This document shows positions 1 to 64,000 of a stretch of DNA of 64,000 nucleotides, in pieces. The notes below the pieces were generated by a model. The model had not been told where the DNA came from, made no database searches, and worked only from the letters and a program-made list of their open reading frames with translations. The stretch spans positions 1-64,000 of the forward strand of contig NZ_QYTW02000005.1 in NCBI RefSeq assembly GCF_003605405.2. The letters are read 5' to 3'. The number at the start of each line of letters is the position of its first letter. Positions within the stretch are counted from its first letter, which is position 1. Origin of the DNA: Siminovitchia terrae. GTDB taxonomy: Bacteria; Bacillota; Bacilli; Bacillales; Bacillaceae_C. A program made the translations under genes and the position numbers.

Positions 1-138
1 TTAAAAGTATTGTATTTACGTATTAAAGAACTAGAAACAAAATGGGAGGGTGGCCGTATCCAAAATTGGGCCATGGTCAGGAACCAACTACTCCTTCACG
101 ACGAACTGAAAGATAGGGTTTTAAGATACCTTGAATAA
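1..138 (+). CDS. 3' end of a protein of unknown function
   Basis: An open frame enters from the left edge and stops at TAA 136-138, giving 45 C-terminal residues that end in LRYLE. The tail is rich in charged residues and looks helical. A strong hairpin follows 30 bases later. I do not recognise the family; the start lies outside the window. Confidence 0.5.
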   Translation, partial: LKVLYLRIKELETKWEGGRIQNWAMVRNQLLLHDELKDRVLRYLE

Positions 139-169
139 AGTGTACTTACACACTTTATTTGACAAACCC

Positions 170-198
170 AATATAGCCCCATCTGGGGCTATATTTTT
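170..198. terminator. Bidirectional intrinsic terminator
   Basis: ATATAGCCCC and GGGGCTATAT form a stem with an ATCT loop, flanked by A and T runs. It sits between two convergent genes and overlaps the stop of the TIR gene. Confidence 0.75.
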
Positions 199-1037
199 AA
201 AATTTTACTACCATTAGCGAACTTTATTAACTCTTTTGATTCACCTTTAGTTTGATATAGTTTAAAATCTAACCCTAATCCTGAGATTTTATTTTCATCT
301 ATATATATTTTAAACCTTAATTTTTCATATTTATCTATGGGCATATTAAACTTATAAAGGTAAGAGTTATATGTTAATCCTAAGTGTTTGTTTTCCGCAA
401 CACCTTCAAAATAGCCATGTTCATACATTCCTGAAACAAGGCATTCGACTTTATAGAATGGGTTTTTAATATTAGATAAAAACTCAATTGTAAGGTTGTT
501 TTCAATAAATCTTTTTATGCCAACTTCTATTTCTAGCTCAAGGCAATTATCGGAGTTAGTTTTTTGACTTATAACTTCAGCATAAAGGTTACTAAATTTT
601 TCTTTATACATATTTTCTGTAGCTAAGTTTGGTTTTCCTTCAATAAACCTATTAATTTCTTCGATCGTAACCTCTAATCCATTTGTATAACAGTTGATAT
701 AAACCAGATCATTAAATATTATTGGGACATCTACATCGTCACATAACACAGGAATGAAATTTAAACCTTCTCTTGCTTTTTTATTAGTTAAATAGCTATT
801 TAAAAAAGCTTGCCATTCTCTTTCAACATGTGCGCTTTCTAAACTTTCTTTCGTAATAAACAAAAAGAAATACTGAGTTGAAGTTAATCCTTCGTTCATT
901 CGAGCAATTATGCTTTCACCAAACTCGATTGACCATGTATCATAAAATACATTATTTTTTCCGTACGTTCTTTTTAATTGAAGCGCAACTTCATTAACAA
1001 AATCTTTGTCTGTAAAAGTATGACTAATAAAAATCAC
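189..1037 (-). CDS. TIR-domain protein, putative NAD-consuming effector
   Basis: The 282-residue protein opens with a TIR fold at about residues 1-125: FISHTFTDKDFV (strand A and box 1), YDTWSIEFGESI (BB-loop region) and EREWQAFL. The Glu in the last motif is in the position of the TIR NADase catalytic Glu. Residues from about 140 on resemble nothing I know and may be the sensing part. The start is GTG with AAGGAG ten bases upstream. Bacterial TIR proteins commonly act in anti-phage defence by destroying NAD or making signal nucleotides. That role is inferred here from the domain and from a neighbouring SIR2-like gene on the same strand. A terminator separates the two genes, so they are probably not one mRNA. 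Confidence 0.75.
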   Translation of the reverse strand: MIFISHTFTDKDFVNEVALQLKRTYGKNNVFYDTWSIEFGESIIARMNEGLTSTQYFFLFITKESLESAHVEREWQAFLNSYLTNKKAREGLNFIPVLCDDVDVPIIFNDLVYINCYTNGLEVTIEEINRFIEGKPNLATENMYKEKFSNLYAEVISQKTNSDNCLELEIEVGIKRFIENNLTIEFLSNIKNPFYKVECLVSGMYEHGYFEGVAENKHLGLTYNSYLYKFNMPIDKYEKLRFKIYIDENKISGLGLDFKLYQTKGESKELIKFANGSKILKI

Positions 1038-1181
1038 CTAATATCAACTCCTTAATTTTTACAAATTACTACAAACCCAAAAGCATTTTTTGTAAAGTTG
1101 GCTGTTTTCTCCCCAGTATGTAAATCGATACCAACTACTACTTTTCTACAAGTTTCATTAAAACCCTCTAAAAACTTTTTA

Positions 1182-1210
1182 TAAAAATAAGCCCATCGTT
1201 GACCGGGCTT
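1182..1210 (-). terminator. Terminator of the DUF4917 gene
   Basis: AAGCCC and GGGCTT pair around a 10-base loop, followed on the minus strand by ATTTTT. The stem overlaps the stop codon of the upstream gene. Confidence 0.7.
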
Positions 1211-2247
1211 TATGTGTTGAGTACAATATCGGAATTAATGTGCATAACGTTATCATAAAATGTCCCAGAGTTGAAAAATAATATGGTTTTATCTCTAAAT
1301 TTGTCATTTATTGATTCTTTGATTGATTCCTGTCGAGATTTATCGAAGATTCCATATGCTATGTTTTCAATACCAGATGCATTTATAGCTTCAATTATAT
1401 GCTTGTCATTATCTGTACTAAGGTCAAGCCCAAATATTGTTAAGTCACCGTCTATTTCTTTTAACGAATCGTAACAAAATGATAGATAATGGTTATTTTC
1501 TATTTGTCTTAACTTACCTTCGTAAGATCCCTCTGAAACATAAAGTGGTGCACGATCTTTTTTTATTGATTCCACCACTGATTGTATAAGGTAGTCGTGC
1601 CTATTTTCCACCTTCACAACATCACCCAAATGGTTTATGTAAAAGTGTAATGCACCATGTAAGTAAAATAATTTCAATCCATCTAAATTTTTATTAGGGT
1701 TAAAATATAAATAACCTTTAGGACGTCTGGTAAAAAAATCAGTCACGTTTCTTCTTTGTTTACTTAAAAGTTCATTTATCAACCAATAAGGTATTAAGTC
1801 ATAATTAGTGGTAAATACGCTATCAGTGAAAACGCGGAAGCAATAGTTTTGCTTTACGTTAGTTTGTAAGTACAGATTTTCATAATCTGGATGGACACTG
1901 ATAATTGACGAAATCAATGAACTTTTTATTCTTTCGTAGCTATCCTGTAATTGGGTTGTATCAATGTTAAACTTTTTGTTTATTTTAATCGCATTTAAAA
2001 GATGCTCCATAATGTGTTCAAAGTTGCTGGTATTAAATGATTTAAAAAGCTTTCGGTCAATATCATCCATTTCGTATTCTACATTTTCATATAACGAATT
2101 ATAGCTAAACTTGTCCCATACGCTAATAGAAAAACCATTTCCTATCAATAAATGATTAGGCTTTATTTTTTGTTCGAAATATAAATCTTTATAATCATTC
2201 AATAAAATAACATCCTCTCTTATTTGATTCCTATAACCTTGATTCAA
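1210..2247 (-). CDS. DUF4917 / SIR2-like protein
   Basis: This 345-residue protein has the marks of the SIR2-like superfamily. LLIGNGFSISVW at about 33-44 corresponds to the nucleotide-binding GAG motif. FTTNYDLIPYW at about 146 corresponds to the catalytic Asn region, and YLHGALHF at about 195 supplies the His. LTIFGLDLSTDNDKHI near 270 closes the fold. Overall it matches the DUF4917 family. SIR2-like NADases act in several abortive-infection systems (Thoeris ThsA, DSR, SIR2-Ago), often next to TIR proteins as here. Whether this protein degrades NAD is not shown. Its 5' end faces the LexA-controlled promoter of the divergent WYL gene. Confidence 0.7.
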   Translation of the reverse strand: MNQGYRNQIREDVILLNDYKDLYFEQKIKPNHLLIGNGFSISVWDKFSYNSLYENVEYEMDDIDRKLFKSFNTSNFEHIMEHLLNAIKINKKFNIDTTQLQDSYERIKSSLISSIISVHPDYENLYLQTNVKQNYCFRVFTDSVFTTNYDLIPYWLINELLSKQRRNVTDFFTRRPKGYLYFNPNKNLDGLKLFYLHGALHFYINHLGDVVKVENRHDYLIQSVVESIKKDRAPLYVSEGSYEGKLRQIENNHYLSFCYDSLKEIDGDLTIFGLDLSTDNDKHIIEAINASGIENIAYGIFDKSRQESIKESINDKFRDKTILFFNSGTFYDNVMHINSDIVLNT

Positions 2248-2279
2248 CGTTTATGTCAAAATACCTCCTTTTATTTCTA

Positions 2280-2335
2280 TTGCACACAGAACGATTGTTC
2301 GCATATAATATAAAATAAATACAAACAATTGTTCG
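2280..2335 (+). promoter_or_regulatory. SOS promoter with two LexA/DinR boxes
   Basis: TTGCAC (2280-2285) and TATAAT (2304-2309) are 18 bases apart. A perfect GAAC-N4-GTTC box lies between them at 2289-2300. A second box with one mismatch (AAAC AATT GTTC, 2323-2334) overlaps the transcription start region. Binding here would block the WYL gene until DNA damage. Confidence 0.75.
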
Positions 2336-2345
2336 GGGTGATGAT

Positions 2346-2561
2346 ATGAAAAGCTTGTTAAAGCGTGCAGTAGAATCCAAACAGAGACTTGAAATGATCT
2401 ACATAAACAGGGACAACCAAATGTCTCAGCGCGTCATTAAAGTGATAGCCGTTACTGATTCCGCATTAAAAGCCTACTGTTATCATAAAAGACAATTCCG
2501 CACCTTTAACCTAGCCAACATATTATCGGTCGCCCCGGTAAGGCAAAGGAGGGGAGCATAG
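2346..2561 (+). CDS. Small WYL-domain protein, SOS-controlled
   Basis: The 71-residue protein matches the short stand-alone WYL-like proteins of Bacillus: LLKRAVESKQRLEMIYI, then a beta-rich stretch, then FNLANILSVAP. WYL domains bind ligands or nucleic acid and often regulate phage and defence genes, but this one has no DNA-binding domain of its own. The start ATG follows GGGGTGAT. Two LexA boxes precede it, so it should respond to DNA damage. The zinc-ribbon gene downstream is four bases away and probably cotranscribed. Confidence 0.65.
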   Translation: MKSLLKRAVESKQRLEMIYINRDNQMSQRVIKVIAVTDSALKAYCYHKRQFRTFNLANILSVAPVRQRRGA

Positions 2562-2564
2562 ATT

Positions 2565-2780
2565 ATGAAGCGAAATCCAACCCAATATGCACAGTTGATT
2601 TCAAAATTTATCTCAGAAGTAAGGAACATATATGAGCGTGAAAATGGAGAGCCTGAAGTTAAACCTCTTATTAATTGTCCTGTTTGCCAAGCAGAAACAG
2701 ACAACTATGGTTGTGTTTGGCAATACAATAAACACGTACAGTTTTACTGTGAAAACTGTGACTTCGGCTTTATGCAATAA
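2565..2780 (+). CDS. Small zinc-ribbon-like protein
   Basis: A 71-residue protein with CPVC at about 45 and CENC at about 65, a four-cysteine pattern expected to bind one zinc. The N-terminal half is helical (YAQLISKFISEVRNIYERE). It starts four bases after the WYL gene and shares its SOS promoter. The function is unknown; similar small proteins occur in phages and integrative elements. Confidence 0.6.
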   Translation: MKRNPTQYAQLISKFISEVRNIYERENGEPEVKPLINCPVCQAETDNYGCVWQYNKHVQFYCENCDFGFMQ

Positions 2781-2784
2781 GTGA

Positions 2785-2815
2785 AGGTCCTTCTCTTTTG
2801 AGAGGGGCTTTTATT
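2785..2815. terminator. Weak terminator between convergent genes
   Basis: CTCTTTTGAGAG stem with outer pairs and a short T run, placed between the zinc-ribbon gene and the convergent HTH gene. Confidence 0.4.
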
Positions 2816-3708
2816 CATCCAGCCATAAATCCCCGATCAAAATAAAGCTTGTCCATTAAGTTGTTGACAATGCCATTAAAGTATCCAAAGATGTTATTCA
2901 TTTGCACGCCCGTTTTAACCTTCATGACAAATTCTTTTATCGCTCTGACACCGATAGCCAACTCCTGGTCACTATTAAATGCTCTGTCGCCAGTAAAGAC
3001 ATTCACAACACGATTGCATTGCTTAACAACCTTCCAAAATTCTTGGATGGTTAAGGAATCTTTATAAAAATAGCTGACCAAAGATGCAAAGTGTTTAGGT
3101 ACCCAATAGCCCACAAACTCTGCTTGTTTAAAATTATCCTCGTTAGTTAATAGAGATTCGGTGGCAGGCCTGCCATCTCGGCTTTTCCCCGGAAATGGGG
3201 AAAAGTCCTTCATAAAATCATTAACAGCAACATCATTACGTTTATTTATAAGATTTTGTTTTAAAGGATTAGAACTTGTTTTAATGGTCGGACACTTTGT
3301 CGGACTTTTAACAGGGGCCTTGTCGGACACTTCTTCATTAATAGGTTGAATAATGATAGCATTAGCTGTCTGCAGCATATCGGATTTTCTTTTCATGGCT
3401 ACCTGACGGATCATGTCCAACTGTTCTAATTTCTTCATTAATCTTTGTACAGTTTTATAAGAAACCTCTAATTTATCAGCAATTGAATTTTTGCATAGGA
3501 AACTAACGCCAACATATTTACAGCTGTGGCGCTTTAAAATTTCCAATAGATCAATAAGCCTAGCCTGTACATCGGCACGCTTAACAGATGATTTGATAAT
3601 GTCTCTGTAAGTTCGTACAGCTTCATTTAATGATTCCACGTCTTTAAATGTAGAAAGGTTAGTATATGATTCTTCTTGAGCAATTACATCAATGCGGGTT
3701 TTCATCAT
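2815..3708 (-). CDS. HTH-domain protein of a mobile element
   Basis: The start ATG at 3708 is chosen because AAAGGAG lies five bases upstream on this strand; the frame is open further but without a ribosome site. The 297-residue product has a helix-turn-helix at about 70-115 (NSIADKLEVSYKTVQRLMKKLEQL), a polar linker with KSPTKCPT, and a helical C-terminal domain. Proteins of this shape are common next to integrases in Bacillus plasmids and integrative elements and may control replication or excision. I cannot assign a defined function. The gene sits 350 bases from the att site and has an unusual leader. Confidence 0.55.
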   Translation of the reverse strand: MMKTRIDVIAQEESYTNLSTFKDVESLNEAVRTYRDIIKSSVKRADVQARLIDLLEILKRHSCKYVGVSFLCKNSIADKLEVSYKTVQRLMKKLEQLDMIRQVAMKRKSDMLQTANAIIIQPINEEVSDKAPVKSPTKCPTIKTSSNPLKQNLINKRNDVAVNDFMKDFSPFPGKSRDGRPATESLLTNEDNFKQAEFVGYWVPKHFASLVSYFYKDSLTIQEFWKVVKQCNRVVNVFTGDRAFNSDQELAIGVRAIKEFVMKVKTGVQMNNIFGYFNGIVNNLMDKLYFDRGFMAG

Positions 3709-3726
3709 ACTGTCTCCTTTGCGGAA

Positions 3727-3762
3727 ACAAAAAAGCAACGGCCTGTTGTGCAAACCGTTGCT
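3727..3762 (-). terminator. Leader terminator (possible attenuator)
   Basis: On the minus strand AGCAACGG and CCGTTGCT form a stem followed by a T run. It lies between the expected promoter region and the ribosome site of the HTH gene, so transcripts must pass it before the coding region. Confidence 0.55.
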
Positions 3763-3832
3763 AAATAAACCCTATGATTGTAAAATGTTCATAAGGGTAC
3801 AGCAAGTGTTTGCCTGGTGCGTCAGGCGGACG

Positions 3833-3861
3833 GTATAAGGGTGTGGGGACACCACTTATAC
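3833..3861 (-). promoter_or_regulatory. Second structured leader hairpin
   Basis: GTATAAG-GGTGT and ACACC-CTTATAC pair with a one-base bulge and a four-base loop. It lies upstream of the leader terminator of the HTH gene. Confidence 0.4.
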
Positions 3862-4056
3862 ACGCTGTGCTCTTTTGTTTTTATTAGTTAGTTTTCCAGT
3901 TCATCCTTTAACGCTTGTGACCAACGTGTGACCAACTTTTGATATTTTGTGACCAAAAGTGTTAAAACCAGAAAGTTATTGAGAGTTTAAAAGTTAAGTA
4001 ATGCCGCCATATCAATGATTTGAGAGTAGGTGATTTTTGATGATAGTATATCCTAT

Positions 4057-4102
4057 CACCTTGACAGGGTGGAGGTCGCTGGTTCGAACCCAGTCGGAAT
4101 CA
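4057..4102 (+). other. att site: 3' fragment of tRNA-Val(GAC)
   Basis: The segment equals the 3' part of a tRNA. It has anticodon arm CACC-TTGACAG-GGTG with anticodon GAC, T arm CTGG-TTCGAAC-CCAG, and an acceptor strand ending GGAATCA. The 5' half of the tRNA is absent, as expected for the attR side of an element that integrates in a tRNA 3' end. The broken integrase 150 bases downstream supports this. Confidence 0.7.
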
Positions 4103-4108
4103 TCGCAC

Positions 4109-4147
4109 GGCGTCAGACGTTGGTATTACAGCGTTTGGCGCCTTTTT
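4109..4147 (+). terminator. Terminator behind the tRNA fragment
   Basis: GGCG-CAGACG pairs with CGTTTG-CGCC (one G-T pair), followed by TTTTT. It is probably the tRNA gene's terminator carried with the att core. Confidence 0.6.
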
Positions 4148-4159
4148 CTATGCGTTGAC

Positions 4160-4250
4160 ATAAGCGAAGACTTAGGTGTCAGGGTAGCGGTCCTTTAAAC
4201 CGACAAGGTGGCGGTTCTCATGTTCGGTGACATAATCGAAAGGAGCGACC
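4160..4250 (+). repeat. Short direct repeats before the integrase
   Basis: TTGACATAAGCGAA and GGTGACATAATCGAAA recur about 75 bases apart, with further related GGTAGCGGTTC-like units between. They could be integrase or excisionase arm sites; this is inference from position only. Confidence 0.3.
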
Positions 4251-4253
4251 AAA

Positions 4254-5287
4254 TTGACGGACATTCGAAAAGGGAAACGCGTTAAGAACTCTCGCTCAAC
4301 AGTCCAGAGAAACACGTACAAACTCGACAAGTTGTTCGAACAGTTTAAGGAAGTAAAGAAAGCCGAAGGTATTGCCTACAGCACGATCAGTCAATATGAC
4401 GAGAATTTCGCTTACTTTGTCGACTATTTAGACTGTGCAGACATACCCCATGATATACGCAAGATAAACGAGGACGTTTTACGAAGTTACGTAGTTTATA
4501 TGCGTGAAGAAATCGCGCGGTATTAGGGGCACAAGTATAAGCCTGAGGCCGTACAGACAAAAGGCTTGGCGCCAAGCACGATTAATACGAGGCTTAAAAC
4601 GTTACGTGTTATGTTTAACTGTTTAATAGAAAAAGGGCTGATTAGAAGTAATCCCGCATTAGGCGCAAAGAACGTATCCGAACCCGAAGAAGCGATATGC
4701 GTACTGGAAGCGGATGAACTTCGTCAGTTATTATCCTCACCAAATCAACGGCAATTCGCGGACTTCCGAGATTACGTATTAATGAACTTCCTACTCGACG
4801 GCATGACGCGGATCAGTGAAGCTTTTCCGACTTCAATCTGAAAGAACACCTCATAACCATACCGGCGTCAATCGCTAAGAACGGTAAGTTTCGAATTTTA
4901 CCAATGAGCCAATCGACAACGAAATTAATTGGAGAGTTAATTCGGGAGAATAAAGAGGACTTTGATAGCGAGTACGTTTTCCTAGCTAACTACGGCGAGC
5001 CTGTGTCTCGGGATCACTTCCGTAAACAGCATAATATGTTCGCTAAAAGGGCGGGCATCAAGAAAAATGTTCATCCGCATTTATTTCGCCATACAGCCGC
5101 AACTATGTTCCTCGAAAACGCTGGAGATATGCGTCACCTTCAATTACTATTAGGGCATTCTGACTTGCGGATGGTGCTCCGGTATACGCATCTGTCAGGT
5201 AAATCATTAGCGAAGCAGCATGCGGCATACTCTGGCATTAACCAGGTAATCGGAAAAAATAATAAACCTCGTAAAATTAAACGGTAA
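4254..5287 (+). pseudogene. Tyrosine-recombinase integrase, broken
   Basis: The gene starts at TTG 4254 behind AAAGGAG. It encodes an N-terminal SAM-like domain (STISQYDENFAYFVDYL) and a catalytic domain with R (GMTRISEA), HLFRH, LLGHSDL and RYTHL, the complete R-H-R-H-Y set. Two lesions interrupt it: an in-frame TAG at 4524-4526 and a one-base deletion near 4824 that shifts the frame. Without these, the three pieces join into one protein of about 345 residues. It lies next to the tRNA-Val att copy and was presumably the integrase of the downstream prophage. The prophage is therefore unlikely to excise by itself. Confidence 0.85.
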
Positions 5288-5332
5288 TCAGATAAAGACC
5301 TCGCAGTTAAGCGGGGTCTTTATCTGATTACC
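5283..5332. terminator. Bidirectional terminator
   Basis: An 18-base inverted repeat (GGTAATCAGATAAAGACC and its complement) with a short loop lies between the convergent integrase and membrane-protein genes and contains both stop codons. Confidence 0.8.
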
Positions 5333-5941
5333 GGGGCATACCATACATCATCGAAATACATACCGCTGTCATTACGCCCAAACGTATACTTTACGATATT
5401 GTCGCCTTCAACATGGTACGGAACCTCCCAAAATATGGTAAGCTTTTTTACTTCGTCGAAATCCTTCATACTCGCGGCCAAATCTTCGGAGTAATTTTCC
5501 GTCATGTTACGTGTGTTTTTGGCGCCAATCTTCACGTCCCACACATAGAATACCTGTACTTTACTAATCGAGGTCTTATGATATTCCTTGTCAGTACGTT
5601 CTTCTATGTGGTTTTCTATCGACCATTCTGCACTTGTTTCTACAGGGTCTATGCCTTCGGAGGATTCTTCCTCTTTATCATCGGAAACCTCGTCTTCCTC
5701 TGCATCCTTCTCAGGCTTGTCGTCGTCATTCTTAACATCTGCAACTGCTCGATCTGATTTATCCGGCTCGTCTGTGTCAGTGGTAGCGATGAATCCAATG
5801 ACGGATATAACAAGAATTGCAATACAGCTTCCCATCATTATTAAAGCCTATTTTTCGGATACTCTTAAAAATTACAAGAATCGCCGACACAATTAATGTT
5901 GGTACGGCTATTAGGGCTAGTACGAAAAATAAAGTGTTCAA
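5320..5941 (-). pseudogene. Membrane-anchored protein, split by a frameshift
   Basis: A TTG at 5941 behind GAGGAGAG starts a segment NTLFFVLALIAVPTLIVSAI plus a basic stretch, clearly a membrane anchor. This frame stops at TAATAATGATG, and the next frame restarts at the overlapping ATG (5838). The second part has another hydrophobic segment, an acidic linker (about 30-65) and a 100-residue soluble domain ending WYAPVIR. The break may be a recent frameshift. Alternatively, the stop-start overlap could allow coupled translation of two parts. The family is unknown to me. Its position beside an integrase is common for phage membrane or immunity proteins. Confidence 0.5.
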
Positions 5942-6125
5942 TAATAACTCTCCTCTGCGTCCTTTATACAGGAATATTCTACAACATTAAAAAGTTTTTT
6001 CATGGAAAATGGTCCAATTTTCGATAGTCTCGTATCCTTCCTTAGTGACATCGGAAAATTATTCCAAAATAAATGTCCCACTTTTTAATTTTTACTGACG
6101 ATATACGAGTAAGGAAATTGATAGA

Positions 6126-6392
6126 TTGGGTTACACGGATTCACAAGACAACCTCGTAAGCATTGAAGCCCAAACGGAGCACTCGCTAACTACCGGCAAG
6201 TCTGAGACACGCATCTTCGTCAAAATGTACGTTGATGCTGTTCGGTCCGGCCTAATCGCAGACATGGGCGAGGATGAAATGTTCGGCACTTATATCGATC
6301 AGCGAGATGAGTTTTTGAGAGATTGGGAGTCTGAGGAATATTCTCCTACTGGATCACTTGTTTTTAAAGAGGAAGATGTTGAGGTTAATTGA
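6126..6392 (+). CDS. Small acidic protein, unknown
   Basis: An 88-residue acidic protein starting at TTG 6126 behind AAGGAAA. It contains FVKMYVDAVRSGLIADMGEDE and a Glu-rich tail. The size and setting suggest a phage early gene, but I recognise no family. An inverted repeat without a T run (AGAGCGC...GCGCTCT, 6421-6443) follows. Confidence 0.4.
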   Translation: MGYTDSQDNLVSIEAQTEHSLTTGKSETRIFVKMYVDAVRSGLIADMGEDEMFGTYIDQRDEFLRDWESEEYSPTGSLVFKEEDVEVN

Positions 6393-6504
6393 AGAACTTA
6401 GGAAAGAGGCAGGATATTAAAGAGCGCCTGGCGGAAGCGCTCTTCAGGAGGTGAGTTAAAGGGCTTAAATAACGTTGTGGTGTCGGTCTACGTATGTGGA
6501 TGGA

Positions 6505-6639
6505 CTAGTAACGGACAAATGCTGTGCCGACAATAATCAACAGAATGAAAAGCACCACGATTAACGCGAAGGAGCTGCCCATTCCATAACCACCGCCGTA
6601 ACCGTAACCACCACGTCCACAACCGCCGAAGCATCCCAT
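6505..6639 (-). CDS. YjcZ-family small membrane protein
   Basis: A 44-residue protein starting at ATG 6639 behind GGTGGTGA. A Gly/Tyr/Cys-rich head ([18 protein letters not shown]) is followed by one membrane helix [19 protein letters not shown]. This is the pattern of YjcZ-type proteins, which are widespread in Bacillus, made during sporulation and sometimes carried by prophages. Its role is not well defined. It is oriented against the phage genes around it. Confidence 0.75.
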
Positions 6640-6760
6640 ATAATTCACCACCTTTCGAAAGGATAGTTCAGTTTATGCAAGTTTCTATAAAACGAGCTAG
6701 TAAGAAGCGGAAAGGGAGTAAAATGGTTGAATTTATTAGATTTAATAGAGGAGATTACAA

Positions 6761-7168
6761 ATGAATCAACGTATGCCGGTACAAGAGTACAGAAAGATTA
6801 GGAGACCACGGTCTAAGTACCGGAACAAAAAGGTCGAGGTTGATGGCCATGTTTTTGACAGTATCGCAGAGTCAAAGTACTACCAACAACTAAAGTGGCT
6901 GGAAGCCAATAAGCAGATATTGTTCTTCCGTCCTCAGCCCAGGTACTTGCTCCAAGAAGCCTTTGAAAAGGATGGCAAGACTCATAGAAAGATAGAGTAC
7001 ATTGCGGACTTTGAGATACACCATACGGACGGATCCATTGAAGTGGTGGATGTAAAGGGAGTCAAGACGGATGTTTTCCGGATGAAGGAAAAGATGTTTC
7101 ATAAGCGGTACCCGCACAAGTTGTCGATTGTGCAATACGAGAACGGGAGATTTGAGGAAGTGAACTAA
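6761..7168 (+). CDS. DUF1064 phage nuclease-like protein
   Basis: The 135-residue protein fits DUF1064: SKYRNKKVEVDGHVFDSIAESKYYQQL near 20-45, then RPQPRYLLQ, IEYIADFEI and VVDVKG. The E-x-D-x-K arrangement recalls a restriction-endonuclease fold. DUF1064 genes are common in early regions of Firmicute phages and may process DNA ends; the activity here is inferred. Its stop codon overlaps the ATG of the following methylase remnant (TAATG). Confidence 0.8.
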   Translation: MNQRMPVQEYRKIRRPRSKYRNKKVEVDGHVFDSIAESKYYQQLKWLEANKQILFFRPQPRYLLQEAFEKDGKTHRKIEYIADFEIHHTDGSIEVVDVKGVKTDVFRMKEKMFHKRYPHKLSIVQYENGRFEEVN

Positions 7169-7631
7169 TGAAAGCTAGATCACCTTTAATTTGGTTCGGC
7201 GGCATAGTACCAGCTCTAGTCAAAACCCGGCGATGGGGTATGTCAACGCCTGTCAGGTCATTCGGAAGTTCGTCAAAAGGATGCAGGGAGTAATGATCGA
7301 AAGGCTGGATTTCAGGACCTTAATAGAAAAATACGATTCGGAAGAAGCCTTTTTTTATGTTGATCCTCCATATGCCGGCCGAGAAAAGTCTTATGCAGGA
7401 GGGTTCACGTTGGAAGATCATTACGAACTGGGAGAATTGCTTAATTCAGCTCGAGGGAAAGTGATCCTATCTTATTACGATGATCCAATAATCGCCGAAA
7501 TTTATGGTCATTGGAACATTGAGCGACACAGCGCCTTTAAGCAGGCGGTAGGCGGACAGAACGTTGGAGGCCTGGCAGAGGAATTGCTGATCATGAATTA
7601 TGAGACAAGGCAGTTAAGTTTATTTGATTAA
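7168..7631 (+). pseudogene. Dam-type DNA adenine methylase, internal deletion
   Basis: ATG 7168 begins MKARSPLIWFGG, the SAM-binding start of phage Dam methylases. About 13 codons later the frame jumps into NPAMGYVNACQVIRKFVKRM, which normally lies far downstream. Motif IV DPPY (FFYVDPPYAGRE) and the C-terminus RQLSLFD are intact in the second frame. The central target-recognition region is therefore missing and the join is out of frame. The remnant is inactive unless the distal part is translated alone. Confidence 0.75.
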
Positions 7632-7664
7632 CGCATAGCTCAATGTGAGAGAAGAAGAGATATC

Positions 7665-7763
7665 TTAAGGGGCCATAGCAGCTGTTACAAGAGCTGATCC
7701 ACAAAGCGCGGTCAAATGACCAGTAATATCAGCTAAACTTTCTAACAAGAAATTAATTGTCAT
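7665..7763 (-). CDS. 32-residue hydrophobic peptide
   Basis: ATG 7763 follows a strong AGGGTGGTGG site. The product MTINFLLESLADITG plus a small-residue tail ALVTAAMAP is moderately hydrophobic. Such small peptides sit beside YjcZ-like and phage genes in Bacillus. I do not recognise it; the ribosome site is the main support. Confidence 0.4.
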   Translation of the reverse strand: MTINFLLESLADITGHLTALCGSALVTAAMAP

Positions 7764-7961
7764 ATCAACCACCACCCTGTTTTTAGCTTTAAATAATAAT
7801 TGCAATGTAATAAGCAATACAAATAACACTGCTAATGGTCTTTGACCAGATGGTCCCTTAAAACATATCTAAAGATATATTAACATTTATTTCGGTTAGA
7901 GGAACAGATTTTAGTAAATACGCTGGTTAAAAGAGCAGGGGAACATCCTCCCCTAGCTATC

Positions 7962-8243
7962 TTAACCAAGATGAAGGAACGCGAACAGATAAGGTAATAA
8001 GAAAATTAACAGAGACAATAGGGTTAAACTTATACCTACCCAAAAATATTTCCTCCAACATTGAATAACTACACCAAGAATGAAGACTGCTGCAGGAATT
8101 AACCAAAGGGGCATTGGAAACATGGGGGCATCTGGACCATATTCTGATATAGCTCCGGAAGCTGTCCAATAGGATACAGGAAGGACCAAAAGACCGCATA
8201 AAGGAAGATAAACAAATCGTAGTATATTGACGATTTTTTTCAT
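7962..8243 (-). CDS. Small three-helix membrane protein
   Basis: A 93-residue protein starting at ATG 8243 behind AAAGGAG. It has hydrophobic segments at about 8-27, 46-62 and 68-90 and no soluble domain. No family is recognised. It is oriented against the phage early genes and could be an accessory gene. Confidence 0.55.
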   Translation of the reverse strand: MKKIVNILRFVYLPLCGLLVLPVSYWTASGAISEYGPDAPMFPMPLWLIPAAVFILGVVIQCWRKYFWVGISLTLLSLLIFLLPYLFAFLHLG

Positions 8244-8524
8244 AAGAGGGCTCCTTTTTACTTCTTTTCACCTAATTACAACACCTAATTTATTTATTTT
8301 TCTGATTATTAATTCGCGATATGAACATAAACGGGCACAGGATGTGATCCCATGCAACAAATCAATCAGGGCCTGAGAGGCATAGTCAAGGGGGGCGTGG
8401 TGGCCGATAAGGAGAGTTGATCAGAAATGTGTTGTCAGAAGACCAAAAATAAACAAAAAGCCAGGATCCCTCCCGGCTAATCAAATCGGCAAGTTGATTA
8501 TACCATATTTGGGAGGGATCTTTC

Positions 8525-8722
8525 ATGAGATTACAAGATATTGAATTAACTAGTACAAATAGACTACAATTAGATTTAATGGAAATACCATCCAGCTGCG
8601 TAATTGTCATTTGTGATGGAAAAGCGAAGTTGAGAGAGCTTCCTCCTCATGGAGAATACAAGATTGTTACACACCAGGGGAAAGTGAAGCGGATGCGAAG
8701 GGAAGAGGGGGAGGAGTTTTGA
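8525..8722 (+). CDS. xtrA: XtrA/YqaO-family phage protein
   Basis: The 65-residue sequence (MRLQDIELT, then CVIVICDGKAKLRELP, HGEYKIVTHQGKVKR) is the XtrA/YqaO pattern of the PBSX and skin elements of B. subtilis. ATG 8525 follows GGGAGGG. In PBSX xtrA lies just before xpf; here several accessory genes are inserted between them. The last 18 bases of this gene recur three times downstream as ribosome sites of those genes. Confidence 0.85.
   Translation: MRLQDIELTSTNRLQLDLMEIPSSCVIVICDGKAKLRELPPHGEYKIVTHQGKVKRMRREEGEEF
8705..8722 (+). repeat. xtrA-tail repeat, copy 1
   Basis: GAGGGGGAGGAGTTTTGA, here coding the end of XtrA (GEEF-stop). Copies recur at 9287, 9866 and 10553. Confidence 0.85.
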
Positions 8723-8723
8723 A

Positions 8724-8749
8724 TTTCTCCCTTTTTATATAAGGAGAAA
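8724..8749 (+). promoter_or_regulatory. Hairpin covering the DUF1643 ribosome site
   Basis: TTTCTCC (8724-8730) pairs perfectly with GGAGAAA (8743-8749), the Shine-Dalgarno sequence of the next gene. The pairing would lower translation unless opened. Confidence 0.45.
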
Positions 8750-8751
8750 AA

Positions 8752-9819
8752 ATGGACAATTCAACTATTAAATTATCTCATGTTATTGAAACTCAGGCGA
8801 TTTTTAGTGAATGTAAAAAATATCGCTATTCTTTAACACGGAAAGTAACAACATTAAAAGGCAAAATTACTTTTATCATGTTTAACCCGAACATTAGAGA
8901 TGATATCCAACTGGGTTCTACATCTAATTATTGTTTTAATTATACTTTGGACAATAAATATGGTGCCATGGAAATTGTTAATTTGTTTGCCCTTAGAACC
9001 AGAAGCATCAAGGAATTAAAAGAATGTGTAAGGAATAATGATATTGATCCTGTTGGAGATTTAAATAATTGGTATATAGAGAATGCGATTAAAGATGCTG
9101 ATAAAGTTATATTGGCTTGGGGAGCAGCTGGGGGATTTCAAAGAAGAGATAAATATGTATTGAATTTATTAAAAGAAACACCTTTATACTGTTTCGACAC
9201 AACTATTCAAGGTAAACCTGAATATCCTAAAAGAAAAAAGGATTACAGCCACCGAAGATTTTATAATTCAATATATGGTGAGGAGAGAGGGAGAGGAGTT
9301 TTGAACGAAGATTTAGTAAACTGGATTTTAAAGACAGAATTAAAAGACTGGTTACAATTAATTTCAGTCATTATAGCAACAGTAGCAGCTATAGCCTCAT
9401 GGAAAGCCGTTAACCTTACGGTAAAACAATATAAGCTAAACGAAAAGCAAAAGGCAATAAAAATAAAACCTATATTTAGGATTAGAGGGATAAGCCGACA
9501 AACTAATGGTTTTTTCTTAGATTTAGAGAGTAAAGGCCATCCATTTTACCATATAAAAGATGTGACTTTCACAGGTTCTGGAGTCGAAATTGAAAGATAC
9601 TTCAATGGAGAGGTTGGAACAGATAAAAGTAGTGCTTTAGATAGCTTTGCAATTGTTGTAAGAATAACCAAAGACGCTACAACCGAAGGAGCCATTCATA
9701 TAACTGGAATGGATATAGAAGGAAATAAGTTCGAAATAAAAACTCCGGTTATTAAAATAAAGGAAGGAAAATTAGAAAATGGAATAGACATTCATAAACA
9801 ATACCTGATAGATGTATAG
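8752..9819 (+). CDS. DUF1643 domain fused to a membrane-anchored domain
   Basis: The 355-residue product has a DUF1643 N-terminal half (about 1-175): TFIMFNPNIRDD, MEIVNLFALRTRS and VILAWGAAG. It runs without a stop into a second protein. That part has a membrane helix (SVIIATVAAIASWKAVN, about 202-218) and a beta-rich 130-residue tail. The join (GEERGRGVLNED) is encoded by copy 2 of the xtrA-tail repeat. The TTG at 9301 inside it has its own GAGAGGAG site, so the second half can also start there as a separate 172-residue protein. DUF1643 occurs in phages and mobile islands; its activity is unknown to me. I read this as two accessory genes accidentally fused. Confidence 0.7.
   Translation: MDNSTIKLSHVIETQAIFSECKKYRYSLTRKVTTLKGKITFIMFNPNIRDDIQLGSTSNYCFNYTLDNKYGAMEIVNLFALRTRSIKELKECVRNNDIDPVGDLNNWYIENAIKDADKVILAWGAAGGFQRRDKYVLNLLKETPLYCFDTTIQGKPEYPKRKKDYSHRRFYNSIYGEERGRGVLNEDLVNWILKTELKDWLQLISVIIATVAAIASWKAVNLTVKQYKLNEKQKAIKIKPIFRIRGISRQTNGFFLDLESKGHPFYHIKDVTFTGSGVEIERYFNGEVGTDKSSALDSFAIVVRITKDATTEGAIHITGMDIEGNKFEIKTPVIKIKEGKLENGIDIHKQYLIDV
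9287..9304 (+). repeat. xtrA-tail repeat, copy 2
   Basis: Differs from copy 1 by one base. It supplies ribosome site and TTG start (9301) for the membrane-anchored half. Confidence 0.8.
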
Positions 9820-9883
9820 TTCTACTAGCCCATTGGAGGACACTGAGTGGCAAAAATCGAAGGTAGAGGGGGAGGAGTTTTGA
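9818..9883 (+). repeat. Cassette junction: half-terminator plus xtrA-tail copy 3
   Basis: The 29 bases 9818-9846 (ending GGAGGACACTGA) match 10498-10526 at 24 positions and 11531-11559 at 21. An exact 18-base xtrA-tail copy (9866-9883) follows. Confidence 0.8.
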
Positions 9884-10536
9884 GGCTTAGGGATGACTTT
9901 TATTTTTGGGCGTCCTGGATATTGCTTGGATGTTTATGCTTTTTAATATTTTATCTGTATCAAGAAGAGTATAAATTTGAAAGGATTCTTGACACCAAAA
10001 CTATTCTAGGTGTAATAGGAACATTAGGCGGAGCATTCTTAGGAGCTTATTTTGCAGGTAAATACACTGTAAAATCGGTAAGAGAACAAATTAATTATGA
10101 TGCAGCTAAAGAAAAGGAAAAGGAAAAGGTTAGCCAGCAAAAATATGATGTTTTTCTTAATATGCATTTGAAATTAATGCGTAAAGAAGTAAGTAGAATC
10201 TCTTTCTTTAGGAATCTCCACCTTTCACATAATCCGTATAACGTTGATCCTTTAAAGGAAATAGAAGCTGTATTATATAAATTAAAAGAAATTACGAGAA
10301 CATTACTAAGTATTGATCTTAAGTACATATCTGTAGAAAACTATAAACTACTCGCTGAAATTAACGAAAAAATCTATGATATAGAAATTAATTTTCAAGG
10401 GCATTTAGCTACGGAAGAAGATGAGGCAAAAAACCATATTTCAATGGCAGTGCATCAAGCGGATCACTTGATATATATAATAAATGAAAGTTTAAAAAGT
10501 TCTACCGGCACACTGGAGGGCACTGAAAAAAAGTGA
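9880..10536 (+). CDS. Two-helix membrane protein with cytoplasmic coiled coil
   Basis: TTG 9880 within xtrA-tail copy 3 is the best start, with GGGGGAGGAG three bases upstream; a GTG at 9847 is in frame but lacks such a site. The product of about 218 residues has membrane segments at roughly 9-27 and 42-60 (TLGGAFLGAYFAG). A charged coiled-coil region follows (DAAKEKEKEKVSQQ onward) and continues to the end. The last 13 codons run into the conserved 3' junction, so the original stop may have been lost. The layout resembles small phage membrane effectors or exclusion proteins; no family is recognised. Confidence 0.6.
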   Translation: MRLRDDFYFWASWILLGCLCFLIFYLYQEEYKFERILDTKTILGVIGTLGGAFLGAYFAGKYTVKSVREQINYDAAKEKEKEKVSQQKYDVFLNMHLKLMRKEVSRISFFRNLHLSHNPYNVDPLKEIEAVLYKLKEITRTLLSIDLKYISVENYKLLAEINEKIYDIEINFQGHLATEEDEAKNHISMAVHQADHLIYIINESLKSSTGTLEGTEKK

Positions 10537-10570
10537 ATTGAGTACGAGGGATGAGGGGGAGGAGTTTTGA
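10498..10570 (+). repeat. Cassette junction: half-terminator plus xtrA-tail copy 4
   Basis: Bases 10498-10526 repeat the 29-base 3' flank. Bases 10553-10570 are an exact xtrA-tail copy giving the TTG start of the HEPN gene. Confidence 0.8.
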
Positions 10571-11529
10571 AAAGTGAAGACTGGGATTCATTATCTGATG
10601 CTGACAAATTGAAAGACATAAAAACGAGATTTCAAGGTCATAAAGACAAAATTAGCAGGTGCAAAAAAAGATTGGAAAATGACTTGTATATTGCTGAGGG
10701 AACATATTTTCTGCTAAATAACTTTAGGGATGACTTTTCTGATAAATTAATATTAAATTTTGGGAGAATACAGGAAATAGAAGATCCACCAGACTATGAG
10801 TCGTTAACAAGTGCACTAGAAATAGAAAGCAAACACCTCGGCGGTAACTTAGTCGGATTTGCCCAGGAAGCAAAGTTTGAACTATTTATATCAGCAGAGG
10901 CTTTGGAGAAAAATCCCGATTTACTTTTTTATTTTACTGCACTGTTGCGAATTAAGACAGGTGAAAATTTCGTTGTTTCATTTGGGGCTTCCAAGTCATG
11001 GTCAACCATTATGGGAGTGGAAAATTCAACGATTTCAATCATAGTAAATGAAGAGGTAGACAAGGTTTGGAAATTCGGAAAAAGTAATCACATTACGTTA
11101 GAAGATATTCAGTGGGTAAATGATAAAATGGATATATTCAGAGAACTATGTCAAAATGAGCACTTTTCCACCGCGATTGAAAGTTATACAACCTTTAATC
11201 ATATTTCCAATTTGAGGATGGCCACCGCTTTGATATGGGCAGGAATAGAGTCATTATTTGAAGTTAACCAAGAAATTACTTTTAGGCTCTCAACAATTAT
11301 TGCATCATTTCTCTATGAAAGGGGAAATGAAAGATATGAGTTTTATCGCAAATTAAGAAAAATGTATGGTTTCAGGTCAAGAGCAGTACATGGGTCAAAA
11401 ATAAAAACGGAACAGGTTTATGAACATCTAGACAATACCAAGGATATTTTTAGAGCGATACTTACTCGAATTGTCAATGACGGAAAGTTGTATAGTCGGG
11501 AGGAATTCGAAAAAAGTATATTTATTTAA
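10567..11529 (+). CDS. HEPN-domain protein (ApeA-like), putative abortive infection
   Basis: The 320-residue protein starts at TTG 10567 behind GGGGGAGGAG. Its C-terminal third has the HEPN arrangement of ApeA-like proteins. There is a helix LIWAGIESLFEV near 222, helices through YRKLRKMYGFRSRAVHGSKI, and the R-x4-H ribonuclease motif in RSRAVH near 277. The N-terminal part (about 1-200) has no recognised domain and may sense a trigger. HEPN proteins of this type cut tRNA or other RNA in phage-defence systems. That role is inferred from the motif and from its place in an accessory-gene array behind xtrA. Confidence 0.65.
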   Translation: MKSEDWDSLSDADKLKDIKTRFQGHKDKISRCKKRLENDLYIAEGTYFLLNNFRDDFSDKLILNFGRIQEIEDPPDYESLTSALEIESKHLGGNLVGFAQEAKFELFISAEALEKNPDLLFYFTALLRIKTGENFVVSFGASKSWSTIMGVENSTISIIVNEEVDKVWKFGKSNHITLEDIQWVNDKMDIFRELCQNEHFSTAIESYTTFNHISNLRMATALIWAGIESLFEVNQEITFRLSTIIASFLYERGNERYEFYRKLRKMYGFRSRAVHGSKIKTEQVYEHLDNTKDIFRAILTRIVNDGKLYSREEFEKSIFI

Positions 11530-11530
11530 T

Positions 11531-11559
11531 AGTCCCCCTGGCCAACCAGAGGACACTGA
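11531..11559 (+). repeat. 3' cassette flank, final copy
   Basis: Third copy of the 29-base flank; here alone it continues into the complete terminator hairpin, so this is the original end of the locus. Confidence 0.75.
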
Positions 11560-11592
11560 ATGACGCAAAAAGCGTTATTTGGTGTCCTTTTT
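11550..11592 (+). terminator. Terminator after the accessory-gene array
   Basis: AGGACAC pairs with GTGTCCT; an inner ACGC/GCGT stem and five T follow. Its left arm is what is duplicated at the cassette junctions. Confidence 0.8.
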
Positions 11593-11612
11593 ATTTTAAA
11601 GGAGGAAAAACT

Positions 11613-11768
11613 ATGATTATCGCATTTCAAATAGTCCTATTATGTATCGTCGTTATTTCATTTTTAGGGGTGATGGGTACCAATAATGATGTGCTTTTAC
11701 AGGATAGATTGATGGGAGCCTTTTACGCAAGCCTTGTAGCATTCATCGTGAGTGTGGTTTGGCTATGA
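11613..11768 (+). CDS. Small two-helix phage membrane protein
   Basis: A 51-residue protein at ATG 11613 behind an excellent AAAGGAGG. Hydrophobic segments IVLLCIVVISFLGVMG and FYASLVAFIVSVVWL flank a short polar loop. Its TGA overlaps the next ATG (ATGA), so the two are translationally coupled. The function is unknown. Confidence 0.65.
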   Translation: MIIAFQIVLLCIVVISFLGVMGTNNDVLLQDRLMGAFYASLVAFIVSVVWL

Positions 11769-11944
11769 ACAAAACATTTAAAGAGCAGCTGCGGAACTGG
11801 AAACAGCAGCATCAGGAAGTAAAGCAACGCAGGAAGCCACAGAAACGCCGTACAGAGCGATTGACGGAATTCGAACTCAAAAGCCTTATGGATGTAAACA
11901 GACCGACATACAGGAGACACAGAGGTTCCTTTAGACAGCGTTAG
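11765..11944 (+). CDS. Small basic phage protein
   Basis: A 59-residue, strongly basic protein (MNKTFKEQLRNWKQQHQEVK, then RRKPQKRR and a C-terminal YRRHRGSFRQR). It begins within the stop of the preceding gene and ends 11 bases before xpf, so it belongs to the same operon. Nucleic-acid binding is likely from charge only. Confidence 0.6.
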   Translation: MNKTFKEQLRNWKQQHQEVKQRRKPQKRRTERLTEFELKSLMDVNRPTYRRHRGSFRQR

Positions 11945-11955
11945 GAGGTATTTTT

Positions 11956-12456
11956 ATGCCAAATTGGGCGGACAAATTGATTCAAGAATACTCAGATGGA
12001 AAAAGCCAATTATTAAGAGCCAGCAAAAATTTGGATAAAAAGAATCCTGTCGAAAGTGAGTACAAAACTATGATTAATAGCATGGTAGAGGATATGGATT
12101 TTGCCATTGAGTGGCTAGAAACTGGGAGACAACCAGGAACATATCGGGGCGTTGATAAGAGATCGGTTTATCAAATACGTTCTCTTGAGAATATGGACTT
12201 GATTCCAGATATTGCGGATCAGTTGGATGATGTAAATGAACGAAAGCCACTGATGACAAGAGAAGAAAAAATTATTCTCCAGGATATTCTTTCATCATTT
12301 TCCCGAAGGGAGCGGCAGTGCTATTTATTGAATGTAGCTCAAGGAATGAGCTGGGCGACAATTGCCGATGAATTAGGCATCAGTAAAAGCTCTGTACAAA
12401 CGCATATTAAACGAGCTAGAAATAAGGTGGAAAAAAGAATAAATGAGGTGGGATAA
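11956..12456 (+). CDS. xpf: Sigma-like late activator, Xpf type
   Basis: The 166-residue protein ends in a sigma region 4-like HTH at about 115-160: FSRRERQCYLLNVAQGMSWA, IADELGISKSSVQTHIKRA. PBSX Xpf has the same size, domain and place after xtrA, and drives late gene transcription. AGGAGG precedes ATG 11956. The late genes it should activate (terminase, portal, capsid) are missing directly downstream. Confidence 0.8.
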   Translation: MPNWADKLIQEYSDGKSQLLRASKNLDKKNPVESEYKTMINSMVEDMDFAIEWLETGRQPGTYRGVDKRSVYQIRSLENMDLIPDIADQLDDVNERKPLMTREEKIILQDILSSFSRRERQCYLLNVAQGMSWATIADELGISKSSVQTHIKRARNKVEKRINEVG

Positions 12457-12520
12457 TAATTTATGTCATGCGGTTGTCATGCGAAGTCTGTACTAGTGAT
12501 GAATCTTTTTTGTATCTGTC

Positions 12521-12552
12521 GCGCTGTCCTCTGGAAAAGGATGGCGCTTTTT
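12521..12552 (+). terminator. Terminator after xpf
   Basis: GCGCTGTCCT pairs with AGGATGGCGC, followed by TTTTT. Confidence 0.8.
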
Positions 12553-12645
12553 CATATCTGATTATATAATTTTATTTTATTAATGTCGGGCCACTCACCA
12601 TTGACAATTTGTGTCGATGGTAAGGGTAAAGCACAATTACCTTTC

Positions 12646-12735
12646 CTAGGATTTAGGTAGATTAATAGATATCAGTAGCAATGGTATAATGTAGTTCCCA
12701 TCAATTACTATGAGGCAGATATCAATGTAAGTCAT
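12646..12735 (-). CDS. Possible degenerate holin-like toxin peptide
   Basis: ATG 12735 follows GGGAGGTGAAAGC, a ribosome site typical of the short hydrophobic toxins in Bacillus prophages. The 29-residue product MTYIDICLIVIDGNYIIPLL is hydrophobic, but a one-base shift near 12700 would give a better MMGTT-like match. It therefore looks decayed. A TATAAT on the opposite strand (12683-12688) could be an antisense promoter. Confidence 0.35.
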   Translation of the reverse strand: MTYIDICLIVIDGNYIIPLLLISINLPKS

Positions 12736-12882
12736 GCTTTCACCTCCCTTCCAGGAAGGTATTAAATTATATGCAGCCACTTTGGAAATATTCAATATGG
12801 TTTTGTCGGTTAATGTCGAACGAATTAAGTAGGTAAATAGTCCTTTTTGGTGAAATGAGTAGTCAAAAGGGAGGGTATCTAC

Positions 12883-13047
12883 TTGTCTAAGTCAAAATTA
12901 GAAATGCTGGTAGATGATCAACAATTTGGAGTAGGGAACAAAAGCGTCGACACAGGAATTATGATTAATGATCATAACGATGCGGTTGATTATTTGATTC
13001 TTGAATTTAATGACCGCTTCGGAAACGTTTCAAGGCAACAGGCGTAA
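12883..13047 (+). CDS. 54-residue ORF at a deletion joint
   Basis: TTG 12883 follows AAAGGGAGGG. The product (LSKSKLEMLVDDQQFGVGN onward) is acidic and unrecognised. It overlaps, in another frame, the first readable codons of the tape-measure protein. It is probably the 5' end of a deleted phage gene joined to tape-measure DNA. Confidence 0.45.
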   Translation: MSKSKLEMLVDDQQFGVGNKSVDTGIMINDHNDAVDYLILEFNDRFGNVSRQQA

Positions 13048-13175
13048 CGGCTGACAATCTATCCAAGTCTGTTAAATCAGCGGGTGCTAGGTTTAGAGAC
13101 TTTACCCGCTCAACCGGAAAATCTCTAGTTAATTTTGGGAACGACCTGAAATCCATCTCTAACAAAACGAAAGAG

Positions 13176-16100
13176 GTGGGCGATAGTTTAACCAAAAAGA
13201 TATCCAAACCAGCCGCGGGAGCAGCATCCGCATTAGCGGGTATAGCGATGGTGAAAGGTCTTGGTCGTCTAATAGGCATAGACACAGCCAGAGCAAAGTT
13301 ACAAGGTCTTGGTCATGATGCTGAAGGCGTGGAGAAAATCATGGAGTCGGCCCTTGATTCCGTTCGTGGCACATCGTTTGGGATGGATGAAGCTGCAACA
13401 ACAGCAGCAAATGCCGTGGCTGCCGGAGTTAAAGAAGGGAAGACATTAACACGGTATTTGTCTTTGACTGGTGACGCAGCGGCAATTGCTGGAGCAAGCA
13501 TGAGCGAGATGGGGTCTATCCTAAACAAAGTCAAAACGTCTAATAAGGCATACAATGGCGAACTTCAACAGTTATCTGACAGGGGCTTGCCAGTGTATCA
13601 GTGGCTGGCTAAGGAGGCCCACGTGGCCGCAGATGCGGTGTTTGATATGGCTTCCGACGGACAAATATCATCCGAAATGCTGATGAATGCCATCGAGAAA
13701 AACATCGGTGGTGCAGCTAAGAAAATGGGGGAAACGTCATTTACAGCCGGCCTCGCTAATATGTGGGCAGCGGTCGGTCGTATTGGTGCTTCCTTTTTGG
13801 ATGCAGGCGGTAAGGGCGGCGGTTTTTTCTCCCAACTCAAACCATTGATAGCGGACTTTACCGGAAGCCTTGACACGATGGGTGGCATGGCGGAAAAAGC
13901 TGGTGTGAAATTCGGAGAAATGTTTGCCAGTTTTATAGACAAAGCGAAAACAGTAAAGTCAGCTTATGACAGATTATCTCCTTCTGTCCAAAGCATCATT
14001 GATAAGGTTGCGATCGTTGGGTCCATCATAACCGTTGCACTTGGACCTGTGCTAGTAGGTTTAAGTATGTTCGGAAAGTTTATAGCCAATGTATCTGATG
14101 GACTTGGAAAACTATTAAAATTTTTGTCGCCAGCTATAGACAAAATAAAAAAGATCGGTTCGGCTGTATTCAGATCAGGTAAGGCAGTAGGGTTATTGGG
14201 GCGCTTGTTCGGCTTTTTAACTGGGCCAATAGGGATCACGATATCTGTGATAACAGGGTTAGCCTCGGCTTTCGTGGTTGCTTACAAGAAGTCGGAAACC
14301 TTTAGAAATGTCGTTCAAAATGTCGTTGACAAGGTAAAACCCGTAATCGAAGTCCTTAAAGATGCTTTCGTTTCCTTTAAAGACAGTGCAGTGGATTCAT
14401 TTTATAGATTTATAGAATTCTATAATAAAGCGGCTAAAAAGTTCAAAGATGGCTTTGGAAAAGTCGTTGATAAGGTAAAACTTGGCATCGAAGTTCTTAA
14501 GGGCGCTTTTGCTTTCTTTAAAGCAGATGTTGCTGGTTCTCAATCTGGCAAAGGAAAAGCGATGGGGTTTCTCCTAGAACTTTTACCAGCAGAACAGGTT
14601 CAATGGGTTGTGAAAACTACAAAGAAGATAAGGGAAGAACTTTCTGGCCTTATAGATTTTTATGATAAAGTGGCCGGAAAAGTGAAAAAAGGCATGGATT
14701 TAATAAAAGGTGCTCTCTCGTACTTCAAGGCCGACTCAGGCACCCAAAAGGGGAAATCCATTGAATTCATGCAGACATTTCTTCCTAATGACGAGATGCA
14801 CCGTGTTATTAAGGCTGTACAGAAAGTCAAAGGTGTAATTGATAAGGTTAAGGATTATTTTTCAGGCCTCAAGGATTTCTATGATCAACTGACTGAAAAA
14901 GTAAATAAAGCTAAGGACTTATTAAGAGGTGCACTTTCTTACTTTCAGGCTGATTCTGGGACTCAGAAAGGAAAGTCTATTGAGTTTATGCAGACTTTTC
15001 TGTCCAACGAGGAAATGCATCGTGTCATCAAAGTCGTCCAGAAGGTCAAGGAAGTTATATCTGACGTTACTGAGTTTTTCAAGGCTAGAGCAGAAGAGAT
15101 TTCAGCTATCTTAGCCAAAGAAGGGCCTAAGTTTCTATCATTTTTTGGTGAAGTTTTCGGAGCGGTTTGGAAAGGCATCAAAACTGTTGCCGCCTTTTTC
15201 AGAGACAAAATATACGAAATAAAAGCTTTTTGGGATTCAGACGGAGAACAAATTCTTCAGGCGTTCAAGAATATTTTTGAGGGCATTTCGACTGTAGTGA
15301 AAACAGTCATGGATTTTTTAGTTATTGCGTTCAAGAAGTCACTGCCGATTCTGAAAAAAATATTCGAAGGAACCATTAAGGTTTTAGTCCCTATAGCAAA
15401 GTCAGTATGGAGTGGCATACGCGGTATTTTTAAAGTAGTGAAAACAACCATTGAATTTTTAGTTGTTGCGTTTGAAAAATCGCTACCAGTCCTGCGAAAA
15501 ATATTCGAGGTAACCTTTAAGGTTTTGCTTTTCATAGCAGAGGAAATTTGGGACAACATAAGTGGCGTTATAGACGGCGCCATAAAGGTTATCATGGGGA
15601 TTATTGAAGTGTTCAGCGGTCTCTTTACCGGTGATTTTAAGAAAATGTGGGAAGGGATTAAAAAAATCTTTTTCGGTGCCCTAAAACTTATCTGGAATGG
15701 CATACAGTTGATGATGTGGGGTAAATTGCTGAAAGGCGTTGTCACCATTGGAAAGTTGCTGTTCAACGCTTTTCGTAACTCTTGGAAAGCCATAGTAAAT
15801 ACGATCTCCAAAATCGTTAAGGGTATCGTAGATTTTGTGAAAGATAGATTTACAAAATCGAAAGATACAGTGAATGGTATTTTTCTCAAGTTACGAGAGC
15901 TGACGAAAAAAGCTTGGGACGGAATCAGAAAAAGAATCGTTGATCCAGTGAAATCTGCGGTTGACGCAGTTAAAGCAAGATTCACTGCTGCTCGTGATAC
16001 TGTCTATAAAATTTTCAACAAAATAAGAGATATAGCGAAATCAGCTTGGGAAGGTATTAGAAAAAGAATTGTTGACAAGGTTAAATCGGCAGTTGATGCG

Positions 16101-18191
16101 ATCAAGACAAGGTTTACCACAGCTCGTGACACCGTTCGAATTATCTTTAACAAAATTAAAGACATAGCGAAATCAGCATGGGATGGTATTAAGAAAAGGA
16201 TTATCGATCCTGTGAAATCCGCAGTTGATACGCTGAAGACAAGATTTACTAATGCGCGCGATAATATTCGCAATATCTTTAATAAAATTAAAGAGATAGC
16301 CAAGTCTTCCTGGGATTCCATCAGAAAGAGGATTGTTGACCCTGTAAAGTCAGCGGTATCCAGTATCCGAGACAGGTTTACCACGATGCGCCAGACGATA
16401 TCCGATATTTTCAAGAAAACGAAGGATAAAGTGGGCGAGTATGTTTCCGGAATGGTCAAAATCGTCAAGGATATGCCAGGGCGCATGAAAAAAGGCATCG
16501 CGGAAATGAGTTATAAGGTCTACGACGGCATGAAAGGTCTTGCCAACAAAATGGTACAAGGACTAGGAAAAGGTGTTAATGGTGTTATCAGAGGGATCAA
16601 CGATGTCCTTGGAAAATTGGGCGTGAATGAAAAGAACCACTTAGGTACATGGACTGTCCCGAAGTATAAAAAAGGAACAAAAGGCCATCCTGGCGGGCTT
16701 GCAATTGTAGGTGACGGCGGTAAGCAAGAGTTGATCCGGACACCAGATGGGAATTTGATGCTTAGCCCTAATAGGGACACCTTAGTCAATTTGCCTGAAG
16801 GGACATCTGTTTTATCTGGAGAGGAAACTGAAGCATTTTTAAATATCCCCGCCTATAAAAAAGGTATCGGTGATGTTATAGGAAGCTTAAAATCAGGAGT
16901 TAAAAATACCTATAATAAAGTAAAACATACAGCCCTAGATGTTTTTGAGTATATAAGCAAGCCAAAAGAACTTATGAAAAAGGTATGGGCGAAATATATT
17001 CCTGATATGGGTCTTTCGGGTGCAATGTCAAAAATCGCTAAAGGCGGAATCAGCTTTATCAAAAATAAGGCTATTGATTTTGTAAAAGATAAAATGAATG
17101 ATTTTGCCGCAATTGATGGCGGGTCCTTTAGTTTTGGTGCGCCTTTCCATAAAACATCAGGTTACGGGATGCGTTGGGGAAAACTGCATAAAGGTGTTGA
17201 CTATGCTGCACCGGCGGGAACACCTATTCCAGCGCAGGCAGGAGGTAAAGTCATTTCTGCTGGCTTCGGAAAATCCGGTTCTGGCTTTGGTGGATACGGG
17301 AACTATGTCCTTGTCCAAGGTGCAGGCGGCTTATCCTATCTTTATGCTCACAATAGCAAGAATAAGGTTAAAGCTGGCGATACCGTAAGCAAAGGGCAGA
17401 TCCTAGGATTAGTCGGAAGCACAGGCGATAGCAGGGGTCCACACGTTCACTTTGAAGTGAGGAAAGGTGGACAGGCAATCAACCCCGAATCATTAGGTGG
17501 TGGTAGTTTCAGCGGCGGCGTAGCCGGTACAGCTAGTGTGAGAAATTGGATCAAAGCTGCTATGGGTATAACGGGCGTTCCGGACAGTTGGTTAAAACCA
17601 CTTACAACCATTGCGATGAAGGAGTCCGGCGGTAATCCAAGGGTAGTCAACACTTGGGACATCAACGCCAAGCGTGGTACACCGTCCATGGGACTTATGC
17701 AAACGATCATGCCGACATTCATGGCATACAAGAAAAAAGGCTTGGATAGCATCATGAACCCGATCCACAACGCTGTTGCAGCAATCAATTACATCAAGAA
17801 ACGTTATGGCACCGTCTTTAATACACCAGGAATCAAGTCAATGATGAGTGGCGGCCCTTACAGGGGGTATGCAGATGGTGGGATTGTGGATTATCCGCAA
17901 TTAGCGTGGATCGCTGAAGGTGGTTGGGCTGAGTCTATCATTTCCCATGATCCAGCCAAGCGAGTGAGCCAGCGGGCTATATGGGAGCAGACTGGACGAG
18001 AGTTAGGTTTTGATCGAGGAAGTGACAATGGTGAAGTTATCAGTTTGCTCATGAGGATAGCAGAAGCTGTTGAAGCTGGACAAGACTTGCAAGTCATCAT
18101 GAATGATCAAGTTGTCGCAAGAGTCTTGGAACCTGTTATTACCAAGTTGCAGGGCAGAAAAACAAAACGTACAAGGAGGGCGCCTAAATGA
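13176..18191 (+). CDS. Tape-measure protein with M23 peptidase and lytic transglycosylase
   Basis: The reading frame is open from 13014, and tape-measure-like codons (FKATGVTADNLSKSVKSAG) begin near 13026. The first possible start is GTG 13176, so the true N-terminus has been lost. The 1,671-residue product has hydrophobic helices near 275-300 and 335-365. Modules of about 70 residues repeat around 420-640 (GALSYFKADSGTQKGKSIEF). Five repeats of about 38 residues lie at 900-1065 (AKSAWEGIRKRIVDPVKSAV). An M23/LytM peptidase lies at about 1325-1440 (HKGVD, HVHFE). An SLT-type transglycosylase lies at about 1455-1550, with catalytic Glu in AMKESGGNP. The protein should set tail length and open the cell wall at DNA entry. 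Confidence 0.85.
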   Translation: MGDSLTKKISKPAAGAASALAGIAMVKGLGRLIGIDTARAKLQGLGHDAEGVEKIMESALDSVRGTSFGMDEAATTAANAVAAGVKEGKTLTRYLSLTGDAAAIAGASMSEMGSILNKVKTSNKAYNGELQQLSDRGLPVYQWLAKEAHVAADAVFDMASDGQISSEMLMNAIEKNIGGAAKKMGETSFTAGLANMWAAVGRIGASFLDAGGKGGGFFSQLKPLIADFTGSLDTMGGMAEKAGVKFGEMFASFIDKAKTVKSAYDRLSPSVQSIIDKVAIVGSIITVALGPVLVGLSMFGKFIANVSDGLGKLLKFLSPAIDKIKKIGSAVFRSGKAVGLLGRLFGFLTGPIGITISVITGLASAFVVAYKKSETFRNVVQNVVDKVKPVIEVLKDAFVSFKDSAVDSFYRFIEFYNKAAKKFKDGFGKVVDKVKLGIEVLKGAFAFFKADVAGSQSGKGKAMGFLLELLPAEQVQWVVKTTKKIREELSGLIDFYDKVAGKVKKGMDLIKGALSYFKADSGTQKGKSIEFMQTFLPNDEMHRVIKAVQKVKGVIDKVKDYFSGLKDFYDQLTEKVNKAKDLLRGALSYFQADSGTQKGKSIEFMQTFLSNEEMHRVIKVVQKVKEVISDVTEFFKARAEEISAILAKEGPKFLSFFGEVFGAVWKGIKTVAAFFRDKIYEIKAFWDSDGEQILQAFKNIFEGISTVVKTVMDFLVIAFKKSLPILKKIFEGTIKVLVPIAKSVWSGIRGIFKVVKTTIEFLVVAFEKSLPVLRKIFEVTFKVLLFIAEEIWDNISGVIDGAIKVIMGIIEVFSGLFTGDFKKMWEGIKKIFFGALKLIWNGIQLMMWGKLLKGVVTIGKLLFNAFRNSWKAIVNTISKIVKGIVDFVKDRFTKSKDTVNGIFLKLRELTKKAWDGIRKRIVDPVKSAVDAVKARFTAARDTVYKIFNKIRDIAKSAWEGIRKRIVDKVKSAVDAIKTRFTTARDTVRIIFNKIKDIAKSAWDGIKKRIIDPVKSAVDTLKTRFTNARDNIRNIFNKIKEIAKSSWDSIRKRIVDPVKSAVSSIRDRFTTMRQTISDIFKKTKDKVGEYVSGMVKIVKDMPGRMKKGIAEMSYKVYDGMKGLANKMVQGLGKGVNGVIRGINDVLGKLGVNEKNHLGTWTVPKYKKGTKGHPGGLAIVGDGGKQELIRTPDGNLMLSPNRDTLVNLPEGTSVLSGEETEAFLNIPAYKKGIGDVIGSLKSGVKNTYNKVKHTALDVFEYISKPKELMKKVWAKYIPDMGLSGAMSKIAKGGISFIKNKAIDFVKDKMNDFAAIDGGSFSFGAPFHKTSGYGMRWGKLHKGVDYAAPAGTPIPAQAGGKVISAGFGKSGSGFGGYGNYVLVQGAGGLSYLYAHNSKNKVKAGDTVSKGQILGLVGSTGDSRGPHVHFEVRKGGQAINPESLGGGSFSGGVAGTASVRNWIKAAMGITGVPDSWLKPLTTIAMKESGGNPRVVNTWDINAKRGTPSMGLMQTIMPTFMAYKKKGLDSIMNPIHNAVAAINYIKKRYGTVFNTPGIKSMMSGGPYRGYADGGIVDYPQLAWIAEGGWAESIISHDPAKRVSQRAIWEQTGRELGFDRGSDNGEVISLLMRIAEAVEAGQDLQVIMNDQVVARVLEPVITKLQGRKTKRTRRAPK

Positions 18192-18884
18192 TCAGCATGA
18201 CTTTTAACGGAATACGAAAACCATTCGTTACCGTTTTGGAGAAAAAGCGGCCATATTGGGCGCCTTTAAATAGAAATATCCATACAACTCGGTCTGGTCA
18301 TACCAGATTATTAAGCACTGAAAAAGAGGTCTTGATGATCCCTGTTACCTTATTCATTGATGGTAATAGTAAAGAGGATTTGTTGAATAAAGCAGAAGAA
18401 GTTGCCGGGTGGTTGATCACGAAGGAAGCAGAGAAGCTTACATTTGATGATCAACCCAATAGGCACTTTATGGCGGCATTAGATGGCGGAGTAGACGAAG
18501 ATGAAATCGTGTCATTTTCCCGTTGAATTTGCATGTTTGTATAAAATGGGTGCTGAACATACTTTGTCTATCACAACTTCAAATCAAATATTTACTATCG
18601 GCGGCCAAGAATCAACGCCTTGGACCAGCCGAACCCGATTCACCGTCCCACAATCGTCATTTAGCTTGGAAACTAGCAAAGGCGGCAAAGTCTTACTAAA
18701 CTATGATTTTATTGCAGGCGATGTGTTGGAGATTGATTATGGTAAAAGGGACGTACGGCTAAACGGCAAGGATTTGGCTGTTTCCATTGCGTTTGAGACA
18801 GTGTGGAAAGAGTTGGAGCCGGGGGTCGTGCAGATCAAAGCGAGTCATCAGACGGAGTTAATGTATAGCGAAAGATATTATTAA
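18188..18884 (+). pseudogene. Distal tail protein (Dit), frameshifted
   Basis: ATG 18188 overlaps the tape-measure stop (ATGA). The first frame encodes the Dit N-terminal domain (MISMTFNGIRKPFVTVLEKK, then EVAGWLITKEAEKLTFDDQP). It ends at TGA near 18524. The second frame resumes at about 18515 with ACLYKMGAEHTL and continues as the galectin-like C-terminal domain to 18884. Together they give the full SPP1/TP901-type Dit of about 232 residues. The lesion is small and breaks the baseplate hub. Confidence 0.7.
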
Positions 18885-18950
18885 AGTTGTTAAAGAAGGA
18901 CTTCCCTCGCTTTTTGTCGAAAGCAATTGTTAGCAGAAAGGTGGAGGGAA

Positions 18951-19214
18951 TTGAAAACAGTATTTGTTATTTCGTTAAATTCGAAAAAAATACCTGACGG
19001 GTTTGATATCATTATTTCAAAAAACGAACCCAGTAGAGCACAGATTGAAGAGTTAATAACATTTATTGGGTTCGGTTTAGAGGAAAAGTGGAATTTGAAC
19101 TATGTTAATTTTCAGCAAGACCCAGGTAAATGGAAAATTTATGAATATGAAATCGATACAGTTGAGTGTTTTATTGTAGTAGAAAGAGAAAAAGTAATTG
19201 AGTTTCCAAAGTGA
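18951..19214 (+). CDS. Small protein inserted between Dit and Tal, unknown
   Basis: TTG 18951 follows GGTGGAGGGA closely. The 87-residue product (LKTVFVISLNSKKIPDGFDI onward) has alternating beta and helix and no recognised domain. Its AT-rich codon use and odd position between two tail genes suggest an inserted accessory gene. A weak hairpin with seven T follows at 19216-19243. Confidence 0.45.
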   Translation: MKTVFVISLNSKKIPDGFDIIISKNEPSRAQIEELITFIGFGLEEKWNLNYVNFQQDPGKWKIYEYEIDTVECFIVVEREKVIEFPK

Positions 19215-19278
19215 GGGCGTCCACCAGGGCATTCTTTTTTTAAAAATAAAGGAAAGATATTATTAGGAGGCGGTAAGG

Positions 19279-19443
19279 ATGAGTGAAGAAAGAATTAAGA
19301 GGTTAGAAAATAAAGTTGCTGTTTTGGAAGGCTATATAAGCGTATTACAAACTGATATTAATTTATTAATTTCTAGGGCTGGACATTTAGAAGGGCGGTC
19401 AGTTGAATTTAAATCAAAGGACCATTCAAATAGACAGCATTAA
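19279..19443 (+). CDS. Small coiled-coil protein
   Basis: A 54-residue protein at ATG 19279 behind AGGAGGCGG. The heptad-like ERIKRLENKVAVLEGYISVL points to a short coiled coil, followed by a polar tail. Such proteins are frequent next to phage tail genes. Its 3' end overlaps the opposite-strand zinc-ribbon gene. Confidence 0.5.
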   Translation: MSEERIKRLENKVAVLEGYISVLQTDINLLISRAGHLEGRSVEFKSKDHSNRQH

Positions 19444-19645
19444 CATTGTTTAGCTGAGTACATTCTTTACGTAGATTTTCAACGAAGTGCTTAAATGGTT
19501 CTAGAACATGCAACACTTCTGAGCCTAAATTAGCAGAACAATTAGGGCAAACATATTGTTTATTATGGCTTACGGAGACGACGTTAAATCTTAGTGTACC
19601 TCCACAATTACAGTGGATTTCAAATGTTAAATTAATTTTAATCAC
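19409..19645 (-). CDS. Small zinc-ribbon protein on the opposite strand
   Basis: GTG 19645 starts a 78-residue protein with CNCGG at about 12 and CPNC at about 33, a likely zinc ribbon, plus a helical tail (LEPFKHFVENLRKECTQL). The ribosome site (GAGAG) is weak. It points against the tail operon, which suggests an accessory gene with its own promoter. Confidence 0.45.
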   Translation of the reverse strand: MIKINLTFEIHCNCGGTLRFNVVSVSHNKQYVCPNCSANLGSEVLHVLEPFKHFVENLRKECTQLNNVNAVYLNGPLI

Positions 19646-19775
19646 TTTCTCTCTTTTCTATTTCTTGACCGCCCTTTAGTCCTATTTCGACAAAAAGAGG
19701 TGTTATCCTGCAAGAAAGGAGGAAACCTGTGCTTTACATCTATAAAGTAACACTGATAATCGAGGGAGGTGAATC

Positions 19776-22700
19776 ATGCAAATGACTTCTTATCTGCAAC
19801 TGGATGGAGTTAATGACTATTTAGAAATACCCAGCAATCCGTTGTACACAAATACAGGAGCTTATGAAATATCCTTTCGAACAAGTACACCATCAAGGGA
19901 AAAAGAGGGCAATCTGATATTCGGCAAATATAACGGAGAATACTTTAGTACAAACGGCATTGGTATGTATGTAGATAATGGAGGGTTCTTACTCGTTCAA
20001 GTAAAAAGTGTTCAAACTGATGGATCTAACTATCATAGATCAAGCATGCAAATTACTGATGGACTGCAACATGTTGTCAAAATTGAGTTTTTCGACCAAC
20101 AAACAATAAAAGTGTACATTGACGGAACATTAGATGGAACAATTCATTTTAACGAAACATTCGACTCTGCGTCTACACCTATTAGGATAGGTAAGTCAGA
20201 AGATACGTGGTGGGGTATGTTTAAAGGTGACCTGTTCTATTTAAAAGTATACAACGATGTCAATACTCTTGTAGGAGAGTGGGACTTTAGGACAGGAACA
20301 GTGTTAGATCAAACATCGAATAACAATAACGCGACGTTGATTGGTGGAACATGGGTGGATAACAGTAACATAAACACTGATGAATGGAAAAAACATTCAT
20401 CAGAGATTTATATACTTAGCCAGGACGACAAACTTTTAACAACTTTATCTGAATCCACTGGGCTTGTCAGTACAATGTTTAAGGACCAATTAAACAACGT
20501 ACCAGACGAGCCATTTATTTTCACCGTCTATGCAGATGTTAAGCAGGCGCAACATGTCAAAGAGGAAAATCAAGTTGTCTTTCGCGACAAGGAAGGCGAT
20601 CTGCGGCTGTACGTCATAAAAGAATTGGATGACGTCGACAATAACGATGGCCCACAAACCACGGCTACATGTGAGCCAGCATTTATGGAGCTTAATGAGC
20701 ATGTCATAGAGGACAGGCGCTTCGTGGACAAAGAAGCACAGGAAGCTTTAACAGCCGCCTTACAAGGCACACGCTGGACAGGAACGGTTGAAGTCTCGCT
20801 TGGCAAAGCTACCACAAACTTTTACTATATCTCTTCTGTGGATGCCATCTGGAATATCCTAGAAGTATGGGGCGGCGAATTTAAAGACGTTGTTACATTT
20901 GACGGTAATAAGATTACGAAACGTGAAATCCGAATCAAACAGCGTCTTGGAGCTGACAGGGGCGCATGGTTTGAAATCGACCATAACATCGAAGAAATTG
21001 AACGTACTGTTTTGTCTTATCCTGTCACAGCGCTTTATGGCCGTGGTGCATCTTTGGAAATCGAAGATGAAGAAACAGGCGAGCATACTGGTGGATATAC
21101 ACGTCTTATTGACTTTGCAGATGTTGAGTGGAAGAAATCGAAAGGTGATCCTGTCGATAAGCCAAAAGGCCAAAAGTGGGTCGGGGATCCGGATGCTCTT
21201 TTAAAATATGGCCGTAAGCATAATGGTCAGCTGCTACACCGGTACGGCATTTTTGAGAATGGCGATTATGAAGACCCAGCAGAATTGCTATGGGCCACTT
21301 GGCAGCAGCTGCAGGAAGAGAAGAAGGCAGAAGTTAATTATCGTTTGGCTGTCCATTTATTTGACAAACCTGTTAGCTTGGGTGATACAGCTCGAGCGTT
21401 TGACCGTCAATTTACACGTCCGATTGAAATCCAAACAAGGGTCATTGCAATTGAATATGATCTGCTGGACATCGAAGGCACAACCGTTGTTGAGATGGGC
21501 CAGTTTTTATCTGCCCATGACGATGATCTATATCGGGAAATCAATGATATAAAAGAATCTCTTAACAAGCCAAGACCGACAAAACCTATTGATGGTAATA
21601 GCTTCCCGGACATTAAGCCTGGTACACCAGTCAATGTCGAAGCAAACGGAGCCTTCCAAACGATCCATTTGTTTTGGGATTACGACAGCAAGGTTTATAT
21701 CAGCCATTACGAAGTCTATGGGTCCCAGGTAAAAGACTTTATCCCAGACAGTCAACACATGCTATGGCGTGGTAGAACGTCTGCATTTAACCACGAAGTC
21801 AGCACTGACGAGGTTTGGTACTACCGTGTACGGGCGGTCAACACAAGAGGTACACCCGGTGATTTCAGCCCGCAAGTATCTGCAGCAACTGTGCGGATTA
21901 TTACTGATGATATTCTCTTTGGCTCAATTATAGCCGATCATTTAACAAACAATCTGGATATTGCCGACAAGCTGGCTCAAAACACTATTGATCGTATAAA
22001 CGAAGGTCCAATGCAGGAAATCCAATACAAGCAAGCTGAGATACAAGCAACTGAGAACAGACTGCTTGAAGACTTAGCTAATAAAGCTGGCCTAGATTAT
22101 GTCAATGGTCAGTTGATTTCGAAAGTGGATAATATCGACTTTCAAAACGCCATGTTTGATGTTGATACTCAACTCAACACAATTAATGCAAGTGTGACAA
22201 ACATATCTGGTAATGTGGACAGTCTCACTGGGCAGGTAAACAATGTTAATGCTCAGGTAGCCAGCCTTGACATAAAAGCTAATCAGATAACGCAGAGTGT
22301 GAGTGAGGTTCGGGCTGATTTAGATGGGTTGGAGATTGGTGGACGTAACCTGGCATCACGAAATAAAATATTGGCGTGGGAGAATGGTTTTGTTAGAACA
22401 GATAACACCTTTCGTCTAACTGGTTTAAAAGCAGGGCTTTCCATTCATGAGAATACTTATGAGCCTGATACAGGCTATGTATTTTCTTTTAAATTTAAAA
22501 AAATATCAGGGACAATAAAAAGTGTTGCCGGCCATGCTGCGCTTTCAAATATTCAGGCAGTTTATAGAGATGGTGTAAAACTAAGTTCATCTTCATGGTC
22601 AGCGGGAGACGCTAATTTCCCAGATGATAATAAAGTTTATTCATATACAATTTACTTTAAAACAAAAACAGAAATAGGAACTACTAATGACAGGATTTAT

Positions 22701-24458
22701 ATCCAGCCTAACAGAGTGTCGCCGTCATATGCTTATGAATATGTTGCCGAAGTTTGGGACTTGCAATTAGAAAAAGGAAACAAAGCAACCGATTGGACGC
22801 CAGCTCCCGAAGATACAGACGCCCGTATTAAATCAGCCGAAACTCTTATCGATCAAAAGGCTGATAAATTAGCATTGTCTGCCGTATCGACAAGCGTGGA
22901 TAGCCTCACTGGTCGCATGTCCAACGCCGAAACAACCCTAAACTTAATCCCTGGGCAATTGGAGGCAAAAGTCGATAATGACGGTATCGTACAGGCTATT
23001 AATTTTTCTAAAGAGGGCATACTCATTTCTGGTACCAAACTCCACATCACAGCCCAAACAGAGATTGATGACGCTGTAATCGGTACTGCTGCAATAGCCG
23101 ATGCATCTATCACAAGAGCAAAATTTGGAAAAGCTGTTATTGGTACTGCGCAGATCGAGGACGCGGCTATTACCGATGCCAAAGTAGCGACTTTGAGCGC
23201 TGATAAACTAAATGCTGGCGCCATTCGAGGGATTGATGTGTATGGCTCAAAATTTCGATCTAGTGATGGCTATACATCTTTTTATGTAGAGGGCGGCAAC
23301 GTGCTCATGACTGTTAATGACGGCAGGAAAATGACAATTGACAATAGCGGGATATATTACAAAGGCGCCAACGGAGACGTTTTGTTCCAGTCGAGCCGTA
23401 AACTCACTACCTCCGACATTTTTGGCACGTCCGAACATAACGTTTATCTTGCATCATTCAAGGAGACTCGATCGGTCACATACGATACAGCGCTAACCGG
23501 ATCGGGCTACGTGGATGACTACGTGTATGTCCCACATCGAGCGCAAGGTTACTACGGTAATTTTCTCAACGTGAACCCGTATGGTGACGCCGTAAACGTC
23601 TATTTAAGACCGCTATCCAACGGAGAAGTAAGAGTTACGCGTAACGAAACAACGAATGATTATTTACCTTTACGGGCGCAGAACGTTTTGGCGCATCGAA
23701 TAATGTTGAATGAATTTGACACGAGCAGTAAGCATTTGTATATCTATGCTCCCGATGAAGTTAGGATATCGTCATCAGTTAATGATAATGGACTTGGAAG
23801 ATTGCGGGCTTCGGACGTATATGCCAGCAGTATTACTTTAAATGCTTTAGGAAATGCCCAACACCTTAATTTATTTGTTGTTGGTAGCGATGCAGAAGTC
23901 AGGATCAAACACCGTCAAGACGATAGTTATCGTCCAATCTCAGCAGCGGATTTTAAAGTTCGATCGAGCCGAAAATCTAAAGAAAATATAACACCTTTTA
24001 AAGAAAATGCTTTAGATGCTATAAGCGGATTGGAAGTTGTTGAGTTTAACTATAAACATGACGATTCTAAACGTATCGGCTTTATTGCCGAGGCAAGTTC
24101 GGTTATTGCGTCATCTGACAACGAGTTTATCAGTTTATCGGAAGTGACAACGCTACTCACTAAAGCTACAAAGGAATTGGACATGAGAACAGCATACATC
24201 GATGAAAAGACTGATTACATTGACGAGAAGGTCGATTACATTGATAGAAAGATAAATGAGTTCAAAAAGGCTTATAACAGCGTTCCTTGTCAACTGCATC
24301 GAGAAAGTTGGGATGAAAATGATTCCGAACCAGCCAGCCTAGATGTGAAGGGTATGGATGGAGAGATTGAACACGTCAAAGATGAAATGAATTGGCTCAA
24401 ACTCGAAAACCAGTATCTTAAACAAAAAATTAAACAATTGGAGGATAAGATTGCATGA
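19776..24458 (+). CDS. Tail protein: LamG domain + Tal + FN3 + S74 chaperone
   Basis: The 1,560-residue protein starts at ATG 19776 behind GGGAGGTGA. Residues 1-200 are a concanavalin-like (LamG) domain (YLQLDGVNDYLEI, VYIDGTLDGTIHF). Residues from about 205 to 600 match the prophage endopeptidase-tail (Tal) family, beginning SEIYILSQDDKLLTTLS. A fibronectin III-like segment follows at about 610-715, then a long coiled coil. A beta-rich fibre part leads to a C-terminal S74 self-cleaving chaperone (SRKSKENI, KRIGFIAEAS at about 1415-1465) and a terminal coiled coil. The protein joins hub, fibre and receptor-binding roles. The N-terminal LamG placement is unusual. Confidence 0.8.
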   Translation: MQMTSYLQLDGVNDYLEIPSNPLYTNTGAYEISFRTSTPSREKEGNLIFGKYNGEYFSTNGIGMYVDNGGFLLVQVKSVQTDGSNYHRSSMQITDGLQHVVKIEFFDQQTIKVYIDGTLDGTIHFNETFDSASTPIRIGKSEDTWWGMFKGDLFYLKVYNDVNTLVGEWDFRTGTVLDQTSNNNNATLIGGTWVDNSNINTDEWKKHSSEIYILSQDDKLLTTLSESTGLVSTMFKDQLNNVPDEPFIFTVYADVKQAQHVKEENQVVFRDKEGDLRLYVIKELDDVDNNDGPQTTATCEPAFMELNEHVIEDRRFVDKEAQEALTAALQGTRWTGTVEVSLGKATTNFYYISSVDAIWNILEVWGGEFKDVVTFDGNKITKREIRIKQRLGADRGAWFEIDHNIEEIERTVLSYPVTALYGRGASLEIEDEETGEHTGGYTRLIDFADVEWKKSKGDPVDKPKGQKWVGDPDALLKYGRKHNGQLLHRYGIFENGDYEDPAELLWATWQQLQEEKKAEVNYRLAVHLFDKPVSLGDTARAFDRQFTRPIEIQTRVIAIEYDLLDIEGTTVVEMGQFLSAHDDDLYREINDIKESLNKPRPTKPIDGNSFPDIKPGTPVNVEANGAFQTIHLFWDYDSKVYISHYEVYGSQVKDFIPDSQHMLWRGRTSAFNHEVSTDEVWYYRVRAVNTRGTPGDFSPQVSAATVRIITDDILFGSIIADHLTNNLDIADKLAQNTIDRINEGPMQEIQYKQAEIQATENRLLEDLANKAGLDYVNGQLISKVDNIDFQNAMFDVDTQLNTINASVTNISGNVDSLTGQVNNVNAQVASLDIKANQITQSVSEVRADLDGLEIGGRNLASRNKILAWENGFVRTDNTFRLTGLKAGLSIHENTYEPDTGYVFSFKFKKISGTIKSVAGHAALSNIQAVYRDGVKLSSSSWSAGDANFPDDNKVYSYTIYFKTKTEIGTTNDRIYIQPNRVSPSYAYEYVAEVWDLQLEKGNKATDWTPAPEDTDARIKSAETLIDQKADKLALSAVSTSVDSLTGRMSNAETTLNLIPGQLEAKVDNDGIVQAINFSKEGILISGTKLHITAQTEIDDAVIGTAAIADASITRAKFGKAVIGTAQIEDAAITDAKVATLSADKLNAGAIRGIDVYGSKFRSSDGYTSFYVEGGNVLMTVNDGRKMTIDNSGIYYKGANGDVLFQSSRKLTTSDIFGTSEHNVYLASFKETRSVTYDTALTGSGYVDDYVYVPHRAQGYYGNFLNVNPYGDAVNVYLRPLSNGEVRVTRNETTNDYLPLRAQNVLAHRIMLNEFDTSSKHLYIYAPDEVRISSSVNDNGLGRLRASDVYASSITLNALGNAQHLNLFVVGSDAEVRIKHRQDDSYRPISAADFKVRSSRKSKENITPFKENALDAISGLEVVEFNYKHDDSKRIGFIAEASSVIASSDNEFISLSEVTTLLTKATKELDMRTAYIDEKTDYIDEKVDYIDRKINEFKKAYNSVPCQLHRESWDENDSEPASLDVKGMDGEIEHVKDEMNWLKLENQYLKQKIKQLEDKIA

Positions 24459-24880
24459 AAGTAGAAATCGAAAACGGCAAACTGGCTGCGGCCATTAATT
24501 TTATGTATGGGGTGAAACTGGCAAGGAAACAATCAAGATTCCGCCGTCATTTCATTCAGCAAATGAGCGATAGACTGAAACAGGTTGAGGAAGACAGGAA
24601 AGCTCTCCTGGAAGAACATTCTCATAAAGATGGTGAAGGCAAAGCGATCGTGAAAGACGGGCAATATGACGTCAAAGACATGGTCGCTTTTTCTAATGAT
24701 GTGAAAGAGTTAAATAAAGAAAAACTCGTGATTGAGGGCGGTGATAACCGTGAAATGATTCGGACCATCAAAGTTGTGCTGGAAAAGTTAGAAGATGAAG
24801 AGTACGAAGGCCAAGACAGCGAAATTTATGATTATCTATGTGATCAATTCAAAGTAGATGAAGAGGGAGAGGATCAATAA
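24455..24880 (+). CDS. DUF1617 phage protein
   Basis: A 141-residue acidic, helical protein. Its N-terminal MKVEIENGKLAAAINFMYGV and layout fit the DUF1617 family found after fibre genes of Bacillus siphophages. It overlaps the stop of the tail-fibre gene by four bases and ends on the start of the next gene. The function is unknown. Confidence 0.65.
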   Translation: MKVEIENGKLAAAINFMYGVKLARKQSRFRRHFIQQMSDRLKQVEEDRKALLEEHSHKDGEGKAIVKDGQYDVKDMVAFSNDVKELNKEKLVIEGGDNREMIRTIKVVLEKLEDEEYEGQDSEIYDYLCDQFKVDEEGEDQ

Positions 24881-25101
24881 TGCAAATCACAATTAACCAA
24901 ATAACGCCACGCCGAGAAAACAATGGAATCACAAGTGTCCAGGTTCATTTCACAGCACGTACACCAGATGGAAACATTAACTTGAGTGGAAATATTCCAG
25001 TTGCTGAATTTACAAATTCAATCGACTTCGGCGTACTTGAAACGACAGTCAAGCAGGAATTGATTAATCGGATTATGAACGGTGAGAGTCCTACTGAATA
25101 A
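24880..25101 (+). CDS. Small phage tail-region protein
   Basis: A 73-residue beta-rich protein (MQITINQITPRRENNGITSV, then VHFTARTPDGNINLSGNIPV). Its ATG shares bases with the stop of the DUF1617 gene. It is typical of short genes between the fibre and holin; I cannot name a function. Confidence 0.6.
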   Translation: MQITINQITPRRENNGITSVQVHFTARTPDGNINLSGNIPVAEFTNSIDFGVLETTVKQELINRIMNGESPTE

Positions 25102-25370
25102 GTGGGGCTTTATGTTTAAATCATGGCGAAGTGGGTAATATAGATAATATAGCAGTTTACCAAACTGCTAATATAAAAGCGGGGTGATTGTGTGAGTTTT
25201 ATCATCACTCCAGGGGGTTACCGCATACCAGATATGTTTTTCATGCGCCTAGTGTCTTGAAATGGTTGAGGTCACTTATACATTTATATTCAATTAATCT
25301 GGTGTATACCCTCTGTATAAAAGTGACATCAATAAAGGCACTTACAGCACAAAAAACATTCGGGCGCTTG
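25102..25370. other. Gene-poor stretch before the holin
   Basis: Only fragments appear: an ATG at 25112 opens an eight-codon frame (MFKSWRSG) like a truncated XkdX-type gene. A GTG at 25192 behind GGGGTGAT opens a 22-codon frame (SFIITPGGYRIPDMF). Neither is convincing; the stretch is probably decayed phage sequence. Confidence 0.3.
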
Positions 25371-25410
25371 ATAAGCCGTTGATAACCATTCGACGGCTTA
25401 TTTTTATTTT
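25371..25410 (+). terminator. Terminator before the holin gene
   Basis: ATAAGCCGT pairs with ACGGCTTAT, followed by a T-rich run. Confidence 0.75.
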
Positions 25411-25429
25411 TAAAAAAAGGAGAAACTAT

Positions 25430-25822
25430 ATGGAAACTATATTTAAATCAGTTGTCGCTGTCATCGGGGCGATCATTACATTTTTATTGGGAGGTTGGTC
25501 GCCTTTGTTACAGGTGCTAGTTATTTTCATTGTCATGGATTACGTATTGGGATTTTTGGTTGCAGCAACGCATGGAGAATTAAACAGTTCAATCGGATTC
25601 AAAGGGATTGCCAAAAAGGTAATCATCCTGTCATTGGTAGCAGTAGCTTACGCAATTGATACGATCATGGGAGATGGCACGTTTATAAGAGACGCTGTCA
25701 TCTTCTTTTATTTGGCCAATGAGTTGTTGAGTATTTTGGAGACGGTGGGCAAAACGAACTTGCCAGTACCGGATGTGCTTAAAAAGGCAGTTGAAAAATT
25801 AAACGATAAGAGTGACGCATAA
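25430..25822 (+). CDS. Phage holin (phage_holin_4 type)
   Basis: ATG 25430 behind AAAAGGAGAAA gives 130 residues with membrane helices at about 5-25, 31-50 and 70-95. The pattern VVAVIGAIITFLLGGWSPLL, DYVLGF and NELLSILET is that of toxin-secretion/phage-lysis holins. It should form the membrane lesion releasing the amidase encoded 40 bases downstream. Confidence 0.85.
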   Translation: METIFKSVVAVIGAIITFLLGGWSPLLQVLVIFIVMDYVLGFLVAATHGELNSSIGFKGIAKKVIILSLVAVAYAIDTIMGDGTFIRDAVIFFYLANELLSILETVGKTNLPVPDVLKKAVEKLNDKSDA

Positions 25823-25861
25823 GCGTTGCTCTTTTTTATTTCTAAAAGGAGAGGATAAACA

Positions 25862-26779
25862 ATGACTTACAAAATTGAAAAACGTATCATTCCAGGTTTA
25901 CCGAATATTCCATTGACAGCAATCCGTTTTGTTGTGGGCCATGAATCGGGTAACCCAAACAACACAGGGCCTAATTCGCTTGAAGCTGAAATCAACTTTA
26001 TGACAAGGAACTTTCGCAACGCCTTTACTTTCCATTGGGTAGGTGGCGGAGGACGCATCGTGCAGCTGGCTCCCGTAGGCAGAATGCAATATGGTGCAGG
26101 ACCGAAGGCTAACCCATACAGCTATGCTCATGTGGAACTGGCTCGGACAAGGGATCCAGAAACATTCAAAAAAGATTATGCGGCTTATATTTGGCTCTTG
26201 CGCCATCTTGCAGATCAGGCGGGCATCCCGAAAAAATTGGACGAGGGGACTTCTGCAACAAAGGGAATCAAGTCTCATGATTGGATCAGACGCAATCTTG
26301 GCGGCACGACTCATACAGACCCATTCGGATATTTGGCTCAATTTGGGGTTACAGCAGCACAATTCAAAAGGGATGTGGAGAACGGTATTGGGGTGGCAAA
26401 GCCTGCTGATAAGCCAGCGGTATCAAAACCTGCAGCTAATAATAAGCCTGCGTCTACAACTGGTGCTCACACCGTCAAAAAAGGGGACACGCTTTCCGCT
26501 ATCGCTAAAAAAGACAAAACGACTGTCAATGAGTTGGTCAAGATCAATGGAATTAAAAATCCAAACCTCATCAAAGTTGGCCAAAAAATAAGGCTGCCCG
26601 GATCTGCTTCAAAACCGAAAGGTGATCAGAAGACCGGATCCATCGTCGATTATCTCAAATCAATTGGCCAAGATTCTTCTTTCACCAATCGGAAGAAGTT
26701 GGCATCCAAACACGGCATTAAAAACTATACTGGTACCGAAACCCAAAACACGCAGTTGCTGAAGAAGTTGCGTGGTTAA
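25862..26779 (+). CDS. N-acetylmuramoyl-L-alanine amidase (endolysin) with LysM
   Basis: The 305-residue lysin has an amidase_2 domain at about 5-170. Its zinc ligands are consistent with VVGHESGNP, FTFHWVGG and the late HTDP motif. A Pro/Ala linker follows, then one LysM domain at about 204-246 (HTVKKGDTLSAIAKKDKTTV) and a C-terminal wall-binding tail (SIVDYLKSIG, SFTNRKKLASKHGIK) seen in XlyA-like lysins. It cuts the amide bond between muramic acid and L-Ala. AAAGGAGAGG precedes the ATG. Confidence 0.9.
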   Translation: MTYKIEKRIIPGLPNIPLTAIRFVVGHESGNPNNTGPNSLEAEINFMTRNFRNAFTFHWVGGGGRIVQLAPVGRMQYGAGPKANPYSYAHVELARTRDPETFKKDYAAYIWLLRHLADQAGIPKKLDEGTSATKGIKSHDWIRRNLGGTTHTDPFGYLAQFGVTAAQFKRDVENGIGVAKPADKPAVSKPAANNKPASTTGAHTVKKGDTLSAIAKKDKTTVNELVKINGIKNPNLIKVGQKIRLPGSASKPKGDQKTGSIVDYLKSIGQDSSFTNRKKLASKHGIKNYTGTETQNTQLLKKLRG

Positions 26780-26788
26780 ATAAAACAG

Positions 26789-26816
26789 GCCCGGTCAACA
26801 CCGGGCTTAGCTTTTC
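26789..26816 (+). terminator. Terminator after the lysis genes
   Basis: GCCCGG-tcaaca-CCGGGC hairpin followed by a T-rich run. Confidence 0.75.
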
Positions 26817-26873
26817 ATGGCATACACCCAGTTTTTTTTACTAAAGCTCCCGTTAGCACAACAAGAAATTTCT

Positions 26874-27236
26874 TTAATTATTAACCAATTTAACTAAATG
26901 CGGTTCTAATGCTATAAAATGTGGCATCCAACAGTCTGAATTTTCGGTTCCGATTTCGTGGTTATTTACACAAACCCTGTTTAAACCATCTAAGCCGTCA
27001 TAGCCACAACAACCATTTAGTCTGCTTTCATCTGGGTGATAGTTGGAATTAATTAAACCCTTCAAATTTATAATAATTTTGTTTTTTGTTCCAATATCCT
27101 CTTCACCTTCAGCAACTATAAAAAAACCTTCAGGAATGTAGGCTTTACCATCATTTTCGTTAATTAATGATAAATCATCCAATTCCGTAACTTGTTTAGA
27201 GATTTCTACATTACACTTTTGGCAAATTATCTTCAT
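26874..27236 (-). CDS. Cysteine-rich protein, unknown
   Basis: ATG 27236 has GGGGTG ten bases upstream and is preferred to a further in-frame GTG. The 120-residue product has CQKC at the start, GCCGYDG in the middle, CVNNHEIGTENSDCW late, and many acidic residues. It likely binds zinc. It lies on the opposite strand, just after the lysis genes, the usual place for lysogenic-conversion genes. Confidence 0.5.
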   Translation of the reverse strand: MKIICQKCNVEISKQVTELDDLSLINENDGKAYIPEGFFIVAEGEEDIGTKNKIIINLKGLINSNYHPDESRLNGCCGYDGLDGLNRVCVNNHEIGTENSDCWMPHFIALEPHLVKLVNN

Positions 27237-27535
27237 AAATAAGAACACCCCGATAACCAGATATTTTATTCAAATGTAACACAAACGCCCCATGAACTTG
27301 CACTGAAGAAGGCCCGGCGCTGACCGGGCTTTCTCTTATATTTTTTCTACACCTTTCAGATTAACCAAGATGTACTCTGGACTTAGCGATAGATGTTGTT
27401 GCAGCTTTTGAAGGGTAATACATAGAAATATGCATGTTACTTAATGTGATATTAGCAGTGGATGATTTTGAACAATATTTTTAGAATGAATTTTTTCATT
27501 TGCCCAAGTTTAACTGTTTTATTTTTCTGAAATAA
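27237..27535. other. Intergenic stretch with a hairpin
   Basis: A GCCCGG-cgctga-CCGGGC terminator-like hairpin with a T-rich tail lies at 27312-27336. I see no coding frame in the rest. Confidence 0.4.
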
Positions 27536-27564
27536 TTTACAATTCCGTTAAAATGTGGTATTCT
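27536..27564 (+). promoter_or_regulatory. SigA-type promoter of the secreted-protein gene
   Basis: TTTACA and TATTCT are separated by 17 bases, 28 bases before the ATG and its AAGGAGG. Confidence 0.6.
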
Positions 27565-27591
27565 TTTTTAAAATAAGGAGGGGTTTAAATT

Positions 27592-28278
27592 ATGAAGAAA
27601 ATGTTTATATTTTTACTCGTTTTTTGCACGTTCTTTATGTTTAGTATTTCTTCCACCTTTGCTAGTACAGGACAAGTTGATGCACTTCCAAGTGATGATG
27701 CAGAATTTGAAAATTTAACACCAATGGTTGATGAGAGGGTTGTTAATCTTTTAAAAGAGAATAATATTGATTTCCATATTGAAGACGGGTATTTAATTCA
27801 ACTTGATAATGTTACACCTGAGCTTATAGCTGATGTAAATAATAAACTTGAAGAAGACTTTGAGGAACAAGGAAGTGTAGCGCTTTTTGCTGCTAAGAAG
27901 TATCCAACACCTTACCAATATATGAAGACTTATGATAGAGTTTTCTCTAAAAAATTCACTATGGCTACAAAGGTTGCTTTTTCTGCAGGTATGACAAGTT
28001 GGTTAACTGGAAAAACTGCAACGCCGGCTAGTGTTGCAAAAGTAGCTGCTGCAGCGTTTGGTTCTTATTATTTTATAAATAGTAATGTGCAAAATGTTTA
28101 TTATTTTTCAAAATACTATTATAGAGAATTAGGTCCTGGTAAGGTTGGTCCTACAGGTAGTTATATGGGGAATTATCAGATTAAAAAAACAGAAAGAACT
28201 ACTAAAAATGCAAATGGTACTGGTGGACAGATTACTGAAAGAACCAAGAAATCGACAATAATTGAACCGTTTTTTTAA
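27592..28278 (+). CDS. Secreted protein, possible bacteriocin
   Basis: The 228-residue product starts with a clear signal peptide (KKMFIFLLVFCTFFMFSISS, cleavage near FAS-TG). An acidic propeptide-like part follows to about residue 95. The rest is a hydrophobic, Ala/Ser-rich region (ATPASVAKVAAAAFGSYYF) and a Tyr/Lys-rich tail. Layout and size recall geobacillin-26-like or SdpC-like secreted toxins, but I cannot show homology. It has its own promoter, lies at the lysogenic-conversion end of the prophage, and precedes a small two-helix membrane protein that could be an immunity factor. Confidence 0.5.
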   Translation: MKKMFIFLLVFCTFFMFSISSTFASTGQVDALPSDDAEFENLTPMVDERVVNLLKENNIDFHIEDGYLIQLDNVTPELIADVNNKLEEDFEEQGSVALFAAKKYPTPYQYMKTYDRVFSKKFTMATKVAFSAGMTSWLTGKTATPASVAKVAAAAFGSYYFINSNVQNVYYFSKYYYRELGPGKVGPTGSYMGNYQIKKTERTTKNANGTGGQITERTKKSTIIEPFF

Positions 28279-28309
28279 AAATTGGTATCCTAAAAAAAGA
28301 GATGATTAA

Positions 28310-28459
28310 ATGTTAAGATATATACTTATGTTTATTGTGTTCACAGCGATTACCCACTTTCTTATAGGTTTGACGTTTGTTAAGTCTATTCAAATTTCAG
28401 TTTTAGTTATAGTATTTATGCTCTTAATGGATTTGTACGATAAAAGAAAGAAAAGCTAA
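28310..28459 (+). CDS. Small two-helix membrane protein, possible immunity factor
   Basis: A 49-residue protein at ATG 28310 behind AAGAGATGA. It has two membrane segments (YILMFIVFTAITHFLIGLTF and ISVLVIVFMLLMDLY) and a basic tail. It lies 31 bases after the secreted-protein gene with no terminator between. Size and pairing suggest self-protection; this is inference. Confidence 0.5.
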   Translation: MLRYILMFIVFTAITHFLIGLTFVKSIQISVLVIVFMLLMDLYDKRKKS

Positions 28460-28620
28460 TCTATGGTTAGACCTTACTGTTTTTAAAAATGATTTAATTT
28501 AACTTAAATGTACCCATTAGACATCTTCATTGTCAATAAACAGTTTATTAAAACAAGCCCGGCGTTGTGATGTGCACCCCAAAAGTTAGACTAATCAATT
28601 CTAACTTTTGGGGTGTTTTT

Positions 28621-29171
28621 GTGGTTAAATATGATGAAGGATTCAAACAAAAAGTGGTTGACGCTATTTAGCTGGTGAAGGTGGATATTGTTCATTGGCT
28701 AATAGATTTGGAATTCAAAGTAAAACGAATATAAGAAAATGGGTCAGTGCGTTCCAACAGTTTGGGAAACAGGGCTTGGTTACCAAAAAGGCGAGCGCGA
28801 CTTATCCTGTTCAATTTAAATTAGATGTCATAGACTATAAATTAAGAACAGGAGATTCCTTTGAAGAAGTGGCCAGGAAATTTGGCATTACTGAACCGCC
28901 TATGATTCTTAATTGGTTGAAGAAATGGCAAAATCAAGGCGTTGAAGGACTCTCTAAAACAAAGGGGCGTCCATCCATGTCCAACAAGCCAAAGAAGAAA
29001 AAGAATGAGAAAAAGTTGACGAAAGAACAACAGCTATTAAAAGAAATAGAATTACTTCGTGCAGAGAATGCCTATTTAAAAAAGCTCCGAGCTTCAGGGA
29101 TAAATATTCCGAGCCGACTGCTAAAACAGAATTCAGAGTCATCCACGAACTCAGGAAAGAATTTAAATTAG
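28621..29171 (+). pseudogene. IS3 OrfA, frameshifted
   Basis: GTG 28621 opens VVKYDEGFKQKVVDA, then hits TAG because one base is missing near 28666. The next frame continues correctly (LAGEGGYCSLANRFGIQSKT) to 29171. The product has two HTH units and a C-terminal leucine zipper (KEIELLRAENAYLKKL), the DNA-binding part of the transposase. Confidence 0.8.
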
Positions 29172-29212
29172 CTGTTATCCTTGAGGCAACAGGCTTCCCA
29201 AAGGCAACCTAT

Positions 29213-30022
29213 ATGTATTGGCAAAAACGATTTGATGATCCCAATCCAGATGAAAAGATTGAGAAGATTATCAAGGAAATCGTAGACAAGCATAATGGAA
29301 ATTATGGCTATCGTCGAATTGATATGGAATTACGCAAGAGGGGCTATTGCGTAAATCACAAAAAAATCCTGCGGATTACCAACAAACTTGGCATTATTTG
29401 TACATCATACACACGTAAGTCCCGTAAATATAGTACGTACAAAGGAACCGTCGGTAAAATTTCGAAGAACCTTGTCAACCGTAGATTCTATACAAACATC
29501 CCATACCAAAAATTAACGACGGATACATCCGAATTCAAATATTGCACAACCGGTACGAATGGAAAGTTAATCATCAAGAAGGCTTATTTAGATCCGTTTT
29601 TGGATATGTTTAACGGAGAAATTTTATCCTATAGGCTTTCGGAACGTCCGAACGCAAAAGCGATCTTGGATGCTTTGGGAGAAGCAATTGAAATAGCAAA
29701 AGATTGCCCCTATCGAACGACCATACACTCTGACCAGGGGTGGGGTTATCAAATGAATGCATACGTAAAGAAACTAAAAGATCATGACATATTCCAAAGT
29801 ATGTCCCGAAAAGGGAATTGCCTGGATAATTCGCCCATGGAAAATTTCTTTGGCATAATGAAGCAGGAAATGTATTATGGGAAAGTTTATCACTCATTTA
29901 AAGAGTTGAAGCAAGCAGTAACTAATTATATTTTTTACTATAACAACGAACGGATAAAAGCAAAGTTGACTGGCATGAGCCCGGTTGAATACCGTCTTCA
30001 TACCAGCCAACTAGCTGCTTAA
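29213..30022 (+). CDS. IS3 OrfB transposase (DDE domain)
   Basis: The frame is open from the slippery site (codons KYSEPTAKTEFRVIHE upstream), and ATG 29213 is only an internal Met. The rve integrase core is complete: D in TTDTSEFKY, D in IHSDQGWGY and E in MENFFGIMKQE, 35 residues apart in the D-E part. HTH_21 (HNGNYGYRRIDMELRKRG) precedes it. It should be made as an OrfAB fusion, which the OrfA lesion prevents. Confidence 0.85.
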   Translation: MYWQKRFDDPNPDEKIEKIIKEIVDKHNGNYGYRRIDMELRKRGYCVNHKKILRITNKLGIICTSYTRKSRKYSTYKGTVGKISKNLVNRRFYTNIPYQKLTTDTSEFKYCTTGTNGKLIIKKAYLDPFLDMFNGEILSYRLSERPNAKAILDALGEAIEIAKDCPYRTTIHSDQGWGYQMNAYVKKLKDHDIFQSMSRKGNCLDNSPMENFFGIMKQEMYYGKVYHSFKELKQAVTNYIFYYNNERIKAKLTGMSPVEYRLHTSQLAA

Positions 30023-30127
30023 TATTTAAGTCTAACTTTTGGGGTTCAGTACAAAAATAGCAGAACCCCTGCTTGTTGACGAATTTAATTTTCTTGGGTT
30101 TTTCTTAATGTAAAAAGGTTATTTAAC

Positions 30128-30315
30128 TTCATTCAGCAGAAGTCCCTCACTTCTGTAAGTGGTGAGATGAATGCCTATTGGTATTCCATTCAGCGGGAGT
30201 TCAAACCCCGGCTGAATAAAGTCAAAGCCTTGGCAGATGCCACAGATTTTTAGAGGAAATTTATCGAGCGGAGCTCGATAAAATCTGGGCGCAAATACGC
30301 CAAGGCGCATTTGAT
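30128..30315 (+). repeat. Structured repeat copy 1 (188 bp)
   Basis: Preceded by TTAAC (30123-30127), ends GCATTTGAT. It contains all four hairpins of the family and lies directly beside a decayed integrase fragment. Confidence 0.9.
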
Positions 30316-30317
30316 TT

Positions 30318-30422
30318 TTCCGGCTGCGGCTTCATCAGCTACTTGTAAAGCATGACCGTATGTATCCATTGTTATTCTGATTTCCGCATGTCTAAGTCTT
30401 TCTGATATATATTTGTTGGATA
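30318..30422 (-). pseudogene. Tyrosine-recombinase C-terminal fragment
   Basis: On this strand the frame reads SNKYISERLRHAEIRITMDT followed by [12 protein letters not shown], the end of a phage integrase with the late His (in LRHAE) and the catalytic Tyr (TYGH). It is open upstream only to a TAA. The repeat copy next to it has removed the rest. It is a second, unrelated integrase remnant in the window. Confidence 0.6.
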
Positions 30423-30533
30423 GTTATCTTTTTTCTTCATTGAGTTCACTTTCTTAAAGGGAATTCAAGTTCTTATTTGGTTTAAAAGAAGTGCAGAAGG
30501 ACTCATATTAGTCAGTATTTATTTCGTAAGGAT

Positions 30534-31076
30534 TTAGTTCCTACAAAAATAATCTCTTTCCAAGATAGCGAAGTAGTATTGGTCGACCCATTTATTGTGC
30601 CAAAATAGTTCTTCTTTGAAAATGGCTTCTCTTTCCATCCCAATGCTCTCCATCAAAACTGCTGAACGTATATTATTTGAATTACACATTCCAAATACTT
30701 TATGTGCCCCTAAGTTTTCAAAAGCAAGTTGCAATAGAAGTTTAGCTGCTTCCCTTCCATAACCTTTTCCTCGAAACTCAGGGAGTATTACAAAACCAAT
30801 TTCCCAGCTCTTTCTAAATTCACTATCGTTCCATATTTGAGCTAAACCAACCGGGGTTTTACTTTTAGCTGCAAATGCACTCACAATAAAATCGTAACTT
30901 TTTGGATCCTCTTCGTTTTTAATTTTTTGTATATATTCTTCATACACTATAGTTTTGTCCGATTCAACATATTCTTCAAAGTACCATAAGTTTTTATCAG
31001 TCTCTATCCGGCAAATAAAATCTAAATCATCAATTGATGCACTTTGTAGCAACACATGCTCGCCAAACAGCTCCAT
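30534..31076 (-). CDS. GNAT acetyltransferase, RimJ/RimL type
   Basis: The 180-residue protein has an acetyltransferase fold: IGFVILPEFRGKGYGREAAK around 93-112 is the CoA-binding motif A, followed by NSNNIRSAVLMESIGM. This matches the RimJ/RimL-like group that modifies protein N-termini or small amines. GGAGG lies before the ATG. The substrate is unknown. Confidence 0.85.
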   Translation of the reverse strand: MELFGEHVLLQSASIDDLDFICRIETDKNLWYFEEYVESDKTIVYEEYIQKIKNEEDPKSYDFIVSAFAAKSKTPVGLAQIWNDSEFRKSWEIGFVILPEFRGKGYGREAAKLLLQLAFENLGAHKVFGMCNSNNIRSAVLMESIGMEREAIFKEELFWHNKWVDQYYFAILERDYFCRN

Positions 31077-31184
31077 TTTGAATCAACCTCCATCTTATCA
31101 ATCAATTGACTATCTCTCTTTTAGCTTCTTTAAAACTTAAAAAACTTCTCATTCCTCCTTTGAAAAAGGAGGGGAATGTTTAAC

Positions 31185-31371
31185 TTCATTCAGCAGAAGT
31201 CTCACTTCTGTAAGAGGTGAGATGAATGCCTATTGGTATTCCATTTAGTGGGGGTTTAAACCCCGGCTGAATAAAGTTAAAGCCTCCGGCGGATGCCACA
31301 GATTTTCAGAGGAAATTTATCGAGCAAAGCTCGATAAAATCTGGGCGCAAATACGCCAAGGCGCATTTGAT
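31185..31371 (+). repeat. Structured repeat copy 2 (187 bp)
   Basis: Preceded by TTAAC (31180-31184). The terminal hairpin loop is AAA instead of GGA (GAGC-AAA-GCTC), a loop-only change. A separate perfect stem (CCTCCTTT/AAAGGAGG) precedes it at 31152-31172. Confidence 0.9.
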
Positions 31372-31685
31372 AAGAAAAGCTTACAAAGGGCAGTATGAAA
31401 TCAATCGACAAAGCGTGCACTTTATTTCTTCGCAAGTTTTTTGATAAACGAATGTTTAATTTCTATAAAAATTTCACCATCTGCATTAAATTGTTTTTCC
31501 TTAATTCATTAGTGAGCTTAATTAGAGTTTACTGTGATAACAGAGATATGCAATAGGTAAATAACCTCTTTTTTCTCAATAAAAATCCTCATTTCTATCA
31601 GACTGTATGTCCAATCAAATTCGACATTTTTCAATATATTAATATCGAAGCCGGCTTTAATAGAGGTAAAGGAGGTGCTAGTAGA
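31372..31685. other. Region between repeat 2 and the Arg/Glu-rich gene
   Basis: I see no supported gene. A minus-strand frame covers much of it but has no ribosome site and a low-complexity N-terminal part antisense to the next gene. Confidence 0.4.
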
Positions 31686-31853
31686 ATGTTCATTTTTGAA
31701 GATGATTTTGTCGGTGGAGAAAGAGAAAGACGGAGAAGACGATTCATTTGTGAATGCCGAGAAGAAAGACGTGAGCGCGAAAGAGAACGTGAGCGTGAGT
31801 TTGAGTGTAAATGTAGAAAGCGCAGACGTAGGCATGAAGAGTTTGATTGGTAG
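31686..31853 (+). CDS. Small Arg/Glu/Cys-rich protein
   Basis: ATG 31686 follows AAAGGAGGTG with good spacing. The 55-residue product is extreme in composition: MFIFEDDFVGG, then runs of Arg and Glu (GERERRRRRF, RERERERE), with CEC and CKC pairs and a final EEFDW. No family is recognised. The strong ribosome site and dedicated terminator make it a real gene. Charge-alternating composition is seen in some spore-coat and condensate-forming proteins. Confidence 0.6.
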   Translation: MFIFEDDFVGGERERRRRRFICECREERREREREREREFECKCRKRRRRHEEFDW

Positions 31854-31860
31854 GACTTAT

Positions 31861-31901
31861 GAGAAATCCCTCGAGGTGATAGTCGGAGGGATTTCTCTTT
31901 T
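31861..31901 (+). terminator. Terminator of the Arg/Glu-rich gene
   Basis: GAGAAATCCCTC pairs perfectly with GAGGGATTTCTC, followed by TTTT. Confidence 0.85.
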
Positions 31902-32028
31902 AGGGCCTGGTTCTAAATGAGGTAATGCTTCAAAAAGCTAGATGTTGAAGTAGCAGAAAAGTTATTTATGTTGGGTCAGAGACTGATGCGGTGATTAAAT
32001 AAGACTAACAGTAAATACTTCCACATTT

Positions 32029-32057
32029 GCTCCTCTCGCAAGAGGGGGCTTTTTTTA
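32029..32057 (+). terminator. Orphan terminator
   Basis: GCTCCTCT-cgca-AGAGGGGGC stem and seven T. The preceding 130 bases hold only a short open remnant (LDVEVAEKLFMLGQRLMR), likely a lost gene. Confidence 0.7.
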
Positions 32058-32187
32058 TCAGTAGAGAGAGGTTTACATTTAGATAAAAGAGAATATAAAT
32101 AGACATCTTTATGTGTAACTAAACGGGGAGTATAATTGAACTAAGATACATTAGAAAGAAAACAAAAATATTATAAGGAGGATTTTT

Positions 32188-32691
32188 ATGTTTCAAACCT
32201 TAGATCATTTTTTTAATTCTTGGGAGTTCGAAGCCAATGCTACACAGAAACTGCTAAATAGTCTAACTGATGAATCACTTGAACAAGAAATAACCTCTGA
32301 AAATTGGACTTTAGGTCGTATTGCATGGCATACTGTTGCCGCCATTCGCATAATTACCTCAAACACAGACTTAACGTTTCATGCCCCAGTTGAAGATTAT
32401 CCTGTTCCTACTTCGGCTCAGTTTATAGCAGATAGCTATTATCAAGCCAGTAATGCATTTGTACAGGCATTAAAAGCCCAATGGACTGACCATACCCTTC
32501 AAGAACGCATCAACTTTATTGGTCAACAAATGCCCAATGGTTCACTTTTGCTATTTTTGATTCAACATCAAAACCACCATCGAGGACAAATGACTGTTCT
32601 TATGAGACAAGCAGGATTAACAGTGCCAGGTATTTATGGTCCAGCAAAAGAGGAATGGGCAAAATTTGGCTTGGAAGCTCCGCAAATGTAA
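32188..32691 (+). CDS. DinB-family protein
   Basis: The 167-residue protein is a DinB/YfiT-type four-helix bundle. Metal ligands are visible as the His in IAWHTV (about 48) and in LIQHQNHHRGQM (about 128-134). DinB proteins are metal-binding and may act as thiol-dependent transferases; the substrate is unknown. TAAGGAGGA precedes ATG 32188. Confidence 0.85.
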   Translation: MFQTLDHFFNSWEFEANATQKLLNSLTDESLEQEITSENWTLGRIAWHTVAAIRIITSNTDLTFHAPVEDYPVPTSAQFIADSYYQASNAFVQALKAQWTDHTLQERINFIGQQMPNGSLLLFLIQHQNHHRGQMTVLMRQAGLTVPGIYGPAKEEWAKFGLEAPQM

Positions 32692-32855
32692 TCAAATTTT
32701 TTATAAAGAAGTTAACCTGTTACAATAAATAAGAGCATGTTTTGATCAATCTTTTTTCAGAACACGCTCTTTCCTTTTGTTCATTTAACAATGTTATTAA
32801 CATTAATTTGATTAAATTTTATTCCAAACCTATACCTTTCAACTGCTTGTTTAAC

Positions 32856-33038
32856 TTCATTCAGCAGAAGTCTCCCACTTCTGTAAGTGGTGAGATGAAT
32901 GTCTACTGTATTCAGTGGGGGTTCAAACCCCGGCTGAATAAAGTCAAAGCCTTAGGCGGATGCCACAGATTTTTAGAGGAAATTTATCGAGCGGAGCTCG
33001 ATAAAATCTGGGCGCAAATACACCAAGGCGCATTTGAT
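32856..33038 (+). repeat. Structured repeat copy 3 (183 bp)
   Basis: Preceded by TTAAC (32851-32855). A few bases are missing in the linker after the first hairpin; all stems remain. Confidence 0.9.
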
Positions 33039-33052
33039 TAATGTGGCTTATA

Positions 33053-33277
33053 CTATTTTTTCTTATTTAGCAGAATGAGTCCGCATACTAATCCCAAAAT
33101 AGATGCCACAATACCGAATCTAAGGACAGTTATTATATATTCACCCATCGGTAAATAATTAGTTAGGGTGGCCCCATCTCCGATATCCTCTACTTCTGCA
33201 TATTTTACAAATAAAATCGCTGCCCCTATTCCGATAAAAAAACCATAAATCGCACTTTTCCTAAGTGAGCTCTCCAC
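33053..33277 (-). CDS. Small two-helix membrane protein
   Basis: GTG 33277 behind GGGAGG gives 74 residues with membrane segments at about 9-25 and 50-69 (FGIVASILGLVCGLILL) and a basic end. No family is recognised. Its stop lies 15 bases from repeat copy 3. Confidence 0.5.
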   Translation of the reverse strand: MESSLRKSAIYGFFIGIGAAILFVKYAEVEDIGDGATLTNYLPMGEYIITVLRFGIVASILGLVCGLILLNKKK

Positions 33278-33413
33278 TAATTTGTCCTCCCAATCTAAAC
33301 CTAAATCATCTATTTCTACAAATGATGACCAATTTCCTCTTTAATTGACGAACATTTCCTGCGAAGCGAAAAAAGCCAGCGCTGATTGGTTTTTACTAGA
33401 GGAGCATTAGTGT

Positions 33414-33698
33414 TTAAAAAATGGTTCCAATTTCAAGTTTGTCACTTTGGTTTTGGAAAATGTCCTTTAGTGTTAATCCGTTTATCTTTGCTTTTTCTGC
33501 AAATTCTTCAGGATCTTCAATATAATGGTTCAAATTTTCACCTTCTTCATTTAATATAACTCTTCCTTCTTCATAGTTAGGAATAAAATATTCTTTCTCA
33601 TCATAAAAAAATTCAATTTCTCTTCCTTGTTTTAAGTAATATATTAACCTGCTATAATCCATTTTGTTTTCTGGTGAAGCATTTTCATCATTGCTCAT
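33414..33698 (-). CDS. Small acidic cytoplasmic protein
   Basis: A 94-residue protein at ATG 33698 behind AAGGTGG. MDYSRLIYYLKQGREIEFFY and YIEDPEEFAEKAKINGLTLK suggest a conserved Bacillus hypothetical family, some members of which lie next to toxins as immunity proteins. I see no toxin here. The function is unknown. Confidence 0.55.
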   Translation of the reverse strand: MSNDENASPENKMDYSRLIYYLKQGREIEFFYDEKEYFIPNYEEGRVILNEEGENLNHYIEDPEEFAEKAKINGLTLKDIFQNQSDKLEIGTIF

Positions 33699-33909
33699 TG
33701 TAAGCCACCTTCTTTACTTCTTAGTTTGTTTAGGCGTATTGTAAAGAATACGATTAATGTTTCGTGAAAAAATGTTCTTGTGACAGAACTCTAGTTGGAT
33801 ATATACGTTCAAATTATGTAGAATGAAACGAAAGAAAGGGCTGCAACCATAGAAGTCTATATTTTTTTAAAAAATAGGTGTAACCCATTAAAATAAATAA
33901 GAGGTGCAA

Positions 33910-34104
33910 ATGAATAACATTATTAAGATATTGGCTACTGTTACCATAGTTATTTCTTTGCTACTTTGGCTACCTAATATTGTGTTTCAGGAAGCATCAT
34001 CTTTATGGCTCTATACGTTTGTTTTTTCTGGAATTGGTATTATTTTGTTAACAATGATTAAATCAAAAATATTGATTATAGGGAACACCATAACATTTTT
34101 GTAA
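33910..34104 (+). CDS. Small two-helix membrane protein
   Basis: ATG 33910 follows AGAGGTG closely. The 64-residue product has membrane segments ILATVTIVISLLLWLPNIVF and YTFVFSGIGIILLTM. No family is recognised. Confidence 0.5.
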   Translation: MNNIIKILATVTIVISLLLWLPNIVFQEASSLWLYTFVFSGIGIILLTMIKSKILIIGNTITFL

Positions 34105-34339
34105 TGTTTGTTGGCTATCTTTTCGAATTTGTTACGCAACTTATGTAAAAAATTCCATTAGTTCAACATCATCGACTTCAGCATCGAGTGAGTTTTTAGT
34201 TAGCGTGTGTCGCTGCTGTTACAGTTAAAACACTGCCCCTATTGAACCAAAATAAAGTAAATACTAAACATGTAATTAAATATTATTAATTATGTATGGT
34301 AACTTTCATATTTATTTCTAGAGGGAGCGTGGAAGAATA

Positions 34340-34514
34340 GTGTTGGTAAAGATAAAGGAGCGTTTCCCATTAATGGGGACTTCGTTTTTAGGTATAGTAT
34401 CTTTGTTTAATTTGTTTTCAGGTATAGGTTTTAGTAGCTTCTATTAGTTTAGGTTTATTTTTGTTGGTATTGTTTTTATATTTTTTAACTAAAAATATAA
34501 ATGTGGAAGATTAA
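34340..34514 (+). pseudogene. Frameshifted small membrane protein
   Basis: A GTG at 34340 opens MLVKIKERFPLMGTSFLG and a first helix, then stops at TAG. A shift near 34425 restores VLVASISLGLFLLVLFLYFL and a polar end NVED. Together they form a two-helix protein like the neighbours on either side. The ribosome site is distant, so confidence is low. Confidence 0.4.
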
Positions 34515-34572
34515 GATAGGGATTGTATGCCTTTAATAAATGTACAACCTAAACTTAAAATGAGGTGGAGCA

Positions 34573-34770
34573 ATGGGGTTTTGGTATTTATTATTACTAC
34601 TTATCGGCATCGTTCTTTTAATAGTGGGGGCAACGACAAAAGGGGTATCTCGTTCAGTTAAAATCGTCATATTACTTTTTGTGTTTGGAATTCTGTTCAT
34701 TTTTATTTCACTCATACTAATGCTGCCAGGAAGTTCTTACGTCCTAGATGAACTATTAAAAATAAGATAA
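34573..34770 (+). CDS. Small two-helix membrane protein
   Basis: ATG 34573 behind GAGGTGGAG. The 65-residue product has two long hydrophobic segments (LLLLLIGIVLLIVGATT and IVILLFVFGILFIFISLILM). A terminator follows. The function is unknown. Confidence 0.6.
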   Translation: MGFWYLLLLLIGIVLLIVGATTKGVSRSVKIVILLFVFGILFIFISLILMLPGSSYVLDELLKIR

Positions 34771-34783
34771 CTTTAAACAAGAA

Positions 34784-34815
34784 AAGGCCGCTCACTTGAT
34801 CGGCCTTGGTTTTTT
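34784..34815. terminator. Bidirectional terminator
   Basis: AAGGCCG pairs with CGGCCTT, followed by GGTTTTTT; convergent genes on both sides. Confidence 0.8.
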
Positions 34816-34816
34816 A

Positions 34817-35269
34817 TTATAGAAAATTTTGATGCAATGTAAAATTAAGCATGATGATATTAACACATATATTCAATTCTAAGTTTCTTTCGATTGGTAT
34901 ATTTTCTTTGAAATTTAATAATTCTTTTTCGCTTACATCCAATAATTTGGAAATATTCATTAAAGATAAATCAAATTCTTGTGCTAAAGTGTCTAGTATG
35001 ATTTGAGCTCTTTCTTTTGCTTCAATTCCTGAGAGTCCGTAATGTAACATGGCTGATTTATGCTGGATATTTTCTTTTTCATGATCGGTTAAATCTATTT
35101 TCTCTTGATGGATGATATTGTTTATTTTTGTCAAAGGCATGTTCAATAACTTGGATAATTGTTTGAGGTTTAAATCAAATTTGCTTGTTAAGCTCTGTAT
35201 TTCTTTTTTATAAACATTGATGCTTTCCCCTGATATTTCTATATGTTTAATTTCTTTTTGACTTGTCAT
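34817..35269 (-). CDS. Tandem HTH-like protein
   Basis: The 150-residue protein has two similar units, FDLNLKQLSKLLNMPLTKIN near 31 and FDLSLMNISKLLDVSEKELL near 99, each with helix-turn-helix spacing. It resembles a Bacillus family of small HTH proteins with no known target. AGGTGA precedes the ATG. Confidence 0.65.
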   Translation of the reverse strand: MTSQKEIKHIEISGESINVYKKEIQSLTSKFDLNLKQLSKLLNMPLTKINNIIHQEKIDLTDHEKENIQHKSAMLHYGLSGIEAKERAQIILDTLAQEFDLSLMNISKLLDVSEKELLNFKENIPIERNLELNICVNIIMLNFTLHQNFL

Positions 35270-35316
35270 TTTTAATTCACCTGTTTAACTTAGTTGTCAT
35301 TTTTGATATAAGCTAG

Positions 35317-35340
35317 GCTCGGCATGACCGAGCTTTATTT
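35317..35340 (+). terminator. Hairpin between two minus-strand genes
   Basis: GCTCGG-catga-CCGAGC with T-rich sequence on the plus-strand side. Confidence 0.5.
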
Positions 35341-35473
35341 AATTTGTTATAATACTCCATATATCTTTGAGAAAAAGGAAAACCACATGGAATAACGTAT
35401 AAAATAATAGTGTAAGTCCTGCCAATTTTAGCACTTCTTTTGTACTTAAATTCCAGGGGGATTTATCGGTAAT
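35339..35473 (-). CDS. 44-residue membrane protein with an apparent ATT start
   Basis: On this strand AAGGAGG is followed seven bases later by ATT (35471-35473), not ATG. The frame then reads TDKSPWNLSTKEVLKLAGLT and one membrane helix LLFYTLFHVVFLFL to a stop. The conserved look and perfectly placed ribosome site suggest a real gene. Either ATT is used as a rare start or the ATG was recently lost. Confidence 0.45.
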   Translation of the reverse strand: MTDKSPWNLSTKEVLKLAGLTLLFYTLFHVVFLFLKDIWSIITN

Positions 35474-35590
35474 GTAAATACCTCCTTCTACAAAATTTTA
35501 TAGATGTTAAATAATACTTCTACACTTGGATTGTAATTCCTTTAATAGGCCCACGTAGGTCTTTATCTTAATGATGGTGGAGGTGGGAAA

Positions 35591-36352
35591 GTGGGATTTA
35601 CTCAAATGACAAAAAGTACAATTGAAACTGAACACATCTGCTGTGCTTTGGGAGCAAAACAATATGAGGATGCAGTAAGTGAAAAGAAGAGATGGTTGGC
35701 AGAACGAATGGATGAAGGCTTAGTATTCTATCGTTTAGATGAACGTGCAAAAGTATTTATAGAATACTTACCTGCCCAAATGGCGTGGGTTCCTATTCAA
35801 GCACCCAATTATATGTATATCAATTGTTTATGGGTTTCTGGGAGATATAAAAATAACGGGCATGCAAAGCAGCTGTTGGATTATTGTAAAGGAGATGCAA
35901 TCAATCGTGGTATGGACGGGATTGTCCATATAGTAGGAAAGAAAAAATACCCGTATTTAAGTGATAAACGTTTCTTTGAACATATGGGGTTTGAGTTAAT
36001 CGACCAAGCAGAACCATATTTTCAATTGATGGCATTGAAGTGGAATAAACAGGCTGTTGACCCGTCCTTTAAAAAAAATGTAGAGGCTTCTTGCAGGAAT
36101 GAAGGTATTTCCATTTATTACACAGCTCAATGTCCGTTTGCTGTTGGCATATTGGAAGACCTAAGAAAAGTGGCAGAAAGCAAAAATGCCCCCTTCCATA
36201 CTTATAGAATAACAACTAAAGAAGAAGCACAAAACGCACCGACGATATGGACAACTTTTGGCATGTTCTATAATGGAAAATTCATTACACACGAAATGAT
36301 GAGTTCAAATAAGTTTGAGAAATTATTAACGAAGCTACTATCAGCGGAATGA
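35591..36352 (+). CDS. yoaP: YoaP-like GNAT acetyltransferase
   Basis: GTG 35591 behind GGTGGAGGTGGG starts a 253-residue protein. Residues 1-155 are a GNAT domain (MYINCLWVSGRYKNNGHAKQ is motif A). Residues from about 170 form the YoaP C-terminal domain, with IYYTAQCPFAVGILEDLRK resembling a thioredoxin-like segment. This two-domain layout is that of B. subtilis YoaP, whose substrate is unknown. Confidence 0.8.
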   Translation: MGFTQMTKSTIETEHICCALGAKQYEDAVSEKKRWLAERMDEGLVFYRLDERAKVFIEYLPAQMAWVPIQAPNYMYINCLWVSGRYKNNGHAKQLLDYCKGDAINRGMDGIVHIVGKKKYPYLSDKRFFEHMGFELIDQAEPYFQLMALKWNKQAVDPSFKKNVEASCRNEGISIYYTAQCPFAVGILEDLRKVAESKNAPFHTYRITTKEEAQNAPTIWTTFGMFYNGKFITHEMMSSNKFEKLLTKLLSAE

Positions 36353-36379
36353 TATTCTTTTTTTTCTTATGCATTTAAC

Positions 36380-36566
36380 TTGATTCAGCAGAAGTCTCCC
36401 CCTTCTATAAGTGGTGAGATGAATGCCTATTGGTATCCATTCAGTGGGGTTCAAACCCCGGCTGAATAAAGTTAAAGCCTCCGGCGGATGCCACAGATTT
36501 TCAGAGGGAATTTATCGAGCGAAGCTCGATAAAATCTGGGCGCAAATACGCCAAGGCGCATTTGAT
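36380..36566 (+). repeat. Structured repeat copy 4 (187 bp)
   Basis: Preceded by TTAAC (36375-36379). Single-base deletions break any shared reading frame, but all hairpins are kept. Confidence 0.9.
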
Positions 36567-36599
36567 TTCTAGTGTGCATTCAATGAAATGAAGTCCTCA

Positions 36600-36638
36600 A
36601 CTTGTAGAGATTAGGTGTTTTTTCTCTACAAGTTTTTA
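36600..36638 (+). terminator. Terminator behind repeat copy 4
   Basis: CTTGTAGAGA pairs with TCTCTACAAG, followed by TTTTTATTTT; possibly the displaced terminator of the yoaP gene. Confidence 0.7.
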
Positions 36639-36905
36639 TTTTGTTTTCTTATAAGCTATTCATCTGTTTTTTCTCTAAAAGAAAAAGATTTCCATTTCAC
36701 CCAAAGGCTGTTCCATTTAAGAATGAAAGCCAAGTATATTTTTTGGATAATACCTTGTGAAGCGGAGAAGTCAATCATGCTATTTTATTATCTAACCTTC
36801 AGGCACTTTAGGCAAACTCATTTTTTACACATGGAATGGCTTCATCAAACCAAATCGTTGACAGAATCGCTGGCGGTATGTATATTATTAATTTATTAAA
36901 TCAAC
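36639..36905 (+). other. Decayed sequence before tcyP
   Basis: A stop-interrupted frame (for example FFTHGMASSNQIVDRIAGGM) suggests an old gene remnant, unidentified. I see no intact gene here. Confidence 0.3.
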
Positions 36906-36910
36906 TAAAT

Positions 36911-36926
36911 CTATAGGAATTATTTA
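36911..36926 (+). promoter_or_regulatory. Possible CymR half-site before tcyP
   Basis: CTATAGGAATTATTTA contains the GGAATT core of CymR boxes. B. subtilis tcyP is CymR-controlled; the match here is partial. Confidence 0.3.
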
Positions 36927-37002
36927 CTTTGCTGTGGCATAGTAGATTCGTGGTGCATATGATGAAAACACAATTGAAGCCCACACAAAGGAGGGGGACA
37001 TC

Positions 37003-38400
37003 ATGAATATATTTTTAATTAGCGTGAATATCGTTGCGTTACTTGCGATTATTGGTCTTCTTATTTTTATGCAAAAGAAACATATATCGTTTACAAAACG
37101 AGTATTTACGGGTTTAGGTGCTGGGATTGCGCTTGGAGCTATTTTACAGGCCATCTATGGGGTAGATTCGGAAGTTTTAACGAATACGGCAGATTGGTAT
37201 AGTATTGTCGGAAGCGGGTATGTACAACTGTTGATGATGATTGTTGTACCGCTTGTCATGGTATCTATTATTCAGTCCATCATTAATTTGGAGAAATCTG
37301 CAGACCTTGGAAAAATGTCTGCCTGGATTATTGGTTTCTTAGTTTCGACGGCTATGATTGCCGCATTGATTGGAATTGGGTCTGCTGCATTGTTTGATTT
37401 GAATGCAGATCAAATTGATGCGGGGCAGGCAGAAGTCGAGCGTGGGGATATGCTTCAGGAAAAACTTGGAGATGTACAGGATTTAACTGCACCGCAAAAA
37501 ATCTTGAGTTTTATCCCTTCCAATATATTTTTAGATATGACAGGCCAGCGGGCAACTTCGGTCATTGCAGTAGTCATTTTCTCTATTATCGTTGGGATCG
37601 CGGTGCTTGGATTACGGAGAAAAAATCCGGAACAAGCAGAAATGTTTACGAAAATCGTGAACGCATTTTACGCAGTTGTTATGCGAATCGTAACACTTAT
37701 TTTACGTCTAACACCATTTGGAATTCTGGCTTTGATGGCAAATACAGTGGCTAAAACAGATGTTGCTGGTATTGTTCAACTTGGGAAATTTGTGATTGCC
37801 TCTTATGTAGCTTTATTCGTCATCATGATTTTCCACCTTGTATTAGTAGGCCTCTTCGGTTTAAATCCGATGACATACTTGAAAAAGGCCATGCCTGTAT
37901 TGGGCTTTGCTTTTACATCGCGTTCGAGTGCAGGGACGATTCCACTGAATATCCAAGCACAGAAAAACTCTATTGGTGTTGATTCAGGAATTGCGAACAT
38001 GTCAGCTTCATTTGGAGCGACAATTGGGCAAAACGGGTGTGCAGGAATGTATCCTGCCATGCTGGCAGTCATGATTGCACCAACGGTCGGAATTGATCCA
38101 TTTACACCAGCATTTATCATCAAACTGGTCTTAATAATTGGAATCAGTTCATTTGGTGTTGCCGGTGTTGGCGGTGGGGCAACTTTTGCAGCATTGATTG
38201 TTTTATCTTCTATGGGGCTCCCTGTCGCTTTAGCTGGTTTGCTCATATCAATCGAGGCACTTATCGATATGGGGCGTACAGCTGTAAATGTAAATGACAG
38301 CATGGTCGCCGGAACGTTAACGGCACGAATCTTGGGGAAATTGAATTTGAAAACATTTAATGATAAAACAGCCATTGAAGATAGCAGTTCATCACTTTAA
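37003..38400 (+). CDS. tcyP: L-cystine/sodium symporter TcyP
   Basis: The 465-residue protein belongs to the dicarboxylate/amino acid:cation symporters. It has about eight membrane helices, VPLVMVSIIQSI, the serine-rich re-entrant loop TSRSSAGTIPLNIQ, and a late GIANMSASFGATIGQNGCAG motif. This pattern matches TcyP (YhcL), a low-affinity cystine importer, better than glutamate carriers. GGAGGGGG precedes ATG 37003. A terminator follows. Confidence 0.9.
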   Translation: MNIFLISVNIVALLAIIGLLIFMQKKHISFTKRVFTGLGAGIALGAILQAIYGVDSEVLTNTADWYSIVGSGYVQLLMMIVVPLVMVSIIQSIINLEKSADLGKMSAWIIGFLVSTAMIAALIGIGSAALFDLNADQIDAGQAEVERGDMLQEKLGDVQDLTAPQKILSFIPSNIFLDMTGQRATSVIAVVIFSIIVGIAVLGLRRKNPEQAEMFTKIVNAFYAVVMRIVTLILRLTPFGILALMANTVAKTDVAGIVQLGKFVIASYVALFVIMIFHLVLVGLFGLNPMTYLKKAMPVLGFAFTSRSSAGTIPLNIQAQKNSIGVDSGIANMSASFGATIGQNGCAGMYPAMLAVMIAPTVGIDPFTPAFIIKLVLIIGISSFGVAGVGGGATFAALIVLSSMGLPVALAGLLISIEALIDMGRTAVNVNDSMVAGTLTARILGKLNLKTFNDKTAIEDSSSSL

Positions 38401-38406
38401 GCAAAA

Positions 38407-38439
38407 AACTAATCACCATATGTGGTGGTTAGTTTTTTT
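38407..38439 (+). terminator. tcyP terminator
   Basis: AACTAATCACCA pairs with TGGTGGTTAGTT, followed by T7. Confidence 0.85.
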
Positions 38440-38911
38440 GATGGAGAAAATAGGGTGTAATTGAAACTCGAATTGACTTTCAACAAAAATCAGGGTTTGC
38501 TCAATCTGAAATTTTGGATAAAGAGGATTAGGGATTTTTTGATTAAAACCAGGAAAAGCAGGCCTTTAAGAAATTTGCAGAAGGTATCACAATAGGAAGA
38601 ACAGAATAATCTGAAGATATAGCAAACTTTTTTCCTATCTGGCTTCGTCCGATTCTGGTCTGATTACATGGCTGGACAAACTGCCTTAATTGAAGGAGGA
38701 GTGGAATTTGTTTGGTTTAGAATGAAATTAATGAAAAAGATTGAGTCAAAGTCCTGTATTGAATTGCAGGGCTTTTTTGACGTCTAGACTAGCGCACCTT
38801 GCAGCGCAGTCGATGGAATACAGAAGGAATTTCTTGTTGCGAAATCGAAGAAATAAGTCAATCAGAGAAAATATTGGATAACCCTGAACATGAAAAGAAG
38901 GTGATGGGGAT
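38440..38911. other. Decayed region with an orphan terminator
   Basis: No intact gene is seen. A terminator (AAGTCCTG...CAGGGCTTTTTT, 38749-38778) shows that a gene once ended here. Confidence 0.5.
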
Positions 38912-39208
38912 ATGGAAAAAATTATGGTGACGGGAGTTTCTGCAAGTGTAGAAAAATCTACATTTGCTAAAAGATTTGGGAGAAGCTTTGAAAATTGATG
39001 TGTATCATCTAGATACATTGTTCTGGAAACCTGGATGGAAGGAAGCGACGATTGACGAATTTTCAGCAGACCAAAGGATGATTATTAATGATTTATGACC
39101 AATGGATTATGGAAGGCAATTATACTAATACATATGAGATTAGGGCTGAATATGCAGATACGATTATTTATTTAGAGCTTCCCCTGTATGTCTTTATCGA
39201 GTTTTAAC
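38912..39208 (+). pseudogene. P-loop nucleotide kinase ('topology modulation') remnant
   Basis: ATG 38912 begins MEKIMVTGVSASVEKSTFAK, a Walker A motif with two damaged glycines. Further frames carry DVYHLDTLFWKPGWKEATID and EGNYTNTYEIRAEYADTIIY, the order of FlaR/topology-modulation kinases. At least two frameshifts and an in-frame stop break it. A 4-base slip near 39190 looks like loss of one TGTC. Repeat copy 5 then interrupts the gene right after the codons for YRVL. Confidence 0.75.
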
Positions 39209-39397
39209 TACATTCAGCAGAAGTCTCCCACTTCAGTAAGTGGTGAGATGAATGCATATTGGTATTCCATTCAGTGGGGGGTCAAACCCCGGCTGAATAA
39301 AGTTAAAGTCTCCGGCGGATGCCACAGATTTTCAGAGGAAATTTATCGAACGGAGCTCGATAAAATCTGGGCGCAAATACGCCAAGGCGCATTTGAT
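39209..39397 (+). repeat. Structured repeat copy 5 (189 bp)
   Basis: Preceded by TTAAC (39204-39208), which belongs to the interrupted kinase gene. This indicates that TTAAC is target rather than element sequence. Confidence 0.9.
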
Positions 39398-39464
39398 TGT
39401 AATTTAGAATGGGTGATTTAATATTGGGATTTTTAAAACATGTTAGGAGGAATCGATCTTATTA

Positions 39465-39902
39465 ATGGATATTAGAAAACCTACTGATTCAGAGCTTAAA
39501 AAGATTTTGTTACTTTCTCCACAAGCTGTATTTGATGGCACATTGGGAGAAGTATTACCTTCCAATGAAAAAATCAAACACCTTGTTGAGACACTATTGG
39601 AAAAGGGAAGTTATTATTTAATTGCATCACACAACGATAAATTGATGGGCTGGATTCTGATTGGACCAAGTAAAGACCAATTTACTGATAAGATGAATGG
39701 ATTTATTTATGAACTATTTGTTATAGAAGAATTTAGAGGTAAAGGAATTTCAAAGCGGTTAATGATGGCAGCCATTGACTACTTAAGACAAGATGGATAC
39801 TCTGAAATACGTCTTAGTGCTTTTGCAGGGAATCAAGCTATTAAACTATACAAAAAAATGGGATTTAGCATAAGAACGGTTACTATGAGCTTGACGTTAT
39901 AA
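39465..39902 (+). CDS. GNAT acetyltransferase
   Basis: The 145-residue protein has GNAT motif A (ELFVIEEFRGKGISKRLMMA, about 85-104) and motif B (NQAIKLYKKMGF). AGGAGG lies 14 bases upstream of ATG 39465, rather far. The substrate is unknown. It follows repeat copy 5 directly. Confidence 0.8.
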   Translation: MDIRKPTDSELKKILLLSPQAVFDGTLGEVLPSNEKIKHLVETLLEKGSYYLIASHNDKLMGWILIGPSKDQFTDKMNGFIYELFVIEEFRGKGISKRLMMAAIDYLRQDGYSEIRLSAFAGNQAIKLYKKMGFSIRTVTMSLTL

Positions 39903-40040
39903 TCTACCTTTTTTACCAAACTAGCTCCAGCCCTTTAATTCATCATTGGCGCTATTTAAGAATAAGGATTGTGTTTTTTCTGATGTCAAGTGAAATAAGT
40001 TGAACAAGAGATAATGAAATTAACCTAAAGGAGAGTCATA

Positions 40041-40487
40041 ATGACAGAAAAAATAATACCGATTACAAATGAGAAAATAGAAAAATGTATTGAACTTTAT
40101 ATTAATGTTTTTAATAGTGGACCTTGGAATGAGACTTGGACATATCAAACTGCTAAAGAAAGACTTACTGACTTAATGCTTACGCCTAAATTCCTTGGTT
40201 TTTTATTATATGAAAATGACAATTTAATTGGATTTATCGCGGGAAATAGTAAGAAAACGTTCACAGGATTAACTTTTTATATAGCTGAGTTCTGTATAAA
40301 CAATCAAATTCAAGGCAAGGGCTACGGTTCCAAACTACTCCTTTATTTAGAAGAAGAACTAACGAAAAGAGATATTTATAGTATTTATTTATTAACTGCG
40401 ACTGGAGGGCATGCAGAAGCTTTTTATCTGAAAAATAATTATTCAATAAATGTGGATAGGATAGTTATGAAAAAGATTTTATCATGA
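40041..40487 (+). CDS. GNAT acetyltransferase
   Basis: The 148-residue protein has GNAT motif A (IAEFCINNQIQGKGYGSKLL, about 75-95) and a final AEAFYLKNNYS segment. The N-terminal VFNSGPWNETWT resembles acetyltransferases near the aminoglycoside group, but the match is general. AAAGGAG precedes ATG 40041. Confidence 0.8.
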   Translation: MTEKIIPITNEKIEKCIELYINVFNSGPWNETWTYQTAKERLTDLMLTPKFLGFLLYENDNLIGFIAGNSKKTFTGLTFYIAEFCINNQIQGKGYGSKLLLYLEEELTKRDIYSIYLLTATGGHAEAFYLKNNYSINVDRIVMKKILS

Positions 40488-40589
40488 TACCACCCGTGTA
40501 TCCATTTCATCCGCATGGCATGGAAGAACTTCATGATTTATTAGATGGAATAACTAAAATAGCCCTCCTTTTCTCACAGCCGATTTGAT

Positions 40590-41471
40590 TTAGGTAATCA
40601 ACATTTTTTCAAATTCCTTTGTCAGGAAAGAGGTAAATAGTTGCACTTCGGGAGTTTCGATTTTAGTCACTACATACGTAAAAGAAGTTGTCGATTGGAC
40701 CTTATCATGTTTTATTTCAATCATTGTCCGTTGTTTTAGTTCTTCACGGACCATAGATAATGGAAGGTACGATACCCCTAACCCCTTTTCAATAAAGCGC
40801 TTGGAGATTTCAATTTGAGTGACTTGCATTGTACGAATGCGTGGATATGATCTTTTAATCTCGGTTAGAAGATTGCTCCAATAAGTGGGATGGTTGTTTG
40901 TTAACACCCTGTATTGTTTAAGAACTTCCTCCTCAACAGGAAAGTTTTCATTTTTCCTATAGGGTGCGACTAGGATAACTGGATCTTCGTGAATGATCTC
41001 ACAAGATAAGTTTTTCTGAGCAGGCTCCATTCTGGAGATGCCGATCTCTGCTTTTCCAAGACATAGCTGTTCTCCTATTTTGAATGAATTTACAATGTCT
41101 ACAATGATCTCGATATCAGGATATTCATCTATAAAACCTCGCAGAATTCCTGGGAGTACAGAGGATGCAATTTGTGGAGCTACAGCAATAGTCAGTTTTC
41201 GATTATATCCTTGTTTCCAGGCTTCAAATTCTTCCATCCCCTTATCATATTTCTCTACAATCTCTTTAGCATACGAAAGAAACTGATAACCAGCAGGGGT
41301 CAGAGTAATATTTTTACCAACTCTGTCAAACAATTTAGTATTCAAATGGCTTTCCAGTTTCTTTATATGTTTGCTGAGAGCTGGCTGTGTTAAAAAGAGA
41401 TCCTCTGAAGCTCTGCGAAGGTTTTCATACTTAGCAGCTGTGATAAACGTTTTTAACCACTTTATGTCCAT
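40590..41471 (-). CDS. LysR-family transcriptional regulator
   Basis: ATG 41471 is preferred because AAAGGG lies nine bases upstream; an earlier in-frame ATG touches that site. The N-terminal winged HTH (MDIKWLKTFITAAKYENLRR, ALSKHIKKLESHLNTKLFDR) and the substrate-binding domain give the usual 293 residues. It is divergent from a methyltransferase gene 115 bases away, which it may control. Confidence 0.85.
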   Translation of the reverse strand: MDIKWLKTFITAAKYENLRRASEDLFLTQPALSKHIKKLESHLNTKLFDRVGKNITLTPAGYQFLSYAKEIVEKYDKGMEEFEAWKQGYNRKLTIAVAPQIASSVLPGILRGFIDEYPDIEIIVDIVNSFKIGEQLCLGKAEIGISRMEPAQKNLSCEIIHEDPVILVAPYRKNENFPVEEEVLKQYRVLTNNHPTYWSNLLTEIKRSYPRIRTMQVTQIEISKRFIEKGLGVSYLPLSMVREELKQRTMIEIKHDKVQSTTSFTYVVTKIETPEVQLFTSFLTKEFEKMLIT

Positions 41472-41586
41472 ATGTTTCATCCCTTTTATTGATAACAGTT
41501 CGTTATCAATTTTCGATAATATTGTTATTTCTAATTATATACTAGATGTTTTACAATTGAATTAGAAATCTTCGGAGGGGATGGAT

Positions 41587-42273
41587 ATGGATACTGTTAT
41601 TGATAAGGTAAAAGAAAAATTTAATCAAAATGCACTTCAATATGATAATCAACGAAGAAAGTTAATTCCTTGTTTTGAGGACTTTTATTCAGTTCCAGTC
41701 TCGATTATTGAGACTGACAAGGAGACACCAAAAATTTTAGACATAGGGGCGGGAACAGGGTTATTTGCTTCTTTCGTAAAAGAAAAGTACCCTAAAGCTA
41801 AAATCACTCTAATCGATATCTCCGAAAATATGTTGGAAAAAGCTCGGAGTCGATTTAAAGAAGAGGAAAATATTGCGTATATTAACGCTGATTATTCTGA
41901 GTATAAATTTGAAGAGCAGTTTGATGTTATAGTATCTTCACTTTCTATACACCACTTAACTGATGAAGCAAAAAAAAAGTTGTTCAATCATGTTTACAAC
42001 TTATTGACCCCTAAAGGGATTTTCGTAAATGCTGATCAAGTGCTTGGCCATACACGATTCATAGATTCCATGTATAAAAATGATTGGAATAAAAAAATTG
42101 CTATGTCTGGTTTAGCGGAGAGCGAGATTCAGGCCGCACACGAGCGAACCAAACTTGATCAGATGGCTACATTAGATCATCAAATAAAATGGTTGAGCGA
42201 TAGCGGCTTTCAAGATGTCGATTGTGTCTACAAATATTTTAACTTTGTTGTATTGTTTGCCAGGAAGGACTAA
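41587..42273 (+). CDS. Class I SAM-dependent methyltransferase
   Basis: ATG 41587 lies six bases after GGAGGGG. The 228-residue protein has motif I ILDIGAGTGLFASFVKEKYP near 50, motif post-I with ITLIDIS, and FDVIVSSLSIHHL near 114. This is a general small-molecule or tRNA/cofactor methyltransferase fold; the substrate is unknown. It is divergent from the LysR gene. Confidence 0.85.
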   Translation: MDTVIDKVKEKFNQNALQYDNQRRKLIPCFEDFYSVPVSIIETDKETPKILDIGAGTGLFASFVKEKYPKAKITLIDISENMLEKARSRFKEEENIAYINADYSEYKFEEQFDVIVSSLSIHHLTDEAKKKLFNHVYNLLTPKGIFVNADQVLGHTRFIDSMYKNDWNKKIAMSGLAESEIQAAHERTKLDQMATLDHQIKWLSDSGFQDVDCVYKYFNFVVLFARKD

Positions 42274-42279
42274 TTTTTA

Positions 42280-42317
42280 AGAGGTCGTTTTGGTCAAAAT
42301 GGACCAAAACGACCTCT
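42280..42317. terminator. Long perfect inverted repeat after the methyltransferase
   Basis: A 16-base perfect stem (AGAGGTCGTTTTGGTC and its complement) with a 6-base loop; no strong T run. Confidence 0.6.
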
Positions 42318-42432
42318 ATCATTTGAAGTCCTTGTCACATTACTTGCACATCCATCACGGCCAGACATTTCTTCTGGAGGCCTATATACTCCAATGATTA
42401 CTGAAACTGTGAATGAAATGCCATTTATTATT

Positions 42433-43326
42433 TTACTGATGTAATCCCTTCTTTACCACTGCAGCATTCTTTCCAAATATAACGGAAAATACAACAACTA
42501 CAGCCATAAGGATAGTAAATAAGGTGATGGATTCATTCAAAAATAATGCGGCAAATGTAATCATTAAAAAGGGTTGTAGATATTGAATCTGACTAACTCT
42601 TGAAATTCCTCCCATCGCTAATCCGCTGTACCACGCTACATAAGCTAGAAATTGACTCACTACTGCCAGATAAATAAAGCTAACCCAGGCTGTTAAAGGG
42701 GCATGAAGCATCTCGCCAGTTACGTTTAGAAAAACTGGAACAATGAAAAACGGAGCAGCGATAATGATTGCCCATGCAATCACTTGCCAGCTGCCTAATT
42801 CTTGGGCTAGTTTGCCGCCTTCTGCATAACTGAGACCAAGTATAATTACGGCACCTAGCAAAGCTAGATCCGCATACTGCAGCTGGCCAAATCCCAGATA
42901 GGCAGCATAGATAATAACAGCCAAAGATCCAACAATGCTTGAAATCCAAAACTTAAGAGAAGGGACTTCACCTGCTCTCAATATGGCAAATCCAGCTGTA
43001 GCCAATGGTAATAGCGCTAATTCCACAGCGCCGTGAGAAACAGGCAGACTTTCCATCGCCCACGAAGTGAGTAAAGGAAACCCTAAAACGGCGCCAAGGG
43101 AGACAATAACCAAACTCTTGAATTGCCGGGCAGAGGGCAGTTTTTCTTTTCTAATGATCAATACAAGAATAACTAATATAGAGGCAACGATTGTTCTTCC
43201 TAAACCGACAACTGTAGCTCCAAAATACTCCACTGCTATCCGTGTTGCAGGGAGAGTTAAGCTAAAACAGATGACCCCTACTAATCCTAACAGTAATCCC
43301 ACTTTTTCTTTTCTTTCTATTTGCAT
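42433..43326 (-). CDS. EamA/DMT-family transporter
   Basis: The 297-residue protein has ten membrane helices in two EamA repeats (GVICFSLTLPATRIAVEYFG in the first; AYVAWYSGLAMGGISRVSQI in the second). It probably exports a metabolite. The divergent MocR-type gene is arranged like B. subtilis ydeK-ydeL and ycxC-ycxD, where a MocR protein controls an EamA exporter. Confidence 0.85.
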   Translation of the reverse strand: MQIERKEKVGLLLGLVGVICFSLTLPATRIAVEYFGATVVGLGRTIVASILVILVLIIRKEKLPSARQFKSLVIVSLGAVLGFPLLTSWAMESLPVSHGAVELALLPLATAGFAILRAGEVPSLKFWISSIVGSLAVIIYAAYLGFGQLQYADLALLGAVIILGLSYAEGGKLAQELGSWQVIAWAIIIAAPFFIVPVFLNVTGEMLHAPLTAWVSFIYLAVVSQFLAYVAWYSGLAMGGISRVSQIQYLQPFLMITFAALFLNESITLFTILMAVVVVFSVIFGKNAAVVKKGLHQ

Positions 43327-43353
43327 CGTGTCCAGCTCCTGACTTTATATATT

Positions 43354-43507
43354 TTGTACTCTGTACCTGCTCCAATAAATGAAGTTCTCCCTTACAAACA
43401 AAGTTTTTTGTTCGTTTTATTGAAAAATCTGTCCTAGTATAATTAAAATGTTAAGAGGAGTTACTTTAAAAATAAACAACATTTTTGTTGATCTGTACTG
43501 GTACAGA
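43354..43507. promoter_or_regulatory. Possible MocR operator pair between divergent genes
   Basis: TTGTACTCTGTACC (43354-43367) and TCTGTACTGGTACAGA (43492-43507, palindromic) share GTAC-N3/4-GTAC. The second touches the ribosome site of the MocR gene. Confidence 0.35.
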
Positions 43508-43520
43508 AAGGAGAACGAAT

Positions 43521-44897
43521 ATGAGTGCAAAGTATATTGGGATTATGGAAGAAATTAAAGATCGACTGGCCAAAGGAACACTCATTTCAGGCAGTAAACT
43601 TCCTTCAGTGCGCCAATTGTCTGAAAAGTTCTCTTGTAGTAAAAATACGGTAATTAAAGCCTATAATGAACTGGAAAAAGAGCATTTCATTTATTCAGTT
43701 CCTAAAAGCGGCTATTATGTTGTAAATGAATTTCAAAGCCGTGAAAACAAAAAGAATGCTATTGATTTCTTGTCTGCAGGACCAGATAAAGACGTAATCC
43801 CTTATATTGAATTCCAGCATTGTATCAATCAAGCGATTGATACATATAAAGAAGAATTATTTACTTATTCCGACCAGCAAGGACTTTACTCACTAAGAGT
43901 TGAATTAATGAAATATTTGCAAAGCCTACAGGTATTTACCAATCCTGAAAGGTTATTTGTTGTGTCTGGATCTCAGCAAGCCCTAAATTTATTAGTTTCT
44001 ATGCCATTTCCAAATGGAAAAAACAATATTCTGATTGAACAACCTACTTACTTTGGTTTTATTGAGTCGGCAATCATTCATAAGCCCACTACTTTTGGTA
44101 TTGATTTAACAATGGATGGGATTGACCTTGATCGTTTAGAGTACATCTTTCGATATAATGATATTAAGTTTTTCTATATTGTTCCGAGATTTCAAAACCC
44201 ACTTGGACATAGCTATACGAATATGGAAAAGAAAAAAATCGTTGAATTAGCTGAAAAATACGATGTGTATTTGGTTGAAGATGACTTTTTAGGGGAACTT
44301 GATCCAAATTTAAAATCAGATCCACTTTTCACGTTCAACCCTTCCGGAAGAGTAATTTTTATTAAAAGCTTTTCCAAAATTTTTCTTCCAGGCTTACGGG
44401 TGGCTACTATTGTTCTTCCTGAATTAATGATCAACAACTTTTTACGTTATAAATTTAGTGCGGATTTTAATAGCTCTGTACTCTCTCAAGGGGCACTGGA
44501 CATCTATTTAAAAAGCGGAATGCTTAATGGGCATATTAAAAGAATAAAAGAGGTATATCATAAAAAGATGAGGCTTCTTCAAGAAGCATGCGAGTTATTG
44601 CTTCCAGAACATACTTCTTTTACCAAGCCGCCTACAGGATTCTATCTATCTGTATTTCTTCCAGAGGATGTAACAGCAAAACAAGTAGTTAACTTGTTAA
44701 GAGAACGGAATATTTATGTTGATGATGCGTCCAGAATGTTCCTGCCTGAATATAAGAAGGAAAATCTACTTCGATTATGCATTTCTCAAGTTAACGAGAG
44801 TCAGATTAAACCAGGAATAGAGCAGTTGGCTCGTTGTATTAATTTCATTGACAGTAGAAAAAATTATTTTACACAAAATAATCATTTGCTCTTTTAG
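43521..44897 (+). CDS. MocR-type GntR/aminotransferase regulator
   Basis: ATG 43521 follows AAAGGAGAACGA. The 458-residue protein has a GntR winged HTH (about 15-65: LPSVRQLSEKFSCSKNTVIK) and a fold-I aminotransferase domain. The PLP-binding Lys lies in IKSFSKIFLPGLR. MocR proteins sense PLP or amino acids. The divergent EamA exporter is the likely target. Confidence 0.85.
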   Translation: MSAKYIGIMEEIKDRLAKGTLISGSKLPSVRQLSEKFSCSKNTVIKAYNELEKEHFIYSVPKSGYYVVNEFQSRENKKNAIDFLSAGPDKDVIPYIEFQHCINQAIDTYKEELFTYSDQQGLYSLRVELMKYLQSLQVFTNPERLFVVSGSQQALNLLVSMPFPNGKNNILIEQPTYFGFIESAIIHKPTTFGIDLTMDGIDLDRLEYIFRYNDIKFFYIVPRFQNPLGHSYTNMEKKKIVELAEKYDVYLVEDDFLGELDPNLKSDPLFTFNPSGRVIFIKSFSKIFLPGLRVATIVLPELMINNFLRYKFSADFNSSVLSQGALDIYLKSGMLNGHIKRIKEVYHKKMRLLQEACELLLPEHTSFTKPPTGFYLSVFLPEDVTAKQVVNLLRERNIYVDDASRMFLPEYKKENLLRLCISQVNESQIKPGIEQLARCINFIDSRKNYFTQNNHLLF

Positions 44898-45033
44898 CAG
44901 CGATTGGAAGGCATTTGTGAGAGGGGGACACAATAGAAGCTGTAATATCCAGAGTTGAAATAAAGAATGACAACTCTTAACGAATACCTCAGACCGACCA
45001 TGCCTTTTTTATGTAAAAAATGTTGCGATGAAT

Positions 45034-45112
45034 TTGCCATTTAAAAAATTTGTGCTATAATCAGTACAAATATTACAAGTGTAGTTTTTTAAAGTTAATT
45101 ACTACATTTGTA
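45034..45112 (+). promoter_or_regulatory. Promoter and two BlaI operators of the MecA-like gene
   Basis: TTGCCA (45034) and TATAAT (45056) with 16-base spacing. BlaI/MecI cores TACA-AG-TGTA (45074-45083) and TACA-TT-TGTA (45103-45112) lie downstream. Confidence 0.75.
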
Positions 45113-45144
45113 ATAGTTAATTGAAAGAAAAGAAGGTAAAGACC

Positions 45145-47181
45145 ATGAAAAGCAGGGTTAAAAGCAAGAGGATAAGGATCAAATCTTATTCCGTTATGTT
45201 ATTGGTCATTTTAGCAGGGCTCGGAAGTACTGGTCTATTCTTGATTAAACATCATACTGACAACAGACAGATGCGGGAAGCTGCAAATAACTTTATACAC
45301 ATTTTAGAGAATAAAGAGTATGAAAAATTAGGTGATGTACTTGAAAAGCAATCGTATACTTCAGCAGATTATACTTTGGAGGATGTGAAAGATAAATACG
45401 ATGTTATATTTAACGGAATGAATATTGATAGCATCCAAGCTTCCGAGATTACATTTGAAAAAATAAATGACAACGAACAAGAAATTTCATTTCGGCTAAA
45501 TTTTACTACTCCATTGGGATCGCTGGACAATTTGGCATACCATACAAAAATCATAAAGACGGACGGCCATTACAGGGTAAAATGGGATCCTTCATTAATT
45601 TTTCCCGGAATGGAGGGAAAAGACAAGGTGACATTTCATCAATGGAAAGCGGAACGCGGAGAAATTAAAGATCATCTTGGCAACGGGTTGGCGATAAATG
45701 AAGAATTTAAAGAGGCGGGAATTGTACCGAAAGATTTATCCCAAGGGAATGAAAAAGAAAAAAGGCTGCAAAAAATTAGTCAACAATTTGATATCTCGGT
45801 AGAGGAGCTACGTCAAAAATTAGATCAAGATTGGGTAAAAGATGACTTATTCGTCCCATTAAAAGTGATTGAATCAAATGAAGCGGAAGTAATACCTGGT
45901 ATTTCTTATCGGACTACAAAGCTACGTTATTATCCTTTAAAGGAAGCCGCGGCTCATTTAATCGGATATGTAGGGAAAGCGACAAAGGAAGATCTGGAGA
46001 AAAAAACATATTTGACAGAAGGGGATGTGATTGGCAAAGCTGGATTGGAAAGAGCTCTTGACAAAGAGCTAAGGGGGGAAGATGGAGGAGAAATCCTTAT
46101 TGTTGATAAGAATGGAAAAGAGAAACAAGAAATTCAAACTCTGAAGAAAGTGGACGGAAAAACGATCAAACTGACAATTGATAACTATATCCAAATGGAG
46201 GCATTCAAACATTTGAAAGGAAAAGCTGGTTCTACCGTTGTAATGGAACCGAAAGAAGGCGGACTATATGCCGCAGTCAGCTCTCCTTCATTTGATCCGA
46301 ATAAAATGGTTCAAGGCATATCCCAGCAAGACTACGATAAATATGCAAATGATGAAAATAAGCCATTTATTTCAAGGTTTGCAACAGGTTATGCACCTGG
46401 CTCTACATTTAAAGCGATCACCTCTAGCATCGGTCTTGATGCCAAGGTGACATACTCAAATAAACTAAGAAAAATAAATGATTTAAGTTGGCAAAAGGAT
46501 AAAACCTGGGGAGGATATTCAGTTACTCGTGTTTCTGATGTACAAAATGTAGATATGAGAAAAGCACTTATTTACTCTGATAATATTTACTTTGCTCAAG
46601 AAGCGTTGGAAATGGGGGAAAAAACTTTTAGAAATGGTCTGAGACAGTTTATCTTTGGGGAGAAATTAGATTTGCCCATTGCAATGAATGCAGCCCAAGT
46701 TTCTAATAAACCAACATTTGAATCAGAAATTCTGCTGGCCGATACTGCATATGGACAAGGAGAGTTATTGATTTCTCCTATTCAGCAAGCAGCCATGTAT
46801 ACTGTTTTTCAAAACGAAGGAAAGGTTGTTTATCCAAGATTGCTAGTTGAAAAAGGCGAGTGGAAAACAAAATCTGCCATCAGCAGTTCAACGGCAAATG
46901 AGATGAAAGACTGTTTGGAAGAAGTAGTAAATGACCCAAATGGAACTGCCCATCTTTTATACAATCAACGGTTTCAGTTAGCTGCCAAAACTGGTACTGC
47001 AGAAATAAAAACGCAGCAAGGAGAAAAAGGAGATGAAAATAGCTTTTTACTTGCCTTTGATGCGGGGGATGATCAATTTCTTCTTCTTTCACTTGTAGAA
47101 CATTATACTGCAGGCAGTTCCGCAACCCAGTTGAATAAATCATTCATAGAGGAGTTATACGAATATTTTCAAATCCGTTAG
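45145..47181 (+). CDS. Class B penicillin-binding protein, MecA/PbpC type
   Basis: ATG 45145 follows AAGG with eight-base spacing. The 678-residue protein has a membrane anchor, a MecA-type NTF2-like N-terminal domain (MREAANNFIHILENKEYEKL), a dimerisation domain and a transpeptidase domain. The catalytic motifs are PGSTFK, YSDN and KTGTA. It cross-links peptidoglycan. MecA_N-containing PBPs include low-affinity enzymes that confer beta-lactam resistance, and the BlaI operators upstream suggest induction by beta-lactams. Low affinity itself cannot be read from sequence. Confidence 0.85.
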   Translation: MKSRVKSKRIRIKSYSVMLLVILAGLGSTGLFLIKHHTDNRQMREAANNFIHILENKEYEKLGDVLEKQSYTSADYTLEDVKDKYDVIFNGMNIDSIQASEITFEKINDNEQEISFRLNFTTPLGSLDNLAYHTKIIKTDGHYRVKWDPSLIFPGMEGKDKVTFHQWKAERGEIKDHLGNGLAINEEFKEAGIVPKDLSQGNEKEKRLQKISQQFDISVEELRQKLDQDWVKDDLFVPLKVIESNEAEVIPGISYRTTKLRYYPLKEAAAHLIGYVGKATKEDLEKKTYLTEGDVIGKAGLERALDKELRGEDGGEILIVDKNGKEKQEIQTLKKVDGKTIKLTIDNYIQMEAFKHLKGKAGSTVVMEPKEGGLYAAVSSPSFDPNKMVQGISQQDYDKYANDENKPFISRFATGYAPGSTFKAITSSIGLDAKVTYSNKLRKINDLSWQKDKTWGGYSVTRVSDVQNVDMRKALIYSDNIYFAQEALEMGEKTFRNGLRQFIFGEKLDLPIAMNAAQVSNKPTFESEILLADTAYGQGELLISPIQQAAMYTVFQNEGKVVYPRLLVEKGEWKTKSAISSSTANEMKDCLEEVVNDPNGTAHLLYNQRFQLAAKTGTAEIKTQQGEKGDENSFLLAFDAGDDQFLLLSLVEHYTAGSSATQLNKSFIEELYEYFQIR

Positions 47182-47259
47182 TTTTTCAGGAAATCATTTA
47201 CTCCAACCTGCAACCACATTGAACTTTAAGCAATTGCCCCTACCTGCTATAATAAATAC

Positions 47260-47269
47260 TACAAATGTA
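47260..47269 (+). promoter_or_regulatory. BlaI operator before blaI-blaR1
   Basis: TACA-AA-TGTA, seven bases after TATAAT (47248-47253): autoregulation of the regulator operon. Confidence 0.75.
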
Positions 47270-47286
47270 AAAGCAGGAGGGCCACG

Positions 47287-47676
47287 ATGAAAGAGATACC
47301 ACAAATATCAGAAGCAGAATATGAAGTCATGAAAGTAGTATGGGAAAATGAACCGATTTCTACTCCAGAGGTAGTGGAAATCGTATCGAAGAAAGTTGAT
47401 TGGAAACCAAATACCATTCAAACAATGCTTTCACGCCTGGTGAAGAAAAAGGCCCTGCAAACGAGAAAGAGCGGGAGGGTTTTTATTTATACATCGCTGA
47501 TTGAAGAGCATGAGTATGTGGGACAAAAAAGCAAGTTGTTTCTTAAGCAGTTTTTCGACGGAGCCTTAAATTCAATGGTGTTGAATTTTATTGAAAATGA
47601 GCAGCTGTCAAAGGAAGATATCTCTGAACTAAGGAAAATATTATCTGAGAGGGATATGAAGGAAGGAAAAAAATGA
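47287..47676 (+). CDS. blaI: BlaI/MecI-family repressor
   Basis: The 129-residue protein has a winged HTH (ISEAEYEVMKVVWENEPIST, NTIQTMLSRLVKKKAL) and a C-terminal dimer helix region. It is the BlaI/MecI family, which binds TACA-N2-TGTA dyads and is removed by BlaR1-triggered proteolysis. Such dyads occur before itself and before both neighbouring PBP genes. Its stop overlaps the blaR1 start (ATGA). Confidence 0.9.
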   Translation: MKEIPQISEAEYEVMKVVWENEPISTPEVVEIVSKKVDWKPNTIQTMLSRLVKKKALQTRKSGRVFIYTSLIEEHEYVGQKSKLFLKQFFDGALNSMVLNFIENEQLSKEDISELRKILSERDMKEGKK

Positions 47677-49469
47677 TGGATACCCTTATACTGCGTTTAG
47701 TATTAAGTACGTTAGTGGTATCCTTCCTTGTCTTAACGATTCTTTCTACGAAAAAAATATTTCATCAACATATGTCTATGAAAATACACTATCGAATTTG
47801 GTATTTCCTTTTCCTCCCTTTTATGACCACCTTTTTACCTTGGAATTTTTTCCAGCTAGGAGGAATCTATGAATATATTAAGGGGCTATTTGTTAGTAAT
47901 GGGGCCGCATTTAAGGATGAACGAATAAGTGGATCGGATATATCGCAAACGGCAAATGCCAACTTATTGCATGATTTTGCAGTATCTGTGAATAATTCGA
48001 CGCCAACATTCTTCCTTCATGTCTTTATTGGAGTTTGGGTCATTGGAATAATCCTTTTCATTGGGATGGCGTTATTTGCAAACTATCAGCTCTATCTTTT
48101 AAAAAAATCAGCTACAGTGATAAACAATCAAAAAGTAAATGAAATGTTAGAGGTATGCAAAAAGGTTGTTGGAGTGAAGAAAAAGATTTTATTAAGAGAA
48201 ACCTCGCTTATTACCTCACCAGTAACTCTCGGACTTTTTCAGCCATATATACTCTTGCCAAAGAATACAGGTGAAGCATTCTCGTTAAATGAATTAAAAT
48301 ATGTTTTTCTACACGAATTGAGCCACCAAAAGAATAAAGATATATTGGTTAATTATGCCATGTGGTTGTTACAGATGGTGTATTGGTTTAATCCATTTGT
48401 ATGGTATGCCTTAAAGAACATGCGAATAGATCGTGAATTGGCTTGTGATGCTTCTGTTCTAAAGGTTTTGGACGAGAGTGCATATACCGAATATGGATAC
48501 ACGATCATTCGTTTTGCGGACAAAAAATATGGTCGGCTATATGGTCAGTTTGCCTCAGGAATAGGGGGAACGAAAGAGCAGATTAAACGGAGGATTCGGA
48601 GTATTGCAGATTACAAGGGAGACTCACTGGTGTTGAAATGGAAAAGTAAAGGAATCTGCATGGTTTTAGGACTTTTTGTGTTATGTCTTAGTACGTTCCC
48701 CACAGCTTTAGCCGATTCAAATAATGTGTATCATTTTAGCGAGAAGAACACTGTTTATGAAGATTTAAGTTCATATTTTAACGGGTACTCTGGGAGCTTT
48801 GTTTTATATGATTCTGCTACAAAAAACTACCAAATTTATAATCAGAAAAAGAGTGAACAAAGGGTCTCTCCTAACAGCACATATAAAATTTATTCTGCAT
48901 TATTTGCTTTGGAAGAAAATATTATCTCTGTAAAAAATGATAAACAAAATTGGGATGGAACAGTTTATCCATTTAAGGCTTGGAATAAAAGTCATGATTT
49001 ATCTACAGCATTGAGTAATTCGGTCAATTGGTACTTCCAAAACTTGGATCGGGAAATGGGAAAAAAACAGTTACAATACTATCTTCATAAGATAGAATAT
49101 GGGAATGAGAATTTGGCTGGAAAATTGGACAGCTATTGGATACAATCTTCATTAAAAATATCGCCGATTGAGCAAGTGCAGCTACTTTACGCACTAGATG
49201 AAAATACATTCGGCTTTAATGAGGAAAACATTCGAGCTGTAAAAAAAGCTATCTTCATTGATAAGCAAAAGTTTGGTCAGTTATATGGAAAAACCGGCAC
49301 TGGTATGATAAATGAGAAACATGTAAATGGTTGGTTTATTGGATTTGTAAAACAAGAAGACCACACCTATTATTTTGCTTTAAACATCCAAAATGAAAAA
49401 GGCCATGCCAACGGAAGCAAAGCAGCAGATATTGCAACCAAAATACTACATGACAAACATATTTATTAA
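47673..49469 (+). CDS. blaR1: BlaR1/MecR1-type beta-lactam sensor protease
   Basis: The 598-residue protein has four N-terminal membrane helices around a zinc metalloprotease loop (M56), with HELSHQKNKD near 213. A penicillin-binding sensor follows from about 355, with motifs NSTYK, SNS and KTGTG. Acylation of the STYK Ser by a beta-lactam should activate the protease and relieve BlaI repression. It overlaps blaI by four bases. Confidence 0.9.
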   Translation: MMDTLILRLVLSTLVVSFLVLTILSTKKIFHQHMSMKIHYRIWYFLFLPFMTTFLPWNFFQLGGIYEYIKGLFVSNGAAFKDERISGSDISQTANANLLHDFAVSVNNSTPTFFLHVFIGVWVIGIILFIGMALFANYQLYLLKKSATVINNQKVNEMLEVCKKVVGVKKKILLRETSLITSPVTLGLFQPYILLPKNTGEAFSLNELKYVFLHELSHQKNKDILVNYAMWLLQMVYWFNPFVWYALKNMRIDRELACDASVLKVLDESAYTEYGYTIIRFADKKYGRLYGQFASGIGGTKEQIKRRIRSIADYKGDSLVLKWKSKGICMVLGLFVLCLSTFPTALADSNNVYHFSEKNTVYEDLSSYFNGYSGSFVLYDSATKNYQIYNQKKSEQRVSPNSTYKIYSALFALEENIISVKNDKQNWDGTVYPFKAWNKSHDLSTALSNSVNWYFQNLDREMGKKQLQYYLHKIEYGNENLAGKLDSYWIQSSLKISPIEQVQLLYALDENTFGFNEENIRAVKKAIFIDKQKFGQLYGKTGTGMINEKHVNGWFIGFVKQEDHTYYFALNIQNEKGHANGSKAADIATKILHDKHIY

Positions 49470-49476
49470 ATGCAAT

Positions 49477-49502
49477 CCCAAAAAGGATTCTTCCTTTTTG
49501 GG
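49477..49502 (+). terminator. blaR1 terminator-like hairpin
   Basis: CCCAAAAAGGA pairs with TCCTTTTTGGG. It runs straight into the following palindrome. Confidence 0.55.
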
Positions 49503-49550
49503 CATTTTCCACCTCAAATACTACAATTGTAGTATTTGAGGTGGAAAATG
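49503..49550. promoter_or_regulatory. Perfect 48-bp palindrome centred on a BlaI operator
   Basis: Bases 49503-49526 are the exact reverse complement of 49527-49550. The centre is ACTACA-AT-TGTAGT, a perfect BlaI dyad. The site lies 41 bases before the second PBP gene. Confidence 0.8.
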
Positions 49551-49590
49551 AATCATACTACATACTGCCAGAATAGAAGGTGTTTTGACG

Positions 49591-51612
49591 ATGAAAGAAA
49601 AAAAGAAAAAACTGACAACCTTTCGAATGAATCTTCTGTTTTTTATCGCTTTTTTACTTTTTTGTGTGCTGATTTTTCGACTGGGGTATCTTCAAATCGT
49701 GCACGGTGAGCAATTCAATAATGAAATGAATAAATCGAATGTAATCGTTGTAAAAAAGCCTGTTCCAAGAGGATTGATCTATGATAGCAAACATCGCCTG
49801 CTAGTGGGCAATAAAGGGATAAAAGCCATTACATATTTTCGCTTGAATAATACTAAGCCGGATTCTATGTTGAAGGTAGCCGAGGAGCTGACGAAGTATA
49901 TTTCCATAGATACTTCCGAGCTGAAAAATCGTGATTTACAAGATTATTTTGCTGCAAAGTATCAGGAGAGGATCAATAAAAGGTTAAGTGGAAGAGAAAA
50001 GCAATTACAAGGAGGGGAATTATATAAGGCCCAAATCAAAAAGGTAAGCGAAAAGGATATAGCTTCTTTGAGCCAAAAAGAAAAAAGCGTTGCTATGCTG
50101 TATAAGAAAATGAATAGCACTTCTGAATTTGATACAGTTATGATAAAAAATAAGCATGTTACAGAAGAAGAAGTGGCCAAGGTCAGTGAACATTTGCAGG
50201 ATTTACCGGGAATTGACATTGCGATGGATTGGGAAAGAGATTACAAGGAAGGGGCCATGTTAAGAAGTGTTTTTGGTTCAGTAACTACCGAGAAAATGGG
50301 TTTGCCCAGTGATCAAGAAAAACTCCTACTGGCAAAAGGCTATGCGCTGAACGATCGAGTTGGAAAAAGCTATTTAGAAAAAGGGTATGAAGACATTTTG
50401 AAAGGGACAAAGCAACAATATGAGTTAACAATAAACAATGGAAAACTAGAAAAATCGAACCTTAAAACAGAAGGAAAAAAAGGAGATAATCTCGTACTAA
50501 CGATAGATATTGATTTTCAAAAAAAGTTGGATGAAATTGCAACGAACGCATTGACTCAACGGAAAGGGAAATTGGCAGATCGCCTTTATATTAGTGCTAT
50601 TAATCCGCAAAATGGTGAAATTCTTGGTATGTCCGGGAAAAAGATCAATATGTCGACAGGTGAAATAGAAGATGATACGCTGGGTGTTTTTAATACACAA
50701 TATACAATGGGCTCAAGTATAAAAGCAGCTACCGTTCTTGCAGGATACATGGACGAAGTCATTTCCCTTGATGACAATGTAATGATGGATAAACCACTTA
50801 AATTTGCAGAAACCAAATCGAAAAGTTCATGGTTTAATCGAAATGGGAGTATGGCATTAAATGATACTACAGCATTAGAAGTCTCTTCAAATTCCTATAT
50901 GATGCAATTGGCAATGCGAATGGGTGGAAAATATCAGTACACTCCTGGGGAAACCTTGAGGATGGATAGTGATGCAGTATTTAAAAAACTGAGATATTAT
51001 TATTCCCAATTTGGTCTTGGCGTCCCGACTAGAATTGATATTCCAGGTGAGTCTGCAGGTTTAAAAGGCTTGGAAAGTAATCCTGGCCTTGCACTTGATC
51101 TTGCTTTCGGCCAATTTGATACATACACAACATTGCAATTAGCTCAATATATTTCGACTATAGCGAATGGCGGCAATCGAATTGCCCCGAGGATTGTAAA
51201 AGAAATTAGAGGCACTAATGAGCGGGGGGAATTAGATGAGCTGAAAAAAGATTTTTCCCCAAAAGTATTAAATCATTTAGAGATTGATGATCAATATATT
51301 AATAGAGTCAAAATGGGGCTATATAATGTTGTCCACGGCAGCAATCAATACGGGACGGGAAAAAAGCTTGCAAGTTCACCCTATGATATTTCAGGAAAAA
51401 CGGGAACGGCTCAAGCATTTTACAGCGGACCTATCGAATCGGCAAATATGACAGCTGTATGGAACTTAACCTTTGTCGGTTATGCACCATCAGAAAATCC
51501 GCAAATCGCTATTTCTGTTGCTCTCCCTTTTATGGATACTGATAAAGAAGATGCTATATTAGATATTCCCAAAAAGATATTTGATGCTTATTTTGAGCTC
51601 GAATCTAATTAA
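49591..51612 (+). CDS. Class B penicillin-binding protein, PbpA/PbpH type
   Basis: ATG 49591 lies eight bases after GAAGGTG. The 673-residue protein has one N-terminal anchor (LLFFIAFLLFCVLIFRLGYL), a PBP dimer domain and a transpeptidase domain with MGSSIK, SSNSY and SGKTGTAQ. It resembles the elongation-type PBPs PbpA/PbpH of Bacillus. Being behind a BlaI operator, it is probably a beta-lactam-inducible spare elongation transpeptidase. Its stop codon TAA lies inside the TTAAC target of repeat copy 6. Confidence 0.85.
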   Translation: MKEKKKKLTTFRMNLLFFIAFLLFCVLIFRLGYLQIVHGEQFNNEMNKSNVIVVKKPVPRGLIYDSKHRLLVGNKGIKAITYFRLNNTKPDSMLKVAEELTKYISIDTSELKNRDLQDYFAAKYQERINKRLSGREKQLQGGELYKAQIKKVSEKDIASLSQKEKSVAMLYKKMNSTSEFDTVMIKNKHVTEEEVAKVSEHLQDLPGIDIAMDWERDYKEGAMLRSVFGSVTTEKMGLPSDQEKLLLAKGYALNDRVGKSYLEKGYEDILKGTKQQYELTINNGKLEKSNLKTEGKKGDNLVLTIDIDFQKKLDEIATNALTQRKGKLADRLYISAINPQNGEILGMSGKKINMSTGEIEDDTLGVFNTQYTMGSSIKAATVLAGYMDEVISLDDNVMMDKPLKFAETKSKSSWFNRNGSMALNDTTALEVSSNSYMMQLAMRMGGKYQYTPGETLRMDSDAVFKKLRYYYSQFGLGVPTRIDIPGESAGLKGLESNPGLALDLAFGQFDTYTTLQLAQYISTIANGGNRIAPRIVKEIRGTNERGELDELKKDFSPKVLNHLEIDDQYINRVKMGLYNVVHGSNQYGTGKKLASSPYDISGKTGTAQAFYSGPIESANMTAVWNLTFVGYAPSENPQIAISVALPFMDTDKEDAILDIPKKIFDAYFELESN

Positions 51613-51613
51613 C

Positions 51614-51791
51614 TTCATTCAGGAGAAATCTCCCACTTCTGTAAGTGGTGAGATGAATGTCTACTGGTATTCCATTCAGTGGGGGTTCAAACCCCGGCTG
51701 AATAAAGTCAAAGCCTCCGGCGGATGCCACAGATTTTCAGAGGAAATTTATCGATAAAATCTGGGCGCAAATACGCCAAGGCGGATTTGAT
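51614..51791 (+). repeat. Structured repeat copy 6 (178 bp)
   Basis: Preceded by TTAAC (51609-51613). It lacks most of the ATCGAGC...GCTCGAT hairpin. The element follows directly on the PBP stop codon. Confidence 0.9.
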
Positions 51792-51970
51792 TAAAAAAAG
51801 GAGCGCCCCCAAAACTTTAATAGCAGAAAATGCTTCTTACTTTTACGAAGAAATGATGATAAGAGAAAATAATTTCATTTTATATTTTGAATAATAGAAG
51901 AAGGAGTTAAGCCTCTTTCTGCTGAATAAAGTTGAATAGAAGCAGTTAATCAGAAGAGAGATGTTGATCG

Positions 51971-53584
51971 ATGAAGAACAAAAGCAAATTAGTACGGGTG
52001 TATAAGGTATTATCGATGTTCTTTATTTTCTTTATTCAGATTTATTGGTACAAACTGAGTAGGAAGCCTGAGGCTGAATGGGAAAAGCTGTGGATGAATG
52101 TTGGAAAAAGGTTTCGGAGGACTCTTTTTGAATTGGAAGGACTGCTTATTAAAGTGGGACAGATTATTAGCAGTCGTGCTGATCTGTTTCCACGGCCATT
52201 AATTCGCGAAATAGAGGTTCTTACCGACAATGTTCCACCTTCTGATTGGAGTGAAATTCAGGAGATTCTTGAAGAAGAGTGGGGAAGCAATTATAAAGAT
52301 TTCTTGCTTTCTATTGAAAAAGAGGCGATTGCTTCCGCTTCAATTGGAGAAGTATATAAAGGTGTTCTCCAAAATGGATCAACCGTAGCCATTAAAGTGC
52401 AACGCCCGCACATAGATTCTGTTGTTCAAACCGATTTTCGCACATTAGATATTGTGATTTGGTTTGCAAACTATTTTTTGCCTATTCCAAAGAGGTTTAT
52501 TAATCTTAAAGTTTTGTTTTCAGAGCTAAAGCAAGTGATTGAAAGGGAGCTTGATTTTACAAAGGAGAAGGAAACTCTTCTATACTTTCAAGAAAGATTC
52601 AAGGGTCGTGAGATTGTTCAAATTCCGAAAGTATATACTGAATTTTGCACATCAAAAGTATTGGTGATGGAATGGGTAGATGGAATAAAAATCACCGATT
52701 CCACGGAAATAGATCAGTTAAATGTAACTCGTAAGCAATTGGCTCAGCGGCTCATCAAGGTGTTCCTGCCGCAATGGCTTGAGCCCGGTATATTTCATGC
52801 TGATCCACATCCTGGAAACATACTTATATCTGAAGAGGGGCGTATCATCCTGCTCGATTTCGGTATGACGGGTGAAATTTCAAAAAATGATGCCTCTGCT
52901 TTTCAAAGTTTAATTGAAAGCTTTCTGGCTAAAAATTATGCCAAGGCTGTCGAATGTCTGTCACGTTTAGGTTTCTTGCTACCTGAGGCTGACACTAGGA
53001 TGATGGAAAGGTTGTTGGCTGAATGGATGAATTTCCAACCTGTTCAAATGACTGAAATGGATTTGATAGCCTTTAAACGTGAACTTAACCTCATGATTCA
53101 GGCGCTCCCAATCCAGGTTCCGACCCGCTTTGTCTTTTTGGGTCGGTCTTTTGTTACGATTGAAGGAATTGTGACTCATTTGGTGCCAGAAGAGGAAATC
53201 CTTGATCTGGGTAAGCCTGTTTTTATGGAATGGTTAATGTCCCAGGGGAATAAATGGTCCTTCATCTGGCAATGGATCCAGTCACAGCCGATATTTGGGG
53301 TTTTTCACTCAGTGACAGAGTTTTTAAAGGCACCAGAAAAATTGGAACTTATGAAGGAAACTGAACAAAGAAGACAGTTTCAATTTACGATTTACGAAAA
53401 TCATAAAAAGCAGCTATTTCATATGACTTTGTTTGGGTTAACAGGGGCTGCCGCAGGAATCTACCTATCAAACCTGGTAATCTTGAAACTTTTTATCGCA
53501 CTCTCTGCTGTTTCGATTGCGGGTTATGCAATGACCAGTTATAAGCTGAAAAAATGGATGAAGTACATGCATAAAAAACGGTGA
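51971..53584 (+). CDS. AarF/UbiB (ABC1) kinase-like protein
   Basis: The 537-residue protein is an atypical kinase of the UbiB family: KVGQIISSRADLFP (KxGQ motif, about 62), ASIGEVYKG, VAIKVQRP, HADPHPGNIL and LLDFGMTG. Two C-terminal membrane helices follow (about 485-525). UbiB proteins support isoprenoid-quinone metabolism, probably by ATP-driven lipid handling. AGAGAGATG lies before ATG 51971. Confidence 0.85.
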   Translation: MKNKSKLVRVYKVLSMFFIFFIQIYWYKLSRKPEAEWEKLWMNVGKRFRRTLFELEGLLIKVGQIISSRADLFPRPLIREIEVLTDNVPPSDWSEIQEILEEEWGSNYKDFLLSIEKEAIASASIGEVYKGVLQNGSTVAIKVQRPHIDSVVQTDFRTLDIVIWFANYFLPIPKRFINLKVLFSELKQVIERELDFTKEKETLLYFQERFKGREIVQIPKVYTEFCTSKVLVMEWVDGIKITDSTEIDQLNVTRKQLAQRLIKVFLPQWLEPGIFHADPHPGNILISEEGRIILLDFGMTGEISKNDASAFQSLIESFLAKNYAKAVECLSRLGFLLPEADTRMMERLLAEWMNFQPVQMTEMDLIAFKRELNLMIQALPIQVPTRFVFLGRSFVTIEGIVTHLVPEEEILDLGKPVFMEWLMSQGNKWSFIWQWIQSQPIFGVFHSVTEFLKAPEKLELMKETEQRRQFQFTIYENHKKQLFHMTLFGLTGAAAGIYLSNLVILKLFIALSAVSIAGYAMTSYKLKKWMKYMHKKR

Positions 53585-53650
53585 CTATAGGGAGCTATGG
53601 AATGATGGCATTAAGAAAGGGGAGAGGCTCTTGAAAGCAGGATTGACATT

Positions 53651-54010
53651 GGTTTAGGTTCTTTTAGATGAAAAAATAGCAGAAGTGAAAACCTCAAAGT
53701 CAAAAGGGTTTGGTGGGATGAATAAAAATAGTTTTCTATCCATAAAAGATAAGGAATCTCTTTAAACATAATGGAAAAAGCAATCACAACTGCCATGAAG
53801 CAGCCGGGAAAGGATAAGATTACGGACCCTGATTATGATGTCAAGGTGGAATATGAGTCAAAAGAAGGGGAGTTGCCCACACATGAGCTCCATTTATGGT
53901 TGGGAGAAAAGAATGAACAAAGTATGTTTATGTATGTTGCGGACGATTCCGTTTATCTAACTTCAGCGGAGATGACCCGAAAATTAAGGGAGCTCTTTCA
54001 AATTAACTAA
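53651..54010 (+). pseudogene. Lipoprotein-like protein, 5' end lost and frameshifted
   Basis: The clearest part is 53771-54010 (ITTAMKQPGKDKITDPDYDV, THELHLWLGEKNEQSMFMYV). A one-base shift just before it joins upstream codons KSKGFGGMNKNSFLSIKDKE. An earlier TAG and a missing start show decay. The C-terminal pattern resembles YhfM-like Bacillus lipoproteins. Confidence 0.5.
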
Positions 54011-54131
54011 TATTTGCAAAGAGGTGCGGAACTTTGACTGTGGTGAATAAATTAATATTTAACATAAAGCTTTGAGCCTTGGTGGGAGAGTTATTCGTTT
54101 TTAAAGTTTTTATACATTATGTTTTTTTAAG

Positions 54132-55004
54132 GTGATTGAAATCGAAAAATTAATACTGAACAAGTGTATCAGCTTTACTTCAGACTTAACTTTTGTGGCT
54201 GGTCAAATAACAGTGGATGGGACATTGCTCATAATTGAAAGCAGTTTGAAGGAGCTTGATTATTTTCAACGTCCCGTGCCAAAACGCAATTGGATTATTC
54301 GGATGATTAAAGATGAAAGTATCGAAACAGTCGAATTGAAAAAAGTCCCGTTGATGCCTACGAAATTAGATTTATTTTCCGACGGTACATTATTACTAGT
54401 GCAGTCTCGCTGTTTGAAAGACGGCGCAAATATTGAGAGAAATGCGAGAAGGTTTAATCCTAACGGGCAGTTAATTGATGCTTTCACGCTTGGAGATGGA
54501 ATAGAAAGCGTACAAATAGATGAAACAGATACGATCTGGGTAAGTTATTTTGATGAAGGAGTATTTGGAAATTTTGGATGGGAACAGCCTATGGGGAGTG
54601 AAGGAGTTATTGCTTACACCATGAATGGACGTAAGCTTTGGGGGGCAGGCAGCTTTGATATTGTTGACTGTTATGCGCTGAATGTTGCGGATTCAAAGGA
54701 AGTTTATTTTTACTACTACGATGACTTTTATCTTGTTCATTTGAATGAGATGAAAGACTCCGTTCGCTATTGTGTTGAAGGTAAGAACACATTACAGCAA
54801 TTCATGTTTGACGAGGCGGGTTTAATTGGCCAAGTGGATATGAATACGATTATGCGTTTCACTATAAGAAACCGGATGATTACACCAAAAGAAAAAATGC
54901 AGCTGACGGATGAATGGGGCAAACGTATTATTGGTCCAGTTTTTATGCGGGGAAGATATCTGTATGCTTATGGAAAGGATGGGATTTATAGAAGAAGTTT
55001 GTAG
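54132..55004 (+). CDS. Beta-propeller-like protein, unknown
   Basis: A 290-residue protein from GTG 54132, with a poor ribosome site, so the start is uncertain. Alternating beta segments with repeated patterns (RRFNPNGQLIDAFTLGDGIE; VQIDETDTIWVSYFDEGVFG) suggest a small propeller. FDEGVFGNFGWEQP is a recognisable conserved block of a Bacillus hypothetical family. No function is assigned. Confidence 0.55.
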   Translation: MIEIEKLILNKCISFTSDLTFVAGQITVDGTLLIIESSLKELDYFQRPVPKRNWIIRMIKDESIETVELKKVPLMPTKLDLFSDGTLLLVQSRCLKDGANIERNARRFNPNGQLIDAFTLGDGIESVQIDETDTIWVSYFDEGVFGNFGWEQPMGSEGVIAYTMNGRKLWGAGSFDIVDCYALNVADSKEVYFYYYDDFYLVHLNEMKDSVRYCVEGKNTLQQFMFDEAGLIGQVDMNTIMRFTIRNRMITPKEKMQLTDEWGKRIIGPVFMRGRYLYAYGKDGIYRRSL

Positions 55005-55087
55005 ATTACCGGATGCTGAAGTGTTCACACCGTATGTTACTTCCGCATATACAGGGTAGTGGCACTCATCTTTATAGGAGGGTTTCC

Positions 55088-55705
55088 ATGACCAAGTCTG
55101 GTTTTGTCCCCGATAATACAAACATAAAGAAAACGAGTGGTACCCCTAATCTTTTTATTGATTCAAAGGATAATATTTTCTTTGAAAGAGATCCTGAAAA
55201 TATCGCTTATAAAGTCACATCTACCCAGATACCGGCAATGGTAGGAGGAGCGTTTGTAGATCTTCATCTTACAAAAGGAAATATCAGGGAGCCGCATTGG
55301 CATCCAAATGCCTGGGAATTGGATGTCGTTGTTTCAGGTAAAGCCATTATTTCCATTGTTGATCCAAATACTAAAACGCTACATAACTACAGCGTGAAGC
55401 CGGGCCAAGTAGTCTTTATTCCAATGGCATGGTGGCATTGGATTAGGCCGGTAACAGAAAAATTGCATCTTCACCTATTCTTTAACAATGATCAATTTGA
55501 GTCAGCGGAGGGGTCCGATATGTTACGTTTAACACCCCCGGAGGTTTTTCAGCTTTCTTATGGTGTTGATGCCAAAGAAATAGCTGATGCATTGCTTCCA
55601 GTTACAGAATCTGTTGTTATAGGTCCATCGACTAAATCAGCACGCTCAACACCTCGTGCCAATGAGATTTCCATAAATATTAACAATAAATCTATAAAAA
55701 TATAA
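55088..55705 (+). CDS. Single-domain cupin (oxalate decarboxylase-like)
   Basis: ATG 55088 behind TAGGAGGG. The 205-residue protein has the cupin metal motif PHWHPNAWELDVVVSGKA (two His, Glu) and a second PGQVVFIPMAWWHWI. It resembles one half of bicupin oxalate decarboxylases. The second His of motif 2 appears as WWHW. The substrate is unknown. A T-box-controlled gene follows. Confidence 0.75.
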   Translation: MTKSGFVPDNTNIKKTSGTPNLFIDSKDNIFFERDPENIAYKVTSTQIPAMVGGAFVDLHLTKGNIREPHWHPNAWELDVVVSGKAIISIVDPNTKTLHNYSVKPGQVVFIPMAWWHWIRPVTEKLHLHLFFNNDQFESAEGSDMLRLTPPEVFQLSYGVDAKEIADALLPVTESVVIGPSTKSARSTPRANEISININNKSIKI

Positions 55706-55732
55706 ATTTTATAGCTAAATTTAATTTTGGTA

Positions 55733-56048
55733 TTGACAACTTCAATATCTCGATATATGATTGCTTATAATCAAATAACAACAAGCAAAGATTGGAAATA
55801 GTAAAAGGACAATAAGCTTTTCAGAGAGCCGATGGCTGGTGAGAATCGGTAGTTATTCCCTTTGAACTCCTCCAAGAGCTGCTCCCTGAACAAACTTCAG
55901 TAGGGGATGCCGGGTTTCTGCCGTTAAAAGGATAGGTGGTGATAGCCGCCGAAAATGAGTGGGTTATTTATGTTTTAATTTAACCAATTAGAGTGGTACC
56001 GCGAGCACAGCCTCGTCTCTATATTTTTATAGAGACGGGGCTTTTTTA
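55733..56048 (+). promoter_or_regulatory. T-box riboswitch (probably leucine) with promoter
   Basis: TTGACA (55733) and TATGAT (55756) are 17 bases apart. Stem I follows (GGCTGGTGAGAATCGG and a GAACTC segment whose CTC would be a Leu specifier). The T-box sequence TTAGAGTGGTACCGCG is at 55988-56003, and the terminator GCCTCGTCTCT...AGAGACGGGGC-T6 at 56010-56047. Uncharged tRNA binding would favour the antiterminator and leuA expression. The specifier assignment is tentative. Confidence 0.8.
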
Positions 56049-56070
56049 TATTAAAAAGGAGTGTATTGAA

Positions 56071-57615
56071 ATGGCGAGAAAAATTTGGGTATTTGATACG
56101 ACTTTAAGAGATGGAGAGCAGGTTCCAGGTGCAAAGCTGAACCAATATGAAAAGCTGGAAGTGGCACAGCAGCTTAAAAAGCTTGGGGTTGATATGATTG
56201 AAGCGGGCTTTCCTTCATCCTCCACTGGCGATTTCAATGCAGTGAAAGAAATTGCCACTAAAGTGGGAAATACAGATGATATTATCATTACTGCGTTGGC
56301 AAGAGCAGTAAAATCTGATATTGATGCGGTTTATAACAGTGTAAAAGATGCTAATAATCCGCTCATCCATATAGTTTTGGGTACTTCAGATATTCATGTG
56401 GAAAAGAAATTCGGAAAATCGAAAGACCAGATAATGGATATTGGTGTGGAAGCAGTGAAATATGCAAAAAGCTTATTGCCTGACGTTCAGTACTCAACAG
56501 AGGATGCATCCCGCTCCGATTTTGAGTACTTATGGAAAACGATTGAATCAGTTGTTAAGGCTGGGGCTACCATTATTAATGTTCCCGATACGGTCGGGTA
56601 TGCTGAGCCGGAAGAATTTGGTGAACTGATTTTTAAACTAAATGACCGTTTGAAGAATTTGGATGATACTGTTCTTTTAAGTGTCCATTGTCATAATGAC
56701 CTTGGCATGGCAACAGCCAACACTTTAGCTGCAATCAAAAACGGGGCGGATAAAGTGGAGTGTACGATAAATGGAATTGGCGAACGCGCCGGTAATGCAG
56801 CACTTGAAGAAGTCGTAATGTCCATGAATACTCGTTCATCTATCTATCAGGCTTACACGAACATCAATACTAAGGAGATTATGAATACCTCTAAGCTGGT
56901 AAGCAGTTTTATGGGGCTTGATGTTCAAGTGAATAAAGCTATCACGGGGGACAATGCCTTCGCTCATTCCTCAGGTATCCACCAAGACGGATTGCTGAAG
57001 TCGAGAGATGCTTACGAAATCATCAGCCCGCTTGAAGTCGGACTGGACGATATGGAGCTTGTATTAACAGCACGGTCTGGCCGTCATGCAGTTAAAAATG
57101 CTCTTAACAAATTAGGATTTAACGAATTCACGGATATACAATTTGAAGAGATTTTTGCAGACTTCCTTGAAATGGCTGATAAGAAAAAAGAGGTTTATAA
57201 CCATGATTTATATATCATTGTTGAGAACTATTTCAAAGAATCTCATATTAGCGATAATTTCTTTGAATTGGTGGATTTACAAGTGATCAGTAACACAAGC
57301 TTTCCGTCAGCCAGCGTGAAATTAAAAAAGGAAGGCCAAATATTGGAGGGAAGCGCAGTTGGCTCGGGCCCAATCGATGCTCTATATTCCGCTATTATGG
57401 AGATCAGCCAGCTTGACATTCAACTGCAAGAATACAACATCAGCAGTGTCTCAAGAGGGAAAGAGGCAGTGGGGAAAGTTAAAATTCAAGTGGAATTCAG
57501 AGGTGAGAAGTATACTGCTAAAGCAACGGACACTGATATTATGAAGGCAAGTGCACTTGCATTTATCAATGCAATAAATAACATTGTTGTGGAGCATTTA
57601 GTCCCGGCAAACTAA
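56071..57615 (+). CDS. leuA: 2-isopropylmalate synthase
   Basis: ATG 56071 behind AAAAAGGAG. The 514-residue protein has the HMGL-like TIM barrel ([24 protein letters not shown] with metal ligands; [21 protein letters not shown]). A C-terminal LeuA regulatory domain runs from about 380. It condenses acetyl-CoA with 2-oxoisovalerate, the first step of leucine synthesis. It stands alone, not in an ilv-leu operon, behind a T-box. Confidence 0.9.
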
Positions 57616-57691
57616 CATCAAATCAGATTGGTAGTGGGTAGGAGACAACCTATAAAATATTGAATTAGTCATATCCACTAAAAAACGTGGC

Positions 57692-57731
57692 AAGACCATC
57701 TAATTTAGATAGTTTAGATGGTCTTTTTTTT
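57692..57731 (+). terminator. leuA terminator
   Basis: AAGACCATCTAA pairs with TTAGATGGTCTT, followed by T8. Confidence 0.85.
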
Positions 57732-57754
57732 ATGCACATAACCAATAGGTTAGC

Positions 57755-57821
57755 TTGACGAATTAGCTTTGGAATACTATAATCCAATTGATCGGTACTA
57801 AAAATAAAAAAATAGTACCGA
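57755..57821 (+). promoter_or_regulatory. Promoter and TetR-type operator of the efflux operon
   Basis: TTGACG (57755) and TATAAT (57778) are 17 bases apart. The inverted repeat TCGGTACTA...TAGTACCGA (57792-57821) lies just downstream, well placed for autorepression. Confidence 0.6.
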
Positions 57822-57844
57822 GGTGGAGGCGAGGAATTTATTCC

Positions 57845-58405
57845 GTGAAAAAGCAATTACAAGAAACCGTACTTGAACTCATTGTACAAAAAGGGCTCAA
57901 GTTTACAATCGATGATATCGCTGCAAAACAAGGGATCAGCAAAAGGACCGTTTACGAACACTTTGATTCGAAACAACATTTGATCGAGACAATTGTAGAT
58001 GATGCGATTGAAGAAGTGAAACAACGCGAACAAGAGATTTTTCACAAAAAAGAGTTAAGCTATAAACAAAAACTGACTGCTGTGTTATCGATTGTTCCAA
58101 GTGGATTGAGCTTTGGGGATACTGTGCTGCTCGAGCAAATGAAACGGTTTGCCCCCAATGAATGGGTCAAAATTGATGAACTTATCCAGAATGGATGGCA
58201 AACAGTCCAGAAAGTAATTGAACGCGGTATTAAAAATGGAGAATTTCGTCCGCTTCATGTTCCCAGCGTAATTCAATTGTTGCGTGGAGCATCAATGGCC
58301 ATTTTCGATCCCGACTTTCATACTCACAATGTGAATTCCTTGGAAAAAAACGTAGCAACAATGGTGGATGTCATCATGCATGGACTGATCAATGAGGAGG
58401 AGTGA
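57845..58405 (+). CDS. yvaF: TetR-family regulator, YvaF-like
   Basis: GTG 57845 behind GAGG starts 186 residues with a TetR HTH (IDDIAAKQGISKRTVYEHFD, about 21-40) and a helical ligand domain. It precedes an SMR pump gene and a DUF5360 gene, the order of B. subtilis yvaF-yvaE-yvaD. Its stop overlaps the SMR start (TGATG). Confidence 0.8.
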   Translation: MKKQLQETVLELIVQKGLKFTIDDIAAKQGISKRTVYEHFDSKQHLIETIVDDAIEEVKQREQEIFHKKELSYKQKLTAVLSIVPSGLSFGDTVLLEQMKRFAPNEWVKIDELIQNGWQTVQKVIERGIKNGEFRPLHVPSVIQLLRGASMAIFDPDFHTHNVNSLEKNVATMVDVIMHGLINEEE

Positions 58406-58779
58406 TGGAAATGGCATGGATATATTTAACAGCAGCGATCTTGTTCGAAGTAGTTGGAACCGTTTCGATGAAACTGTCACATGGATTTACAAAGGCAATT
58501 CCCTCGGTACTCATGATTATATTTTATCTGCTTGCCTTCACTTGTTTAAATTTCACCTTAAAAACGATTCCGGTCAGTGTCGCTTATGCTATCTGGTCAG
58601 GGGTTGGGACGGCGGCCATTGCGGTTATCGGATATATAGCTTTCAAAGAGACTTTAACAGTCATGAAGGTTACCGCTATTATTTTAATCATTGTCGGGGT
58701 CGCCCTCCTAAATATTAGCTCGGAATCAAGCGAGACAGACAAGACTCGTTTGAATGCGCAGCATGAGATGGAAGCATAA
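58405..58779 (+). CDS. yvaE: SMR-family multidrug efflux protein, YvaE-like
   Basis: A 124-residue, four-helix SMR protein with the essential Glu in AILFEVVGTVSMKLSHGF and the conserved AYAIWSGVGTAAIAVIGY. It exports cationic compounds by proton exchange. A polar tail of about 18 residues is slightly longer than usual. AGGAGGAG precedes the ATG. Confidence 0.9.
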   Translation: MEMAWIYLTAAILFEVVGTVSMKLSHGFTKAIPSVLMIIFYLLAFTCLNFTLKTIPVSVAYAIWSGVGTAAIAVIGYIAFKETLTVMKVTAIILIIVGVALLNISSESSETDKTRLNAQHEMEA

Positions 58780-58780
58780 T

Positions 58781-59191
58781 ATGAAAAGCATTCAAAAAGA
58801 GCCATCAATGCGAGTTCTAAAGTGGTTTTTTCTTGTTGTGGATTTTTCTTTTATATTGTATTTCAGTGCTACTGCCATTGGAATTATTCCAATTGAATAC
58901 GCCTATTCAGATTATACAAATCCGATTTTGGTTACTTGGAACTGGTCTTTTTTGCCGCTTGACATAGTTATTTCGCTTACTGGTTTAAGTTCGATTTATT
59001 TGCATCGAAAGGGTCGTGCTGAATGGAAATCAATTGCTTTGCTTTCACTCGTTCTAACATTCTGTTCTGGGTTGATGGCCATATCATTTTGGGCGATTCG
59101 CCTGGAATTTGACGCTGTATGGTGGATTCCTAATTTAGTGCTGATGCTCTATCCTTTGTTTTTCATTCCTAAGTTTATGAAAGTAGGGTGA
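58781..59191 (+). CDS. yvaD: DUF5360 membrane protein, YvaD-like
   Basis: A 136-residue protein with four membrane helices (WFFLVVDFSFILYFSATAIG; VWWIPNLVLMLYPLFFIP). It starts one base after the SMR stop and closes the yvaFED-like operon. The function is unknown. Confidence 0.75.
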   Translation: MKSIQKEPSMRVLKWFFLVVDFSFILYFSATAIGIIPIEYAYSDYTNPILVTWNWSFLPLDIVISLTGLSSIYLHRKGRAEWKSIALLSLVLTFCSGLMAISFWAIRLEFDAVWWIPNLVLMLYPLFFIPKFMKVG

Positions 59192-59264
59192 AAGTGGAAC
59201 ACTCATTTTCACTATGTTTAAAAGTTCTCATAATAAAGAAGGATGGCCATGAAGGGATATTAAC

Positions 59265-59453
59265 TTCATTCAGCAGAAGTCTCCCACTTCTGTAAGTGGT
59301 GAGATGAATGCCTATTGGTATTCCATTCAGTAGGGGTTCAAACCCCGGCTGAATAAAGTTAAAGCCTCCGGCGGATGCCTCAGATTTTCAGAGGAAATTG
59401 ATCGAGCGGAGCTCGATAAAATCTGGGCGCAAATACGCCAAGGCGCATTTGAT
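59265..59453 (+). repeat. Structured repeat copy 7 (189 bp)
   Basis: Preceded by TTAAC (59260-59264). All hairpins are present; the remnant of a membrane protein lies directly downstream. Confidence 0.9.
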
Positions 59454-59497
59454 CATTCCGGGGCCACTCGTCGCTTTGTTTTTCCGTAATTAAGTGA

Positions 59498-59632
59498 GTG
59501 CAAATCGTTACCTTTATAGTCTGGATGTCATTTACATATGTCCCTGCATTGATTATACTTGCGTTGATTAAAAAGCGAAGACGAAAGGCGAACTGTAAAA
59601 ATATCCTGAAATCAGCAACGGGTTCTGTATAA
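59498..59632 (+). pseudogene. C-terminal remnant of a membrane protein
   Basis: A 44-codon frame (QIVTFIVWMSFTYVPALIIL followed by a basic KKRRRKA end) looks like the last helix of a membrane protein whose front is missing. It has no ribosome site. Confidence 0.4.
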
Positions 59633-59655
59633 TGAACAAAAAAGGGGGTAGCCAG

Positions 59656-60126
59656 ATGATTTTGGTGAGTTCTTGCTTGGCAGGTTTGGAAGTTAGATAT
59701 GATGGGAGACATAGTCTGCATGACAAAATAAAAAAGTTGGTGGGGGAAAATAAAGCAATCACGATATGCCCTGAACTGAGCGGGGGATTTTCCACCCCAA
59801 GGGAGCCAGCGGAAATAACAGGTGGAGATGGGTATGATGTTCTTGATGGGAAGGCGAAGGTAATAGATAGGTCAGGTAGAGAGGTCACGGATTTGTACAT
59901 GAAAGGTGCTCACGCGACGCTAAAACTAGCAAAGGAAATCAAGGCATCACTTGTAGTATTGAAGGAGAACAGCCCATCCTGCGGCAGCTCCATGATTTAC
60001 GACGGTGAATTTAATGGCAATAAGATTGCCGGCGACGGCGTTACGTCCGCCTTACTGAAAAGAAATGGCTTTCGGGTTATTTCGGAAGAACAGTTGGATG
60101 AAAAAACGATTGAATCCTTCCTTTAA
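59656..60126 (+). CDS. DUF523 family protein
   Basis: ATG 59656 behind GGGGGTAG. The 156-residue protein shows the DUF523 marks ILVSSCLAGLEVRYDGRHS, ICPELSGGFSTPREPAEI and LKENSPSCGSSMIYDGEF, with conserved cysteines. The biochemical role is unknown; related domains bind Fe-S clusters or nucleotides. Confidence 0.85.
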   Translation: MILVSSCLAGLEVRYDGRHSLHDKIKKLVGENKAITICPELSGGFSTPREPAEITGGDGYDVLDGKAKVIDRSGREVTDLYMKGAHATLKLAKEIKASLVVLKENSPSCGSSMIYDGEFNGNKIAGDGVTSALLKRNGFRVISEEQLDEKTIESFL

Positions 60127-60159
60127 CTTAAGATTGGTGGCACTGTTACGGCTCATAGA

Positions 60160-60187
60160 CCAATAGGAGGGGGATCCCCCCTATTGG
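60160..60187. terminator. Inverted repeat between convergent genes
   Basis: CCAATAGG-AGGGGG and CCCCCC-TATTGG form a very stable stem with a two-base loop; no T run, probably bidirectional. Confidence 0.5.
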
Positions 60188-60200
60188 GCAGTCCGGCTGA

Positions 60201-60641
60201 CTATTGACCCTGATCACCAAATGCAAATAGAAGATCTAACTCACATACTAAATCTCCATCAACAGTAGCGATTCCTTTTCCTTTGCCGATAGCTCCTTTT
60301 AATCGAGTAATTTCAACTTCCATCCGAAGCTGATCCCCTGGTTTTACCTGCTTTTTAAAGCGACATTTATCTATTCCCGCTAACAAACCCAGGCGTCCAC
60401 GGTTGCCTTCTTGGGATAACATGGCAACCGCACTTACTTGAGCCAATGCTTCGATAATCAACACCCCAGGCATTACTGGATCGTCAGGAAAATGACCATT
60501 AAAAAAACGCTCATTTACAGTCACATTTTTAATCCCGACAGCCCTTTTGCCTTCCTCAAGCTCTATAATCTTATCCACTAAAAGAAATGGATGGCGATGT
60601 TTAATCGTGTCTTTAATTTCCTGAACATCAAACATCTTCAA
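60201..60641 (-). CDS. fabZ: 3-hydroxyacyl-ACP dehydratase FabZ
   Basis: The 146-residue hot-dog-fold enzyme has catalytic His and Glu in [20 protein letters not shown]. It dehydrates 3-hydroxyacyl-ACP in fatty acid elongation. Its start lies inside the 3' end of the fabH-like gene, so the two are coupled. This pairing with FabH, apart from a main fab cluster, suggests a second or specialised pathway copy. Confidence 0.9.
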
Positions 60642-61626
60642 CGTCCCATTTCAAAATCACCCCGGCATGTGTCAGTCCTCCGCCAAACCCATAAGCTAAC
60701 AGGGTGTCGCCGCTTTTTAATTTTCCTTCGTCTATGCCTAACTGCATTGCTAACGGGATCGAAACCGATGAAGTATTTCCCAAATATTCAACGCTTGTCA
60801 ATGTTTTTTCAAGTGAAATCTCTGATTTTTCACAAATGGATTCGATCATACGCAAATTAGCACTGTGCGGAATAAACCAGTCAATGTCATCCTTCTTTAA
60901 CCCAGCTTTGTGCAGTAATTCATTTATACCTGACGGAAGCGTGCGAGAAGCCCATTTATATACTTCTCTTCCGTTTTGTACCAGCATTCCAGACGGATTC
61001 AAAGGCTGCCCCTGCATTGTAGTGGATAGATTTGTGCTATATACATGGCTGCCTCCTTCCCCGTAGGTTCCCATGTGGCTGGCGATAAAGCCTGGCATTT
61101 CATCATCCCTTTCCACTATAATAGCAGCGGCTCCGTCACCAAATAAAATACAAGTTGTCCGGTCTGTGTAATCCGTGATTTTGGACAAGGTTTCGGCAGC
61201 AACAAATAAAATTTTTCGATGAAGTCCAGACGTAATCAATCCGTTGGCTACGTGCAATCCATAAGTGAAACCAGCACAAGCTGAATTCAGGTCCATTGCA
61301 CCAGTCTGTTTTATCTGAAAATGTTTTTGGATTTGGCTTGCTACATTCGGAAATGTGTAGTCGGGTGTAGAGGTGGCTACAATGATGCAATCTACATCAG
61401 AAACATCTTTTTTGTATCGTTTGATTAAGTTCTCTACCGCTCGGAGAGCCAATGTTGAAGAAAATTCGTTTTCAGCGGCAATCCTTCTTTCTTTCATTCC
61501 GGTTCTTTGGACGATCCATTCGTTGTTAGTATCGACCATTTTCTCTAAATCTTCATTTGTCAATCTTTTTTCCGGGACATAGGTTCCAAATGCTGTTATT
61601 CTGGCTTTGGATTGGATGTTAGTCAT
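60628..61626 (-). CDS. fabH: 3-oxoacyl-ACP synthase III (FabH, YhfB-like)
   Basis: ATG 61626 follows AAAGGAGCGA. The 332-residue thiolase-fold enzyme has the Cys-His-Asn triad in [16 protein letters not shown] and YLGNTSS. It starts fatty acid synthesis by condensing acyl-CoA with malonyl-ACP and sets straight or branched primers. It overlaps fabZ by 14 bases. Confidence 0.9.
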
Positions 61627-61645
61627 TAAATCGCTCCTTTTTTTA

Positions 61646-61675
61646 TCATAAGGTACTATCACTTAGTGCTAATTA
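61646..61675 (-). promoter_or_regulatory. Degenerate FapR-like site before fabH
   Basis: On the minus strand TTAGCACTAAGTGATAGTAC carries TTAG and GTACC half-sites; a clearer site precedes the neighbouring plsC-like gene. Confidence 0.35.
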
Positions 61676-61704
61676 AAGTGTATGAAAAACCCATGGCAGC
61701 TTTG

Positions 61705-62277
61705 TTATTTTGTTTTAAGGGAATTTATTTTTTCTGATAAGAGATCGGTATATGCTGCCAGCTCAGATTTATTGTTAGTATTTACATAGAAAGGTTCTCC
61801 AAAAATGATGTTGGCTTTTCTTGCTCTCCATAACTCTTTTATATTTGCCGGCCCTTCATATGCGGCCGGAATAATCGGAACCTTTGCTAAATTCGCAATG
61901 GTGACTGCTCCCCTTTTTAATGAAACTTCTTCCGCCGTTCTTGTCCCGCCCGGAAAAATGCCCACAACTTCACCTGATTTCAGTAGCTTAATAGGTGTCT
62001 TTATGCTGCTTGGTGAAGGATTATCACGGTTGACAGGAAAAGCATTAATCTTAGTAAGAAAAAAAGAAGACAACTTATTTGTGAACAGTTCTTGCTTCGC
62101 CATAAAATGAATCGGGCGCGGCGTACAAATTCCCAGAATGACAACATCTAACCAGCCTTTATGTGTGCATGTTAAAATAAAACCGCCTTCTGATGGAAGT
62201 ACATGTTTGTTACTGACGTCCACTTTACCGAGGGTACGCAAAATGATGGTGGCCAATACTAGAACAAATTTGTACAT
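61705..62277 (-). CDS. PlsC-family acyltransferase
   Basis: ATG 62277 behind GGAGTGA. The 190-residue protein has a membrane-like N-terminus and the acyltransferase blocks THKGWLDVVIL (HX4D) and GIFPGGTRTAEE, a variant of FPEGTR with Gly for Glu, then VPIIPAAYEGP. It probably acylates lysophosphatidic acid or a related lipid. A FapR-like operator supports a role in membrane lipid synthesis. Confidence 0.8.
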   Translation of the reverse strand: MYKFVLVLATIILRTLGKVDVSNKHVLPSEGGFILTCTHKGWLDVVILGICTPRPIHFMAKQELFTNKLSSFFLTKINAFPVNRDNPSPSSIKTPIKLLKSGEVVGIFPGGTRTAEEVSLKRGAVTIANLAKVPIIPAAYEGPANIKELWRARKANIIFGEPFYVNTNNKSELAAYTDLLSEKINSLKTK

Positions 62278-62303
62278 GAAATCACTCCAAATTACTATCA
62301 AGT

Positions 62304-62322
62304 TATAGTACCTGGTGCTAAT
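62304..62322 (-). promoter_or_regulatory. FapR operator before the plsC-like gene
   Basis: TATAGTACCTGGTGCTAAT matches the FapR consensus TTAGTACCTRNTACTAA closely. FapR represses fatty acid and phospholipid genes in Bacillus until malonyl-CoA rises. Confidence 0.65.
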
Positions 62323-62367
62323 TATAAAGAAAATGAAAATAATATTCAACTAGCTTTCACTTTTAAC

Positions 62368-62493
62368 TTCATTCAGCAGAAGTCTCCCACTTTTGTAAGT
62401 GGTGAGATGAATGCATATTGTTATTCCATTCAGTTGGGGTTCAAACCTCAGCTGAATAAAATCTGGGCGCAAATACGCCAAGGCGCATTTGAT
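62368..62493 (+). repeat. Structured repeat copy 8, internally deleted (126 bp)
   Basis: Preceded by TTAAC (62363-62367). About 62 bases are missing between two ATAAA sequences, leaving both ends intact. Confidence 0.9.
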
Positions 62494-62664
62494 TCGATTG
62501 ACCTATTGAAATCATTGTCTAGTTTATCCTTTGAAAGTCATGGTTCAATACTATTTTCTAAGTCACGGGTTGGCGAGAAGAAACAAATTGAATTTTGATT
62601 GTACGTTGTGGTTGAAACGGGATATCATTAAGTAAATTGAACTTTGTCAAAGGAGACTCTTGCC

Positions 62665-63657
62665 TTGAAAAAAGCAAAATGCATTAAATTTTATGAGTTT
62701 GGTAATCCGGAAGACGTTTTAAAAATGGAATATAAAAGTGTTCAGACTCCGGCTGATAATGAAATTCTTGTGCGTATGCTGGTTCGTCCAATTAATCCGT
62801 CTGACTTAATCCCCATAAGAGGCTCTTATGCTCATCGAATTTCTTTACCGGCTATTCCTGGTTATGAAGGAGTGGGAATCGTTGAGGAGGCAGGGGCGGC
62901 GGTATCTAAAAACCTCATTGGAAAGCGGGTGCTGCCTTTACGTGGGGAAGGTACTTGGCAGGAATTTGTGACAACATCAGCAGAATTTGCAGTCCCCATT
63001 CCTGACTCTATTGATGACATCATTGCATCTCAAATGTATATCAATCCAATTACAGCATGGGTGATTTGTACAGAAAAGCTTGGGCTACGTCCTGGTGATA
63101 CGTTGTTGGTCAATGCTTGCGGCTCTTCGATCGGACGTATTTTTGTCCAATTGTCAAAAGTGCTGGGTTTCCGGTTAATTGCGGTAACCAGAAATGATCA
63201 ATACACTGATGAGCTAAATCGCCTAGGTGCCCAGTATGTCATTAATACATCCAAGGAATCATTGCGTGAGACCGTTTTGGAGTTAACGAATGGGCGGGGG
63301 GCTTCCGCTGCTATTGATTTAGTGGGGGGGCAATCTGGTACTGAATTAGCTTATTGTATACAGCCTCAAGGGATTTTTTTAAGCATTGGACTTTTATCTG
63401 GAATACCCGTAGACTGGGCAGAGATTGCAAGGAAAACAATGGTGAGCGCTCAAATATTTCATTTGCGGCATTGGAATGATAGAGTATCGACAGAAACCTG
63501 GCAAGGAACCTTCAATCATTTGATCGCATTAATAAATAATAACCAATTAAGTCTAATGAAGCCCGCTTTCCGGTACAACTTATCAGAAATAAAAGCAGCT
63601 GTTACATCCAGTGAAACTCTTAATATGAGGAGAGGGAAAGTATTTTTAACAAGCTAG
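62665..63657 (+). CDS. MDR-family oxidoreductase (quinone/enoyl reductase type)
   Basis: TTG 62665 is preferred because AAAGGAGA lies nine bases upstream. The 330-residue protein has a GroES-like N-terminal half (PINPSDLIPIRGSYAHRISL, IPGYEGVGIVEEAG) and a Rossmann NADP domain (LLVNACGSSIGRIFVQLSKV). Zinc ligands of alcohol dehydrogenases are not evident, so an enoyl-thioester or quinone reductase is more likely. Confidence 0.8.
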   Translation: MKKAKCIKFYEFGNPEDVLKMEYKSVQTPADNEILVRMLVRPINPSDLIPIRGSYAHRISLPAIPGYEGVGIVEEAGAAVSKNLIGKRVLPLRGEGTWQEFVTTSAEFAVPIPDSIDDIIASQMYINPITAWVICTEKLGLRPGDTLLVNACGSSIGRIFVQLSKVLGFRLIAVTRNDQYTDELNRLGAQYVINTSKESLRETVLELTNGRGASAAIDLVGGQSGTELAYCIQPQGIFLSIGLLSGIPVDWAEIARKTMVSAQIFHLRHWNDRVSTETWQGTFNHLIALINNNQLSLMKPAFRYNLSEIKAAVTSSETLNMRRGKVFLTS

Positions 63658-63739
63658 AGAAATAGATTTCCCTCAAAAACATACGATATGTCTATTTAAC
63701 AGAAGGATAAAGCATCTCATTGAAGCAAGCTTTCGGTAA

Positions 63740-63762
63740 ACACCCCTAATGGTTAGGGGTGT
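63740..63762. terminator. Hairpin between convergent genes
   Basis: ACACCCCTAA pairs with TTAGGGGTGT around a three-base loop; no clear T run. Confidence 0.5.
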
Positions 63763-63779
63763 AGGCAAATGTTGTGCGG

Positions 63780-64000
63780 TTAGATCAAATCAATGATTAG
63801 ATAAATGGCGGTGGCCCAAATGAACAAGGCGGAGCACTTGTTGAATATGTTCATTAAACCTCCACTATCATCCAACTTCTTCATCATCATACCTGCAAAA
63901 GTTAACCCGATGAACCAGATCCAGGATACTGCAATACAGGCGATTGTGAACAAGATTTGTTCTGTTCCAGTATATTTTAATGCACTTGTTCCAATTACAC
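63780..64000 (-). CDS. LysE-type transporter, C-terminal part
   Basis: The frame stops at 63780 and runs off the right edge. About 73 residues remain, with membrane segments FTIACIAVSWIWFIGLTFAG and LFIWATAIYLIIDLI. The ending fits LysE/ArgO-type amino acid exporters. The start is outside the window. Confidence 0.6.
   Translation of the reverse strand, partial: VIGTSALKYTGTEQILFTIACIAVSWIWFIGLTFAGMMMKKLDDSGGLMNIFNKCSALFIWATAIYLIIDLI

Follow-up and report, generated by a model that had tools for sequence, protein, structure and literature searches.

The window, i.e., the whole 64-kb stretch of DNA analysed here, contains eight copies of a structured repeat of up to 190 nt. A scan of both strands with the last 24 nt of the repeat, allowing up to five substitutions, yielded exactly eight matches on the forward and none on the reverse strand, and 20 mononucleotide shuffles of the window gave no match in the same scan. 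These are the eight same-strand copies that a first-pass annotation had listed, and no others. In all eight, the 5' flank reads TTAA (TTTAA in six, ATTAA in two) and the 3' terminus TTTGAT. The annotation had placed TTAAC ahead of each copy; the TTAA was found as described, and the element itself begins at the C, one base before the boundary originally drawn, as a tandem pair in locus L015 shows. The TTAA preceding copy 6 also provides the stop codon for an open reading frame ending at 51612. The copies, and the parts of the full-length copy 7, are:

30127..30315, forward strand: copy 1, 189 nt, after TTTAA
31184..31371, forward strand: copy 2, 188 nt, after TTTAA
32855..33038, forward strand: copy 3, 184 nt, after TTTAA
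36379..36566, forward strand: copy 4, 188 nt, after TTTAA
39208..39397, forward strand: copy 5, 190 nt, after TTTAA
51613..51791, forward strand: copy 6, 179 nt, after ATTAA
59264..59453, forward strand: copy 7, 190 nt, full length, after ATTAA
62367..62493, forward strand: copy 8, 127 nt, with an internal deletion, after TTTAA
59260..59263, forward strand: TTAA left of copy 7, target site outside the element according to empty sites and the tandem junction
59281..59303, forward strand: left subterminal hairpin of copy 7, CTCCCACTTC..AAGTGGTGAG, resembling the left hairpin of IS605-type TnpA-bearing elements
59359..59363, forward strand: TTAAA of copy 7, complementary to TTTAA, a candidate guide according to the guide-target covariation analysis
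59364..59372: GCC-TCC-GGC mini-hairpin of copy 7, directly 3' of TTAAA
59430..59451, forward strand: right-end hairpin of copy 7, CAAATACGCCAAGGCGCATTTG; the element ends 2 nt beyond

The ends follow the patterns TTTAA/C..AGAAGTCTCCC on the left (the slash marking the element boundary here and below) and CAAATACGCC..TTTGAT on the right. Throughout the 5.3-Mb genome to which the window belongs, about 540 right ends (302 on the plus and 238 on the minus strand; none with a reversed-pattern control) and 509 core motifs were counted. At 190 nt each, 540 copies amount to about 2% of the 5.3 Mb, and some are located directly after stop codons. The mean identity to the consensus was 0.972 for 56 copies, a value biased upward because their loci were the best BLAST hits. 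Counts across the six genomes of the genus were very uneven (538, 124, 45, 12, 0 and 0), and the family is patchy across Bacillales genera, with 10 of 149 relatives carrying the element as judged by right ends; these counts, like those given below for genomes without a Y1 match, overlook copies whose right ends have diverged. Conservation of the right end in other genera is partly due to ascertainment, as the copies there were found via this end. A 190-nt query gave no match among 50,697 phage records and only one partial match of 43 nt, to a Clostridiaceae plasmid, among 72,556 plasmid records; the 36-nt right end gave six and eight chance-like records in plasmids and phages, respectively. 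Two matches occurred in viral contigs, one a genuine copy at a contig edge (L128) and the other judged to be chance (L129). With regard to neighbouring genes, 9 of the 31 copies tabulated on contig C1 begin at most 9 nt past the end of a same-strand open reading frame. Several relatives of the element lie, by eye, directly 5' of a Shine-Dalgarno-like sequence, and one relative's copy sits within an FMN riboswitch.

Scanning 187 two-ended copies for empty sites returned six rows between loci, three of them with a gap of 0, and the pre-insertion TTAA is present in two of these three (L184/L215 and L217/L176). At these three sites, the element was inserted precisely 3' of (T)TTAA and nothing was duplicated or lost, which supports the earlier statement that target duplications are absent. 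The flank consensus in the genome is TTTAA (99 parsed of 115 copies). One head-to-tail dimer (L015) has the junction GCATTTGAT/CTTCATTC without TTAA between the units; this exact joining of right to left end is a single case.

The common orientation of the window copies, already remarked upon in the annotation, tracks the replication strand. The GC skew of each contig served to identify its leading strand, and genes were taken from a simple open reading frame caller; on this basis, 74 of 77 copies were in leading-strand orientation (p = 4e-20). Copies were leading even where both neighbouring genes were lagging (6/6), and in 20 of 21 cases with mixed neighbouring genes; intergenic TTTAA sites were nearly equal by strand (571 leading, 615 lagging). 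Copy orientation follows replication, the top strand being on the lagging-strand template.

The repeat is probably a gene-less transposable element of about 190 nt whose mobile form is single-stranded DNA, as in IS200/IS605 elements ("peel-and-paste"), and whose enzyme is provided in trans. A Y1 HUH transposase would recognise the hairpins of the element, the top strand would be excised in circular form from the lagging-strand template, with the right end TTTGAT joined to the left end CTTCATTC, and the circle would be pasted 3' of TTTAA at a replication fork. The right end of the family is unusual, and the interior is modular, containing the Bacillaceae-1 RNA in relatives.

Folded as single-stranded DNA, one copy from the genome reached -41.6 kcal/mol compared to -21.3 +/- 3.1 for shuffled sequences (z -6.6), and its opposite strand folds too (z -7.1). 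Covariation was determined on 3' domains from other genera, in an alignment of 62 out of 71 distinct domains, the other nine being omitted for their unusual length. RNAalifold left the middle of this domain without the expected pairing, and therefore a structure named by hand was counted. Its helices contained 44 cells changed on both sides in 62 domains, compared to 10.4 +/- 2.8 after shuffling and at most 7 when the helices were slid; three neighbouring pairs account for 34 of the 44, which may represent one inherited change. Two of five covariation measures were weaker, being reached by 16 and 41 of 500 shuffles. Both the folding and the covariation in other genera indicate that the stems drawn in the annotation are real.

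Such conserved and partly covarying helices might also belong to a structured RNA, intergenic and acting in regulation or mRNA stability, which is kept by selection and whose copies spread by recombination rather than transposition. The copies starting closely behind open reading frames on C1 and the relatives ahead of Shine-Dalgarno-like sequences would suit this explanation, as would the Bacillaceae-1 RNA (Rfam RF01690; PMC2864571), which by eye is nested in the relatives at 15 of 30 top loci and occurs in other repeat-like settings too. However, orientation follows replication even between opposed genes, empty sites are exact, and copy number within the genus drops from 538 to 0, so that we consider a selected RNA unlikely. 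The annotation had regarded a known RNA family as potential counter-evidence; in Rfam, no family matched the window copies at gathering score, and a search with one copy from the genome at E up to 5 returned a single sub-threshold match outside the copy. For the unexplained Bacillaceae-1 RNA, the element family provides a physical context of mobile structured repeats.

With respect to target choice, the four bases left of the element were compared to four bases inside it. In other genera, 58 of 92 pairs matched, compared to 37.6 +/- 3.7 after shuffling, and none of 5000 shuffles reached 58. Covariation was weak at best within the genome itself (192 of 5000 shuffles as high), and none was found in other species of the genus (899 of 5000). 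In this test 90 of 129 copies were parsed and 39 dropped, a few of the 90 appear misparsed, and related copies are non-independent; it supersedes an earlier version (53 of 135 copies) in which registers were mixed. The covariation in other genera may reflect either guided target choice or subsequent hairpin correction. A more far-reaching reading, which we regard as speculative and somewhat improbable, is a self-retargeting DNA-guided element in which four to five inner bases pair with the target and altered guides lead to matching altered sites (TATTA with TAATA, TTTCA with TGAAA, TATAA with TTATA, AGTAG with CTGCT), the same scaffold carrying the Bacillaceae-1 RNA, an exchangeable module, from one Bacillales genome to another. 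For single-strand transposition, the many natural insertions offer material with which target pairing and the bias due to replication can be tested.

The annotation had suggested a search for a full-length TnpA/TnpB element sharing both ends. None emerged from 2.26 Mb, made up of stretches of many genomes that overlap in part and including about 1 Mb, roughly a fifth, of the 5.3-Mb genome: among 264 core sites, 18 had no right end within 330 nt, and none of these 18 formed a unit of left end, gene and right end, core sites less than 400 nt from a locus end being left unjudged. The genome contains four Y1 loci: two have stops, and the other two are open frames, one of IS200 type and one of REP type. 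Of the four, L049 has a single repeat copy, on one side only, none is bracketed, and no evident partner of the repeat is among them. A left-end profile built from 13 TnpA-bearing loci of other genomes gave 59 matches in 800 kb of the genome, 47 of which fall in the 69 repeat copies of that region, compared to three weak matches on reversed sequence; the matches are individually weak (E at least 0.06 over 800 kb) and the copies non-independent. For nine of these 13 loci, the distance between the Y1 gene and the TTTAA/C site is at most 330 nt. Short forms in other genera are without the left subterminal hairpin. The proposed affiliation to non-autonomous IS200/IS605-like elements is supported by insertion 3' of a short site, lack of duplication, strand bias, subterminal hairpins and an IS605-type left end, whereas the suggested link to TnpB guide-RNA ends is not. 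The downstream regions of six TnpB genes in the genome do not end in the TTTGAT hairpin; four read ...GGTTCAA or ...TAGTTCAA, and L056 and L058 differ. A TnpB guide-RNA (omega RNA) end was rejected, as right ends below tnpB differed in the part of 15 TnpB loci considered.

Two candidate partners were likewise rejected. The IS200-type element (L048) ends in GCAAA, hairpin and TTTTGAT, a weak likeness to GCAAA, hairpin and TTTGAT of the repeat, but the hairpins differ, and the sequence preceding its left ends, most of which begin with TGGTTTAG, is T-rich. The REP-type transposase (L050), with orthologues at 91-92% in the other two element-rich genomes of the genus, has different flanking palindromes: GGGGTCWGACCCC-like palindromes lie on both sides of L050, L350 and L245, and GGGGACAGGCACC lies upstream of L349. 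The repeat therefore does not fit a REP/RAYT system, in which the transposase gene would be flanked by the repeat's own palindrome.

Of 20 element-bearing genomes searched, four gave no Y1 match although they possess 37, 11, 50 and 26 right ends. This would agree with mobilisation by another single-strand (HUH) system. IS91/Helitron-like rolling circles, for example, make no duplication and have a 3' hairpin, and the conserved 3' hairpin and the head-to-tail dimer would fit as well. The left end is nevertheless IS605-like, with the identical TTTAA/C site, and such a system appears marginally less probable still than a selected RNA. Alternatively, a short structured transcript might be inserted at forks by an RNA-mediated (retro-)mechanism, as known for SINEs or as in a mobile intron that has degenerated. 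This would account for the lagging-strand-template bias and for a strong 3' end next to a variable or shortened 5' domain, although such copies were found via the 3' end; with both ends precise and a DNA-type head-to-tail junction, it is very unlikely. An ordinary MITE with a DDE transposase, like bcr1 or ERIC, matches in size, copy number and intergenic location but is contradicted by empty sites lacking target duplication, by the strand bias and by the absence, by eye, of inverted terminal repeats, and can hardly be maintained.

Among open-licence papers, none dealing with the element turned up for short words of its sequence, and none on bcr1, PATE or non-autonomous IS605 matched it, judging from titles and abstracts; this does not prove novelty. 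The closest likeness to the putative single-strand element is found in IS605-type TnpA-bearing elements of Bacillales (left ends in L359, L360, L362-L364 and L370-L373), which share the TTTAA/C target, a spacer of 10-11 nt, AGAAGT or similar, a CTCCC-type hairpin and mostly a following GATGAAT. These elements differ in having a Y1 gene and, at least in some cases, tnpB (L359, L365), whereas the repeat codes for nothing. The right end of the repeat resembles no IS605-type right end among those examined, which below tnpB end in TTCAC or TTCAA instead of TTTGAT and have a different hairpin. PATEs, non-autonomous IS200/IS605 derivatives, are likewise gene-less with palindromic ends and no duplication; unlike these, the repeat has no parent found with both ends, occurs in hundreds of copies, and has relatives with Bacillaceae-1 RNA as an inner module, which the window copies lack. 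For IS608 and ISDra2, the lagging-strand template has been described as the target (PMC6006769). IS608 inserts 3' of a fixed short site, which remains in the left flank and is recognised because it pairs with a guide located 5' of a hairpin (PMC5934647). According to this description IS608 uses TTAC, whereas the candidate guide TTAAA of the repeat lies in a long stem, with the evidence for pairing coming from other genera.

The eight copies described in the first-pass annotation were borne out by a search with the right-end pattern, which at up to five substitutions matched exactly those eight, all on the forward strand, and had no match in 20 shuffles of the window. Every copy ends in TTTGAT (8/8) and, as had been claimed for a short preceding site, directly follows TTAA (TTTAA in six, ATTAA in two). 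In a tandem pair at locus L015, the junction reads GCATTTGAT joined to CTTCATTC, with TTAA absent between the copies; therefore, the element starts at C and TTAA is part of the target site. Pattern searches of the S. terrae assembly identified 540 right ends (302 forward, 238 reverse; at most three mismatches) and 509 core motifs (at most two mismatches), and the reversed right-end pattern, used as a control, matched nowhere in it. Within the window, the leftmost copy starts at 30127, with none further left. Repeat copies at L036 (1194-1474) and L021 (3300-3574) contain N bases; the draft assembly looks patched at repeats, and copy-level detail at these two loci is unsure. Two further features of the window were recorded:

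13176-18191: prophage-like ORF encoding a tape-measure-protein domain
55779-56023: T-box leader immediately 5' of a gene of LeuA type, with domains HMGL-like and LeuA_dimer

From 5' to 3', the element opens with C and about 16 nt of sequence, after which comes the CTCCCACTTC..AAGTGGTGAG hairpin. A variable stretch then leads to TTAAA, the GCC-TCC-GGC mini-hairpin and a long hairpin tipped by GAGC-GCTC, and the right-end hairpin CAAATACGCCAAGGCGCATTTG and AT complete the element. Across 62 three-prime domains from other genera, the named helices were 96.6% paired and held 44 cells changed on both sides, compared to 10.4 after shuffling and no more than 7 after sliding; as 34 of the 44 fall in three adjacent pairs, this covariation may stem from few events. 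The last 24 nt vary little among copies ascertained through that same end, as expected for a putative protein-binding end.

At loci of several genera, the Bacillaceae-1 RNA (Rfam RF01690) is nested within the element, either in the long hairpin's tip or 5' of the mini-hairpin; an Rfam search of the window gave no RF01690 match in its copies. Among the best 30 RF01690 loci, from 12 genomes, 15 read as nested (nine flagged by script, six by eye) and the others lie in other settings, L341 being doubtful. By eye, L074 and L079 resemble a single site that lacks the module in L074 and has it in L079. RF01690 also occurs in other structured-looking Bacillales settings, e.g., adjoining GCATTAACTGGCAGTAAG..CTGCCAGTAAAAGCCCG (by eye); loci in other settings are L320, L322, L323, L325, L327, L329, L330, L332, L334, L335, L337, L338, L342 and L345. 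Bacillaceae-1 thus looks like a module common to several repeat families.

Flanks were scanned for 187 copies in which both ends could be parsed. Of the eight rows returned, two match the L015 tandem pair to itself and the remaining six lie between loci. The empty sites anticipated in the first-pass annotation were seen as exact joins in three of these six, with TTAA pre-existing in two of the three.

Between-locus rows of the flank scan
L184 against L215: gap 0, GTTAA joined to TTTT, TTAA there before insertion
L217 against L176: gap 0, GTTTAA joined to CGA, TTAA there before insertion
L094 against L068: gap 0, TTAGA instead of TTAA before insertion
L090 against L126: gap -1
Remaining two rows: gaps 5 and 15, poor

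The L090 copy, in Schinkia azotoformans, lies within an FMN riboswitch aptamer (7572-7824, reverse strand), which matched over 253 nt against a 138-nt model; the L126 riboswitch is without a copy. Of ten copies inspected in another genome, G005, seven had both flanks in the S. terrae sequence examined, where six of the sites are filled too and one is empty. The paired copies at the six common sites are 0.89-0.96 identical. Some copies are therefore old, and copy number has since gone up in the lineage of the window or down in that of G005.

The same orientation noted for the window copies held beyond it: of 77 copies in the window and two 400-kb stretches of the genome, 74 pointed in the leading-strand direction. 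GC skew kept a single sign throughout either stretch (20 bins apiece) and was positive in three of four window bins. For 76 copies with two flanking ORFs (simple ORF caller, at least 90 aa), leading orientation was found in 47 of 49 between two leading-strand genes, 20 of 21 in mixed settings and still 6 of 6 between two lagging-strand genes. Intergenic TTTAA sites were nearly equal by strand (571 leading, 615 lagging; p 4e-20 for the copy bias). Insertion into the lagging-strand template accounts for this bias, and transcription does not.

The element was present in 10 of 149 searched genomes. Copy numbers were 538, 124, 45, 12, 0 and 0 across the six genomes of the genus and, separately, 2 to 113 in sixteen genomes picked for having it. 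Diverged copies escape all these counts, which depend on the right end. At least 61 loci in named genomes match a 20-mer from this end. Among the matches listed, Fredinandcohnia, Schinkia, Amphibacillus, Siminovitchia, Peribacillus, Ureibacillus, Lysinibacillus, Alkalihalobacillus and Bacillus are Bacillales by name, and one element-carrying record (L127) is labelled Arthrobacter beigongshangensis REN13, which looks more like a case of contamination or mislabelling than of transfer. Searches of plasmid and phage sequences gave no good match. In two different genomes, a short form lacking the 5' part follows an ORF ending in KAMA and a stop (L203, ~1354; L091, ~2733), which we take to be atpD; in G093 this form is the sole right-end match.

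The proposal of a non-autonomous IS200/IS605-type element stood in part: site-specific insertion, empty sites, strand bias and the left end favour it, but no autonomous element seen has the right end, and membership is therefore not established. Behaviour as a non-autonomous element of this kind is nevertheless fairly likely. The genome holds four Y1 loci, two with open frames (presumably IS200-type and REP-type) and two with stops; none of the four is bracketed by repeat copies, a lone copy lying on one side of L049. A Y1 match was absent in 4 of 20 element-bearing genomes searched. The partner enzyme may be lost, or encoded beyond the fifth of the genome examined. A REP-type transposase gene (L050, 1306-1872; orthologues 91-92% in two congeneric genomes) lies between GGGGTCWGACCCC palindromes, a pattern with 18 matches in 864 kb (at most one mismatch, both strands, so that a palindrome can count twice).

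In a survey of 20 regions, 16 had a Y1-like frame, with left ends of one kind in 13 and of another in three (L367, L368, L378). A profile from the 13 gave 59 matches in 800 kb of the genome, 47 of them within the 69 repeat copies there, and three weak matches in the reversed sequence. Taken singly, the copy matches are weak, with E values from 0.06 upward over 800 kb; as the copies derive from one sequence, the 47 amount to one match repeated. Three strong matches lie outside the copies, two followed by a frame we assume to be TnpB-like and one gene-less. A gene-less IS605-type unit (L160-L179 joined, ~177343 on the stretch C1, reverse strand; strong left-end match at E 6e-17, right end GGTTCAA) is an ordinary non-autonomous IS605 derivative alongside the repeat family.

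The repeat's right end was on none of the elements examined. Its left end, in contrast, is like that of IS605-type TnpA loci, nine of the 13 having TTTAA followed by C, N10/11, AGAAGT (or similar) and a CTCCC-type hairpin at most 330 nt from the Y1 frame (L369 has TTTAA elsewhere in the locus; L361, L365 and L366 are without it). For the candidate guide, the four bases adjoining the boundary were analysed in the 90 of 129 copies from other genera that could be parsed: 294 of 360 pairs formed, compared to 259.3 ± 4.5 when shuffled, and 58 of 92 compared to 37.6 ± 3.7 in the 23 copies with flank and internal site both non-TTAA, with 0 of 5000 shuffles reaching either value. Flank/internal examples are TATTA/TAATA (L089), TTTCA/TGAAA (L285), TATAA/TTATA (L272, L292) and TTTTA/TAAAA (L301). 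Other species of the genus had no pairing excess (899 of 5000 shuffles as high), and the S. terrae genome (99 of 115 parsed) a weak one (333 compared to 328.1; 192 of 5000 as high); there, 42 of 46 copies with an internal site other than TTAA keep a TTAA flank. All three results count against a guide. The pairing in other genera can be read as post-insertion correction of an imperfect hairpin or as guided target choice, the latter being a trait of IS608 according to PMC5934647.
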